Origin: Yamagishiella unicocca
Lineage: Eukaryota; Chlorophyta; Chlorophyceae; Chlamydomonadales; Volvocaceae
DNA: 64,000 nucleotides
NCBI GenBank assembly: GCA_003116995.1
Contig: BDSL01000037.1
Span: 124,001-188,000 of the forward strand
Reading direction: 5' to 3'
Position 1 is the first letter of the stretch. Every line of letters starts with the position of its first letter. A program made the position numbers and the translations under genes. Under the pieces are notes generated by a model, which worked only from the letters and a program-made list of their open reading frames with translations, ran no database searches and was not told where the DNA came from. Below are positions 1 through 64,000 of the stretch, piece after piece.

Positions 1-2247
1 GTGCCACCTCGTGACTGGCTGGCTTCATGTGCGTCCCCTTCACCCTGGCCGCCAGGTTGGCACCGTGGGCGGCCCAGCAGCCGGCACCGGCGGGGGTCTG
101 AAGGACATGTGGGCCGTCAGCTTCCGGGACGCCCCCGACCAGATGTTCCTGCTGGTACGACCAGAACACAAGGTACGAGACAGCCGGCGCTGGGTTACGG
201 AGTGCGGCAGCCCCAACCCCCGGTTGTGGGAGAGGAGCCGTTGGGCTGGTGGTTCGGGTCGGGTTCAGGTGGGGGTGAGGCTTCAGCCGGTGTTCCGTTC
301 GGTGCTGCCAGGGCGTTGACTCTTCAGCTGGGGCTATTGGCGGTGTCCTTGTCGAGGGCCCCCATCCGTGCTATAAGGTCCTCGTGGCCTTGGCTCTTTG
401 TCGAGGGCCCCCATCCGTGCTATAAGGTACTGACTAGCCTCTTTTTATTCATCTCGTCCTCGTCATTGGAGCTACTTCGTATTGATTGCTCACTGCCGCG
501 CCAGGGGCTGGTTGTGTTAGACCTGATGGCGATGGAGATTAAGCGGAGAAGGGTTTTATGAGAGAATCCGCGAATCCAAGGGGTGGGGAACGAGGTCAGC
601 CGCACGACTTGGTCGGGTGGCGCTAAGCGACCCTCCGCGCTGGCGGGCGCCCCACTGGACTGACCTAACTAACCAACTGAACCAGCTCAACCAACCCAAC
701 CAACCCAACCACCCGGCGCGCGCAGGTGCTCGAGTGCGAGAGCGCCGTGACGCGACTGCTGGAAAAGAAACTCGAGTACGGCAAGCAGATGAGCGTACGG
801 CTGGAGGTACGGCGTCATCGTCGTATTGCTCCTGCCCGCACCCTTCCACCACCTTACGTCCTAAGCGCGTCTTTAACAAGCTTCCCTGCCTAGCCATTAC
901 CTTTCCTCCTTTTCAGCCTCACGGTTTTCCTTCCCTAACCCGCGGCCAGGGCCACACCTACAGCAAGGGCGACTTCCTGCTCCGACTGTGTACGGCAACG
1001 CAGGCAATTCACTCCACGCAGGTGGGTCGGTGGGTCGGTGGGCTGGCGTCCCGCGGAGAACAGTGCTGCTGCTGCTGGTGGGATTGCTGCTGGTGGGATT
1101 GCTGCTGGTGCTGTGCTGGTGATTTGAAGCATGGCGATGTTGGTGTTGAAATTGGTGTTGACGTTGATGATGTCTGTGACGTTGATGATGTCTGTGACGT
1201 TGATGATGTCTGTGACGTTGATGATGTCTGTGACGTTGATGATGTCTGTGACGTTGTTGATTTTGTCAGTGTTCACTTTACTTCCCCGCGCGAAAGCGCA
1301 AATCATCTCTCTAACTTCCCCGCTTCGTCCCACGTTCCCACTCCCTCTCTCTCTCTCCCTCGCGCGCGCGCGCTTCGCACCCCACCATACACCGCAACCC
1401 GTAACGCAAGGCCCTCCTGGGCCACTGTCTTGAGGTGGAGTACCTTCCGGTCAGCAGCATGGCGTCCGCGGAGGGCATGATGGCCGAGTTCGTGGAGCTG
1501 CTACGGCAGGTGCTGGCGGCGATGGAGGGGCGCGGAGGGCGGCAGAGCGGAGGAGGAGGAGGAGGTTCGGGACTCCAGTAAGTGGTTTCGGGGAAGACCC
1601 GCGGGTGCGAGAACAACCGTTTAGAAGAGACGGGGTGGGCAGGCAGCTTGGGCAGTGAAGTGTCAGTTTTGCCCCTAAGCCTCGAGTAGAGCGCGCCGCG
1701 GATGCATCGTGTAGGATTTACTCCGGTGGACACAAAAGACACAACGATGCAGACAGCCATCGTGCGTTGTGTGCGCATGTGCGCCGGGCTGGGTGTCCAA
1801 GCGCCTCCGTGCCTCGATCAGGCGTCATGATGAACCCGGCGTGTCCCGCTAGAGGCCTCCTCCTCCTCCTCCTCCTCCTCCTCCGCCTCCTCCTCCTCCT
1901 CTTCCTCTTCTGCTGTACTCGTCCTCCTCCTCGTCCTCTTCCTCCTTCTCCTCCTCCTCCTCCTCCTCCTCTTCCTCCTCCTCCTCTTCCTCTTCTGCCG
2001 TACTCATCCTGCCGTACTCATCCTGCCGCCCCCTCCGCCGCCTTGTCCGCGATGCTCCTGCGCCAGGCTGGAGCTCGTGAGGCCATCGTACGAAAAGTAC
2101 GGCTTGTCCAGCATGCCGTACGGCCGCACGCACGCCGCCGTTGCGTACAGCGAACTGGTGTTAGCTCTGCTGAACAGCTCCGCGGCGGCGGCAGCAGCGC
2201 AGCAGCAGCAGCAACAACAAGCACAACAGCAGCAACAACAACACGCT

Positions 2248-2282
<35 letters not shown>

Positions 2283-2295
2283 AGCAGCCAAATGA
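1..2295 (+). CDS. MED20: Mediator of RNA polymerase II subunit 20, C-terminal part (5' end outside window)
   Basis: Mediator head-module subunit that helps link transcription factors to RNA polymerase II in the nucleus. Exons read from splice signals: about 56-172, 726-806, 950-1021, 1411-1577, 2067-2295 (stop TGA 2293-2295); all four junctions keep phase (0,0,0,2). The conceptual product follows plant MED20: RPEHKVLECESAV aligns without gaps to the plant strand before the EK helix, GDFLLRLC matches the GDFQLRVG strand, VEYLPVSSM matches VEYLPISSM, and YGLSSMPYGRTHAAVAY matches the final YGL...HTAVQYA helix. The second exon codes exactly 27 residues, as in the remembered plant sequence. Odd: the last exon continues into a run of Ala and then about 30 Gln interrupted by Ala and His (about 2190-2292), absent from plant and animal MED20 as I know them. 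The start of the first visible exon is uncertain. Family assignment is firm; it rests on remembered homologues, not a search. Confidence 0.9.
343..425. repeat. direct duplication in MED20 intron
   Basis: A segment of about 30 bp (core gagggcccccatccgtgcta) occurs twice in tandem within the intron between 172 and 726. No coding sense. Confidence 0.7.
1160..1256. repeat. 18-bp minisatellite in MED20 intron
   Basis: About five copies of gttgatgatgtctgtgac in head-to-tail order inside the intron 1022-1410. The unit is a multiple of three, so both strands stay open, which gives misleading short frames here. Confidence 0.85.
1856..2000. repeat. (TCC)n-rich tract in MED20 intron
   Basis: Interrupted TCC/TTCC trinucleotide repeat in the last intron of MED20, directly upstream of its acceptor at 2066. 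On the other strand it would read as poly-Glu; no gene is inferred. Confidence 0.85.
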
Positions 2296-2577
2296 GGTGC
2301 CCAGCACCGCATGTAGGCGTGTGGGGATGGCGGCGGGGTTCTCTTCTGTAGACGGGCTTGGATGTGATTCTGGTGCGGCGGGGAGGGAACTATCGAGACC
2401 GACGGCTTCAGGGAAGCATAGCTGTTGACGGCTCCAGGGAGGCATAGCTGTTGACGGCACACAGCGTTGCCAGGCGCTGTGTGCCGCTCTAGGCTGTAGC
2501 TGCTGCTGCTGCCGGCGCTGCTGCTGCTGCTGCTGCATGTCGGGAACCTGACACTGGGCGCATCTCGATGGGCCTAC

Positions 2578-2582
2578 TGTAA
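2578..2582 (+). promoter_or_regulatory. candidate UGUAA polyadenylation signal for MED20
   Basis: TGTAA lies 283 nt after the MED20 stop. UGUAA is the usual poly(A) signal of volvocine algae. Position fits a normal algal 3' UTR, but other weak candidates exist. Confidence 0.45.
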
Positions 2583-3754
2583 CGCGATCCATTCATTTCG
2601 ACGAAATTCCCGCTGGCACCACAGACACGGCGACAGCTACAGATCTGAATCTCCACCGGGGCGTGTGATCCTCGTACTATTTCAATGCACCTCATACCCA
2701 TCCGGACAGCCCATCACCTTGCCTATGTCCGGATGACCGGATCCGAGTGAGTTGGTTACAGTTTGCTTATAAGGGGGTTCTCCCTTCGCGAGTCATGAGG
2801 TCCAGGATCCTGGATGTGCAGCTCAACGTAGCGGCTCGTGGAGGGGAAGCTCTGTCCAGATGTGCATATAAGCTCCGAGCTGTGCATCTTAATCGACAAG
2901 AAGGGACAGAGAAATACACACACGTGAAACATGGACACCCCAAATACCAAGTCCCCTGGTCAACCACACGGCATATCCCTTTACGGCACCACACCTGTTC
3001 TAGTGGCATGCGATGTATGCATTCTGCATTACGCGACCCACTCACCTGGGGCCCACTGTACCAGTTACCCATATAACCTATGATAGGACGGATCGAAGAA
3101 TTAAAAATCAAGGTTACCATCAAGTCTGGCCCACCACAATACGGGTCACTCGGCCTCCGCCCGCCTCGATCAGCCACGTCCGCAACTGTATGAAGTGCCT
3201 TCGCGAACATCTTGAGCAGCACGCCAAACCCAATACACTGCCCACTTTCGCAATAACTAATATGGAGAACCGCGCGCATCGTGGCGCCATCCGCCCCTCA
3301 AGCACTGGTTGCCCTGAACAAGTGGGTATGAATAAAACGACGTCGGATTGCGCAGCCGCGGTGGGTGGGTTCTGCGCCTTGCGCAAATAGCCCCACATGT
3401 TGCACGTCCCCTTCAAGGCGCAGGCTCATCAGTGACGCCACGCCGCCCGGTGGCCCAACCTTTCGGTCTGGGGGCCCCCTGTAACAATTACCACTACCAC
3501 GCCGCCCATCGCAGGAAAAACAACACCCTTACCACTGCAACCGTTACAACAACCCTTACCCCCAACGCACTGTTTCCCCCAGCCATGTACTTATATCACC
3601 ACCACCACGCCCATATAAATGACTGCATGAATGGGCCTACATGATCTTAATGTTCGTGGAAGCAAGCACCAATGAACTTCAATGCACGCCTATCGTGTAA
3701 GGTGCGCCTGGTTTCGGAGGTGTAAGTGTCCTAGGTCAGGCCCTGGCGCGCCAC

Positions 3755-3759
3755 TTACA
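3755..3759 (-). promoter_or_regulatory. candidate UGUAA polyadenylation signal for the giant minus-strand gene
   Basis: TTACA on the plus strand (TGTAA on the minus) about 300 nt past the stop codon at 4058-4060. Spacing is plausible; no cleavage site can be seen. Confidence 0.35.
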
Positions 3760-4057
3760 ACCGATATTCTGGCGATGTGTCCGATGGCTCTACCGTTTGC
3801 CCTGGAGTCCCCTTTGGCGGTTACCACCACCAATACTACAAAAATTACCGGCCCAGGAAGGGCCCCTTCGGCCCTCCCTGGACCCTCCGCTCGCGAGACT
3901 GCGGGACATGGACGAGCACGCGGGCCCTAGGCGGCGGAAGGCTGACTTCGGGGAGAACCGTAACGCGCTAATTTGCGTGGCGGCAGTAGTGTGTGTGTGT
4001 GGGGGGGGGGGCCGCTGTGAGGGCCGCCAAGACGCCGTCATCCTCGTGCTCCAGCTC

Positions 4058-5611
4058 TCAGCCCTGCTGCCCGCTGTCCCTCAAAGTCAGTGACGCCTGG
4101 GCGCGGGTTTGTGAGCTGGTGGTGCTGGCTGCGTCGACACCGTTATTACCGTTGCCGCTACGGCTACCGATGGCGGCGGAGCCAGTGCCGTCGCCGCTGC
4201 CGTTGTTACAGTTTGCGGTCCCCTCAGTGAGGCTGTGCACTCTGTTGCTCCGGATCCTCTGGGTGGTCCTTGACCCGCCCAGCGCGCTGCCCTCCCGCTC
4301 AACCCCGCCGCTGAGGGACGCGGTCGCGCGCGGCGTGCCGACAGGAGACTGGGGCCTCGGAGAGGCCCAGCCCTGGGCTTGAACGGGAGCAGAGGGCTCA
4401 GCTGCCGGGGCTGCGGCGCCGCCGTCGCCTCCGGCGGCAGTGACCGCTTGGCGCCGCCGGCGCCTCAATAGCACCACCGCCGCCACCACCACCACGATGA
4501 TCAGCAGCAAGCCGACGGCGCCACCAACCGCGCCGCCGATAATGGCGGCCTTGTTCTTGTCGTTCCCGTCGTCGACCTCCGTCGTCGCTCCAGGGGAGGT
4601 GATGACGGACGACTGCGCGACAACGTACGTGCCCACCGCGCTGACGTCACAGGCCAGCCTGCCGCTGACGGTGTCGTACACTGCCGTGACGGCGCCGCCG
4701 CCGGACTGCACGCCCGTCAGGCTGCCGGCGACGGCGTTGGTGGTGACGTTGTACGACAGGCAGGTCGTCAGCTTGAGGCTGTTGTAGCCGGGTGCCGGGA
4801 TGGTGAGCTTCAGGTAGTTGGTGCTGCCGTCCAGGGAGGGTGGCGAGGCGGCGGCGTCCGGTCCGGCGTTCCAGGTCACCGTTGTTAAGCCGCCGAGGAG
4901 CGTCACAGTGGAGGGCAGGCTGGCGGCCAGTGCGGCGGTAAGCCCCGCGGCGGCGGACGGCGCGTACTGCAGGTCGATGCCGTACCCGGTGGCGGCGGTG
5001 GCGGCGCCGCCAGCAAGCACCAGTTCCCCATCCACGCTCGAGGTCGTGCTGGAAGCTAAGCGGGTGCTGGCGGCGGCGGCGGCGGGGTCGGCGTCCGCCA
5101 CGGCTTCCGGCCCCGCGCTGAGCTGTACGACAGTTTTAGCGGCGCTGCTCGACGCCGTGGGTATCGCCGCCGCCGACACGAACACGCCGCTGTCGCCGGT
5201 CGCCAGGTAAGGCCCTCGTGGCACCGCTTGGCGGCCCAGCGCGTCGCCAATCAGGTCGGCCACGTAGATGAGGTCCCGGAGCCGGGCCCAGGCGGTTGCC
5301 GTGGTGGTTGCCGCGGTGGTTGTGGTGGTTGTGGTGGTTGGCGCGGCGGCGCTCTCCAGCACCGCGCGCCTGCTGGCTGAGCCGGACGCGCTGGGCAGGG
5401 CAGCGCCCATCAACCGGCACAGCTGCGTCACAAAGCTGGTGATGGCGGCGGTGCCGCCGCCGTCGGCGTCGCTGACGCCTGTGGCGTTGACGCCGCCGGG
5501 CAGGGTTTGAACCGCCGACTTGACGGCGTTCATGAAGGCCTCCTTGGCGTCGTCAGGTAGCGAGGAGGCGCTGGACGCGAGGGAAGCCATGGCCGCGATC
5601 GCTTGAGGCGC
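4058..5611 (-). CDS. giant gene, last exon: juxtamembrane region, TM helix, cytoplasmic tail
   Basis: The exon starts after CCGAAG at 5611 in phase 0. It holds about 350 extracellular residues rich in Ala, Thr and Ser, a Cys pair, then one strong transmembrane segment (about 4467-4552: [20 protein letters not shown] continuing to VLL) followed by a stop-transfer run of five Arg and a tail of about 120 residues rich in Ser, Thr, Gly and Asn, ending [12 protein letters not shown] and TGA. Topology: N-terminus outside, tail in the cytosol. No kinase or other known tail domain seen. A Thr-rich (ACC)n stretch near 5290-5340 is a coding microsatellite. Confidence 0.82.
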   Translation of the reverse strand, partial: APQAIAAMASLASSASSLPDDAKEAFMNAVKSAVQTLPGGVNATGVSDADGGGTAAITSFVTQLCRLMGAALPSASGSASRRAVLESAAAPTTTTTTTTAATTTATAWARLRDLIYVADLIGDALGRQAVPRGPYLATGDSGVFVSAAAIPTASSSAAKTVVQLSAGPEAVADADPAAAAASTRLASSTTSSVDGELVLAGGAATAATGYGIDLQYAPSAAAGLTAALAASLPSTVTLLGGLTTVTWNAGPDAAASPPSLDGSTNYLKLTIPAPGYNSLKLTTCLSYNVTTNAVAGSLTGVQSGGGAVTAVYDTVSGRLACDVSAVGTYVVAQSSVITSPGATTEVDDGNDKNKAAIIGGAVGGAVGLLLIIVVVVAAVVLLRRRRRQAVTAAGGDGGAAAPAAEPSAPVQAQGWASPRPQSPVGTPRATASLSGGVEREGSALGGSRTTQRIRSNRVHSLTEGTANCNNGSGDGTGSAAIGSRSGNGNNGVDAASTTSSQTRAQASLTLRDSGQQG

Positions 5612-8600
5612 CTTCGGTCGTGGCGCAACAGGGTTGGGTCAGCTGCCAGCCAGTAAACAGCCGGATTGGGGAGATGGATAAACAGCCGGATTGGGGAGAT
5701 GGATAAACAGCCGGATTGGGGAGATGGATAAACAGCCGGATTGGGGAGATGGATAAACAGCCGGATTGGGGAGATACCGTGGCGTCACATGACCCCCCTA
5801 GCACCCCGGCGGCAGCCAGGCTGCGCATGCTCCGCACCCCTCAATACACATGACCCCGCCAGCCCCCCGACACTACCTGCTCCGCGTCCTCCAGCGCGCC
5901 GCCGCTCAGCATGGCCTGCGCCAGCGCCAGGCTCAGGTCGCCAACCAGCTGAGAAAAGCCAGTGGAGTTGGCGCCGCTGCCGGCGGCGGCCACCAGCTGC
6001 GACATCTGGTAGGCGGCCTGGAGGAGCGTCCGTTGGTCGTTGGCCTGCGGACGCGTAAGAGTACGGCACATAGCTTGGCAACTCGGTACTCGACGTGGGG
6101 TGAGGGTGAGCGTGGAGGGTGAGCGCGAGGGCGAAAGAAACACACCCCTCCATGGGGGGTGGGGGTGATGTGTGCCTGCGCACCGGCGCCGCCGCCACCG
6201 TCACAGCATACGGATACCCTCCCCCCCCGCCCCCCACGGATTTTTCCCACGGGTTTTTCCCACGGGTTTTTCCCCGGGTTTTCCTCACAATCCTCCCACC
6301 CTCAAGCGGCGTGCCTTACCTGCAGGATATCCGTCATGTTGATGGCCGCCAGCGCCGCCGCCGCATCGAATCCCGCCGCCGGCGCCGCCACAGTGACATT
6401 GATGCGGCCGCAAGAGCGCGAGCCGCCCACGTCAATGGCGCAGCCGTACACCTGTACGACGCCCTCCGGCAGGCCCACCAGCGTCGCCGACGTCGACGCG
6501 CCCAGCTGCTGCACCACGTTCATCGCGGTCGTGACGCCGCCAGTGAGTACGACGGCCTGTCGTACGCCGAATTCGTACCGCAGCTGCTGCTGGCTGCTGG
6601 CGTCGTCGCCGGAGTCGGCCCAGCCTCGGGCTTGGAGCGTCACGGCGGCGTTGGGGAAGGTGTCGACGAGGACATCGAGAGCAAGGCAGGCGGCGGCTTC
6701 GGAGGCGGAGAGGGTGCAGTACGGCGCGCCGTTCAGCGGCACGGTGATGGCAGCGAAGCCGGTGGCGGCGGCGGCGGTGGCGGAAGCAGCGGCCGTCAGG
6801 TTGGCTGTGATGGTAATGCTGCTTCGCGCGGACGGCAGGGCGGCGGCGGGGATGGTGAGCAGGAAGGCTCCCGCGGGGAGATCGCTGTCGGTTAGGGAAG
6901 AGGCGGTTAAGGCGGTTAGGCCGGCCACGGCGGACGCCTCGGCGCTGGCCCAGGTGACGGTCACGCTGGCGGCGGCGGCGGTCGTGTCGTACGGTTCCGC
7001 CAGCTGTAGCAGAAGCTGCGTAGGAGGAGGGGCCAGGGGGCGGGGCGCACGCGCACCCACCATCAGGAGGCGTAAGACACGAGGCATTGGGTTCGACACG
7101 GGTTTGAGCATCAAGCTCGACTGACGAAGATCACAACACCTAGACGTATGCTGAAACGTGTTGCGGTGTGATCAAATTCCTCCAGGAACGTCCCTATGAA
7201 CGTACACCAGGCTCAGAAAAATTAACCTCGCCGCCCATGCGAAAACAAACAAAACGGTCATTTGCGATACTGTAACAATATGGGACGCTGTCGCATTTAT
7301 CCTGCAGCAAATTGGCCACTACACTCCTACGAATCATCTGTAGTTCTGTACTTAATACAATCAATACGCTCGTAATAATTTCATTTCGATGTTCTCAGTA
7401 CAAATAGTAACGCGTAGCACGGCCTCACGCCACACCCTCAACCCACCGAGAGGTCTCGCTCGGTGCTGTGTGGCGCCGCACACGCCGCCGAGCTGCACTG
7501 CCGAGCCAGGCTGCCCCGGGGGAAGGGGGTCGCGGCGGACCGCGGCCGGAAGGACACGGAGGTGGTGGCGTTGAGTGGTGTCGCGCCGGACACCACCTCC
7601 TTATACACCGTGACGGTGATGGTATGCCACCTGCGGCCACACGAGCGCACCAAGCCAACTGAAACCCTAAAACGATCAGTGGAAGGTTGGTTAAACCCCT
7701 AAAACACACGCACGTACACGCACAATCACACCCCTTCACTCGTTGGAACACGATGGACAGACGCCCCTCACGCCCCGCCTCTCACAACGTCGGGGTGGAG
7801 TGCTTCGGCGGTCATGTCGTACGTAAGTTGTACGACACGCAGAGAGAGTCACGTCGTCCTCACCTTAGGTCCAGGAGTGCTCCCCCAGCTGTCTGACCTC
7901 CCAACCCCACCCTGCGCGGCTGGTGCCGCCGATCCCCCCCCCGCCCCCACCTTCCACTGGTGCCGCCGATCCCCGCCCCCCGGCTCCCACCTTTCACTGG
8001 TGCCGCCGATCCCCGCCCCCCGGCTCCCACCTTTCACTGGTGCCGCCAATCCCCGCCCCCCGCCCCCACCTTTCACTGCTTAGCAGCCCGGCCGGCAGCG
8101 TCCATTCCCCTGGCACGCTGCTCTGATCGCCTTGTTGCGAGGAGATGAAGCAGGGGGTGGGGGAGTCCTCGCGCCTGTGTGATGGGAAGGTTTGAAGGGT
8201 TCGAAGGGTTTGGAGGGTTCGGAGGGCTTGGAGGGTTCGGAGGGCTTGGAGGGTTCGGTGGGTTTAGAGGGGTTAAGAGGTAATCAGTGGATCCGCCATT
8301 GCACATAACATGAGGGCCAAGTCCCGAACCTGATGGCCTACCTCCTACCGCCCAGCCCTCTCTGGACACACACGGAGCCCTAACTCCAAGCAAACATATC
8401 ATCCCGTGCCCCGCCGCCACTTCAACCCCGTGACCCGCCGCCATGTCAACCCCACCGGCCCCCCTTGGCCCCCCCCCTTGCCACAACCCAACCCACCTGC
8501 AATCCCACAGGTAGCGGAGGGCCGCTGCGTTGGTCGGTGAGTCGGGGTCAGAGGAGGCGGTGGCGTCTAGCACCAGAGGCGTGTCATCTAGCACATCTCC

Positions 8601-11600
8601 GGCGGGGCCAGCGAGGGTGGCGAGGGGCGGGGAGCCAGCAGCCACCGCGAGAACGTCCGCGGAGGCTGCTGCCGAGTCTGGCGGCAGGAGGACACAGGGG
8701 CACAGGGGGAGAGTCAGGCAGGGCGTCAGCTGCGGTGTTGGGAGGTGGGCGTTGGAGTGATCCCGGCAGCCGTGTTGCAAGGTTTTACTTTTGACTCCAT
8801 GTTCACAAGCCACACCATATACCGGTAACAGCCACGCCGGGAAATGCAAGCCGGCTGTTCTTCAGCCTTGGGGATTCAGCCTTGGGGATTTTTATAAAAA
8901 CCCCCCGCCCTCCAGCCCCGCCACCCCCCCGCTCCAGCCCGCACCCCCCCGCCCTCCAGCCCCGCCACCCCCCTCCAGCCCCGCCACCCCCCCTCCAGCC
9001 CGCACCCCGCCGCTCCAGCCCGCACCCCCCCGCCCTCCAGCCCCGCACCCCCCCCTCCAGCCCGCACCCCCCCCTCCAGCCCCGCCACCCCCCGCTCCAG
9101 CCCCGCCACCCCCCCGCTCCAGCCCCGTCACCCCCCCGCTCCAGCCCCGCCACCCCCCCGCTCCAGCCCGCACCCCCCCCCTCCAGCCCGCACCCCCCCT
9201 CCAGCCCGCACCTCCTGCTCCCGTGTAGGCTGCGGTGACCCGCAGGCTGATGCCCTGGCCGTGAACTGCGTTGGCGACCGGACCGCGCAGAGTCAGCGAC
9301 TGGCCTGACTGGCCGCCGGAGGGTAGGCCCGACCAGCCGCCGGGCGCAGTCCATGCCCACGTCAGCGAACGACCTGCCGTACAATACACGCGCGGTGCAA
9401 AATTTAGGGGCACCGGTCAGAGGCGTTCAGGCGTGGTGGCAAGAGGGAGCAGTGCTGCCAGCAGATGCCGGGCGCGGGCCGTCCTCGGAAGTCCTTGTAG
9501 TTTGGGTTACCGGTGTAGGTCCCTCGCAAGCAACGACCTACGGTGTACCTCTTAATCGATCGCAAATCGGCCACCATTACCGAGCTCCACGCATCCCTAG
9601 GCCTGCCCCTCATTGCTCGCCTGCATTAACCCCCCTAACCCCTTACCTTTCAACCGCCCTCTGCCGCAACCGGCCCTCGACTGGTTTCCCCTGACTCCCC
9701 TCCACCCCCGTACCCCAAACACACATGCATACCCTCTCCCGGAAACTAACACACGTTTGTCCTCTTCTTGGCTGGCCATGAGATCCCCTCCACCCGTCCA
9801 CCCGTCCACCCGTCCACCCGACCACCCGACCCCACACGCCTCCACGTGTGCCAACCCACCCCACCCCCGCGCCCCTCCCCCCCGCCCCTGCCCCTCCCGC
9901 CCCTGCCCCCTGCGCCCCTCCCCCCCGCGCCCCTCCCCCCCGCCCCTGCCCCTCCCGCCCCTGCCCCTCCCGCCCCTCCCCCCCGCCCCCCTCATCCGCG
10001 CGCCCCTCCCCCCCGCCCCCCTCATCCACGCGCCCCTCCCCCCGCCCCCTCATCCACGCGCCCCTCCCCCCCGCCCCCCTCATCCGCGCGCCCCTCCCCC
10101 CCGCCCCCCTCATCCACGCGCCCCTCCCCCCGCCCCCCTCATCCGCGCGCCCCTCCCCCCGCCCCCCTCATCCACGCGCCCCTCCCCCCCGCCCCCCTCA
10201 TCCGCGCTCAGCGCTCACCCTTGCAGCCTCCTCCCGCGACCTCGCCTGACAGCCGCAGCCCTGAGCTGATGCGGAACTGCTGCACCGCCGGGCCCGTCAC
10301 CGCCACCACCGGCGCGGGGTTGCTCGAAACCACGAGGACGCTGGCGGTCGTTGTGCCGGAGGTGTTCAGCCACGAGGTTAGCGTGACCTGCGTGCACAGT
10401 GTCAAGGCGAAGTCACACCGACCAGATCCCGTGCGTTACTAGAAGTACCTAACGCCAAGGGGGAGGTCCTGCGTTCGAGTCTCGCGTGGGCCACCTAACA
10501 CTGTTCAACAGACTGAACGAAAAGAAAAGGAATGGGGTCGGACTTGCTTGGCAGCCGACCTACCATGCGCATCGTTGCAATCAACTGTCAATGGCCAATG
10601 CAAAAGATATCAGCTCAACTCGGATTCAGAGACCGAGCTACACCCAACAAGGAGAAAACCTCTGCGCTCTTATGCGTTCCTCGCAGTCCTATGTACGACA
10701 ATGCCGTACACAGTCGTCGTACGCACCTGCAGACGGTACTGCACGTCGTCCTCCAGGGAGGCCTGCTCCGAATCCTCGAGGGTCAGGCGCAGGCGGTCGC
10801 TGACGGGGCGGGGGGTGAAGGGGGGTAGAGGCGGGTAAAGGGGGGTAGAGGCGGGTAAAGGGGGGTAGAAGCGGGTAAAGGGGGGTAGAAGCGGGTAAAG
10901 GGGGGTAGAAGCGGGTAAAGGGGGGTAGAGGCGGGTAAAGGGGAGTAGAAGCGGGTAAAGGGGGAAACGGGGGTGAAGGGGGCGGGGACACTAGGCGATT
11001 TTGCGCAGTTCGTTTGCGGGTGTGGTAACAAGTACGGCACAGGTAGGGAAACTAAACCAGTAAGAGCGAACCTTCCTCAGGAGAGCCCGGCACCGCAAAA
11101 TAACGTAATCGATTGCAAAACACCGTAATCAGGCCATTAAAAAGAAATACAAGGTGCGTGCAACAGTACGACAGCCACCGCGCTGCATTGAACCCTATAA
11201 CCCTCAACCCGCCGGCCCCCCCTGTTGCCCCGCCCCCCCGCCCCGGGCCCCCCCGCCCGCCTCGGCCTCACGCACCTGACGTCCGGCAGCGCGTTCGTAC
11301 GGTCCACGGCAGCCTGCAGCGCGGCGCGGCCGGCGGCGCTGCCGTACTCCGCGGGCACCGACCAGCTCACTCCCGCCCACCGCGCACGCCCCGTCGGGTC
11401 CACTGACTGCGAGGCGTCGAAGGTGGCGGTCTGGCTTGACGCCGCTGCTGACAGCAGAGCGCCGGCTGCGCTCTCGCAGGCCGTGCGGGAGATACTGGAA
11501 GGGCCGGTGAGCCGCGCCTGGGGGGCGACGCAGGAGGTGCAGGACACCACCTGGGGGCCCGGGGGAGGGGCGGGGGGGAAGGGAAAACACAGCGGGGGAG

Positions 11601-14600
11601 GGAGCAGGGGGCCGCAGTGATTACAAAACACACATACACATACACATACACGTACACAGGGACTAGGGGCGGTGTTTGGCAGGCCAGTTGTGTGGTGCGA
11701 TTACCCAGGAGGCGCCTTCATGGACACCTGACGTTTGCTGATGTTGCTAACTACTCAATGCCTGGAACCCCTCAAAGGGCGAAGACGAGGGCGAGGGCGT
11801 TGTAGACGACAGCCTCACGCGTGGCATAGGAGCACGCGACACGGATGTACGACAGTACGACACCTACCGTTATGCTACCAGCAAAGGCCCTGGTGGTGTT
11901 CACGGCGCCGACCAGTGCCGAGCCGGAGGTTCGCAGCGCCAGGAGCTGTCCCGGCTGTAGATTTTGAGGGAGGGGAGGGAATGGGGCGGAGGGGGGCCAG
12001 GACGGGGAGGGGAGGGGTTTGGAGGACGGCTTGGGTTTGGCGCAAGTTCGGTGGGATCAAATGAGGAAAGTAATCGGAAATTTGAGGAAAAAACGACCAG
12101 CGCGCCGTCAGGAACGGGATGCGACATAACCCGCCTGGCCCACTCATTTAGGGACGCGACTACGGCGATTATCGTGTAGGCCTACAAGTATGCAGCACTG
12201 GGTTACCATTCGGTCGAGCAATCGAGCGCGACTAGGAGGTCCTTCGGTGTCGTACTTTGACGCGTGAAAAAGCGGTGCAAGGCTCTGAGGCACACGCCAA
12301 TAAGACGGTATCTTAGCAAAACGCGGCGAACGCCGTCCGTTTCGCTCGCCAAGCCTCGCCCTGCTGGTGACTCACCACCAACGTCGCGTTGGCCGCCAAC
12401 CGAACTGTGAGCACCGCGTCATCGGAGGTGGTGCTGCACAGCGCGGCGCCGCCGCCCAGCATCGTGTTGGAGGTCGCGTCGAAGATGCTACCGCAAGGCA
12501 CCAGTGACAGCGGCGCAGCGCGGGCGCTCAGCGCCAGCGCCACCGTCTTGCCATCGTCCGCCAAGCTCGCTGCCGCCAGCCCCAGAACACGGGGCTGACA
12601 AAGCGAGGAGCACGTCACCTGCACCCAGGCGGTGCCACGAAGCAACAAGGGCAAATCCAGGGGGGTTACATAAAAGAGGTCCAGGGGGGTTACATCAAAG
12701 AGGTCCAGGGGGGTTGCATCAAAGAGGTCCAGGGGGGTTACATAAAAGAGGTCCAGGAAGGTTGCATAAAAGAGGTCCAGGGGGGGTACATCAAAGAGGT
12801 CCAGGGGGGTTACATAAAAGAGGTCCAGGGGAGTTGCATAAAAGAGGTCCAGGGGGGGTACATCAAAGAGGTCCAGGGGGGTTGCAAAAAAGAGGTCCAG
12901 GGGGGTTGCATAAAAGAGGTCCAGGGGGGGTGCATAAAAGAAATCCCAGGGGGTTACATAAAAGAGGTCCAGGGGGGTTACATAAGAGAGGTCCAGGGGG
13001 GGACGCTCAAGGAACGACTGGAGTAAACTGTGCAGAGGGCAACGCTGCGCTTTAAAAACATGGGTTACGTTATCGGACCCGAGTAGCGCATACGGGTAAG
13101 AGGTGCACGATAAACGGAAGCGCGCTGACACCTGACACTCTGAGCAAGGTTACGCGAGTTGAGGGGGTGTCTGTAGCGTAAGGTCCAAGTCAGTGGTCCC
13201 TCCTTTTCCGGCCCCTCCCTTTCCATTCGAGACAAGGCTCCGTAGGCACCGTGAAGCATTAAACTAACAGTGACGAGAGACAGATTACAGGAGGCTTTTA
13301 AGTCAGAAGCACCTCTTTCCCAAGCCCCGCCAACCAGCGGGCCGGGCCGGGCCGTCCGGCCAGCGCGCACTCACCTGGACTAGGGCCTGACTGGCAGCGT
13401 CGCAGGTCCACCTTGTGCACCCCTGCACGAGCGAGCACTCGCTATCCACGCCGCACTGCTGGTCGGAGGATGATGACGAGTCACATGTGACGGTGCCCGC
13501 ATTGAGCCGTGCCACTGAATCCAAGGTACTCTGCATGCTGCAGAACGATGTGGGTGGTGGCGGGCTTGGACGTACTGCACTTGGAGGCGATGGGCTCGGA
13601 GGCGATGGGTTCGGAGGCGATGGGCTCGGAGGCGGTGGGTTCGGAGGTGATGGGTTCGGAGGCGATGGGTTCGGAGGTGATGGGTTCGGAGGTGAAGGGT
13701 TCGGAGGTGAAGGGTTCGGAGGCACTGGGTTCGGAGGCGATGAGCTCGGAGGGGATGAGCTCGGAGGTGATGAGCTTGGAGGCGATGAGCTCGGAGGGGA
13801 TGAGCTTGGAGGCGATGAGCTCGGAGGGGATGAGCTTGGAGGTGATGAGCTCGCAGACTCGGGGCTTGGAGGTGATGAGCTCGCAGACTCTGGGCTCGGA
13901 GGCGATGAGCTCGGAGGCGATGAGCTTGGAGGTGATGAGCTCGGAGGCGATGAGCTTGGAGGTGATGAGCTCGGAGGCGATGAGCTTGGAGGTGATGAGC
14001 TCGCAGACTCGGGGCTTGGAGGCGATGAGCTTGGAGGTGATGAGCTCGCAGACTCTGGGCTCGGAGGCGATGAGCTTGGAGGTGATGAGCTCGCAGACTC
14101 GGGACTAGGAGGCGATGAGCTTGGCGGCGATGAGCTCGCAGACTCTGGGCTCGGAGGCGATGAGCTTGGCGGCGATGAGCTCGCAGACTCTGGGCTCGGA
14201 GGCGATGAGCTTGGAGGTGATGAGCTCGCAGACTCGGGGCTTGGAGGTGATGAGCTCGCAGACTCGGGGCTCGGAGGTGATGAGCTTGAAGGCGATGAGC
14301 TCGCAGACTCGGGGCTCGGAGGAGATGAGCTTGGAGGTGATGAGCTCGCAGACTCGGGGCTCGGAGGCGATGAGCTTGGAGGCGATGAGCTCGCTGACTC
14401 TGGGCTCGGAGGTGATGAGCTTGAAGGCGATGAGCTCGCAGACTCTGGGCTCGGAGGTGATGAGCTTGGAGGTGATGAGCTCGCAGACTCGGGGCTCGGA
14501 GGCGATGAGCTTGGAGGCGATGAGCTCGCTGACTCTGGGCTCGGAGGTGATGAGCTTGAAGGCGATGAGCTCGCAGACTCTGGGCTCGGAGGTGATGAGC

Positions 14601-17600
14601 TTGGAGGTGATGAGCTCGCAGACTCGGGGCTCGGAGGCGATGAGCTTGGAGGCGATGAGCTCGCAGACTCTGGGCTCGGAGGCGATGAGCTTGGAGGCGA
14701 TGAGCTCGCAGACTCTGGGCTCGGAGGTGATGAGCTTGAAGGCGATGAGCTCGCAGACTCGGGGCTCGGAGGTGATGAGCTTGGAGGTGATGAGCTCGCA
14801 GACTCGGGGCTCGGAGGCGATGAGCTTGGAGGCGATGAGCTGGCAGACTCGGGGCTTGGAGGCGATGAACTCGGAGGTGATGAGCTCGGAGGCACTGGGT
14901 TGGGAGGCGCTGTGCTCGGAAGCACTGGGCTCGGAGGCACTGGGCTTGGCGGCAGTGGGCTTGGTGACAGTGGGCTCGGAGGCAGTGGGCTTGGCGGCAG
15001 TGGGCTTGGTGACAGTGGGCTCGGAGGCAGTGGGCTTGGCGGCAGTGGGCTTGGCGGCAGTGGGCTCGGAGGCACTGGGCTCGGAGGTGATGGATTTGGC
15101 GGCACTGGGCTTGGCGGCTCTGGGCTTGGCGGCAGTGGGCTTGGCGGCAGTGGGCTTGGCGGCAGTGGGCTTGGCGGCAGTGGGCTTGGCGGCAGTGGGC
15201 TTGGCGGCAGTGGGCTTGGCGGCAGTGGGCTGGGCGGCAGTGGGCTCGGAGGCAGTGGGCTGGGCGGCAGTGGGCTCGGAGGCAGTGGGCTCGGAGGCGG
15301 CGGTGAGGGGCATGTGGAGGAGCATGATCGAGTTCCCAAAGGTGTCATTGTGCCCGTCAAGTTGGTGCAGACCTCCAGCGGAATGAAGGTCGTCAATGCA
15401 GCAGCACCCGAGGAAGCATTCGAGGGCCAGGAGCTGGCCTGTGCCGTGCAGTCGGTCACTGGTTTGAAAACGGAGAAGGCCCAAGCGCCGATGTTGCTAG
15501 TGCGGTAGGAACGGCAGCCGTAGACGTCGATGGAGCAAGAGGGGTCGATGGCGGAGCGTGTCAAGTTCCAGTTGGGAAAGGCGTCGCAGGCGGGTTGAGG
15601 TGGCGGCGGCAGAGGCATCGTCGCATTGGCGGAGCTTGGGTTGCCCAGGGTGATAGCGTTGAGGACAAAGCTGGAGACGGCGTCATTGGCGGGGTTGCAG
15701 GTGACGACGCGGGTTTGGAGCGGCACCGGCGACCCGCAGTCGCACTCACTCCAACCGCCTGGCGTCGTTACATGGGTAGCACATGGATGGGGTGCATTGC
15801 GACGGGCGGGTTGTTCAAATGTGCTGGGGGCGGGCAGGGGCACACGCGGTGAAGCAAAGTGCCTGGGCTACGGTTTCCAATGGTGGGCACAGGTAGGCGA
15901 CCAGTCTCTGTGACAGTGCAAGTCTCTCTGCTAGTGCCAATCGTGCGTCTAAGCGTTCCTCGGGCTTCGCTCCAGGAGCAAACATGACGGGCAGGGAGCT
16001 GCCCTAATTCCGCACTCGCCTAACCTGTGCATAAACGCGTACACGATATCGGTGAATATTGCACTCAATCCGCACCCTGAGTGTAAGTGTTTCCCATCGA
16101 ACGTAAAACATGTACATTCGAAGAAGCCTGCGGCAGCTCGTCCACAACCCACAGAGAGGTCAACCTACCAACTGAAAAGTTGTACGGGGGCTGTACACCA
16201 AACGGCTCCGAGTAGTTGGTGGTTACTCCGTCACTGATTCGTAGGAAGAAGCGGGGGGTGCCCGCTGCCGCCACCACTGCCGCCGTCAGCTCGGGCAGCT
16301 CCGAAGCCAGCGGTACGCGCCACTTCAGCTTGCCGCCGGCAAGCGTCAGGTTCGTTTTTTCTGCGAGCACCGCCAGGGCCTGCGAGGCTGGCCGCTGCTG
16401 TTCCTGCTGGGTAGCTCCAGAAGGCGGATCGGTGGCGCAGTCCGATTCGTACCTGATCAGGCGCATACATCCCGCAGCGACGGCAGTCAGACGCTATGGC
16501 CATACACAACATCCGAATCATTCGCCAGGCAAAGTTTAGCAAAATTGATGCCGGATGTACTCGTCAAATCAAGTGACGCTATGCCACACCTCGCTTGCGT
16601 TCCAGACGCCTCATAAACGACACAGCAGGCGGCAAAGCACGACGGGTAGCGGAGGGCTGGCAGCGGCACGGCACAGCACAGCTGCCACGCATGCAACCCG
16701 ACACCAGACAAAGGCCGCACCATAGAGTGATGTCGAGCGGCTGTGCCACCCCACTCGCCCAGCCGATGGTGGACCAGTGCACGGCCGTGGTGGCGCCCTG
16801 CCGGGTGGAGAGGCCGTGATGGACGAGGCTGTGTAAACTACAGGTGTTGGTGTTGTGGGCAGTGCTCGGATTATCAACCATATGACACAGGTTGGCAAGG
16901 GTGTTCAATCAGGGCGTTTGTGTCTGGTTGGCCAAAGCCGACGACCTGGCACCTAGCACCCTGGCCACACGTAGCAGCCTGACCACGTAGCAGCCTACCC
17001 ACCCAGCGGCCTACCCACCCAGCGGCCTACCCACCCAGCGGCCTGCCCACCCAGCAGCCTACCCACCTGGATCAGCACCTGTCCAGCAGCTGGCAGCACC
17101 ACCGCTGGTGCGCCGGCGAGCAGACCCTCGCCGAGGCCCATGCCGCCGCCGCCCGCGGTGCCGGACACACCCGCTGCCGCGCCGCCCATGGCCCCCAGAG
17201 ACATGCACAGTGGCCGGCGGGGAGGGGCGGCTGCGCCAGACGTGGTGGTGTTGGCCTGTGGAAAGGAGGCAGCGGGGTGGCATGCGGATATCAGTAAATT
17301 ATCGACCACACAACAAAAGGACAGACACACACAATGGGTCTCCCTCCCTCTACCGGTAGCATAGAGCATGTTAGTTAAACAAAAATCTGAGACGGTAGCA
17401 CGTTCATATCAAACCATTGAGACGCCTCGCAAACACCTGCCTTTCCAGCACCCAAGGGGCTGCCTTTACATGTTCCCTTCCGCCCGCTCCCGCCCCCCGT
17501 ATGTGACGCTCCTCTCGAGACCCAGCATGGAGTCCCTGAATGAGCGCCTGCCCCCCCCCCTTGGATTCGCGGATGTATTTCATACCCCCCCCCAGCCTTT

Positions 17601-20600
17601 TCTGTAACCTCCCTCCTACCCAGCCTCCTCCCTGGAGCCACCCACCTGGTTGTCTAGCCAGTCCATGAGGGCCCGGTACTTGTGCGCCTCGGAGGTGAGT
17701 TGGCCCGTGTATTCCTGGGGCCCCGGGGGAAAGGTGGGAGCAGCGGGCAGCGGAGTTGGGGTGCCGAAATAATTCTAAACAGCAAGATGGAGGGCCTGAT
17801 GAGGCTGTTAAGTTTGGATGCTAGCTTGCCGGGACGGTAGCCCCGATAGGGTACGAGGGGGCAAAGAAGTCCTGCAGCCCCGTTCCATACTACGAACACC
17901 CGGGCACCTGTTCCTCCCTGGAGCGCAACTTTCCAGCCGGCCACTCCCTGCCATGATGACAGTATGGCAGCTAGCCGATTCCAGCGAGGCGCGTTATGAT
18001 ACCTGCTACCGTACGCCCCCCCCCCCGCTGCTCCCACACCCAAAACCTCGCCAACTCTCCCCGTCCTTACTTACCATGCCGATAAGCTCACTTGCCCCTC
18101 CACCCCTCCTCGAACTGATCCTCTCCACCCATCCCCAGCCCCCCCCCCCGCACCTGCAGGCCCCAGCTGCCGTACTGCGTGAACGTCCCGGTGCTGACGA
18201 ACTGCATCCACGGCCGGCCCTCACCCACCAGCCCCGCCCCCACGTGCGCGTCTAGGTATGCCGTATACAGGCGGTGCATGTCAGGGTGGCGGTTGGCTGC
18301 AATGTACTTTGACGCCAGGCCTGGGGTCATGGAACCCCGCTCGATGGCCGAGGCCTCGACCATGGAGGGACCGGCCTCGTACGTTATCAGCGGCACGCCG
18401 TACGGCGCTGCCGCCGCCGCCACGGCCTTGGCATCGGCCTCGATCTTCGGCAGCGTGGTGTTGCACTTGGCGATCATCTGCTCCACGGTGAGGGACACGT
18501 CGACCGCGCCGTTGCTGCCCAGGCCGCAGTTCCAGTAGCCGGTGACGCCGTAATAGTCAACCTGCCGTACGGTACGGCACGTCACGTCACGGTACGATAA
18601 TGTAATCGCATCCCCCGGGGGAAGAGTTAGCGTCCCCGTTGCAAAGGCGCGGCAACGGTGGGCAGCGCGGTGTGTGCAAGTTAGCGGTGCGTGGGTTCCA
18701 GTTCCAGGATCCAACAAAAGGCCGGCCGGTTCCAGGATCCAAAAATTACAAATTAAAAATCCCAGCCCAGTCCAGCCCGGTGACAGCTGGTGCCGGCCTG
18801 GTCCGGACCTTGCGCCATCCCAGCCCTACCAACTCACCTTGGCCGCGGTGCCGTTCCATCCCAGCGTCTCTCGCATCACGACCGCTCCGCAGCCCGTGCC
18901 GTTGCTGCACAGGTAGCTCCAGCCGCCCAGAACCACCTTCACGCGGCTCTCGCCGCTTCCCGGAGCGGCGGCAAAGGCGGATCGGAAGATGTCGGCGATC
19001 TGGATGGTGCGCAGCGCATGGTATCGGTAGGCGGCGCTGAAGGCGTTGGCGGAGAGGTTCAGCGCCAGGCCTCGGTCCCGGGAATAGGCGTGCTGCGCGA
19101 AGAGCGGGTTCCACACCTGCAGGATTTGTTTCGCGAGCACAGCAAGAAAGGAGTGGCTCGTCGGGCGGAGGGCCTAGTATTTAGGGTTTAGGGTTGGGGT
19201 ATAAAAGGAATCCGCGGTTTGGGCTGGGGGGCCGGATTGCGTTTTAATGGACGGTCGTGTTGACGCCCTGTCGTCTCGTCCAACCATTCAAGGATACCGT
19301 TCTCACCTCATAAACCTGCAAAACCCGCGTTTCCGCCCCGGAGTCGCCCGGCCTTACGCCCGATATCAAACACCTGCATTCCCGCCACGGAATCACCCGC
19401 CTACATGCCACGATATGAAGCACCCAAATTCCCGGCCCGAGATATGTAGTTAAACCCTAAAGAAAGTTCCCGAAGAGGATCTTCAGATTCCCGCAAGGGG
19501 TCGTTTAACTCCATAAATAGCCCCTTACGGGCACATAATTATATACGTAGCTTTGCGCCTTTTATACACATACACCCTTGTGCCTCAAAAGCACCCGCAT
19601 TACCGCCCCGAAACCACCCGCGCCGAAACCACTCGTAGCACATACCTCGTTGGAGTGCTCCACGTACACGTTGACATCGGGCCGCAGCGTGTCGCGCAGC
19701 AGCGCCGCCAAGGCCGCCACGTACGCGTCGTCCGCCAGGTGGTGCACATTGACCCACGGGTCGGCGCCCACCAGGTTGCACAGCTGCACCATGTGCTCCA
19801 GCGCAATGCCGCCGGCCCGGGCCTGTGGACGAAGCCGCCATGTGTTCCAACACAACGGACACGGAAGGGGCATCTCAGCTGCCATGGGGGCACAACACAA
19901 GGCCCAGCTGCATCCTGGCCTGAAGCAGAAGGAGAACCGCATCCTGGCCCCACGGGCCTGTGCCGCGTCGCACGCCCACGACCTCTTTCTTCTAGGCTTT
20001 CTTTCCCCCTATCCTTTCTCTCTCAACCCCGCCGCCTCCCCCGGCGCTAAGCGAGCAGCGCCTCCATACCTGAGTATCGTGGGTGGGCTTCGTTCGACCG
20101 CCCCAGGCGTTCACGCCACCCGCCGTCGCCTCCAGCCAGCTCGTGTTGCCGTTGGTGCTCGTCCAGCCCATGAAGCGGAGCACCCGGTACCTGGCGATGC
20201 TCTGTAGGGGGGAAAGCCAGGATGTATGGGGTTGGTTCCGGAGCAGGGAGGACGGTTCCGGAGCAGGGAGGCTGGTTCCGCGGAGCAGGGAGGCTGGTTC
20301 CGCGGAGCAGGGAGGGCGGTTCCGGAGCAGGGAAGGCGGTTCCGGGGCAGGGAGGGTGGTTCCGGGGCAGGGGAGGGCGGTTCCGGTGCAGGGAGGGCGG
20401 TTCCGGAGCAGGGAGGGCATGAAAGGGAGTGCAGTTCAGGAAGCGCAGAACCCGGTCTCCGGCGGCGACGGTTATTGTGGTGTTTGAGTTGAAGCGATGG
20501 ATGCGGGATCGAAAGTGGAGGGCTCGCGTGCCTGCACTGAGCTTGCAATCGATGGGAGTGCGACGAAAGCGACAAAACGCCGCAAGACTCAAACCCTAAA

Positions 20601-23600
20601 ACCCTAAAACCCATGTTGCATAGGCGGCAAGTGCGGCGTCTCAGGTTGCGTGCAGAGGCGGGGCCAGGTAGGGGCCAGAGGGCTGGCCCAACAGGAATAC
20701 AGGATGCCGCACGCTTAGGACTCGTTCCCGAGTAACGACATATGTTCCTCCAATGTTCCACAAACGCCAGCGTGCATTAGCTGCTGTCCTTTGCCGCGCT
20801 GCTGCATACGGTAGCGTCTAATCCGTGCCCCCCCCCCGACCCTTTGCCCTCCTCTCTTCATCCCATAAGGCCCAAACCAAACCGCGCCGCACCTTCAGGA
20901 ACCAGGGGTGGAAGGGCACCCGGTCCACCCGACCCTCCCACGCGCCGCCTGCGCCCGCGCCGCCAGCGGACGCTCCGGCGCCGTCGGCCGTCGGCACGAT
21001 GCGGATGTTACGCAGCGGGTTGTCGGGGTTGGTGGCGGCGAGGACCAGGTGGACGCCGTTATCACCGCAGTAGGCCGCGCCGGTGGCGGCGCAGGCGAGG
21101 TTGGCGGTGGGCGCGAAGACAATCTCCACGCGCCCCTTGGCCCTGTGCGGATAAGACGCCCGGCGGGGGCGGGGGGGGTGCGGGGGCGTGCGCGTCGGTT
21201 GAAGATCATGGAATGGCCAAGGTAACTAACCTTGACGCGCGCCTCACCTAAGCATCCTCACCTAAGCATCCTCACCGAACTGTTGTTTCTTGTTTCTTAG
21301 AATAAACCATAAAGCGTCGGTCCCCGAAGGACACATGCAAACCGCCATCAACGAACAGGCCTGGCAAGAAAACAAAAATAGCAACAAACGCACACACGCG
21401 TGACCGACCGACCTGCTGGACACGCGAGCGTCAAACTGGAAGTCCAGGCGACCTTCTCCGTCGTAAAGTACGACATATCGTCCAGGCCAGACGTGTAGCA
21501 GCATGTCGCGCAGCAGCAGCTTGTGCGCCACCGTGTTGGGGGGCAGGCGCGAGGGGTAGCCGTCGGGGCGCAGATCCAGAGCCACCCCGGTGTCCCATGG
21601 GTTCTCGAGGGAGCTGCGGGGAGGCAACCATACAACTGAATAACTGAATAACTGAATAACTGAAGACCGTTTGCGGTTGTGGAGCTGAGCGAGTAATCCG
21701 GTGCCGCGGCACCCCCCCCCCCGGCGAGATCAAGAAGACGCGGCGGAGGCTCGTAAACACATGAGGAGGCGTCCGGGCCACAGGTCGGAGGGCTCTTCGC
21801 TGCGCCGCGGCTTCGATAGACAAAGGCTGGGTGAAGAAGGCTGGGTGAAAAAGGCTGGGTGAAGAAGGCTGGGTGAAGAAGGCTGGGTGAAGAAGGCTGG
21901 GTGAAGAAGGCTGGGTGAAGAAGGCTGGGTGAAAAAGGCTGGGTGAAGAAGGCTGGGTGAAGAAGGCTGGGTGAAGAAGGCTGGGTGAAGAAGGCTGGGT
22001 GAAAAAGGCTGGGTGAAAAAGGCTGGGTGAAAAAGGCTGGGTGAAAAAGGCTGGGTGAAGAAGGCTGGGTGAAGAAGGCTGGGTGAAGAAGGCTGGGTGA
22101 AGAAGGCTGGGTGAAAAAGGCTGGGTGAAAAAGGCTGGGTGAAAAAGGCTGGGTGAAAAAGGCTGGGTGAAGAAGGCTGGGTGAAAAAGGCTGGGTGAAA
22201 AAGGCTGGGTGAAAAAGGCTGGGTGAAAAAGGCTGGGTGAAGAAGGCTGGGTGAAAAAGGCTGGGTGAAGGAGGCTGGGTGAAAAAGGCTGGGTGAAAAA
22301 GGCTGGGTGAAAAAGGCTGGTTGAAGGAGGCTGGGTGAAAAAGGCTGGGTGAAAAAGGCTGGGTGCCCAGGTCGATCAGGTATTCGGACAGACCAAGGCC
22401 GACTACCCGGATATAGTGGTAGCTCGAGTAGAAAACAATCCGACTTCAATCCCCGAAACCCCAAGAACCCGTCGCTCACGTGTCCGGCGCGTTGGCGGTC
22501 ATCCACTTGCTGCTGGTCTTCATGACGTCCGTCCAGATCCACTCCGCACTGTAGTACGCGGTCCCGGCCAGGTTCACGCCCGCCATCGACCCGCGGTTCA
22601 GCTGCGGCACCACGGTGACGCCGCTGGCGGCCGCCTCCGCCCCCTCACTGACGTTGCAAGCCGGGCCGCCGTACCCCGCCCAGCAGCGGCAGGCGCCGTG
22701 GAAGCAGGTGCCGTACACGCACTCGTCCGAGCAGCCCGACTCGCCGGGCCCTATGCAGGGGGCAACGCCACTGCGGCAGCATTGGGCGGGCAGGGAGGGC
22801 CAGGGCCGGGCGTTGGTGGGTAACGAAGGGCAAGTACCAAGGAAGTTATTTCGGTACCGCGAATATATTCGCCACCCTATCACTACAACCACGTGAACAA
22901 AGGGATACGACAAATAACAGACTGCTAACCACCACGCATCACATCACCACCCCCCCACCACCACCACCGCGCCCCCCCCCCCCACCACCATCACCACCAC
23001 CACCATCATTCGGTTCCTACGCGTGTACGGCACCCCTATCGTGCGCGCCGCCCTCACCTGCAGTCCCACTCGCATGTTCCGTTCTCGCCCTTCCTCCACC
23101 CCACATCGCACACGCAGCTGCCGTCGTCGCCGCAGCGGCCGTGTCCGCCGCAGCCGCAGTCGTGGCTGCAGTCGGTTCCCGAGTAGCCCGGGTAGCAGGC
23201 GCAAATCCCCTGGTCCAGACACTCGCCTGGGGCAAAGTTGGCGGGGTTGTCAGAGTAGCGAGAAGACCCGGTTACACGACATACGAAACGGAGGGCATAG
23301 GAGGCGTAGGAAACGCAGGAGATGGGATCGGGGGAGGGACAGTCCACGGCGGGCAAGCAGGGAGATGAAGGAAAGGAAACGGTGCGATGAATGATGGCAG
23401 TGCCGTGACGTACGGTGGTCGTAGAGTGTATCCGTACAGATCAGTAGGGCAGGCGGGGAAGCGAGTGAGCGCCGCGAACCGCTGTTGGTTACCAGGCGAG
23501 CAGCCGATGAAACAACCTCCCTAAGCGCATCGTGCCCGTTATTACAAACGCCACAACGCGCTAGTAATCAGCGGTCGCAAGCAACACGAACAAGTTTCAA

Positions 23601-26600
23601 CGTACATATCCTAGGATGTACCGGATTATGACCCGTTATGGCCGGCAGCGGCTTCGTATATACGTAGGTTATCCAAGCCAAGCCAAGCAACGGGACTTCA
23701 CCTCGTTGTGTATCATGGATCACTACCGAGCGCATAGATGGGCCTTACTTTCAGGAAATTAGCTCCCAGCACATGGATACACGCACCGTTCCAGCTGCAG
23801 CCGTTGGGACAGGACACGATGCTGCAGGTGAGGCCTCCGAGACCGTGTTTGCAGGTGCAGGACCAGGTGCGCGTCTGCTTGAAGGCCGTGCTCACATTGC
23901 AAAAACCCTGGTCGAAGGTGCACCTGAAGCGAAACGAAAGAACGCGGCCGGGGAAGGATGCGATGCCGCCAGGCGCGCCGTTGTTACGGCAGTTGTTAGT
24001 TGTTAGTTGTTGGTTAAGGACGCACGCGCACCGCCGAGGTCGCCATGGTGGACACAACCGCAGGCAACCGACGGGGTGGCGGCGACGAATACGTACCTAC
24101 ATACCGACACGGCACTACATGTGCGACATCGCTCCGTACGCACGCTGCTTAAAACCTCAAAGCGTACGATTAGCGGCCTCCACGAGATACCCACCATCTG
24201 ATCAGGTCGCGCCACCTTGATGCGGCTAAGCTACGCATGACTCATTCCCTTCATTAGTAAGTGACATCACGCTATTGCAGGCCATCAACACCAGACCCTG
24301 ACCCCCATCTCGGAGAGCTTACGTGACTCAGTCGCTGACTCAGTTCCGGTCGTGACCTCACTCACTTATAGCCGCAGTTGTACTTCTCCACGTAGGTTGT
24401 GTTACTGCAGTCCGATCCGCTGTAGCCGCTGAAGCACATGCAGCGGCCATCCGCCAGGCACTCGCCGTTGCCGCTGCAGCCGGAGCCGCCGCCGCACGTG
24501 GTCGGGTCGGGCGGCGGCGGCAGCGCGCACGTGAGGCTGGAATTGAGATACGACATAAGGCCCTGCCAGCGGTGGAAAGGTTCAAAAAGGCAAGGGAGGG
24601 TGGTAAGGCGAGGCCAGGGGGGCGTGGACTACCTTGACTTGAGGGAACCGTTACCCCTATCTGTTTTCCTCAGGTAATGGTTGGTGGCAGTGTACGGTGC
24701 GTGCCTACCCCGTGCTCGCACTCAGCTTCAGAAAATAAGCAAATAAATTCCTCGTAAGCTCCTTAACCGCCCTGTAATTTCCATAACTTGTAATGTCTGG
24801 GCGGCAGGCTTTCTCAGACCCTCCAGTACTACATACCGCCCGTGATGTCGTATTAAGAAACCTAAGGCCGGCGCCTTCCGAAGCAGATGGGTGTAGGCGC
24901 ATCGTCATATCATCCTCTATCTAGCTGCATAGACACTTTATACGGGTGGCGTGCGCGGGCGCCACCCTCCCAGCGCAGAGGCGCAACTCCTTCACGTCTC
25001 CTGCGTCGTTCCCATGAGTTTCCTCTCCACCCCAACCCGGAGGCTTTGCCTACGGCGACGGAGCCGCAACAGGGCAAACCCCACCTCCGACCCACCCACC
25101 CACGGCGGGTCGGTACCGACCCACGGGTTTTCCTCTTGTACCCACCGACCCACCGACCCACCGATCCCCACCTGGTACTTCGGAGCGTCACTGCGGTCCC
25201 AGTCCTGAGCTTCAATAAGGCCCCAGCTGCCGTACTTGGTGTATGCCCCGATACTAGAGAAATGCACCACGCGGCTGACGTTAGCGGCGGCCAGGCCGGA
25301 CATGTAAAGCTGGTAGATGCCAGTCATTGAGGGATGGCGGTTGGCCTATGCGGTAGGTGACCGGTGGGACGGTTGGGCTGAGTCAATGACGGTTGGCGGG
25401 CATGGCGGGGAAGCAAGGCGGCGGACCCTTGCAGGAAGGCCGGGAGCTAGCAGCTTAGGTGACCCCAAAAGCCTGAGCGTCCGCGAGGATTTGCAATCCT
25501 GCCTCCTTCTTACCTGTATCGACAGATCGGCTGTGGAGCCATCTCCGTTCATTCCCTGACCTGCCTCGTACGCCACGAGTGCCTTGCCGAAGGACGCGGC
25601 GACGGCAGCGTGCTGATTAACAAGCGACATGGTGTCGTTGACCTGATGATGGCACGGGCGCGCAGGGAGGATGGAAGGTGGTGGTCGGTGGTTTCGGAGG
25701 CAGGGCGAGGAATGGCGGTGGTGGGCTTGTCGAACAAGGGAGGCAGGCACATGGCACAACCACCAGTGCCAAGGGCACGGGGAAAGTCGCCAACGCCGAA
25801 GACAGAGAGGGATAAGGGCAAATGTGAATGTCAGGGACAGAGGCTACAGCACGCCCAGCCCGGTTTGTCACGAAGAGGACGTGTCACAAGGACAACGTTC
25901 GAAAGGGCCATACAGCCTAACCGCGCACTACTGCAAAACGACCCCTAGATTTCCACTGCCGTACATCTGCTAGCGCCAATCCGCACCTGGCTCGGGAGAG
26001 TCACATCCATGAAGTACGTCAGGTTGGTGTCGCGTGTTTTGTCGTACGACCCAAAGTACGGCGCGATCGTCAGCGCGTCGATGTGCGCGCCGGCGCCGCC
26101 GCACGACAGCAGTTTGGAGCTGGTGATGGGCCAAACCGCCTGCCCCGAAACCACAACCACCACTTGCGAGGAGCGGTTGCCCCAGACTTCCTTCCAGATC
26201 TTGCTGATGTTGGCGGTGCGTTGCCCCACGAAACACAGCCGTGCTTCGTTGGTGGCGCCACCTGATGGGGCCGCGTGAGTAACGCCAGACATACACAGTG
26301 GGGTGTGTTACGTGATCTGTGCGTTTTTTCCGTTGGACGAACAAACACGGCATCGTGCACGTGGCACGAACAGCAGCTGCCACGGACCAAGGGACCAGTG
26401 AAACAACACATTTCCGTCTGGACGAGCGCCTTGCATCTCCTCAACCTCCAAGCAACGGTAGGCGCCTCCCATGCCACCATCCCGCGCCGCATCCGCCATT
26501 CCAGTCATCACTACAGGCGTTGACAGTTGGCCGTTGCGCACCGTTGCTGTTTCAACGGTCTGTTTCTGATCGTTATGCCGCCTTTTCCGTCACTCACCGT

Positions 26601-29600
26601 ACCACTTGTTGCCCTGCTCGGTGAGGTTCATGGCCAGCCCCATGGCCTGCGCGTACTGGCCTCCCGGGAAACCCGTGTGCCACAGCTCGTTGCCGTACTC
26701 CACGTACACACGCAGGTCGGGGCGCAGGCTGTCACGGACCAGGGTCGCGAACTGAGCCACGAAGTCGTCGCTGGCGGCGTGGGGGATGTTGAACCACGGG
26801 TCGGAGCCCAGCGTGTTGGCCAGTAGCACCATGTGCTCAATAGGCACGCCGCCGAGGTTATCCGCGAAGGACCTGATGAGGCGGCGGCGAGCGAGGCGGG
26901 GTTGAGGTGCGAGGTTGAGAACCTCACTAATGAGGCGCCCATTTCAGGGTTTGGGTTAGTTGTCGACGTGGCAGGTGTGTTTATTTGTAATCATGGAACG
27001 AAGGGAAGCTCGCGGAGTCGGCTTCGGTAAATAACCGTCGCGAACTCCCACCAGTCAGGGTTACACTAGATGGTCCAACCGTTGCCGTCGGTTGGTTGCA
27101 ACACCCGTATGCTATCCGTACGGCACGCGCCACAGAGCAACTGCCAAGCGGAGTACAGGCTTCGCGCGGAATGCTCGGATGCGGTTCCAGCGACCAGCGA
27201 CGATCACCGCTGTGCAACCTATCCGGCGCACCTATCCGCCACCTGCCGTCAGCCAGCCCAGTCGCGGCAGGCCCCATACCCTTACACACATCATCACGAC
27301 CGAATCGCTACCCCAGTAACATGCAATGCGCGCCACGCACTGCACACTACGCACAATGCGCCCCACACCTGTCGTCCACTTGCGGCCGCTCGTCCCACTC
27401 CCTTGGCAGGGCCTCCACGTTGGTGTGCATCCAGTCCATGAAGCGCAGCATGCCGAAGGGGCGAAGGAAGGACAGCAGCGCGGGGTGGAAGGGCTGGCCG
27501 CCCCACACGGCCGCCTGCTCGTAGCCGGGGGTGAGCACGCGGATGTTGCGGATGGGGTCGGTCGGGTCGGTGCGCTCTATCATGACCAACATGCCTGCAT
27601 CGTGGTTGTTGGATGGGGCGAGTGGTTGGAAGGTAACCGACAGCGGTTGGGAGTTCGTTATGGGCAACGGCGGGCAACGAATTAGATGCAAACGTGCATG
27701 GCACGGCTGTGTGTTGCCTCAATTGCTGGAGTTTCATTTTTTTTTTCTGTTTTTGGATATAGCGCATTTCCTCACACATGTGTGTGTGCCCTTCGCATAG
27801 TGGGAAACGAAAAGGGCAGGCGATTGTTGCTGCACTTGTGCTCAACAGAATCGTCCTCCAGGGCTCCAGCAGCGCTTACCGTTGTTGAAGTCGGTTGAGG
27901 GGCGGAAGGTGACCCTCACGTGACCCGCCGCCACATGCACAATGCTGCTGACGTCACTCATCCCGAAGTCCAGCGCCCCCTTGCCGTCGTACAGCACGGT
28001 GTACACGCCTGTACGGGCGCGGCGTGACGTGGGGTGGTGTGATGTACCGTGGCATACTCAGACGTAATAGAGACGTTTCGTGACGTGGTCTGACACGGCG
28101 TGCCTTGGCTTGACGCGGAATCGCGTGTCCTGACGTGCGATTTCGACGTGGCTTTGACGTGGCATGTGGTGACGGTTCGGTGCGTGACGCGCGTGCTGCA
28201 GAAGGAACAAAAAGATTTGAAGTGGTGAGAGCACCGTGTGGGAAGGGGAGGGGGTGGCCCGCCTCGCTCGCGGCCGTCGCCAGCGCAACGACGTGGCGAC
28301 GACGTGGCGGAGTCTGGCCCAGCCTCACCTCCCGGGTAGTGCGCCTGCAGGTCTCGTACCACCAGCGTCGAGACCTTCTGTGTGGGCGCTAGGTACGCGG
28401 GGTAGTCCACTGCGACACGGCCCCCCGGCCCGTCGGTGCGGTTGATGCGGGCGATGCTGGCACCAGTGCTCCAGGGAGGGTCTGGAGCATTCCAGGGAGG
28501 GGGGGAGGGGGAAAAGAGGGCAGTTGCGCGATCGCGGCTGTGTTTTTTTAGGGATAGCGAGTTGTACGACAACGAGGAATCACTCGTTTAAGGAGCTCAA
28601 ACCAACCCACTGTCAGGCTGCGTAAGCCGATGGAACTTAGGATTCCTGCGCACTCACTGGGCAGGAACGACTGAGGGATCCAGGCTCTCGAGGCCTTGAA
28701 CACGTCCACAAAGGTCCAGCTCCGAGACCAGTCCGAGATACCCTCCAGGTTCATCCCCACGCGCTGGCTGCAGGCTGACGGCGTGCCGCCCTCGCCCGCC
28801 GCCGGCAGCGACTCGCAGGCCGTGCCGCTCACCCCCGCCCAGCACGCGCACGTGCCGTTGACACAGCTGCCGTACACGCAGCTGGGCGAGCAGGCCGGCG
28901 GCTGGGGCACCGCCGGCGGCGCGGTGGCGGAGCTGCGCGGCAGCGCCCCCGGCGCGGCGTCGTACTCGGTGCCGCCGCCGCCGCCGTCGGAGCCGACCGC
29001 CGCCAGCCACGCCCTAAGCGCCCTGTAGGCCGGGGAGTCGGCGGGGCGCACCACCACCAGCGCCGCCGCCTCCGAGGTGCCCTTGCACTCGTCCGGCGAG
29101 TAAATGCCTAACCTGGATCCAGGGTTTTCGGAGCAGGACCTGGCGAATCGCGTCACGTCCACCACCACGTCACCTCCTCGCATCTGGGCGTGCCAGCGCC
29201 ACAGCGAGTCCAGGACCATGTCGTACATGCTGTCGTGCTGCCGCGCCTGGCGGAGTACGGACTCCAGGGCGGCCTCCCTGGAGGCGTTGGCGGCTAGGTC
29301 CTGGCGCGAGGCGTTGAAGGCGGCTTGGTCGGCCCAGGTGACGAAGGAGGGTCCGCCTGGGGGGAAGGGCGGGATGCAAGGAAAACCGTTGCCGCGACAG
29401 GGACAGGATAGTTGGCGCATGGTCGCGAAGGCAGGGAGGGAGGGAGCGAGGGAGAGAGGGAGGGCGGGATTCGAGGGAAACCCGTGGATGTCCGAAAAAA
29501 ACCGTTTAAAACAGAAGGGAGGGAGGGACGGTTGGGAGGGAGCGAGCGACGATAGGGGGGGCGCCGCCAGAGCCGGCAAGCGCCAGCCAAAGTACCAATC

Positions 29601-32600
29601 CGGGCTGTACTGGTCAGCAGACGAGGCATGGGCCCTCTTTCCTGCCACGTGTTCCCTCGCCTCCCGCCTCACCCGAGTACGCCAGCGGCGGGTAGATGTT
29701 GCTGAAGTTGCAGGGCCACACGGTGGTGTTGGCGCCGCAGGCCAGCACCGCCCGGTCGTAGTTTGACCGGGCGCCGTACAGCGGGCCGATCATCTCGGGC
29801 CCGGCACCGTAGCCCAGCACCTCCAGCCCCAGGCTCCGAATCCACTGGTAGCCCTTATTGTACGAGATGTCGGCCATGATGACAGCGGATCTTGCCGTAC
29901 AGGTGTAGGGCGGTCGGGTGCGTGGTGCGGGAGGAGGGGGAGGGCGGGTGAGCCCAGCGGTTTGGTACGGGAGGAAAACCAGCGGGTCAGCAGTGACCCC
30001 TGGGTCGGCACTGAGCCCAGCGTGTGGGGGGGAGAGGGCGAGTGGCCTAATGCCCCCCCCCACGGACCCCTGCCGTACACCTGCTTTCCTTCACACCGCC
30101 GTACCTCAGGTAGCCGAGCACATCGTCCAGCCCTGGAGCCGTCGGTCGCTTCGCCCCAAAGTAGTTTCCGTCTGCCCAGTAGGTGGGGTTGGAGTGGCCG
30201 GGCCAAGACCAGTAGGCGTTGCCGCCAAAGGACGCCGGCACCGCTATGGCGTCGATGTATGACAAGTTGGTGCCGGCGTACTGCAATATGTTCGAGGGGC
30301 TGGCAAGGGGGGAGGGGAGAGTGGGGTGGGGGAGTTAGAGGGCAGCAGGACACGGGGAGGAGGGCGGTTAGAGGGGGTTGACACTAAAACACGGCCCAGT
30401 GGCGTTTGTCAGGTTGGCTGAGATGGGCGGCTGCGATAGGATTGACGTGCGCCATCCAGCGGGTCTAGCACGCCCCACTCCCGCTGCTGTGCTACACCCT
30501 GGCTGAAACCGTAGGCTGCAACCCCCTCTCCTGCTTCTGTGCTGCACCCTGACAGGAGCCGTGAGGTAGCCCCGCTGTAAAACACGTTCCAGGAAGCGCG
30601 CTGCGTCGGCAGGGAAGCAGCCAGCTACAGCGCGCGCGTCCTCCGGCTACGATTCTACAGCGCTCACCCAGCCGAAGGAGTAGTCATCACCATCCTCAGC
30701 TGCCCCCGCGGCCGCCCCGCGGCCGCCCACGCCCGTGTCGCAACGCCGCTGAGCAGCTGCGTGTTGGTTGGCAGGTGGGAGCCCAACCACCCGGGCGCGT
30801 CGATGCCGTACTCAACGGTCAGCGTCAGGTTGGACGCCAGGTTGGTTGCAATGTACGACACCATGTTGTAGATGTACGGATCGGATTCGTTGGCGGCCCG
30901 CGGCAGGCTGATCCACATGCTGGAGCCCAGGGTGTTCGCCAGCTGCACCAAGTGCTCAACAGCCACGCCGTCAGCCTCTCGCACCTGGAGGAGGAGGCGG
31001 GAGAGGCGCGTTTCATACACAGAGGGTCGGGGCGTCCAATGAGGGCAGCCGGGATTTGATCCTGAGCGCGTCAGCCCGGCCGCCACCAACTGCCGTCAGC
31101 CGTACGCCCAGCCCTACTCGGAATCTTACATGCCATCCCCCGACGGCACAATCACTATACTTCCCACCTCGCCTGACTCATGCCGTACCATAACGTGCAG
31201 TCCTCGCCGCCCCCTCGCTGCCTCCCCCCTTTGACACCTTCCCCTCCTCCCTCCCCCGCCTGACTCACCTGCGTGCTGTGCAGGGGGGTGGTGCGGAGCG
31301 CCCAGTCCCTCGGAGCCACCCGGGTGCTGCCCGTGTTGGAGCTGGTCCGCATCCACGAGGCGAACCGGAGCAGCCGCACGCCCTGTACGCAGGTCGACAG
31401 GCCGGAGGGCCGCGTGTCCTTACAATTGGAGCGTGCAGTGTGGTCCAGATGGGTGGAGGGTGCCGGGGGTGCCAGCATTACCAGAGGAGGGTGTTGGGGG
31501 CGCTAGGACCACCAGGTAGGGGGGGGTGGGGGCGCTAGGACCACAAGCAGGCTTGAAGCTCAACGTACGCGACAGGTCGCACGCACGACGCTGGCCACCA
31601 GGCAATCCCCCATGGGCATCGCGGCCGTGGGTTTGTCGGCCGTGGGTTTGTCGGCCGTGGGCTCGCGGATATATGCCCCCCTCCCGTCTCCCTTTGCCCC
31701 CATCTCTGCCCCCTCCCGTCTCCCTCTGCCCCCCCCCCCCTCTACCCTCCTATCGCATCCAGCCATGGTCGCATATGCAACCCGGTGCTCCGCTGGCAGA
31801 CACCTCCGAGACGTCCACCCAAAACCCCAACCACCCGCTACCGGCACCAGCAACCGTCAACTGCCAACGTCCACTGCCCTGCCCGCACCTGGAGCATGTC
31901 CAGGAAGTCGGGGTGGTAGGGCTGCTGATGGTGGGTGGCCTCGTGGGCGGCGGGTACGATTCGAATGTTGACCAGCGGGTTGGCGGCGGCGGAGGAGAGG
32001 ATGCGAACCACCAGGCCTTTGGGAGTGACGGGGGGGTTGTATAAAAACCGGTTTACGCAACAGGACAGGATAGTTGGCGGGGGGGGGGGGCACAACAAAA
32101 GAACCGGTAACGCGACTGGGGAGATGTAGTGGGTGCATAGGGGGAGGGTATAAGAGAATCCGTGGGGGCCGCGGTAAGGAAGCAGGGTAGACGGTAAAGA
32201 GGCAGGGCCGTGGAATTGGTCAGTGGTGCCAGCTCGTTTTATATGTGACTGATCTTGTATTTTTGTCGGTACCCTGCCCTTCCTGCTCTTTGATGCCGAC
32301 AGTAAGAAGCGCCCAGGGGACGTACGGCCCTAGGCATTGGGGCCAGTAACGGGAGCGAGCAGGAGCCTACAACTGTCGACATGGGTGCGTTATGTAACTA
32401 ACACGGCAGCAGAGTGCTGCAGTGGTGGGTTCTACCCTCCTGCCCTCCTGCCCGTTGGTGGAGGCTCCGGGCACCTGTTGTGGTGGGGGTGATGTCAACC
32501 TCCATGCGGCCAGCGGCGGACGACACCGGCGGCGCCGCGGCATCACCCACCACCTCCAAACTGCCCTCGCCGTCGTACAGTACGACATAGCGGCCTGCGG

Positions 32601-34552
32601 AGGGGGCGGACACGCCAGGGCAGGCAGCGCTTGGAAGAGACCACGTGCGGTGTTACGCGGCGTGGATGGGTTTCGGAGGAGAAGAGGATTCGGACGTGGA
32701 TGGGTTTGGGGGGAGAGGAGGAATCATCACGGGACGACATGCGACGTGGGCTGTGGCGACGTGCGACGTGCTGTGCGTGTGGGCTGTGGCGCCCCTACCC
32801 GCCCTACCACTTCCTCACAATGGAACCCCGCCCGCAAACCAACCAGCTACTCTCCGTCCCACGCACTTACCCGTCATGCCGCGCACTGTCGCGCTCCCCA
32901 TCGCATAGAAAAGAGCTCCGAGGCCCCCTCCCCAACTGACAGCTTCGCTGGTGAGCGCCCCCCCCCCCCAATTCTCATGCTTGGCGAGTACCCCGCCAAC
33001 ATCCCACCCCCGCCGCCATAAGGCCCACGTGGCGTGTATTGTGCCCCGCCCCCCGAACCCACCTGCCGTGTAGTACGCCCCGCCCTTGCCGATGGTGGCC
33101 GCTGCTGACCACTGGGACCCCGAGGTTGGGTTGAGCCCTGAGGCGGATAAGAGGCAGGTGGGCAGTAATTTTATTTTGCTTCTTACAACTGAAGCTGCCA
33201 GATGGGGCGGCGGCGGCCCCAATGGAGTTGAGAAGCGACGAGGGCTGTGAAGGGTGCTATGGAGCGGGGAGGGTAGGTTGTGTGTGTACGGCAAGCCGGC
33301 AGGAGGACGTACGGCTGAGGGCGAGGTGAGGTGAGGTGAGGTGGCGGGGGGTACGGCGAGGTGATGTGGGGGGGGAGGTGAGGTGCGGAAGATCGCGACA
33401 TACACGAAGCGTACATACACTCCCTTCTTCTCCTGCTTGCCGCATAGGCACCTCGCCGCCTTCCACATAGTTGGGATTCCTTTATGTGGGTTCCTGCCTG
33501 ATGCTGATGCTGCTGCCGCTGCTGCTGTTGTTTGACCTAGCGCTGGTTACCGCTCGCAGGCAATGACCGCGAAGCTTCACGTCTCCGGTTGCGCCTTCGG
33601 CAACGTCATTAATGGGCCGGGCTAGGCTTTCGCCTCTTTTTTCTTATCCGATTGGTTGATACAATAATACACACGCGCACCTGCCGGGTATCCGTCGGGT
33701 CGCATGGGCACGGTGGCGGGGTTGAGGTAGCCCCACGCGTCGTTGCTGTTGTTGCGGCGAGAGCCTGGGTTGAAGGCTGTGGAGTGCTGTGAGGCGCGTG
33801 AGTGTGGTGGGAGGCAAGACAAGGTGATTCCGAAAGCGCGGTAAGGAGGTCAGGCAAGGGGTTCGGGCAAGGGGTTCAGGCAAGGGGTTCAGGCAAGGGG
33901 TTCAGGCAAGGGGTTCAGGCAAGGGGTTCAGGCAAGGGGTTCAGGCAAGGATGTAGGCACCCCCCTGGTCGGAGAGGGTCCGCAACACTTCGAGCGGTGT
34001 GTTCGGAGGTACACCGGGGGCGTGCCGGGGGTTTGCTGGGGAAGCCGGGGGGTGTCGTACTGATGGGCCGATGAGAGTGATATAAGACGGCGGCGCTGCA
34101 GGGGTGCAGAATGAGGTATGCGAGCGGGCATGTCTGGACGGATACATGGTACAGCACTTCCTGCTGAGCAAGGGAACCAGTAGAGGGGCGAGCGTGGTTG
34201 GCATATGCTGGCGTATGTACACAACCACATACTCGATCCCACCTTCATCAGGTTAACAAAGACAAGGCTGTTTGCGCTCGCCCACCCGCTGCTGTATTGG
34301 GCCGCGGAAAGATCCAAGGGAGGCAGTGCCAGACCTGCGACCAGGGGCGGCCCGACATAAGTGCTCGAAGCAGGGCAAGTGCTGGGAATGGCTGCCTACT
34401 ATCTTGGTATATCAGACATACGTATAGAGATTACCTGTCAGGCCCGCGGTGGCCAGCCTTGCGCCAAGCAGTGCAAAACATGCCGCCACAAACGCACTGA
34501 CTGCAACTCCCCGGAATTTTGTAGCATCTTGTAGGTGCCGTTTCATTTGCAT
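4058..34552 (-). CDS. giant mosaic type I membrane protein: 3 GH-like modules, EGF repeats, KNH, TSP, Ser-Pro rod, REJ, TM
   Basis: One gene of about 45 exons with about 12.6 kb of coding sequence (about 4,200 residues), starting at ATG 34552-34550 and ending with TGA at 4060-4058. I followed it exon by exon: each exon has AG/GT borders and the phase handed over fits the next exon at all but two places. These are after exon 2 (an exon or a longer exon 2 is needed between 33765 and 34242) and the donor of the exon at 23727-23923. Single exons carry the end of one module and the start of the next (28658-29356 joins module A, an EGF repeat and module B; 24366-24562 joins B and EGF; 22480-22770 joins EGF and C), so the modules belong to one protein. 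The least certain link is module C to the KNH domain (17.6-17.3 kb). Likely role is a wall/matrix or adhesion receptor; this is inference. No named gene recognised. Confidence 0.78.
5648..5775. repeat. 25-bp minisatellite in intron of giant gene
   Basis: Five near-perfect copies of taaacagccggattggggag plus agatgga, in the intron between exons 5877-6044 and 4058-5611. Confidence 0.9.
5877..12618 (-). CDS. giant gene, REJ (receptor for egg jelly) region
   Basis: Exons 12376-12618, 11868-11954, 11276-11550, 10727-10799, 10219-10387, 9212-9373, 8497-8677, 7447-7630, 6320-7015, 5877-6044; every junction keeps phase. Typical REJ strands are visible: [35 protein letters not shown] with [20 protein letters not shown], and the late signature [16 protein letters not shown] with [12 protein letters not shown] and LRYEF, which in polycystin-1 reads as the NAPPxGGxCxVxPxxG and GWxDxxxPLxYxF stretch. 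The domain is an extracellular beta-sandwich stalk near the membrane. There is no sign of the PLAT domain or multi-pass channel of polycystins after it, so this is not a polycystin. Confidence 0.75.
8890..9211. repeat. C-rich intron minisatellite
   Basis: Irregular array of ctccagccccgccacccccc units filling much of the intron between exons 9212-9373 and 8497-8677. Extreme strand bias (C on plus, G on the transcribed sense strand). Confidence 0.85.
9840..10205. repeat. 30-bp C-rich minisatellite in intron
   Basis: About a dozen copies of a unit built on cgcccctccccccc and gcccccctcatccgcg, in the intron between 10219 and 9373, ending just before the donor of exon 10219-10387. Confidence 0.85.
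10808..10970. repeat. 20-bp minisatellite in intron
   Basis: Eight copies of gggggtagaggcgggtaaag directly at the acceptor side of exon 10727-10799. Confidence 0.88.
12655..13005. repeat. 24-bp minisatellite in intron
   Basis: About fourteen copies of ggtccaggggggttacataa plus aaga in the intron between the rod exon and exon 12376-12618. Because 24 is a multiple of three, it reads through on the minus strand as LDLFYVTP repeats, but the splice phases of the flanking exons exclude it. Confidence 0.88.
13545..15310 (-). CDS. giant gene, Ser-Pro rod of about 590 residues
   Basis: Uninterrupted coding repeat inside exon 13375-15758. From the N-terminal side: a [10 protein letters not shown] block, a block of 15-residue units of the kind [15 protein letters not shown] (about 45 nt each), then PPNPSPPNP. 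This is the composition of chlorophyte hydroxyproline-rich glycoproteins, in which Pro in SP runs is hydroxylated and arabinosylated to make a stiff polyproline II rod, as in pherophorins and gamete agglutinins. After the rod come Cys-containing residues ([22 protein letters not shown]) to 13375. The plus strand is also open here for almost 700 codons only because the repeats are in register; it is not taken as a gene. Confidence 0.85.
15310..15758 (-). CDS. giant gene, thrombospondin-like and Cys-containing head of the rod exon
   Basis: First part of the long exon 13375-15758. It opens with [20 protein letters not shown], which has the W-S-x-C-x-C and R-x-V-x-C spacing of a short thrombospondin type 1 motif. 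About 110 further residues follow with Cys and N-X-S/T sites ([29 protein letters not shown]), ending at CSSTCP where the Pro-rich rod begins. The second half is not recognised. Confidence 0.6.
16169..17255 (-). CDS. giant gene, linker and Kre9/KNH-type beta-sandwich domain
   Basis: Exons 17067-17255, 16721-16797, 16169-16452 (phases 0, 2, 1). After a Gly/Ala-rich linker the chain reads [10 protein letters not shown], then [16 protein letters not shown] with QPLDITLW, then LKWRVP and [13 protein letters not shown] followed by NYSEPFGV. This is the order of strands in the Kre9/KNH family Ig-like domain (about 100 residues, common in secreted fungal and algal proteins). It probably binds glycan or protein partners; no catalytic role is expected. 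It is the join between the enzyme-like head and the rod, and the point where a gene boundary would have to lie if there were two genes. Confidence 0.65.
17646..22645 (-). CDS. giant gene, glycoside-hydrolase-like module C (acid pair kept)
   Basis: Exons: end of 22480-22770, 21413-21613, 20893-21142, 20070-20201, 19646-19822, 18838-19116, 18154-18561, 17646-17714; all phases agree. Motifs: [99 protein letters not shown] (split by the intron between 19646 and 19116), [34 protein letters not shown], and a last helix [12 protein letters not shown]. It keeps both the NE pair and the YEAG Glu. Of the three modules it is the most complete and closest to the bacterial relatives I remember (YVEYSNEVWN type). 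Activity and substrate unknown. Confidence 0.75.
20222..20420. repeat. G-rich minisatellite in intron
   Basis: Repeats of ggttccggagcagggagg with variable spacing next to the acceptor of exon 20070-20201. Confidence 0.85.
20586..20612. repeat. short interstitial telomere-like repeat
   Basis: aaaccctaaaaccctaaaac contains two to three units of CCCTAAAA, the complement of the TTTTAGGG telomere unit of Chlamydomonas. It lies in an intron of the giant gene. Other single degenerate units occur nearby (19180-19195, 19452-19462). Confidence 0.6.
21828..22368. repeat. 14-bp minisatellite, about 38 copies, in intron
   Basis: Head-to-tail aggctgggtgaaga / aggctgggtgaaaa units occupy most of the intron between exons 22480-22770 and 21413-21613. 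Three units make 42 nt, so the minus strand can be read as [14 protein letters not shown] repeats, but this is intronic. Confidence 0.92.
22645..24530 (-). CDS. giant gene, EGF-like repeat cluster between modules B and C
   Basis: Exons 24366-24562 (second half), 23727-23923, 23058-23226 and the beginning of 22480-22770. Four or five EGF/tenascin-like repeats follow each other, for example [73 protein letters not shown] and [20 protein letters not shown]. The GYSG-DC ending is typical of the family. For the exon starting at 23923 two donors are possible: GTAAGG after 23749 (phase 0) or GTAGTG after 23727 (phase 1); only the second keeps frame with the next exon. No calcium-binding D-I-N-E-C motif here, unlike the gene at 49-54 kb. 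Confidence 0.78.
24520..28780 (-). CDS. giant gene, glycoside-hydrolase-like module B (acid pair kept)
   Basis: Exons: end of 28658-29356, 28329-28481, 27880-28008, 27369-27594, 26598-26872, 25987-26261, 25514-25642, 25172-25345 and the start of 24366-24562. Motifs in order: [113 protein letters not shown]. The NE pair of VEYGNELW sits where clan GH-A enzymes carry the acid/base Glu, and YEAG is where the nucleophile Glu would be; both are present. Substrate unknown; a wall or matrix glycan is a guess. Many N-X-S/T sites fit an extracellular location. Alternative: a binding module that happens to keep these residues. Confidence 0.72.
28813..28896 (-). CDS. giant gene, EGF-like repeat between modules A and B
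   Basis: Within the long exon 28658-29356. The Cys pattern [18 protein letters not shown] followed by AGVSGTACE is a compact EGF/tenascin-type repeat with six Cys. It sits after a Pro/Ala linker that closes module A and directly before the GMNLEG start of module B, so it acts as a spacer. Confidence 0.8.
28993..34334 (-). CDS. giant gene, glycoside-hydrolase-like module A (probably inactive)
   Basis: Exons 34243-34334, (one unresolved), 33681-33764, 33063-33137, 32475-32594, 31889-32016, 31269-31382, 30668-30984, 30105-30299, 29673-29890 and the first half of 28658-29356. Motifs in order, shared with modules B and C: W..F..LMK near the start, [79 protein letters not shown]. These resemble a family of secreted bacterial and algal proteins, often labelled cellulose-binding or hypothetical, with a TIM-barrel clan GH-A look. 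Module A lacks both expected acids: modules B and C have NE after the VEY/VEH strand, here it is GID; they have YEAG later, here it is GYGAG. It is therefore probably a non-catalytic, perhaps glycan-binding copy. Family identity is moderate; the relation to B and C is clear. Confidence 0.7.
33843..33955. repeat. 13-bp minisatellite in first introns of giant gene
   Basis: Tandem ttcaggcaagggg units (about eight) in the region where the unresolved exon of module A should lie. They may have expanded there and hide its borders. Confidence 0.88.
34435..34552 (-). CDS. exon 1 of giant gene: signal peptide
   Basis: Short frame starting ATG at 34552 (a second in-frame ATG at 34546). It encodes a basic n-region [15 protein letters not shown] followed by a hydrophobic stretch [20 protein letters not shown], a textbook secretory signal. 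It ends at a GTAATC donor in phase 1. The next exon (34243-34334) begins after CGCAG with two bases that complete a Gly codon and leads straight into the first conserved motif of module A. This decides the start of the gene. Confidence 0.75.
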
Positions 34553-35260
34553 AATATTGCTGCTAAAAAGCGCTTCACATCACGTTAGAGAAATTCCATC
34601 GATAGCACGCCCTGCATTATTTGGAAACGTGGATACCTGCTTCAAGCAATGTAGCTTTATTCAGCCAATTGCATGTCCTACGCTTGCCAACAGTGCAATT
34701 GGCAATTCCCAAGGGCGGCGCAACCCGATTTGTAAGGAGGATGTGTGGTTATGCATAGGCAATGACTCTAGAGAGAATGGAAACACTTGTCTATCGTTTC
34801 GCTTGGCCTTCCTACTGATTCCCGTGCGCATTTCGTAATGGACTTGTCATGGTAACGGATTTTCCAGTACACTTGTCAGCATCATCCATTATGCGATTGC
34901 GCCTGTCGCGACGCGCGCGGGCGCGGCCTACTAACAACAACCACCCAGAAAATTTCGCGACGGGCTGTGCTAGCAGGGAGCGGCTACCGCAGGTCTGCCC
35001 AGGTCGTTGCGTAATAACTGTCGCCGCACTACGCCCGTAGGAGACGGAAACGCAGCGTTTGACCCACGGGACGACTGTTGGGGAATTCCACTTTAATAGG
35101 GGACTGGTGTAGTCCCTTGTAGTCCTATTCGAGATATCGAGTTGCAGCGGAAGGTTTGTCAGTCTGTTGGGCCCCGCCGTGGGCGGACTAGTTCACGTGC
35201 TCGTGCAGCCTAATGAGACTCTTTGGGGAATGAGCGGCTCTAGAGTCCACACCAGGTAGC
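34553..35260. other. upstream region of giant gene
   Basis: Probable 5' UTR and promoter of the minus-strand gene. Base composition drops to a more AT-rich level from about 34.5 kb. No convincing TATA box placed and no gene seen. Confidence 0.4.
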
Positions 35261-35264
35261 TCAG

Positions 35265-35640
35265 GGAGACAACAGAGTAAGGGTCTGGGGGCCTGGAGCA
35301 CTAGGGACCAGCAGTCTATTAAGGTCTGTAGTCAGCACTGAGTGACTCCTCAGAACAGCAGAGTAAGGGTCTGCGGACCCGGAGGCTAGGGACTGGTCTA
35401 TCAAAGACTGCAGTCATCTTATAGCTCTGGGGAGACCATTTCGGTATTGAACTGGCTGAGAGGCGAACTTTTGGTCTCTGGGGGGACCATTTAGGGACTT
35501 GAACTGTGAGGCGAATTTTAGCTCTCTAGGGAGACCATTTACGGACTTGAACTATGGTCTCTAGGGAGACCATTTAGGGACTGGCTGGGAGGCAGATTTT
35601 GGTCTCGTGAGAGACCATTTCATGGATTATTCTATCCTAT
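35265..35640. repeat. tandem and dispersed repeats with ggtctc/gagacc palindromes
   Basis: Several degenerate copies of tctagggagaccatttaggg spaced about 55 bp apart, preceded by two copies of a 45-bp block with core gggtctgcggacccggaggc. A third copy of that block lies at about 36088-36125, so the 35.3-36.1 kb interval may be bounded by it. Confidence 0.75.
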
Positions 35641-35729
35641 CCATTAATAAAGCAGTGTAACAAACCATAAATATTGATCCCAGCTGCCGCAAATGCATGC
35701 AAACAACCAGCAAACTGGCCCGTAACCGG

Positions 35730-36060
35730 TGTACCCTGGTAACTGGCATACCCCGCTAACTGGCCGGTAACCGGCCTGCCCGGTTACCGGTTTTACGGAA
35801 CGAGCTACTTGCCGATAACCGGCCTGCCCGGTTACCGGTTTTACGGAACGACCTACTGGCCGGTAACCGGCCTGCCCGGTTACCGGTTTATGGGTAACCG
35901 GCCTGCCTGCCCGGTTACCCACCGGTTTACGGAACGAGCTGACCGGGGGGTTACCGGGAAAGTCGGTAATCCCCCGGTTTGGTGCCGGTTAGATAAGACC
36001 CGCCGGTTACCGGTCGTGAAACCGGCCCGCAACTGGCCCGCAACCGGGGCAAGTACTCCC
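35730..36060. repeat. array of CCGGTTACCGG / CCGGTAACCGG palindromes
   Basis: At least ten copies of an 11-bp motif and its reverse complement, arranged in units of about 50-57 bp such as gccggtaaccggcctgcccg followed by gttaccggttttacggaacg. Copies diverge toward 36050. Confidence 0.85.
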
Positions 36061-36231
36061 ATAGGGTAGTCGCTCCTCATAACTGCAGAGCAAGGGTCTG
36101 CGGACCCGGAGGCTAGGGACTGGTCTACTTAAGGCCATGGTCTACTGCTAGTCGCTCCTAGAGGCCTGCGCCCCGAGCCGTTGTATACTATCAACACCGA
36201 TCTTCCCTTTTAGGGCCCGGGTACAATCCCG

Positions 36232-36330
36232 CGCAACGTAATTCTCGCCTGTGCAACGTAATTCCTCGCCTGTGCAACGTAATTCCTCGCCTGTGCAACG
36301 TAATCCGTGGACTGCGCAACGTAATTCGCC
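36232..36330. repeat. short tandem repeat gcaacgtaattcctcgcctgt type
   Basis: Four to five copies of about 20 bp with core gcaacgtaattc; further gcacgtaattc copies up to 36385. Confidence 0.85.
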
Positions 36331-36399
36331 AATCAACTTGGCCCCGTGGCCTCGGCCTCCCGGCCTCGCCCACGGCACGTAATTCACTAGCAGGCCCGG

Positions 36400-37665
36400 C
36401 CCGGCCTCGGGGCCACGTCAGCTGCTGCGTAACAATGTAAGACGTACGTCTAACGGCCAACCGACGCCGGATCCACCCGCGACAGGCAGAAATCCATCCA
36501 ACTTGTTCAACACGTCACGATTACAACAACGTCCGGTCAGCTAGCCTGCTTCTGGCTGCCCAGGGTTCTCTGCGACACGCCCGACAACTCGAGTACATCA
36601 TTAACTGCTCCATGTTTCCAGCCATTTTCGGTTTTTACTATGAGCCGTATTTACCCGCAATGGCAAAAGGATTATCAGAAGGCTTCCACGCTTTCCACGC
36701 ATGGTGATTTGTTCGTGGGTTTCTGCACCGGACCATGTTGCGTTGGTCATACGTATGTGGCTCAGTGTGTTTGCCAAGCGCAGAGCGAGATGCTTCACAT
36801 GCACAGATGGTTGCAGGCGATTTGGGGGCCTTATGTTGCGTGCTTGGCGCATCGCCTGACACTGAACAAGACGGAGGAAACAAATACCGACATGCACCGA
36901 AACAAAGGCAAACCACCAGAACACCAAGTTGACAGGCCGTAGGCATACAGCAGAGCAGCAGCCAGCACCCCAGGGGGAATTTGCACTAGAGGCTCCCCTA
37001 TCATCAGGAACTGGCCACCAACCACGCAACCTAACAGCCCATCACCCGACGAACCAGTGAAGCGCCGCAACGATGCAAACATCGGAACCCGCCACCTCTC
37101 ATCCCATAAGGCACGGACCCCTAGCAGGGCTCAACACGCCTATATAGCCAGAAAGTATGAAGCACGGGAGACCCCGCTCCCCAAGACAATTATATAGTGT
37201 GGCGTTCAAGGGCGTTCCTCAGACAATTTCCCCGATTGAAGTAAGGCGAGAGTACCCGGTGTTTAAAGGATCACGAACGGCGGACTCTTTGTGACAACTG
37301 AATGCCGAACCGCGTACGTGGGTAACACGATGATCCAGTGTCCTCAAGCCAGGGCAAACCCAGGACGACAAAATATACTGCTGCACGTTGGAACTGCAAA
37401 TACCGGTATGCATGCGACAGCAAAGACGGGAACCGTCTTCTTCGTGAAGCAGATGATCGTGTATGTTATTTTCGGTTTAATATGCGTGGATGGGAGAGCG
37501 TGTGGAGGATGAGATCGCGTGCTGTCCGGGACTGGACGACTGGCCTTGGCGTACCTGTACCTGCTGGGATGTCATTATTGTGGGGAACCCGCGCGCTGTT
37601 GTGCGTACCATCAGGCTCCAACTTGTCATCTGGTCCTAGGGCCCCTAGTGCTGGCTTGACCTTTC
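36400..37665. other. no supported gene; possible element remnants
   Basis: Short open frames exist on both strands (for example 36640-36942 plus, 36601-37029 minus) but none shows a recognisable motif or splice partner. Lower GC than the gene regions. Nothing further can be supported. Confidence 0.5.
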
Positions 37666-37669
37666 CAGA

Positions 37670-38470
37670 GCAGTAGCATGCAGCGCCACCGGAAATGCCA
37701 GCATAGTAGTAACGCCAGCATTATACTACGCAATTCGTCGCCTATGGTTGGGGGGAGCTTCCTTGCCGCCAGCACCGGCCCGGTGTCCCCTCGCCTGCAC
37801 CACTTCTGGAATTGCCCCCTTGCTCGTGCAATGTTCGGTTTTTCTGCCGGTCTATCTTGTCGGGGGCGAGCTGTCTTGGCCGCGGCGAGCGAGGTCCCTG
37901 TGCCTTCGGTGCGTTTCGGGGTGTCTGCTCAGGTGTGCTGGTCTTGCTGTGGTCCCCCTGCTTGGGTTAGGCCCGGCTTGCCTCTCTTAAGTCCAGGACA
38001 TGGCCCCCGCCCCTTCTTGTCCTGGGTAAACCGGGCTTGAGGTCACCTAAACACTTCATTTGTTGTGTCGTGAGGTATCTTAGGTCCCCAGCCTGTATCG
38101 TGAGGCGGCGTGCGTACCAGCGTAGCGCATTCGCGCGGTTTCCTCAGCTGGCGCTGTCTCGCATGGCCCCCCGTCTGCTACCATACTTTTACAGCCAACC
38201 CAATTTGGTACCATGGACATGCTGCTATTCCTCTTGCGTTGTAGGGCAGTGTGAGTTGCGCCCGCGCTCGTGTGGCCCACCTGCTCTAAAAAACGCCCGT
38301 TAGAGGGATCCCTTGATAAGCATCTGCCAGGTGGCAATAATCCTGTCCGTTCGCGGCTGCTATTTCCCGGTCCATTTGCGATCTTTTTGCGCGCAGCTTC
38401 CCAGCCCCCGCTGTAAATTTCGTGTACTGGGGACGTTTATTCTGCTCCCGGCCGAGCGGAAATGCGGCCG
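37670..38470 (+). mobile_element. fragment of dispersed element, copy 1
   Basis: Matches, at perhaps 70-75% by eye and in inverse orientation, the sequence at 55150-56240. Shared landmarks in order: gccaccggaaatgccagcat (37683), gggtaaaccgggcttgaggt (38024), gaggtatcttaggtccccag (38071), gctgctattcctcttgcgtt (38221), cgtgtactggggacg (38421). No open frame spans it. The opposite copy joins a retroelement relic, so this is probably part of the same family. Confidence 0.65.
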
Positions 38471-38986
38471 TTTCCAGCTGTTTCTCCGGCCACTACATTT
38501 CGGCATCGGCGGTAGAATGTACGGGCTCGGTGCTCGTGTTGCACGGTCCCGGCCCTCACGACATACGATCTCGGCTTTTTTCAGCAGGGAATGGCATGTC
38601 GAGCATCCTCCGCGATGCCTCCCGACGCTCGCTTGTAATTTTGCCATTTAGAAGTCTCCGTCCTGTACTCGGTCATTTGGCTGTGCGCTCCGTCTGTGCT
38701 GCTCGTCCGACTCGTGTACACACGCTAAATTCGGCATCGGCGGTAGTTTCATACGGTCTCGGATGGGGGAAATCTCGCTACGATGGTCGCCCGGTGAGGG
38801 CGGGCTCTTTTGCCCCCAGTGATCTGTGTCGTGGTCTGCCCCATCGGGCCCGCCTGGTTGCGCTTCCCGGCTTCCGCGCTTGTAGCCGTTCAGGCTCCCT
38901 TGTAATACTCGCATTCTGCTTAAAAAGCATGTTGCGTTTCCATACAGACACGCAAGCCTTCGGGCCGGAATGAAGTTGATTCCTCC

Positions 38987-39043
38987 CGGCAAACATTGGA
39001 CATGTAGTACCTAATGTCGGTACTACAGGTCCAATGTTTGCCG
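38987..39043. repeat. 25-bp inverted repeat (hairpin) with 7-nt loop
   Basis: Left arm 38987-39011 (cggcaaacattggacatgta plus gtacc), loop taatgtc, right arm 39019-39043; the arms are complementary with one mismatch. Could be the end of a transposon, or a foldback RNA. Confidence 0.85.
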
Positions 39044-39454
39044 ATATTAGCTCTGAGTGAGTGGGCTCCAGACCCGATGCTCCAAACACCTGGTACAGCA
39101 AGCCGTCCCAGGCAGCCCGTCTCTGTTGTCGGTTCAGGCGTGCAAGTAATAAGCTAGCCCAGCAACAGTGAACTCGCGATGAACGACGATGAAAGAAACG
39201 CGAGGCGCGAAGACGGACGGCGCTGATCCAAAACTCAAAATACCATACACGATGGTGTGTGCTCGTGATGCTTGCTTTGCCCGGACTCCATCTTGGCTCA
39301 GTTTTCAAACCGCATCCTTAAGGATGCTTGTACCGTACAGTTCTAGATATGGAGCCATTCTATCCCCAGCCTGGCTTCCAATCAACCCTGCCCATCAGGT
39401 CTCCTCCATTCTATCCCCAGCCTGGCTTCCAATGCAACCCAATCAGGCCTCATT

Positions 39455-39515
39455 ATTTATTGTTATTACAGTACGCCGGCACTAGGCCAGGCATGTGTTA
39501 AGGGGGCGGGGCGGT
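39455..39515. repeat. 3' tail of dispersed repeat family
   Basis: ttacagtacgccggcactag followed by gccaggcatgtgttaagggg; the same tail occurs at 48765-48812 after (ATT)n, and a diverged one at about 53945-54015 after (ATA)n. A simple-repeat stretch before a constant tail suggests retroposed ends. Just upstream (39355-39450) a 30-bp segment with core ctatccccagcctggcttcc is duplicated. Confidence 0.7.
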
Positions 39516-40159
39516 GAGGGCCGCCGATCCCGATGGTGTGGGCAGCCAATAGCCATCGGTGTGGTTAGGGAGGACTAACTCTAGTATGAGTTGTTGGGGC
39601 TTAGGCCAGAGACGGGAGCGTGTGCGTCCTACGGGCGGGCGGCTCAACCATCAAGAACACTCAAGTACACCAAGCATGGCGGCATGCTGGACATGGAGCT
39701 GGCGGAAGACCGGTTTCCGGAGAGCGCTTGAATCTCAATAATTGATACAAATATGAGTTAGGGATGTGGCAGGAGCACCAGCCTCCGGCGAGTTGCACTA
39801 AGTGGTCGTGTTCCACAGCGACAATGTGGCGTGGGCCTTAGCGATATGAGGTGGATTGGTACTGGTGGCGCGAGCGTATAGGGTGTACTAGCCGCGTTCA
39901 GCGCGGGGGGGGCCGTAGCTCCCCGACGTTCCCGTTCGTCCCGTCGTTTCATTCCATTTGCGCGAGGGTTGCGACGCGTGCGCGGCGGCGGTGGCCGACC
40001 CACGGGTCGAGCGGCGGCGTCCTGGGCTCTGCGGCGTCCTTAAGCGGCGATGTTTAGCAGGGATGTTGGTGATGTTGTTCTCGTATTGATCCTTGTTCCG
40101 TTGCGTTCAGGAGCGTTGCAGGCGGTGTTGCGGGTTCGAAGCAACATGTCGTACAACCA

Positions 40160-40690
40160 CCCGGACGTCCTCGTGCGGCGTTCCCGAGACGCGAAATTTA
40201 GTGGGGACGTTCCTTTCATCAAGTTATTGCTATCGGATAGCTGCGTGCCCAAAAGCGAGGCCGATCGATGCTTGCAGTAGGAGGCGATGCTTGCCGATTT
40301 TCCCGGACGTCCTCGTGCGGCGTTCCCGAAACGCGAATTTTAGCGGGGACGTTCCTATGATATAGTTATTGCTATCGAATAGCTGCGTGCCCAAGAGCGA
40401 GGCCGTCCGATGCTTTTGAACGCTTCCCGGCGCTCAGTTTCGCGAACGTTCAAACGGCGCTGCATGCGCGAAGCAAGTCGCCCGCAGCACGTACATTTGC
40501 GTTATTTTGTCACTCGTTCCGTTGCGTTCAATAGCGCTGCAAACGGCGATGTAGGCGCGACGCAATCCGTGCTCGCAGCTGGGGCGGGGGGATTCCGCCG
40601 CAGAACGAAGCCGGAGCCCGCGAAATAGTGCGGGCGTCTTCGCGCGGCGTTCCCGAGCCGCGAAATTTAGCAGGGACGTTCCTAACCTGC
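40160..40690. repeat. tandem-like repeats of about 150 bp
   Basis: Core cgtcctcgtgcggcgttccc with gaaatttagnngggacgttcc occurs near 40166, 40308 and 40632. The first two copies also share the downstream ttattgctatcg and agctgcgtgcccaa segments. No coding sense. Confidence 0.75.
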
Positions 40691-40699
40691 ATCTCCTGT

Positions 40700-41405
40700 G
40701 CCGCACCTTGTGGGAAGTGAACCTGGAATCTCCCAAGCCACAAGCCCATTTTGCGTCGGCACTGGATTATGCTTCCCATGCTGGATTATGCTTCCCATGA
40801 ACGGCACCATTATGAACAGCAGGTTTCTGACTGTTCCCACAAATCACCAACTAACGTGTCCCCACCTACGCATACATTCCGCTCCATGCATATTGTTACC
40901 CGCATAGATGCCTGATATATACATACGTAGCGTACCCATCATTAGGTCCGGCCGCACATATATATATGACCATATATGTACAGCATGCACTGAACGAACA
41001 TATTCGCCTCGGAGACCTCGTCATCTTCTATTGCCAAACATATATGGTCCTATTATTTCACCTGCCTCGCTGCTGCTGACTACTATGTACTGTATGTACC
41101 AGCCAGTAGCTCAATGGCCAGTTATAAAAAGAGCGAGTGTATTACCGGTATAGGTTCCGCCACCCAAACTTTTGAGAAGATATATATTGGACATTTATTG
41201 GCGGGGGGAGAGTGAAAGTCATAACTGATGACCGATGTGCGTGTGGCGGAAGGATGAAATTAAGGGAATTGTGGGATACGTACTGAAGCAAGAAATTGGA
41301 CAGAAAGGCTGCTGTACCTAAAACCGCAGTCAAGACTGCTGCTTTTTCACGGTCTCTACTGCTTTTTTACGGTCTTTAGTACTGTTTTTTTCCTGTCTAC
41401 TTTCT
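40700..41405. other. AT-rich intergenic stretch
   Basis: Contains cattttgcgtcggcactgga at 40747, which recurs at 54115, and short atatat runs. No gene seen. Confidence 0.5.
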
Positions 41406-41410
41406 TGCTC

Positions 41411-41976
41411 CAGCAGTATCCCTAGCTACCAAACGCGGGTACCAGTAATAGGCGGGTCCACCTTCTGCTGCCTTGAGTGGGGTAACAAGCAAGCAAGTGT
41501 GTGTGTGTGAGGAGGCAACCGACAAGTGTGAGGGTGAGTTTTGGCAGGGCGAGCGAAGCTTCGCATTCAGGGGGCCCCGCCCCCTATGTCCGTCGTCCGT
41601 GCGTCCGTGCGTCCGTTACGACCAAACATTATAGGTCGCCCAACTGTAAAGACGGCTCCGTCTTCTAGTGAAGCATGTGGTCGCCTTATTTTTGGACGCG
41701 TTCACCTACAGAGGGGTCTATGCCATGGAATGAGGCCCGAATTCCGCCCGTAAGTCGCGCGAATTCGCTGGAATTTGCTGGAATTTGATTGTACTGCCCA
41801 CGTGCTATACGAGCTATACGTGCTGTACGTGCTACAACTCTACGTGTAATTTCCATTACACTTTGCATTTCCAATTGCGTCCCGCCAGAGTTGCAGCGGC
41901 TTTCATGTAACGATAGAGGTTGCTCAAGAATACGACATTTCGCGATCGAAGATGTCCTTTACAATTGACACAAAAC
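41411..41976 (+). repeat. long direct repeat, copy 1
   Basis: From cagcagtatccctagctacc to acaattgacacaaaac, repeated with few changes at 48135-48727. Contains (cgtccgtg)n and tgtaaagacggctccgtctt. The two copies flank the satellite array and the DNA transposon. Non-coding; probably a piece of a dispersed element family. Confidence 0.88.
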
Positions 41977-42184
41977 CAGTAAGGGCTTCCAACGGGTTTC
42001 CGTGGAAAGTGTGCTCTGGAGCACTTTGAATTTCCAATGGGTTCTTGTGTAAAACGTGCTCCAGAGCACACGTTATTTTTGCTCGCTAAGCACATCCTCC
42101 CTAAGCACGAAAGCACATAAATAATCGTATAGTCCCACGCACACTTGCAGTGGTGCGAAGCGTTCGCGTACAACATTCACAATG

Positions 42185-45100
42185 CAGCACACTAGGCAAA
42201 ACCCGTGGCAAGCGTGCTCTGGAGCACGCTTTCGTTCGGGCCCCGATAACCTACTGCCCCCTGCCAGGCGCAGCCGCCCCGGTGCGTGCACACGATGAGT
42301 GCATGAGTGGTGTCACATTGGAGCGGAACAGAGCACCGCCTCGCACATCTAGCGCACCTGGAGCACACCAGGCAAAACCCGTGGCAAGCGTGCTCTGGAG
42401 CACGCTTTTGTTTAGGCCCTGATAACCTACTGCCCCCTGCCAGGCGCAGCCGCCCCGGTGCGTGCACACGATGAGTGCATGAGTGGTGTCACATTGGAGC
42501 GGAACAGAGCACCGCCTCGCACATCTAGCGCACCTGGAGCACACCAGGCAAAACCCGTGGCAAGCATGCTCTGGAGCACGCTTTCGTTCGGGCCCCGATA
42601 ACCTACTGCCCCCTGCCAGGCGCAGCCACCCCGGTGCGTGCACACGATGAGTGCATGAGAGGTTTCACATTGGAGCGGAACAGAGCACCGCCTCGCACAT
42701 CTAGCGCACCTGGAGCACACTAGGCAAAACCCGTGGCAAGCGTGCTCTGGAGCACGCTTTCGTTCGGGCCCCGATAACCTACTGCCCCCTGCCAGGCGCA
42801 GCCGCCCCGGTGCGTGCACACGATGAGTGCATGAGTGGTGTCACATTGGAGCGGAACAGAGCACCGCCTCGCACATCTAGCGCACCTGGAGCACACCAGG
42901 CAAAACCCGTGGCAAGCGTGCTCTGGAGCACGCTTTTGTTTAGGCCCTGATAACCTACTGCCCCCTGCCAGGCGCAGCCGCCCCGGTGCGTGCACACGAT
43001 GAGTGCATGAGTGGTGTCACATTGGAGCGGAACAGAGCACCGCCTCGCACATCTAGCGCACCTGGAGCACACCAGGCAAAACCCGTGGCAAGCATGCTCT
43101 GGAGCACGCTTTCGTTCGGGCCCCGATAACCTACTGCCCCCTGCCAGGCGCAGCCACCCCGGTGCGTGCACACGATGAGTGCATGAGAGGTTTCACATTG
43201 GAGCGGAACAGAGCACCGCCTCGCACATCTAGCGCACCTGGAGCACACAAGGCAAAACCCGTGGCAAGCGTGCTCTGGAGCACGCTTTTGTTTAGGCCCT
43301 GATAACCTACTGCCCCCTGCCAGGCGCAGCCGCCCCGGTGCGTGCACACGATGAGTGCATGAGTGGTGTCACATTGGAGCGGAACAGAGCACCGCCTCGC
43401 ACATCTAGCGCACCTGGAGCACACCAGGCAAAACCCGTGGCAAGCATGCTCTGGAGCACGCTTTCGTTCGGGCCCCGATAACCTACTGCCCCCTGCCAGG
43501 CGCAGCCGCCCCGGTGCGTGCACACGATGAGTGCATGAGTGGTGTCACATTGGAGCGGAACAGAGCACCGCCTCGCACATCTAGCGCACCTGGAGCACAC
43601 CAGGCAAAACCCGTGGCAAGCATGCTCTGGAGCACGCTTTCGTTCGGGCCCCGATAACCTACTGCCCCCTGCCAGGCGCAGCCGCCCCGGTGCGTGCACA
43701 CGATGAGTGCATGAGTGGTGTCACATTGGAGCGGAACAGAGCACCGCCTCGCACATCTAGCGCACCTGGAGCACACCAGGCAAAACCCGTGGCAAGCGTG
43801 CTCTGGAGCACGCTTTTGTTTAGGCCCCGATAACCTACTGCCCCCTGCCAGGCGCAGCCGCCCCGGTGCGTGCACACGATGAGTGCATGAGTGGTGTCAC
43901 ATTGGAGCGGAACAGAGCACCGCCTCGCACATCTAGCGCACCTGGAGCACACCAGGCAAAACCCGTGGCAAGCATGCTCTGGAGCACGCTTTCGTTCGGG
44001 CCCCGATAACCTACTGCCCCCTGCCAGGCGCAGCCGCCCCGGTGCGTGCACACGATGAGTGCATGAGTGGTGTCACATTGGAGCGGAACAGAGCACCGCC
44101 TCGCACATCTAGCGCACCTGGAGCACACCAGGCAAAACCCGTGGCAAGCGTGCTCTGGAGCACGCTTTTGTTTAGGCCCCGATAACCTACTGCCCCCTGC
44201 CAGGCGCAGCCGCCCCGGTGCGTGCACACGATGAGTGCATGAGTGGTGTCACATTGGAGCGGAACAGAGCACCGCCTCGCACATCTAGCGCACCTGGAGC
44301 ACACCAGGCAAAACCCGTGGCAAGCATGCTCTGGAGCACGCTTTCGTTCGGGCCCCGATAACCTACTGCCCCCTGCCAGGCGCAGCCGCCCCGGTGCGTG
44401 CACACGATGAGTGCATGAGTGGTGTCACATTGGAGCGGAACAGAGCACCGCCTCGCACATCTAGCGCACCTGGAGCACACCAGGCAAAACCCGTGGCAAG
44501 CATGCTCTGGAGCACGCTTTCGTTCGGGCCCCGATAACCTACTGCCCCCTGCCAGGCGCAGCCACCCCGGTGCGTGCACACGATGAGTGCATGAGTGGTG
44601 TCACATTGGAGCGGAACAGAGCACCGCCTCGCACATCTAGCGCACCTGGAGCACACCAGGCAAAACCCGTGGCAAGCATGCTCTGGAGCACGCTTTCGTT
44701 CGGGCCCCGATAACCTACTGCCCCCTGCCAGGCGCAGCCGCCCCGGTGCGTGCACACGATGAGTGCATGAGTGGTGTCACATTGGAGCGGAACAGAGCAC
44801 CGCCTCGCACATCTAGCGCACCTGGAGCACACCAGGCAAAACCCGTGGCAAGCGTGCTCTGGAGCACGCTTTTGTTTAGGCCCCGATAACCTACTGCCCC
44901 CTGCCAGGCGCAGCCGCCCCGGTGCGTGCACACGATGAGTGCATGAGTGGTGTCACATTGGAGCGGAACAGAGCACCGCCTCGCACATCTAGCGCACCTG
45001 GAGCACACCAGGCAAAACCCGTGGCAAGCATGCTCTGGAGCACGCTTTCGTTCGGGCCCCGATAACCTACTGCCCCCTGCCAGGCGCAGCCGCCCCGGTG

Positions 45101-46265
45101 CGTGCACACGATGAGTGCATGAGTGGTGTCACATTGGAGCGGAACAGAGCACCGCCTCGCACATCTAGCGCACCTGGAGCACACCAGGCAAAACCCGTGG
45201 CAAGCATGCTCTGGAGCACGCTTTCGTTCGGGCCCCGATAACCTACTGCCCCCTGCCAGGCGCAGCCACCCCGGTGCGTGCACACGATGAGTGCATGAGT
45301 GGTGTCACATTGGAGCGGAACAGAGCACCGCCTCGCACATCTAGCGCACCTGGAGCACACCAGGCAAAACCCGTGGCAAGCATGCTCTGGAGCACGCTTT
45401 CGTTCGGGCCCCGATAACCTACTGCCCCCTGCCAGCCGCAGCCGCCCCGGTGCGTGCACACGATGAGTGCATGAGTGGTGTCACATTGGAGCGGAACAGA
45501 GCACCGCCTCGCACATCTAGCGCACCTGGAGCACACCAGGCAAAACCCGTGGCAAGCATGCTCTGGAGCACGCTTTCGTTCGGGCCCCGATAACCTACTG
45601 CCCCCTGCCAGGCGCAGCCACCCCGGTGCGTGCACACGATGAGTGCATGAGTGGTGTCACATTGGAGCGGAACAGAGCACCGCCTCGCACATCTAGCGCA
45701 CCTGGAGCACACCAGGCAAAACCCGTGGCAAGCGTGCTCTGGAGCACGCTTTCGTTCGGGCCCCGATAACCTACTGCCCCCTGCCAGGCGCAGCCGCCCC
45801 GGTGCGTGCACACGATGAGTGCATGAGTGGTGTCACATTGGAGCGGAACAGAGCACCGCCTCGCACATCTAGCGCACCTGGAGCACACCAGGCAAAACCC
45901 GTGGCAAGCGTGCTCTGGAGCACGCTTTTGTTTAGGCCCTGATAACCTACTGCCCCCTGCCAGCCGCAGCCGCCCCGGTGCGTGCACACGATGAGTGCAT
46001 GAGTGGTGTCACATTGGAGCGGAACAGAGCACCGCCTCGCACATCTAGCGCACCTGGAGCACACCAGGCAAAACCCGTGGCAAGCATGCTCTGGAGCACG
46101 CTTTCGTTCGGGCCCCGATAACCTACTGCCCCCTGCCAGGCGCAGCCACCCCGGTGCGTGCACACGATGAGTGCATGAGAGGTTTCACATTGGAGCGGAA
46201 CAGAGCACCGCCTCGCACATCCAGCGCACACCGGGCAGAACCCGTGGAAACCGTGCTCTGGAGCA
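42185..46265. repeat. 176-bp satellite array, 23 monomers
   Basis: The marker agcgtgctct (or agcatgctct) recurs exactly every 176 bp from 42211 to 46083, so 23 monomers in perfect register, then one shortened, diverged monomer. Each carries the near-palindrome gtgctctggagcac. Monomer types differ at a few sites: ctttcgttcgggcccc against cttttgtttaggcc, agcg/agca, gccgcc/gccacc, gtggtgtc/gaggtttc. The first three monomers (one of each kind) are repeated as monomers four to six, a 528-bp higher-order unit. The 130-codon minus-strand frames that recur every 176 bp overlap each other and are not genes. Diverged monomer pieces lie on both sides (41985-42070 and 46270-46770). Confidence 0.95.
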
Positions 46266-47092
46266 CACTTCCATTTGCCCCACCTGCCAGAGTGCACGCT
46301 CGTGATGAACACATTTTGTGTTGTTACAAAAGCACAGATGCAGAGCCTTCCACATCTAGCGTATACGGAGCATACTTGACAAAACCCATGCCAACCGAGC
46401 TATGGAGCATGGAGCATTCATGCCGGGCCGGAATCCTACTGCCCCCCCCCCCGAAGGGCCCATCCGCCCCGTGGAGCACACCGGGCAAAAGCCGTGCCAG
46501 GTGAGCTCTGAAGCATACATTCATTCCGCACTGGAATCCTGCTGCCCCTCATTGGGCCCATAAGCCTAATAGCACGCAAATGTTCAACGAATATATGCCA
46601 ATACGTGGGATCGCCATGCGTAGCAATGCTCGCACATCTAGTGTACATGGAGCACACCAGGCTAACCCGTGGCCATGAAGCACACCAGGCTAACCCGTGG
46701 CCAGCACACTTTCGTTTGGGCCCGGTAACCTACGGCCCCCTCCCCGTCGGGCCCATCCCCCCCCCCTGTAGCGCACAATTCAGAAGCGAATGAATGCCCA
46801 TGCAAGCGAGCACTGAAGCATGCATTCAATCCGGACCGGAATCCTACTGCCCCTCATCGGGCTCATCCGCCCCGGTGCACACACACCATAAACGCATGCG
46901 TGGGGTCACATTGGAGCACCATGCAGAGTAGGTCATGGTAGCTCCTGCCTGCTCTGGTGACTCTCATCAGCCCGACCTCCGGATGAACAGCGAGGTCACG
47001 AAGACGAAAAAACGAACGTAAATCAGGAACACTGCTTGTGTCATGAATGCACACTGCTTCTTTATGGCTGCCACAAAACTGCCAACACATAA
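46266..47092. other. degenerate satellite flank
   Basis: Holds partial, diverged monomers (cacaccaggctaacccgtgg twice near 46650-46700, cacactttcgtttgggcccg) and then unrelated sequence up to the transposon. No gene seen. Confidence 0.65.
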
Positions 47093-48069
47093 GAGCCTAT
47101 TTCCACTTAAGGTTTAGAACGCGATTTTGGTCTAAATCCTGCTCAAGTGGAAACGTAGAAGGCTTAGAGGCAGTTTAGCCGACTTAGCGCCAAATAGTCA
47201 AGGCTGGCCCGTACTCCACGTAGCACGGTTCCGCGTTTTAGAAGTAAATTTGACATAAGAACGTTTCATACAAAATGGTAGTATCAGCGCCTCGAAACTG
47301 GAGGGAAAATTATAGTACTTGGTCCCGGCCAAGTACTTTTTTTGCGAGCGGGGCTTTAGAGCTGACATAGCCCACATAGTTGCTTTTCACCAGTGCACTT
47401 TAAAATCCTTCCTTTCAACATATTTACCACTCTTTAGGCAAATTAGCGGGAGGGATTGTGCACCTCCAATTCCCGCCGGCGATCATGCTGCGGAACCCTG
47501 GCATAGCCCTACGCCAAGGCGCGACTGGTTCAGCCAATCTTGTGCGCATGCGACAGCCAAGCCAGCAAGCCAAAGAGCTGGAACTATAGGGAGTTGTCGG
47601 ATGTCACCGTGGGCCAGACTATGCTGATGCTGATGTGGCGTGTCATGACCGTGCCAGCCTTTTCGGCCGTGTTCCCGCCCGTGCGAGTTGTTCGGACACA
47701 TTAAAGAGTTCTTATCCGTCATACTAAGGGATTCTGTGGGGACGTAAGGGGGGAACACGGCCATGACCGGCTAGCCGGTCATTCTTGGGAACACGGGTGG
47801 CTTACTGGCCGGGTGGCTTACTGGCAGCCACCGCCGCCAGGAAGCGGCGGCGATCAGTATCATTCGGCATCTTTGATGATTGTGTACCCAAATCTATAAA
47901 TCTTGTAAAGAAACGAGTCGGTTTATACGTCCCGAAGATGCTCGTGCGCGTCGGCGCCTTAAATAACATCTACAATCCCACACCTGGAAATGCACTACGA
48001 TTTTGTGATAGTTTAGTCCGACTTAAAATTTCTTAAACTCCTTAAATAAAATCAAGTGGAAATAGGCTC
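47093..48069. mobile_element. PIF/Harbinger-type non-autonomous DNA transposon (MITE-like), 977 bp
   Basis: Perfect 16-bp terminal inverted repeats GAGCCTATTTCCACTT (47093-47108 and its complement 48054-48069), flanked by the 3-bp duplication TAA (47090-47092 and 48070-48072). The unoccupied target is present in a related repeat: cacataagacagcgcagcat at 48734-48753. The joined flanks of the insertion give the same sequence. A 3-bp TWA duplication and G-rich TIRs are the PIF/Harbinger signature. No transposase frame inside; subterminal copies of agtttag-cgactta occur near both ends in the same orientation. Confidence 0.85.
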
Positions 48070-48134
48070 TAAGACAGCGCAGCATTTTATTTATTACACT
48101 ACGCAGCATTTTATTTAGTATTATTATACTGCTG

Positions 48135-48727
48135 CAGCAGTATCCCTACCGAACGCGGGTACCAGTAATGGGCGGCGGGTCCACCTTCTGCTGCCTTGAG
48201 TGGGGTCACAAGCAAGTGTATGTGTGAGGAGGTAACTGACAAGTGTGAGGGTGGGTTTTGGCTGGGCGGGCGAAGCTTCGCATTCACAGGGCCCCGCCCC
48301 CTCGCTATGTCCGTGCGTCCGTGCGTCCGTGCGTCCGTGCGTCCGTGCGTCCGTGGTCCGTGCGTCCGTTACACCAAACATTATAGGACGCCCAACTGTA
48401 ACAACTGTAAAGACGGCTCCGTCTTCTAGTGATGCATGTGGTCGCCTTACTTTTGGACGGGTTGACCTTCACCGGGGTCTATGCCATGAAATGAGGTCCG
48501 AATTCCGCCCGGAAGTCGCGCGAACTCGCTGAAATTTGCTGGAATTTGATTGTACTGCCCACGTGCTACAACTCTACGTACCGCGGCTCACTGTATGTAA
48601 TTCCCATTACACTTTGCATTTCCAATTGCGCCCCGCCAGAGTTGCAGCGGCTTTCATGTAACGATAGAGGTTGCTCAAGAATACGACATTTCGCGATCGA
48701 AGATGTCCTTTACAATTGACACAAAAC
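48135..48727 (+). repeat. long direct repeat, copy 2
   Basis: Counterpart of 41411-41976, with a longer cgtccgtg microsatellite (48307-48370). It continues into aactgccaacacataagaca and the (ATT)n plus ttaagggggcgggg tail at 48765-48812, so this copy keeps more of the 3' end of the family than copy 1. Confidence 0.88.
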
Positions 48728-49092
48728 TGCCAACACATAAGACAGCGCAGCATTTTATTTATTATTATTACAGTACGCCGGCACTAGGCCTGGCATGTGT
48801 TAAGGGGGCGGGGCTGTGCTTCGATCGCTCACCTTTTTTACCTGACCAGCCACCCCTGGAGCTGTCGAACAATTGTCCGCACCTATAAATACCTAACAGT
48901 TCTAGAAATATCTTGCCCACAAGCAAGTCAGCTGGCATATGCACTCGCCACGCACCGACCCCTATCTACCTCATCACTCTCCGCGCCCTTATTAGGACCT
49001 CGGCGCCAAATTGAATCACGCGCCGAGACCACCTACGTACCAGCAGCAGACCGCGTACGTAGGAGTTCATCAAGAACCAAACCGTTATTGCT

Positions 49093-52000
49093 ATGCCTTC
49101 GCGACGGGCCGCGTCTGCGCGCCCTGATGATGGAGGCCGGGCAGCGGTGCTGCCTGCTGCGGCACGCTACCGGTCGTCACAGATGATTATCGTGGCTGCT
49201 GCGATCATCGCGCTTATGGCACCTGGCGGCACTTTTGCAGGCAATGCTCGTGGTAATCGCTCACTGCGCGCAGCAGCAGGTAGGAGGTTCGTTATTAGTA
49301 CATTTTGTTCGTGGCTGCCTGCAAACGTGCATGCGTGCGTGCGGTGGATGGGCTAGCACGCTGGTGCATAATTAGATATGAATAGCGAAGGCGACCGACG
49401 GAAATAAATACCAGTACAATCGGCCTAACCTGCTGCTGGTAATGCGTACTGCTGAGTGTCGTCATGGCGTGAGGAGAAAAAAATGAGTGTCACGGACATC
49501 GATCATGCATGCATACCTGAAAACGCAAGGATGAACTAGCTGCTGCTGCTGTCTAACATATATACACAAACCGCAAATCATCCCACGCAAGCAACCAAAG
49601 CAATCTAGCTACGTAACAGAAGCATGTCAACTTTGCACTCCATCCATCAATCCTATCCTATGTACTACCATATGTCTATCTATCGATATAAATATATTAT
49701 ATATATTTATACATGTACGCAGGATCATCCACAGCAGACCCTTGCAGTGGCATGCCATGCGGGAAGCTGGCGGTCTGCAAAGCCCAGGCCGGTTCTACTC
49801 GTGGCTTCTCCTGCGCCTGCTTGCCAGGATCCCGCTTGAAGAAGGGTACCTGTGAGGGTGAGCTAAGTATAAGCTGTTTATTGTTTGCTTCGTGTCCGTC
49901 GTTATTTTTGCTTCTTGTCCGTCTAGCTATCTAGGTACTGTGCGCGTGTACGTGCCCCTTATATACGTGTTCATACGCGTGTGTTCATACATACCTATGT
50001 TCACACGTTTTCATTATTGGCCCCTTATTTTATATTACTTGGTCCGTAGCTTGCTTGCTGCTGCGGGATACCTGACAGGGATTGTCTAAGCTATCATAGC
50101 TGTCTATTACATACCCAAGCCACGCACACATGCACGCGCACCTACCATACCCTCGCTCGCGCGCCCATCCAGCAGCCAGCCCCGCTCGCTCCTGCTGATG
50201 AACAAAAGGTCCTTTCCCCGCCTACGCATATATCTAGCTTATTAGTAGTATGCGAGGACTTGTTCCCCGACATGGTGATGTACACGCTTAACGTACGCCT
50301 ACCTTCAGAATCTGTATTAGTTGAAAAGGGTTCATTCAATATATATAGTCTTATGACGATTTCCGCGCTGCACCTATATATGGCACGCGGTGAACGAACC
50401 AACCGCGGCAGAAATGGTTGCAACCTACCTACATACACGCACTTCCGATCGCATTATTATCGCATTTGCATTTACACTTAAGTACCTGTTGCAGCGCATG
50501 CCTACTTCTGAACGGAACTTAGTTCCCCTGCTGATAACATATGTACCACCGCCCATATGTATGGACGCTGCCGTGCTCCTTCTGATGAATATTATGTTGC
50601 ACGCAGATATTAACGAGTGCGACGGTTCCGAAATCTGCGGGTTCGACAGCACTACCACCTGCACTCCGTCGCCGACCCCTGGTCAGGCACCGACCTGCGG
50701 TTGCGCCACCGGGTATGAGAACTACAACGGTTTAACCAAGTCCTGCACGGGTGAGCATACGCTCCGCCAGATAGATAGAATGAGGCACGCACGCATTGCT
50801 TGCTGCTACATAGCTTACTTTCAACCTGCTGCAGCGCATGTCTACTTCTGAACTTACGTAGTTCCACTTATAATAATATATATGTACCGCCCATACATAC
50901 GGACGCTGCTCCTTCTGAATATTACGTTGCACGCAGATATTAACGAGTGCGACGATTTCGAAATCTGCGGGTTCGACGGCACTACCACCTGCACTCCGTC
51001 GCCGACACCTGGTCAGACACCAACCTGCGGTTGCGCCACCGGATACGAGAACTACGACGGTGTAACCAAGACCTGCACGGGTGAGCACACGCATGCTCCG
51101 CCAGATAGATAGAATGAGGCACGCACGCAGTGCTGCTAGATAGCTTCCAACCTGCTGCAGCGCGTGCCTACCTCTTGTGAATATTATGCTCCTTATGTGC
51201 TCCTTCTGAATATTACGTTGCACGCAGATATTAACGAGTGCGACGATTTCGAAATCTGCGGGTTCGACAGCACTACCACCTGCACTCCGTCGCCGACTCC
51301 TGGTCAGACACCAACTTGCGGTTGCGCCACCGGATACGAGAACTACGACGGTGTAACCAAGACCTGCACGGGTGAGCACACGCATGCTCCGCCAGATAGA
51401 TAGAATGAGGCACGCACGCAGTAGTGCTGCTAGCTTCCAACCTGCTGCAGCGCGCATGCTTTCCTCTTGTGAATAGATAGTATGCTCTTAGGTATGTATG
51501 TGCTCCTTGCGCGCATGCTTTCCTCTTGTGAATAGATAGTATGCTCTTACGTACGTATGTATGTGCTCCTTCTGAATATTACGTTGCACGCAGATATTAA
51601 CGAGTGCGACGATTTCGAAATCTGCGGGTTCGACGGCACTACCACCTGCACTCCGTCGCCGACACCTGGTCAGACACCAACCTGCGGTTGCGCCACCGGA
51701 TACGAGAACTACGACGGTGTAACCAAGACCTGCACGGGTGAGCACACGCATGCTCCGCCAGATAGATAGAATGAGGCACGCACGCAGTGCTGCTAGATAG
51801 CTTCCAACCTGCTGCAGCGCGTGCCTACCTCTTGTGAATATTATGCTCCTTATGTGCTCCTTCTGAATATTACGTTGCACGCAGATATTAACGAGTGCGA
51901 CGATTTCGAAATCTGCGGGTTCGACAGCACTACCACCTGCACTCCGTCGCCGACTCCTGGTCAGACACCAACTTGCGGTTGCGCCACCGGATACGAGAAC

Positions 52001-53625
52001 TACGACGGTGTAACCAAGACCTGCACGGGTGAGCACACGCATGCTCCGCCAGATAGATAGAATGAGGCACGCACGCAGTAGTGCTGCTAGCTTCCAACCT
52101 GCTGCAGCGCGCATGCTTTCCTCTTGTGAATAGATAGTATGCTCTTAGGTATGTATGTGCTCCTTGCGCGCATGCTTTCCTCTTGTGAATAGATAGTATG
52201 CTCTTACGTATGTATGTGCTCCTTCTGAATATTACGTTGCACGCAGATATTAACGAGTGCGACGATTTCGAAATCTGCGGGTTCGACGGCACTACCACCT
52301 GCACTCCGTCGCCGACACCTGGTCAGACACCAACCTGCGGTTGCGCCACTGGATATGAGAACTACGACGGTTTAACCAAGACCTGCAGGGGTGAGCACAC
52401 GCATGCTCCGCCAGATAGATAGAATGAGGCTCGCACGCAGTGCTGCTAGCTTTCAAAAAACATTGCAAAATGGTTTTATGTCTGCCATTTTATTATAAGA
52501 AACAAATCACTCAACCCCCACGCACCCTTCCACCCCGTTCGTTCGTTCTCCCACGGCTTGGCTTTCCATCTATCTATCGTTATCACTCATCATCACCATG
52601 ATCATCACACACCTACAACTCCCGCTGATGGATCCGTCTACGTACATCGGTCTATCCTCGACATCCGTCCATGCACTACTTTCACAGTCATAGGTCCGTT
52701 CTCGCCATTCGCCCTGACACGTGCCGGAGCTTCCCCTGCTCGGGTGCTGCTACCTATGGATACCAGTTTTTCTAAGGTCTTAACGTTTCCTGCGGAAACG
52801 TGGGCTGCAGCAGAAAGGGATTTAATTGCTGACAAACTCTGCATCTGGGGAAGGTTCACAGCAGGCAGCAACGGTACCGTTTCTATTACCACGTCAGGCC
52901 AGAGTTGTCTAAAAGGCTCAACACCACTTGTCGACACCGTGTTGTATGTATATAACAGCGACGCGACGGTTAGGATTGTGTTCCACGATGATATCGACCA
53001 GTATAGCTATTGCTCAGGTCTGAGGCTGCCAGTCATCGAATTCACTACTTACTGGGTAAGCCGAATTTTACAAGCTACATATGCATTACTTTGCGGGACA
53101 TACAACGAATTACTTTGCAGCCGCGGGACAAATACTTTGCAGCCCGCGGACAATACATACATAACGAACGAATGAAACAGTTTATTTGCTTATTTCGTTC
53201 AGTTGCTTGCATGCTAGATGATGAGTGCATGCATGTGTACCTAGATAGCGAGTCCAGCAATAATGCACTCCTCATCACTCAATTTATCAAGTAGTTCACG
53301 CTAGCTAATAATAACCTCGTCGCCTTACTTTTGCGCACATGCATCGGCCGATTATGCAAACGCATGTAAGCAGCACCTGATGCTGCTGAACCCGCCCCTA
53401 ATCGAGTGTATGGATGGATTGATGGCTGGATGGATGGACAAAAGCGCGTGCATGCATGCTCAGCATTTATTTGCGTGTGCCATTTACTAGCTAGTTACGG
53501 TTATAATTACGTACACACGGTTATATAATAAATCCTTGCTGCATACACCCCTGCATGCAGGTTGCCATGACAGAATATTTGTATCGTTCTGTCTCCAACA
53601 TCACGTGTGGTGTAGTTTATGTAGG
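49093..53625 (+). CDS. secreted calcium-binding EGF repeat protein with PPC-like domain (3' end unresolved)
   Basis: Exons: 49093-49279, 49723-49857, 50607-50750, 50937-51080, 51228-51371, 51594-51737, 51885-52028, 52247-52390, 52688-53055, 53561-53625. Exon 1 carries a signal peptide (MIIVAAAIIALMAPGGTFA; ATG at 49183, or 49093 with a longer basic start). Exon 2 is a Cys-rich EGF-like unit (DPCSGMPCGKLAVC, CACLPGSRLKKGTC). Six exons of exactly 144 nt follow, all phase 1 at both ends, each coding one repeat with the calcium-binding start DINEC and six Cys (spacing C-4-C-7-C-11-C-1-C-11-C). The next exons code a beta-rich domain (VDTVLYVYNSDATVRIVFHD with DDIDQYSYCSGL) like bacterial pre-peptidase C-terminal (PPC) domains. 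After 53625 (phase 2) no clear exon or stop was found; a 14-nt microexon at about 53640 is possible. An extracellular matrix or adhesion role is inferred. Confidence 0.8.
50881..52190 (+). repeat. 657-bp tandem duplication carrying two cbEGF exons
   Basis: The block with exons 50937-51080 and 51228-51371 recurs as 51594-51737 and 51885-52028, offset 657 bp, with the same silent differences (GGC ACT/AGC ACT, ACA CCT/ACT CCT) and the same introns. The exon at 52247 starts a third, incomplete block. This is a recent unequal-crossover expansion inside the gene. Confidence 0.9.
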
Positions 53626-54150
53626 GTAAGCTACTCCAGATACACGTACGTGGGTAAGTTGCCCTATATATGGCATACATACCTTCGGTTGGAACCAGGT
53701 TACCGACCTACCGGGCGGGCCATTTACCAAGTAATAAGCAGGCTGACTGATCTGGTAGCGTGGATGCATGCCGCCGTGAGGCTGCTGTCGCAGACATTAC
53801 TGCTGCGTGGGAGCTACGTAGCACGTGCGTGCGAGTTGCTTCGTTGTCCGGACACATCGTGTAGGGACGTGTGCTGCCAGGCCCTAGGCCTTAGGGAAGC
53901 TGCAGGAAGTTCGTTGCTGGCCGGGCCCTAGGCCTGCTGCCCGAATACTAATAATAATAATAATAATAATAGTAAGTGTCGCTGGGCGTAGCCCTAGCGT
54001 GTTTTAAGGGGGTGGGGAACTGAGGGGGTCTCCCCCCTGTATGCCCGCACCACCGTGGGAAGCAAAGGTGTCAGAACCCCCCTAACCCCCTTGTGTCATG
54101 TGGGTGTGGCCGCCCATTTTGCGTCGGCACTGGATTATGCTTCCCATGCT
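53626..54150. other. 3' flank of EGF gene with microsatellite and repeat tail
   Basis: Contains (ATA)n at 53947-53970 followed by gtgttttaagggggtgggga, the diverged tail also seen at 39.5 and 48.8 kb, and then the cattttgcgtcggcactgga segment shared with 40747. The end of the EGF gene may have been displaced or cut by this insertion. Confidence 0.55.
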
Positions 54151-55310
54151 ATTCACCGCGTGCTTGCGTGTGTAATTTCATGCAGCATCCCTCGGCGTTG
54201 CCTGGTGTTGCCCCAAGCTTGATGAGGAGGGGCTTAAGTGTGTTTGGGACGGTGCCTGTGGTGCCTAGGGTAACAATGTCCGTGTCGGTGTAGTGCACCG
54301 TCCAGCCTGCCCGCTGTAGTTTGTCGGCGAGTTGGCGGTGTTGTTCGGCTTTTTTTGTTTCTTTCTTTGTTTTCAGAGTGGTTAAGGTCTCCGGTGTAGC
54401 CGACTTTAATAATATACAATGTATTATCCTCGGGATCGGAGATCAGCAAAGTGATCATACCGGTCCCCGCATTCGGAAGGTCATGGTATCGAATCCCATG
54501 GACGCCATGCGGGAGCGCGTGCTAAACGCGTAGGGGGCCCCTGTTGCATATGAGCAGCTGGGACAGCTCGGCTCCTAGTCGAGTCCTAGTCCATGTGACA
54601 GGCATTTGAGCGCGTACAAGGACCTAGTCCTCGCTCGGTTGAATGCTCCGCCCGAAAAAGGTGTGAATGGTGAGCAGGCGGCACCTGCAGCAAATCTTAG
54701 GGGCTGCAGGAGTAATACCTGCTGCATAATCAAAAACTCAGGTGGTCGCTGGCCGTATTTGAAAAATACCGCGAACTTCCATACGTACTCCACGCCAAGC
54801 CAAGTGCCGGCGTAACCTTTCTTTTTCTTTCTTTCTACACATTGCACTTCCGTTTGTCGGCTGGCTCTTCTTGAACCCCGCGTACTGGTCAGTGGCAGCT
54901 CGGGGATGAAGAGGATGTCCGGTCTCATTTTTCCAAGCTCATCATCAGAGGAATAATCAGCATCCTCCGGCATCAGCATCCAGGCGGGGAGGCGCTGTCC
55001 GGTACAGTACGTACGGGGCCAGGTCCTCCTGCCGCCCGGCATCCATGCATGATCAGGTATCTGCCTCCATGCATGTTTACCGTTATGGATGGTTTCCACT
55101 AGATAGGGTGCGTACTGCCGCGTTGTGTCGTTTATATACATTCCTTTCATGGTTGGGTGCGCACACCCCCCCAGGATGTGCCCTCCCAGTACGCAAAGCT
55201 TAGAGCGAGCGCTGGGAGGCCGCACGGGAAAAAATCGCGGAATGACATGAATGACGCAGCCGCTGACAGACCGTACGTATTGCCGCCTGGCGGAATGCAA
55301 CGCAATGGGC
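54150..55310 (-). pseudogene. decayed retroelement coding relic with PD-(D/E)XK-like nuclease region
   Basis: Minus-strand frame 54575-55300 holds PDHAWMPGG, WPRTYCTGQRLPAWML and KMRPDILFIPELPLT. Further on, 54389-54445 reads LYIIKVGYTGDLNHSENK. A frameshift later the adjacent frame gives QHRQLADKLQRAGWTVHYTD and VTLGTTGTVPN. The order RPDIL...VGYTGDL...TGTVPN recalls the C-terminal part of retroelement polyproteins common in green algae, where PD and a later (E)xx act as a nuclease-like core. Here the acid before VGYT is Lys, and frames are broken, so it is inactive. I cannot name the clade. Confidence 0.5.
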
Positions 55311-56240
55311 CTCTAACAGGCATTTTTTTAACGCGCGGGCTGGACAAGCGCAACTAACAGTGCCCTACGTACAGCCCAAGAGGAATAGCAGCACTTCCAT
55401 GTTACCAAAATGGGTTGGCCATAAAACGTATGCATGGCAGCAGCCGGGGGCCGACCTAAGTAAGAGAGCGCCAGCTGCGTGGAAAACCCGCTCGAACGCG
55501 CTACACTGGAACGCCCCCTCATGATACAGGCTGGAGACCTTACATACCTCACAACATAACAGATAACATGTTTCCGTGTCCTCAAGCCCGGTTGACCCAG
55601 GAGAAGAAGGGGGTTCATGTCCGGGACTCACCAGCAGATGCAAGCCGGGCCGGGCCGCCCAACCCGAGCGGGGGCGGGAGAACACCCAGAACAGACCGCA
55701 TCATATCATAGGAGAAGACAGCTAGCGCTAGCACGGCAGCCAGCAGACGCCCCAGATATATAGAACAAAGGCACCCGAAACACTAGACACCTCGCCGTGA
55801 CAGAAAGACAACCCAAGCACCCCTGGGCACCCCATGGCACCCCAAGGCCCGCCACTGGAAAAGACAAGCCAGCACTAGCTAGGAGCTAATAGATCCGCCG
55901 TCTCAACTATCATTAGATCTCGTGTAAAATAAGGGGGGCAAAAATGCAGACGAGCCCCAGATCTGCCCAGCAGATGACAAGTTCGAGCCTGACGCAGGTT
56001 CCCGACAAGCGGGTTCTCGACAAGGAAGACATCCCAAGTACCCCTGGGTACGCCGATGCCTACCACCGGAAACTCCTAGCCAGCATTGCCCCGGACAAGC
56101 AAATTGCGCCCAATTGCGCAGGCAAGTAAGGGTGGAACGTGGAAGCTCCCCGCACTAACAGTCGACAAATCGGGCAGTATTATGCTGGCATTATTATCAT
56201 GCTGGCATTTCCGTCCGATGGCGCTGCATGCTACTCCAAG
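55310..56240 (-). mobile_element. upstream part of dispersed element, copy 2
   Basis: Reverse-complement relative of 37670-38470, continuing without break into the coding relic at 54150-55310. It contains about 300 bp more than copy 1 and an internal near-duplication (acccaagcacccctgggcac at about 55812 and cccaagtacccctgggtacg at about 56033). Confidence 0.6.
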
Positions 56241-56941
56241 TGCACTAACTTGTCGATCCCAACAAAAATGCCAGTATAGTGCACGACTCAGCTAGCCCTG
56301 CTTCGTTGGGAGGTGTCGTAATATGAAGCAGCCACCAAACGATCTGCGGGCGGGCTTTCCTCCCGCTTTCAGCAGCAAGGATCGTACGACTGTGTCCACG
56401 TACGTGAGCACGGCGCCTTGCGCAAACATGCGCACGAATGCTACAGCTTGTTGGTTGTGATGTCGGCTGTTAAACGTCCTTCTCTAGTATGCGTCTCCGT
56501 CCTATTCGCATGGACTCGACGGTACAGGCCGGGCTGTGGCCTATGCTTACCGGTATCAGAGACACGCATTAATTTTAATAGTACCAGGTTTGATATGCAG
56601 GATCGCGAGAAGGCAACGCGACGACTGCGAAGCGGTCGCGAACTGGGCAGCTCACAGGAAGCCGGAAGGGGCATGGACGCGGAGCCCGCCGCAACTAAAA
56701 ACCGCAGGGTAATATATTCATACGTGATATGCGTCTGGGGCCTTTAACCCGACGAAACAAAACATTATGCCAAAACTTAATGTATGTTGCGACAGCGCGT
56801 ACAACGTTAGCCAACCCCCCGCTCATCCCAACTTCCATGGCCCCATCTATAAACTGGTAGGTAACGCGAGGGGCCCGGGGCAACGTCGCTGATGCACTGA
56901 CTACCGCGGCAACACCTGCACCCGCTATCCCGGCCCGCTTG
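56241..56941. other. upstream region of the DNA glycosylase gene
   Basis: No supported gene; a 109-codon frame at 56418-56747 has no recognised motif. Probably promoter and 5' UTR of the next gene in its right half. Confidence 0.45.
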
Positions 56942-59864
56942 ATGCGCTTCGCGTCTGCAGCACCATCAGCGGGGCCGCAGACCCCAGCTCCTTACGAAGC
57001 ATCAGCATTGAAATCTTCTCCCACAGCGGCGGCTACGACGCCTCCGGCGAAGTATCCCAGCCCAGCAGCCACAGCTGAGGAGACGCCGCCGTCCGTGGCT
57101 TCAGCGCCGGAGGATGAAGAGGAATCTCCCCCGCCGCAACGCCGAAGCCTTAGAGCAGCAAAGCGGCCTCGCCTGAGCATGTTACCTAAGCAGCAGCTGC
57201 TGTTGGGTTCTCGGGCATGTGCTGCAGGTGCGGGTCACACCGCCGCTAGGAGTCTATCATCACTGCCGATAGTTGCCGCTGATGACGTCAGCGCCATCGA
57301 AACGCCGCCACAGGCAGCAGGCCGACATGGCCGGCGGCCGGCATCTGGCCGGAGTCTCCCTCCCACCACAACCGCACGGCCGCCGTCATCAGCGGCAGCA
57401 ACCGATGCAGCGCAGGCGGCGGTGCTGTTGGTCGCGGACGCCTGCCCTCCGCGCTGCACCGACGCCACGTCATCATCCGCCGTACTGCGCTGCGTGGCTG
57501 ACCTAGAGCTAGCGGTGGCGCACCTGCGTGCCCGCGACCCGAGTGCGTGCGCGGACGGTTGGTTAGTTGGTTGGTTGGTTAGTTGGCTGGGCTGGGTCGG
57601 GCCTCCGGTCTCTTGCGGGTCTGTTGTCGCCGCCAACCACCGCATCATCCAGCATTGCTAGCTCTTCTGCGTGCGTGCGTTCTGCTCTGCCGCCTCTCGG
57701 CTGCTACCGGTATCCAGCATTGCTAGCTCTTCTGCGTGCGTGCGTTCTGATCTGCCGCCTCTCGGCTGCTACCGGTATTCAGCATTGCTAGCTCTTCTGC
57801 GTGCGTGCGTTCTGCTCTGCCGCCTCTCGGCTGCTACCGGTATTCAGCATCCAATGCCGCTGAGGTACAACATCCCTGCGTCCCGCCTGTCCTCCCGCAG
57901 GGCTGGTACCCCTCATCGATGCTCACGGCTTACCGCACTCGCTGCTGGCCGCTGGTGGCTCACCAGCAGCTGGTGGCGCAGGCGGCGCAGAAGCTTATGC
58001 GTCACCCGCCGCCGCCGCTGACCCCACCGCCGCCGCGGCCCCCGACAGCGACCTTGGGACGTGCGCCGTTGGAGGTGGCGCCATCGCCGTCAGTGCCACA
58101 GCAGTAGCAGCAGCAGAAACAGAAGGAGCCTTGGCGGTTGGCGATGGCAGCGGCAGCGGAAGACGTACCAGCAGCAGCAGTGTGTTTGCTGCCCTGGCTC
58201 GCTCCGTGGTGTATCAACAGCTGGCGACAAACGCCGCTGCAGCCATTTGGGGGCGGGTGCTGTCTGTGTGCCAGGTGATATGCGGCGGAATACTCATGGG
58301 TGGATCAGGTCTCAGTGCGTTAAGAGTGATCATTGCGCCGCTCGGATATGCCCTCCCGATTTCGCTCTTTTCAATCGGGAATCACTCCACGACCAAGCCT
58401 CCGCACGATCGGCCGGGGACTTCCCGAAGGGAAGCCGCGAACAGAAACCTTGCCACAAAGGCCTTTCATGTGGTTGCGCTATTTAGTCAGATTGGAGGTT
58501 ACCAAGTAAGATATCTCTAAGGTGGGAACTATTGTCAAGCAAGATATCCCTCGTGTGGAAACGAACCTGGCAGCTGCCCGCCAAACCGCCGCCATGCATC
58601 CTTGACGGCGATCTGCTGACCGGGGGTTGGGTGGCTGCTGGCTGCTGGCTGCGCGCAGGCCCCCAACGGCGACCACCTCACCCCGCGCCACATCCTGGGT
58701 TCACCGCCCGAGCAGCTGCGAGGCGCCGGCCTGAGCGGCCGCAAGCTGGAATACCTGACGGGGCTGGCGGAGGCGTTTGCGGGCCGAGACGGTTGGGACG
58801 AGCAGCTGTCGGGTGAGGTATTCTCCAGCACTAAAAGCTTGCTGCGGTGGCGCTGCGAACGCAAGGGTGCACGGCACCCCCGGGGCCCCATAAAAAAAAC
58901 AAAAAGTAACCCACCATGCCGTCCCCCCCCCTCTACCCGCTGTCCTCGAACGTGCCACAGCGGCCTCCGACCTGTCGTACCTGGTTTCGGAGCTGACGCC
59001 CCTCCGCGGCATTGGCACGTGGACCGTGCACATGCTGGCCATGTTCCACTTGGGGCTGCCCGATGTGCTGCCCAGCGGCGACCTGGGGGTCAGGCGGGGG
59101 CTGCAGCTGCTGCACCACCTGAGCCAGCCGCCAGCGCCGGAGCAGGTGGAGGCGCTGACGGATCTCTGGAAGCCGTACAGGTACGGCAGAAAAAGGTGGC
59201 GATTTGGATGGGTCACACTGGGAGTGTTGCTGGAAAGGCCGGAAGGTGCCGTTCCCCATGGAAGAGCGCGACCGCGGGCGTCGTGCCTTGCTTCGCAAGG
59301 GAGGACGAGGCGGGTGTGCTGGTGTGTGGGAGTGGGCCGCGCGGCCGTGCGAGGCGGTGCGTGAGGGCGGTGCATGAGGGCGGTGCGTTGTGGGGTTCAA
59401 CGGAATGGAAGCGATTGAGGCATTGGGCGAAGTGCGGGCTGGGAAGGCGGCGCGCAGTCCAGGCGACGTGGCAGAGCAGCCAGCGGGAGCAGCCAGCGGG
59501 AACAGCCAGCGGGAGCAGCCAGCGGGAGCAGCCAGCGGGCTTTATCGCGGTGTTCTTCCCCATAGTATCGTTCTCTAACTGTTCATTACGATTGGGCGCG
59601 TTGAGTCTAAGCTGGTGACTTCCTGACCGTCGGTCCCACAGGTCGGTTGGGTCCTGGTACATGTGGCGCATCCCCCCGCCGCCAAGGGGCGGCGGCGCTA
59701 AGAAGGTCGCGAAAGCCAAGGTGGTCGACGAAGCTAAGAAGGTCGCGAAGGCTAAGAAGGTCGCGAAAACAGTTAAGAAGGTCGCGAACGCTAAGAAAGC
59801 TACCAAGGCCGACAAGGCAGCGGAAGTCCACAACAGCAGCGACGGCGGTTACCAGACGATATAA
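56942..59864 (+). CDS. DNA-3-methyladenine glycosylase, AlkA/HhH-GPD family
   Basis: Base-excision repair enzyme that removes alkylated purines from DNA in the nucleus or organelles. Exons 56942-57542, 57901-58274, 58659-58812, 58961-59180, 59642-59864 (stop TAA 59862-59864); phases 1, 0, 1, 2 fit and give 523 residues. Motifs: LAVAHLRARDPRLVPLIDAHG across the first junction, VFAALARSVVYQQLATNAAA, LRGAGLSGRKLEYLTGLAEA, the helix-hairpin-helix LRGIGTWTVHML, the catalytic Asp in PSGDLGVRRGL, and VGSWYMWR near the end. Compared with bacterial AlkA-like enzymes there is an N-terminal extension of about 190 Ala/Pro/Ser-rich residues with the basic patch AAKRPRL, an Ala-rich insert after LPHS, and a C-terminal tail of AKKVAK-type repeats. 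The start ATG is the first in a long open frame; an upstream start is possible. Confidence 0.92.
57653..57850. repeat. 65-bp tandem triplication in glycosylase intron 1
   Basis: Three copies of a unit beginning cattgctagctcttctgcgt and ending ggctgctaccggtattcag, lying between exons 1 and 2. Confidence 0.92.
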
Positions 59865-60356
59865 GACCGTAGACCGACGTCCGTTACACTCAGTTCGTTG
59901 TAACGGTTACAGTGGGTTCCAGACAGCAGTGATGCGAATGCAGATGGCGACGCGGGCGAGGTCAGGGTCAGGGCCGGCAGCAGGCGGAGCAAGGGCTAAT
60001 TATCGAGCTTAGGTGGTCGGGACACGTGGTAGGGGCGTGTGTGTGTTTCCGCAAACAGAAAACGTGTATACAGCAAGGTGGTGGGTTGTAGCATACATGC
60101 TCAGGAAGGGCGTGCTGAAAGTGCACATGGTGGATGCCGTACAGCCCATGCCCGCGTGTCGTGCAAAGTCCTAGCCGACGGCTGTCACGATGGCGGCGAG
60201 AGAAATGGGCGCGGGGAAGCTGCTGTACGACCGAGCTGCGTGGGGGGCCACATCAACAGGCAACGGATGATGGCGGCCCAGTCGCGGCGTCTAGTCTCCT
60301 TTCCCTCTCGCGCCCCCAAGTCGCTTCCCCCGCAGTCAATAACACAGCAACAGCAA

Positions 60357-60361
60357 TGTAA
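60357..60361 (+). promoter_or_regulatory. candidate UGUAA polyadenylation signal for the glycosylase gene
   Basis: TGTAA about 490 nt after the stop. Another TGTAA at 59899-59903 is only 35 nt from the stop and so less likely. Confidence 0.3.
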
Positions 60362-61205
60362 CTTCCTTTCTTTGCCTAGGGCGTAGCCTTCATTTCCACT
60401 GCCAGGATTCGAAAATAAGGTGGCCCCATTTGCGTGCATATGGTACTAGGAGGATTAGGCCACCTTCCTCAACCATAGTGGCCTTCATTTTCTGGCTGAA
60501 TCACTATCCGGTTGCGCAATTCAGATTGTGTAGCATCAAAGCTGTACGAAACGGGGCTTCCCATCCCTGAAGGACGTTCCGCGCGCATCGGGTTTAGGAG
60601 GCGGGGACCGGCGCGTTTACAAGGCTTTGTCTTCGACCCTGGATACCGAGATCCATCTCGACGAAGCCTTAAGCAGGACATTCCACTGGAGCTCAGTTTC
60701 ACGTGCGACCCAAGGACAGTTCCGCCCTTCGTTAACCCAGTCTCGCGCGCGTTCGCGACGTCACGCCGCTCCTTCTCGGGTCTCCACACTGCTGCTTTCA
60801 GGAAAGGATCCCAACCAGTTTCCTTCCAAAGCAGGAACCAAAGTGATTCAGGCTGGGACCCTCTCCGCGGCTTTTCGACGGTTGTCTTCGGTCAGTTACA
60901 GTACAAGATCCGAGACGGCCCATCGCAAACGGCTGGCACCTTGCTTGCCGCGTTGGCGGAAGTTAGCCTGGAGAAATTTGATGTTTCGCTGTGCTTTGCT
61001 CATCCTGTACAGCGCATGCTGGCGCGAACAAGCTAGCCCCAACTCCCAGCTTCTACAGGTTTCCTCTCAGCATCCCGCAAGGGCACCACCGCATCCCGCA
61101 GGCAACTAACCGGCGAACCTCTGCACTGTTGGTGGTCTCTAATTCGGTGCTGTGCACCTTCTACATATATATCTAGCGGTCGTTACCAGCTCGCAGGCCG
61201 CGGGG

Positions 61206-61306
61206 CCTCCGCCGTCCGCCCGCAGCCCGGCTCCGTAGGTAGCTGCACGCCGTCCGCCCGCAGCCCGGCTCCGTAGCTAGCTGCACGCCGTCCGCCCGCA
61301 ACCTTC
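61206..61306. repeat. minisatellite upstream of ferroxidase
   Basis: Two and a half copies of a 42-bp unit with core cgccgtccgcccgcagcccg and gctccgtagntagctgca, between the TATA-like run and the start codon, so probably within the 5' UTR. Confidence 0.85.
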
Positions 61307-61380
61307 GGGCAGCTGTCGGACATACAGCAGCTAGGCGGGCCCAGGCGCACACCATTCGTCCGTGTGGCCTAGAATAGTCG

Positions 61381-64000
61381 ATGGAGCCGTCGTCATCGCC
61401 GCCTGGCACCTCTGGGCAGGCCGCTTGCCTCCAAGCCACCAAGCTGGCGCAGTTGCTGGTGCTGGTGGCCAGCTTCACCGCTCAGGGCATGCTAGGTGGG
61501 TCAGACACCGCCAGGGGCACGCTACGTGCGCTGCACAACGCCTAGTTATGTAGTCATGCAGTCCCGCAGCTGACTTGAGCTGTGTCTCCTGGCGATGCTA
61601 CTACCCCAGCAGCTGCCCACGTCGTCTAGACCCGCCCCCGAAATGCCTGATGAGCCAACAATCTTTGCAATAGCGGCCTCCATCCGAGGATCCACGTCAT
61701 GTCTCCCAAATAGATCCCGCGCGAATGTTTTTTCCCATCTCTTCCCGTTCCTCCAGTAGCAGCAGCCAGACCCCCGCCGGCTGGAGGGGCCGGTGATGAT
61801 CAAGCCCTGGCGAGCCCCGCCGCGCGAGTCGCAAGGACGTACTTCATAGCAGCAGACAAGGTGAGCGCGTGCGGGGGAAGTTCCAAGGGCGACTGTGTGG
61901 GGTCCAACGGCGGGAGCCGGGAGTGATAGACGTATGCGTTGCGTTGCGCTGCGTACATGCGGCGGCCCGGCAGCAGGCCATGACAGTAGTGACGTGGCGT
62001 CCATCAACCGCCGCCCGCCGTACGGAACTTGCGCGGCCTGGAGGTTGCACCGTGTCAGTTGAAGCCCTCCTTACTCGAGGAGGGCTCCAGGCCGCGTTTA
62101 GCGGCTGGCTAAACCAGCCAAGCAGCTTTCCTGAAGCCCGGCCCTGTCCATGTATGTCTTGCGGATGCGTCGTGCGGGTGCGCGTGAACGAAGGTGCTCT
62201 GGGAGTACGCGCCCTCGGGTGAGGACAGGTGCTTCCACGAGGACGCAGCCGCCAAGTTGACGATGCCGCCCAAGGGAGCGACCCGGGTGGGCGGCACCTT
62301 CAGCAAGGCGCGGTACCGAGAGTATACGGACGGCAGCTTCCAGGTTGGCCTGGTGGCTCGGAGCGCTAGGGCTACTCGCTTATTTTTGCAGACGTGTAAT
62401 ACGGGTAACATACCGGGACCGGACCTGGATTCGCTCACCTCAGCCTGGGAGCTGGCTGCCTGTTTGGGAAATCGCTAGATCGCTACCCTGCCTCTGCCGC
62501 CTGACGTGCGGTCGGACGTATCCATCTATCACCACTGCCGTATTACCCTCGCGCTCAGACACCCGGCCTCCGCGAACCCCGTCGATTTTCCTTTCGTACA
62601 CGGGCTTTCCTCGCAACCCCCGAGCCCCTGCTGGGGTTCCCCAGGCGCTAAGGCCGCGCCCCGTGGAGTGGGCCCACCTGGGCATCCTGGGCCCTATGTT
62701 GTACGGCGAGGTCGGTGACGTGGTGCGGGTCGTGTTCCGCAACCACCTGTCGTACGCGGTCAACATTGCGCCGACGGGCGGTCTGGTGGTGGAGCTAGAG
62801 GGCGCGGCTCCAGGGGAGGCCCCGGGTGAGAAGAGTAAGGGCGTGGGTGAGTGGGGGCGTGGGTTGGAGCTGGCGGTGTCACGCCCGCAGACCGATGCGT
62901 AAACCCCAGCCAGAGAAAGGTGGTGGCAAGCAGCAACCCGACCTCAAACCCACCGGATCCTCCACCTACTACCTCGCCCAAGACTTCAACACTTGAAACC
63001 AGCTGACCGCCGCCGCCACCACTGCTAAGCACACTGCGACGTACCCCTGCACCGCCTCCCTGCACACCGCCGCCACCACTGCACACTGCGACGTACCCCC
63101 GCACCGCCACCACTGCACACTGCGACGTACCCCCGCGCATACCGCCACCACTGCACACTGCGACGTACCCCCGCACCGCCACCACTGCTATCTACTGCGA
63201 CGTACCCCCGCACCGCCACCACCGCTAAGCACACTGCGACGTACCCCCGCACCGCCTCCCTCCCTGCCCACTTCCCCTCGCAGGCATCAGTAACCCACTG
63301 GCGCCCGTGGCCCCCAACGGCACCGCCGCCTACCGCTGGAGTGTATCCGAGGTGGCGGGGCCGCCCGCCGGCGCCAGCGTCACCCGCCGCATGTGGCTGT
63401 ACCGCAGTACGGTAGACCCCGTGGCGCACGACAACGCCGGGCTGGTGGGGCCGGTCATCGTGGCGGCGGCGCGGGGTGCGGCGGCTGCTGGGAGGCCGGA
63501 CGACGGGGGCTTGGCGGCTGCTGGGAGGCCGGACGACGGGGGCTTGGCGGCTGCTGGGAGGCCGGACGACGGGGGCTTGGCGGCTGCTCGCGACGTCGTC
63601 ACCATCTTCGCGGTGCGTGTATGTGTATACTCGGTGTAAGGGTATGTAGGTGTGGACGGATGTCTTCCATAGCTCGCCGTGGCGGCGTTCTGGGCGTAAG
63701 CGATGTATGCTCCCCATCACGACGCACCGATACGTACGGTTACGCTTGGGGAGGAAGGGCAGGCGCTCGACACCGGGAAGCCATACATACCGGGGAAGTA
63801 GATAGCGCCGCCCTGCACGCGCGTGCCCGGGTTGGGGCCGCTCAGTTCTCTTCCGTAGGCATCTGGTGGAGATAACGCCGTGCTCTTAAGTCCTAAATCC
63901 CTGCGCCGATGCACCCCTCCCGGCGCTCTGCCTCATCTTACCGTATCTCGTACGTGCAGGTGGTGGACGAGGCCGCAAGCGCGCACGCGCACGAGAACGC
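61381..64000 (+). CDS. multicopper ferroxidase, ceruloplasmin/hephaestin (FOX1)-like, 5' part
   Basis: Cell-surface enzyme type that oxidises Fe(II) for high-affinity iron uptake. Exons 61381-61495, 61757-61860, 62194-62343, 62645-62825, 63284-63612, 63960-beyond window; phases 1,0,0,1,0 all fit. Exon 1 has a hydrophobic segment LAQLLVLVASFTAQGML, a signal peptide or anchor. Then RTYFIAADKVLWEYAPSGED, TRVGGTFSKARYREYTDGSF, HLGILGPMLYGEVGDVVRVV, YRWSVSEVAGPPAGASV and LYRSTVDPVAHDNAGLVGP follow ceruloplasmin in order (WDYAPSG, RIGGxYKKxxYREYTD, HLGILGPxIxAEVGD, YVWxVPxxAGP, YHSTVDPTxDxxxGLIGP). The visible first cupredoxin pair lacks HXH and YHSH copper ligands, like the even or structural domains of ceruloplasmin. 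Exon 5 contains an in-frame repeat (see 63478). Assignment to family is firm; equivalence to Chlamydomonas FOX1 is likely, not proven. Confidence 0.9.
62995..63255. repeat. minisatellite in ferroxidase intron 4
   Basis: About seven copies of gcacactgcgacgtaccccc plus gcaccgccaccact (34-36 bp) before exon 63284-63612. Confidence 0.9.
63478..63590 (+). repeat. 33-bp coding minisatellite in ferroxidase exon 5
   Basis: Three and a half copies of ggcggctgctgggaggccgg plus acgacgggggctt, in frame, giving AAAGRPDDGGL repeats. It sits between GLVGPVIVAAARG and DVVTIFAVVDE, at the loop that in ceruloplasmin joins GPLIICKKGSL to REFVVMFSVVDE. Confidence 0.9.

Follow-up and report, generated by a model that had tools for sequence, protein, structure and literature searches.

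A predicted volvocine cell-surface protein of Yamagishiella unicocca joining glycosidase-like modules, a Ser-Pro rod, and a REJ stalk

Glycosidases of clan GH-A (GH51 arabinofuranosidases, GH79 heparanases/glucuronidases, and GH39 xylosidases) have a TIM-barrel with a pair of glutamates on strands 4 and 7; sea-urchin sperm REJ and polycystin-1 carry a REJ domain behind a carbohydrate-related head; and a Ser/Pro rod is a feature of the HRGPs of the volvocine matrix, pherophorins among them. The window analyzed here is a stretch of 64,000 bp of Y. unicocca DNA (C37:124001-188000, in a genome of 133.4 Mb and 1415 contigs), and it contains a gene whose product is comparable with each of these systems. 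Its modules would share the barrel and the Glu pair with clan GH-A, but they differ in their low identity (8-13%), in matching no family model, and in a stretch rich in beta structure around residues 77-158 of the relative P0062. It resembles sea-urchin sperm REJ and polycystin-1 in its REJ domain behind a carbohydrate-related head, whereas those proteins bear lectin domains where this one bears GH-A-like modules, and a GPS is only suggested here. Since it has one transmembrane helix, there is no polycystin-1-type bundle, and no PLAT domain, which together with multiple transmembrane helices characterizes the PKD1 family, was found in the Pfam-scanned segments. The Ser/Pro rod is common to volvocine HRGPs and to this protein; unlike them, the latter is membrane-anchored, and no pherophorin domain occurred among the Pfam matches of the scanned segments. 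Finally, "uncharacterized" EGF proteins of molluscs (Pinctada, Haliotis, Ostrea, Saccostrea, and Batillaria) carry a module of the module 3 type, and the Pinctada protein has EGF domains ahead of it, like the window protein; these entries are shorter, four of them measuring 745-767 aa and a fifth, which is partial, 538 aa.

Gene model and order of the parts

A splice/codon model, together with stop-free frames, yielded one gene on the minus strand. The refined gene runs from an ATG at 34552 to a stop at 4058 and consists of 45 exons coding for 4231 aa, with 44 introns of 100-866 bp, all of them GT-AG. The reading frame of the rod was favored by a bonus in the model, and exons 1 and 2 and several further borders were placed by hand, the model's own start being 34248. 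The score above "no gene" was 1044 for the minus strand vs. 209 for the plus strand, and 0 in 20 of 20 dinucleotide shuffles, a rough control given that the model had been trained on the exons of the tested gene. For this reason, an independent tblastn test weighs more: eight related proteins from other genomes matched 42 of the 45 exons (all except 1, 31, and 37) and gave zero matches on the plus strand. Per protein, 274-1184 bases were matched beyond the modelled exons, and for V. africanus and Pleodorina, the two proteins listed, these stretches adjoin exon edges, so some exon borders may be off. When a gene break was forced between 17.4 and 12.7 kb, 18-30 log units were lost at each of seven places. 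The original prediction of a single giant gene of about 45 exons was thus borne out by the one minus-strand model, the break penalties, and the related proteins spanning the doubtful stretch; the order of modules also came out as claimed, and is the same in related volvocine proteins.

The gene is flanked on the plus strand by a predicted Med20-like gene (107-2551; Pfam E 7e-6) and a predicted HhH-GPD DNA-repair glycosylase (57217-63875; Pfam E 9e-8) that may join two genes. At 42186-46229 there is a satellite made up of 23 units of 176 bp that are 97% alike. Introns of the 45-exon gene harbor minisatellites, whose units measure 13 to 88 bp, at 33950-33850, 22365-21822, 20418-20233, 13001-12656, 10964-10813, 10207-9859, 9212-8900, 8078-7920, and 5775-5654; two of these arrays touch an exon end.

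All parts of the gene lie on the minus strand. Exon 1 (34435..34552, set by hand) contains the start codon and a hydrophobic N-terminus, likely a signal peptide, as judged by an upstream in-frame stop, the ATG, and a hydropathy peak at residues 16-34; tblastn of the eight related proteins left it unmatched. It is followed by a degenerate GH-A-like module 1 (aa 41-624; 28992..34332), an EGF-like domain (aa 657-684; 28812..28895), GH-A-like module 2 (aa 699-1202; 24524..28769), an EGF cluster (aa 1211-1398; 22647..24499), and GH-A-like module 3 (aa 1414-1959; 17646..22601). Exon 29356-28658 carries the end of module 1, the first EGF-like domain, and the start of module 2. That EGF-like domain is conserved among related proteins and matched Pfam EGF_TEN weakly (E 0.036), while the cluster matched EGF_Teneurin above the cut-off (E 1e-9). 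Next come a Kre9/KNH-like domain (aa 1976-2143; 16169..17207), conserved in related proteins and in the paralogs on contigs C69 and C74, with a weak Pfam match (E 0.22; 12.8 bits, under the cut-off of 24.6), and a Cys-rich "TSP-like" segment (aa 2143-2292; 15310..15757), which is 40-57% identical to related proteins and to which no Pfam family, TSP1 included, was matched at E <= 1. Among the names given in the original prediction, EGF and REJ are therefore firm and KNH is weak, and TSP finds no Pfam counterpart.

The Ser-Pro rod (aa 2293-2881; 13543..15309) is a 45-bp repeat array whose 589 aa include 246 Pro and 255 Ser. Exon 15758-13375, which is stop-free, holds the TSP-like segment, the rod, and the first Cys-rich domain of the REJ part. 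In the five related proteins with BLAST hits to both the TSP-like segment and the Cys-rich domain, the gap between these hits is 26 aa (both V. africanus proteins), 32 aa (V. reticuliferus), about 95 aa (V. carteri), and about 160 aa (Astrephomene), the last two including unmatched TSP-like sequence. Compared with these gaps of 26 to about 160 aa, the rod of 589 aa is a local lengthening at the site of an existing Ser/Pro linker.

After the rod, a Cys-rich domain and the next domain form the N-terminal part of the REJ family (aa 2882-3048; 11548..13542) and lead to a REJ/Ig-like stalk (aa 3049 to about 4033; 4657..11547); REJ (PF02010) matched with E 2e-10 and 40.3 bits, above the curated cut-off of 25. 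Just before the membrane, a motif C-x(5)-G-[ST]-[YF] (4600..4651) recurs as Cys-x(5)-Gly-Ser/Thr-aromatic in 12 of the 14 proteins examined. We take it to resemble a GPS without the cleavage residues: it does not contain H-L-S/T, and the Pfam GPS model did not match. The single transmembrane helix (aa 4069-4096; 4466..4549; hydropathy 3.26) is, by hydropathy, the only such segment besides the signal peptide, and so the single anchor that had been predicted, and a C-terminal transmembrane helix is also present in six of eight related REJ-carrying proteins. A cytoplasmic tail of 135 aa ends in a C-terminal TRxxAxL motif and the stop codon (4058..4465). The motif is found near the end of all six aligned tails (the C. 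incerta tail being left out), and in four of them, though not in that of the window, it continues with RQES; outside short motifs the tail is poorly conserved. Such a conserved motif is compatible with, rather than proof of, an intracellular role.

Fold, residues, and family of the head modules

Clan GH-A has a (beta/alpha)8 barrel with Asn-Glu after strand 4 and a nucleophile on strand 7. The glutamates were found in modules 2 and 3, with E967 and E1707 as candidate acid/bases and E1114 and E1862 as candidate nucleophiles, but not in module 1, where D313 and G458 occupy the catalytic positions. Among aligned module hits of more than 45% identity, a set without C69, C74, C. reinhardtii, or metagenome sequences, the Glu pair was kept in 10/10 sequences for module 2 and 11/11 for module 3, and the nucleophile and the N-E-x-W motif of module 1 were absent in the nine sequences with letters there; C. 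incerta module 1 still has Glu at the acid/base column, in an alignment gapped at that place. In the gene model of the C69 paralog, the part of module 2 that follows N-E is not covered by any exon. A TIM-barrel was predicted for the relative P0062 rather than for the modules of the window; the top structural match of this prediction, among 50 listed, was an arabinofuranosidase. The assignment as putative glycosidases is based on predicted fold and residues and on no family model; similarity of fold is no proof of function. The earlier claim of three glycosidase-like modules is accordingly retained for GH-A-like heads, with module 1 devoid of the catalytic motifs.

The family itself has more than a thousand database relatives. 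Module 2 is 34-38% identical to named bacterial relatives, and module 3 groups with five mollusc proteins in the module tree. Alignment by hhalign to small GH5, GH39, and GH42 alignments was not significant (P 0.12-0.28, with 0.73 for the GH9 control). A Pfam scan of 56 relatives gave no consistent family on the module, and none of GH51, GH79, GH39, GH5, and GH42 was among the 25 of 27 matched families listed; an NCBIfam scan of six relatives did not recognize the module, and a sequence search of solved structures with query A1 gave no match at E <= 1. Query A2 matched two solved structures, both of them PLP enzymes and both at chance level. In the module tree, 36 eukaryotic modules out of 143 grouped together (support 0.995) under labels assigned by the analyst; since eight metagenome proteins (P0001, P0004-P0007, P0039, P0131, and P0132) had been labelled eukaryotic by their EGF domains or algal similarity, this split is partly circular. 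The units of module 1 failed the length and score filter and are outside this tree. In a set of seven neighbor proteins at five loci chosen by eye, bacterial relatives of the module adjoin GH20 and GH9 genes at L137, a Spherulin4 gene at L100, and cohesin/LysM and dockerin proteins at L109.

Relatives and paralogs

With residues 1-2290 as the query, 12 proteins were listed. Modules, KNH-like and TSP-like domains, and REJ are combined in seven of them, some lacking an end: two from Volvox africanus and others from V. reticuliferus, V. carteri, Pleodorina, Astrephomene, and C. incerta. REJ is absent in the remaining five (Gonium, C. schloesseri, a second C. incerta protein, and two metagenome proteins, these two also without KNH- and TSP-like hits). 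The REJ part as query brought up 10 further proteins, including an old C. reinhardtii model and a V. africanus protein with an SRCR head. The order from modules to REJ is the same in Vafri_21080 and Vafri_21078 (V. africanus), PLESTB_001660900 (Pleodorina starrii; starts inside module 1), HXX76_015752 (Chlamydomonas incerta), VOLCADRAFT_95837 (V. carteri; starts in the EGF cluster), and XP_001698904.1 (C. reinhardtii). The last is a gapped old model in which hits to modules 1-3 and to the EGF, KNH-like, TSP-like, Cys-rich, and REJ parts follow one another in order; many of these hits are partial, and the first EGF-like domain and the domain behind the Cys-rich one have none. The proposed search for this order in other algae thus succeeded in Volvox and Chlamydomonas, while the Gonium relative has no REJ. 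Other genomes thus encode the protein as well, its relatives being filed as "hypothetical" or "EGF-like domain-containing"; no description of it or of its module family was found in the open-licence literature searched.

In a tree of modules 2 and 3, the window protein and six other REJ-carrying volvocine proteins grouped with support 100 (62 with C. incerta added). The REJ-less proteins of C69, C74, C. incerta, and C. schloesseri came together (69), with Gonium outside and a weak base. In V. africanus Vafri_7444 (P0140), an SRCR domain is N-terminal on the same REJ chassis, which indicates that this chassis bears different heads. The REJ-less proteins of C. schloesseri and C. incerta (P0128 and P0129) are annotated with C-terminal Thr/Ser/Gln/Ala repeats that resemble a misframed proline rod; the same misframing was made at first by the splice/codon model, at 15.3-13.6 kb and on C69.

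Within this genome, GH-like modules are confined to C37, C69, and C74 (32/32 matches). On C69 and C74 the modules are followed by KNH- and TSP-like domains, and then by a stop codon on C74 or, on C69, by a long Ser-Pro rod and repeat-like sequence up to 551 kb, the extent examined; the repeat-like sequence after 546 kb may be a mobile element truncating the paralog. No REJ match was obtained on either contig (48 of 82 candidates scored). REJ loci lie on C2, C4, C61, C67, and at eight places on C100, and the REJ-family Cys-rich domain occurs at 11 other genomic loci; at all 11 places read, a proline-rich stretch precedes the Cys-rich domains in the same open frame. The eight C100 loci (about 137-375 kb) are of the rod-REJ type, and C2, C4, and C61 have one Cys-rich domain each. 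Since heads and REJ loci stand apart on other contigs, each part is a separate family, and the gene of the window falls in the line having both. The idea that a head gene and a REJ gene were recently fused within this genome was discarded, because proteins of other species carry both halves.

Proposed function and alternatives

By sequence, three clan-GH-A-like modules and all parts down to a short tail form one protein, from Chlamydomonas to Volvox. The reading we favor, at about even confidence, is a type I volvocine cell-surface protein in which two retaining glycosidases and a pseudo-enzyme trim or bind matrix glycans and are coupled to the cell. Modules 2 and 3 would attach to extracellular-matrix glycans and trim them, module 1 would serve as a glycan-binding domain, and the rod would determine how far the head extends into the matrix, with the REJ/GPS-like stalk and the tail connecting it to the cell. 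The paralogs that lack REJ would be versions of this head secreted into the matrix. Arabinose and galactose are described as the main sugars of algal HRGPs (PMC11015965, PMC10837150). Together with the arabinofuranosidase as top structural match, this makes arabinose-rich HRGP O-glycans a first guess for the substrate, which a fold match does not decide. As to activity, substrate, location, and signaling, we infer a matrix-facing receptor that binds glycans and probably trims them.

The absence of the nucleophile and of N-E-x-W from module 1 in 9/9 sequences, and a large adhesive architecture with EGF domains and a rod, would also suit a structural linker between membrane and matrix in which all three modules are lectin-like binders and no longer enzymes. 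We consider this a possible but clearly less probable explanation, against which the Glu pair kept in modules 2 and 3 (10/10 and 11/11) argues. That the carbohydrate head recognizes the coat of a mating partner and REJ triggers the mating response, by analogy with sea-urchin sperm REJ, seems improbable to us: a REJ domain, a carbohydrate-related head, and a membrane anchor do meet in one protein, but REJ domains occur also in polycystins unrelated to gametes, and the REJ-less paralogs here and in C. incerta suit a matrix role at least equally. In its favor, sea-urchin REJ proteins have been linked to gamete recognition, and in the brown alga Ectocarpus a REJ protein has been described as a candidate (PMC4700764).

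It is very unlikely that the model merges two neighboring genes or reflects a chimeric assembly with its joint in the repetitive rod. The rod is indeed a 45-bp repeat array and the halves exist apart in the same genome, as heads without REJ match (C69 and C74) and headless REJ loci (C2, C4, C61, C67, and C100), but both halves are joined in eight annotated proteins from seven species, and one open exon spans the junction.

An extension of the favored glycan-trimming surface protein, offered tentatively and judged rather unlikely as it stands, is a catalytic receptor, with cleavage of the wall or matrix as the cell's means of sensing it. On an extensible rod, two active GH-A glycosidases of an unnamed family and a substrate-holding pseudo-enzyme would pull on the REJ/GPS-like stalk, and bound or released glycan and tension would be reported through the tail. 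If so, the protein would be a candidate wall-integrity sensor of Chlamydomonas and Volvox. The protein itself links two gaps, a GH-A-like family for which the relatives scanned (56 with Pfam, six with NCBIfam) gave no model and sequence searches no solved structure, and a wall-integrity response for which, to our knowledge, no surface sensor is known in Chlamydomonas. Such a response has been described in this alga (PMC10762512). With its single anchor and its occurrence in both unicellular and multicellular species, organisms in which knock-outs are possible, the protein is a testable sensor candidate.
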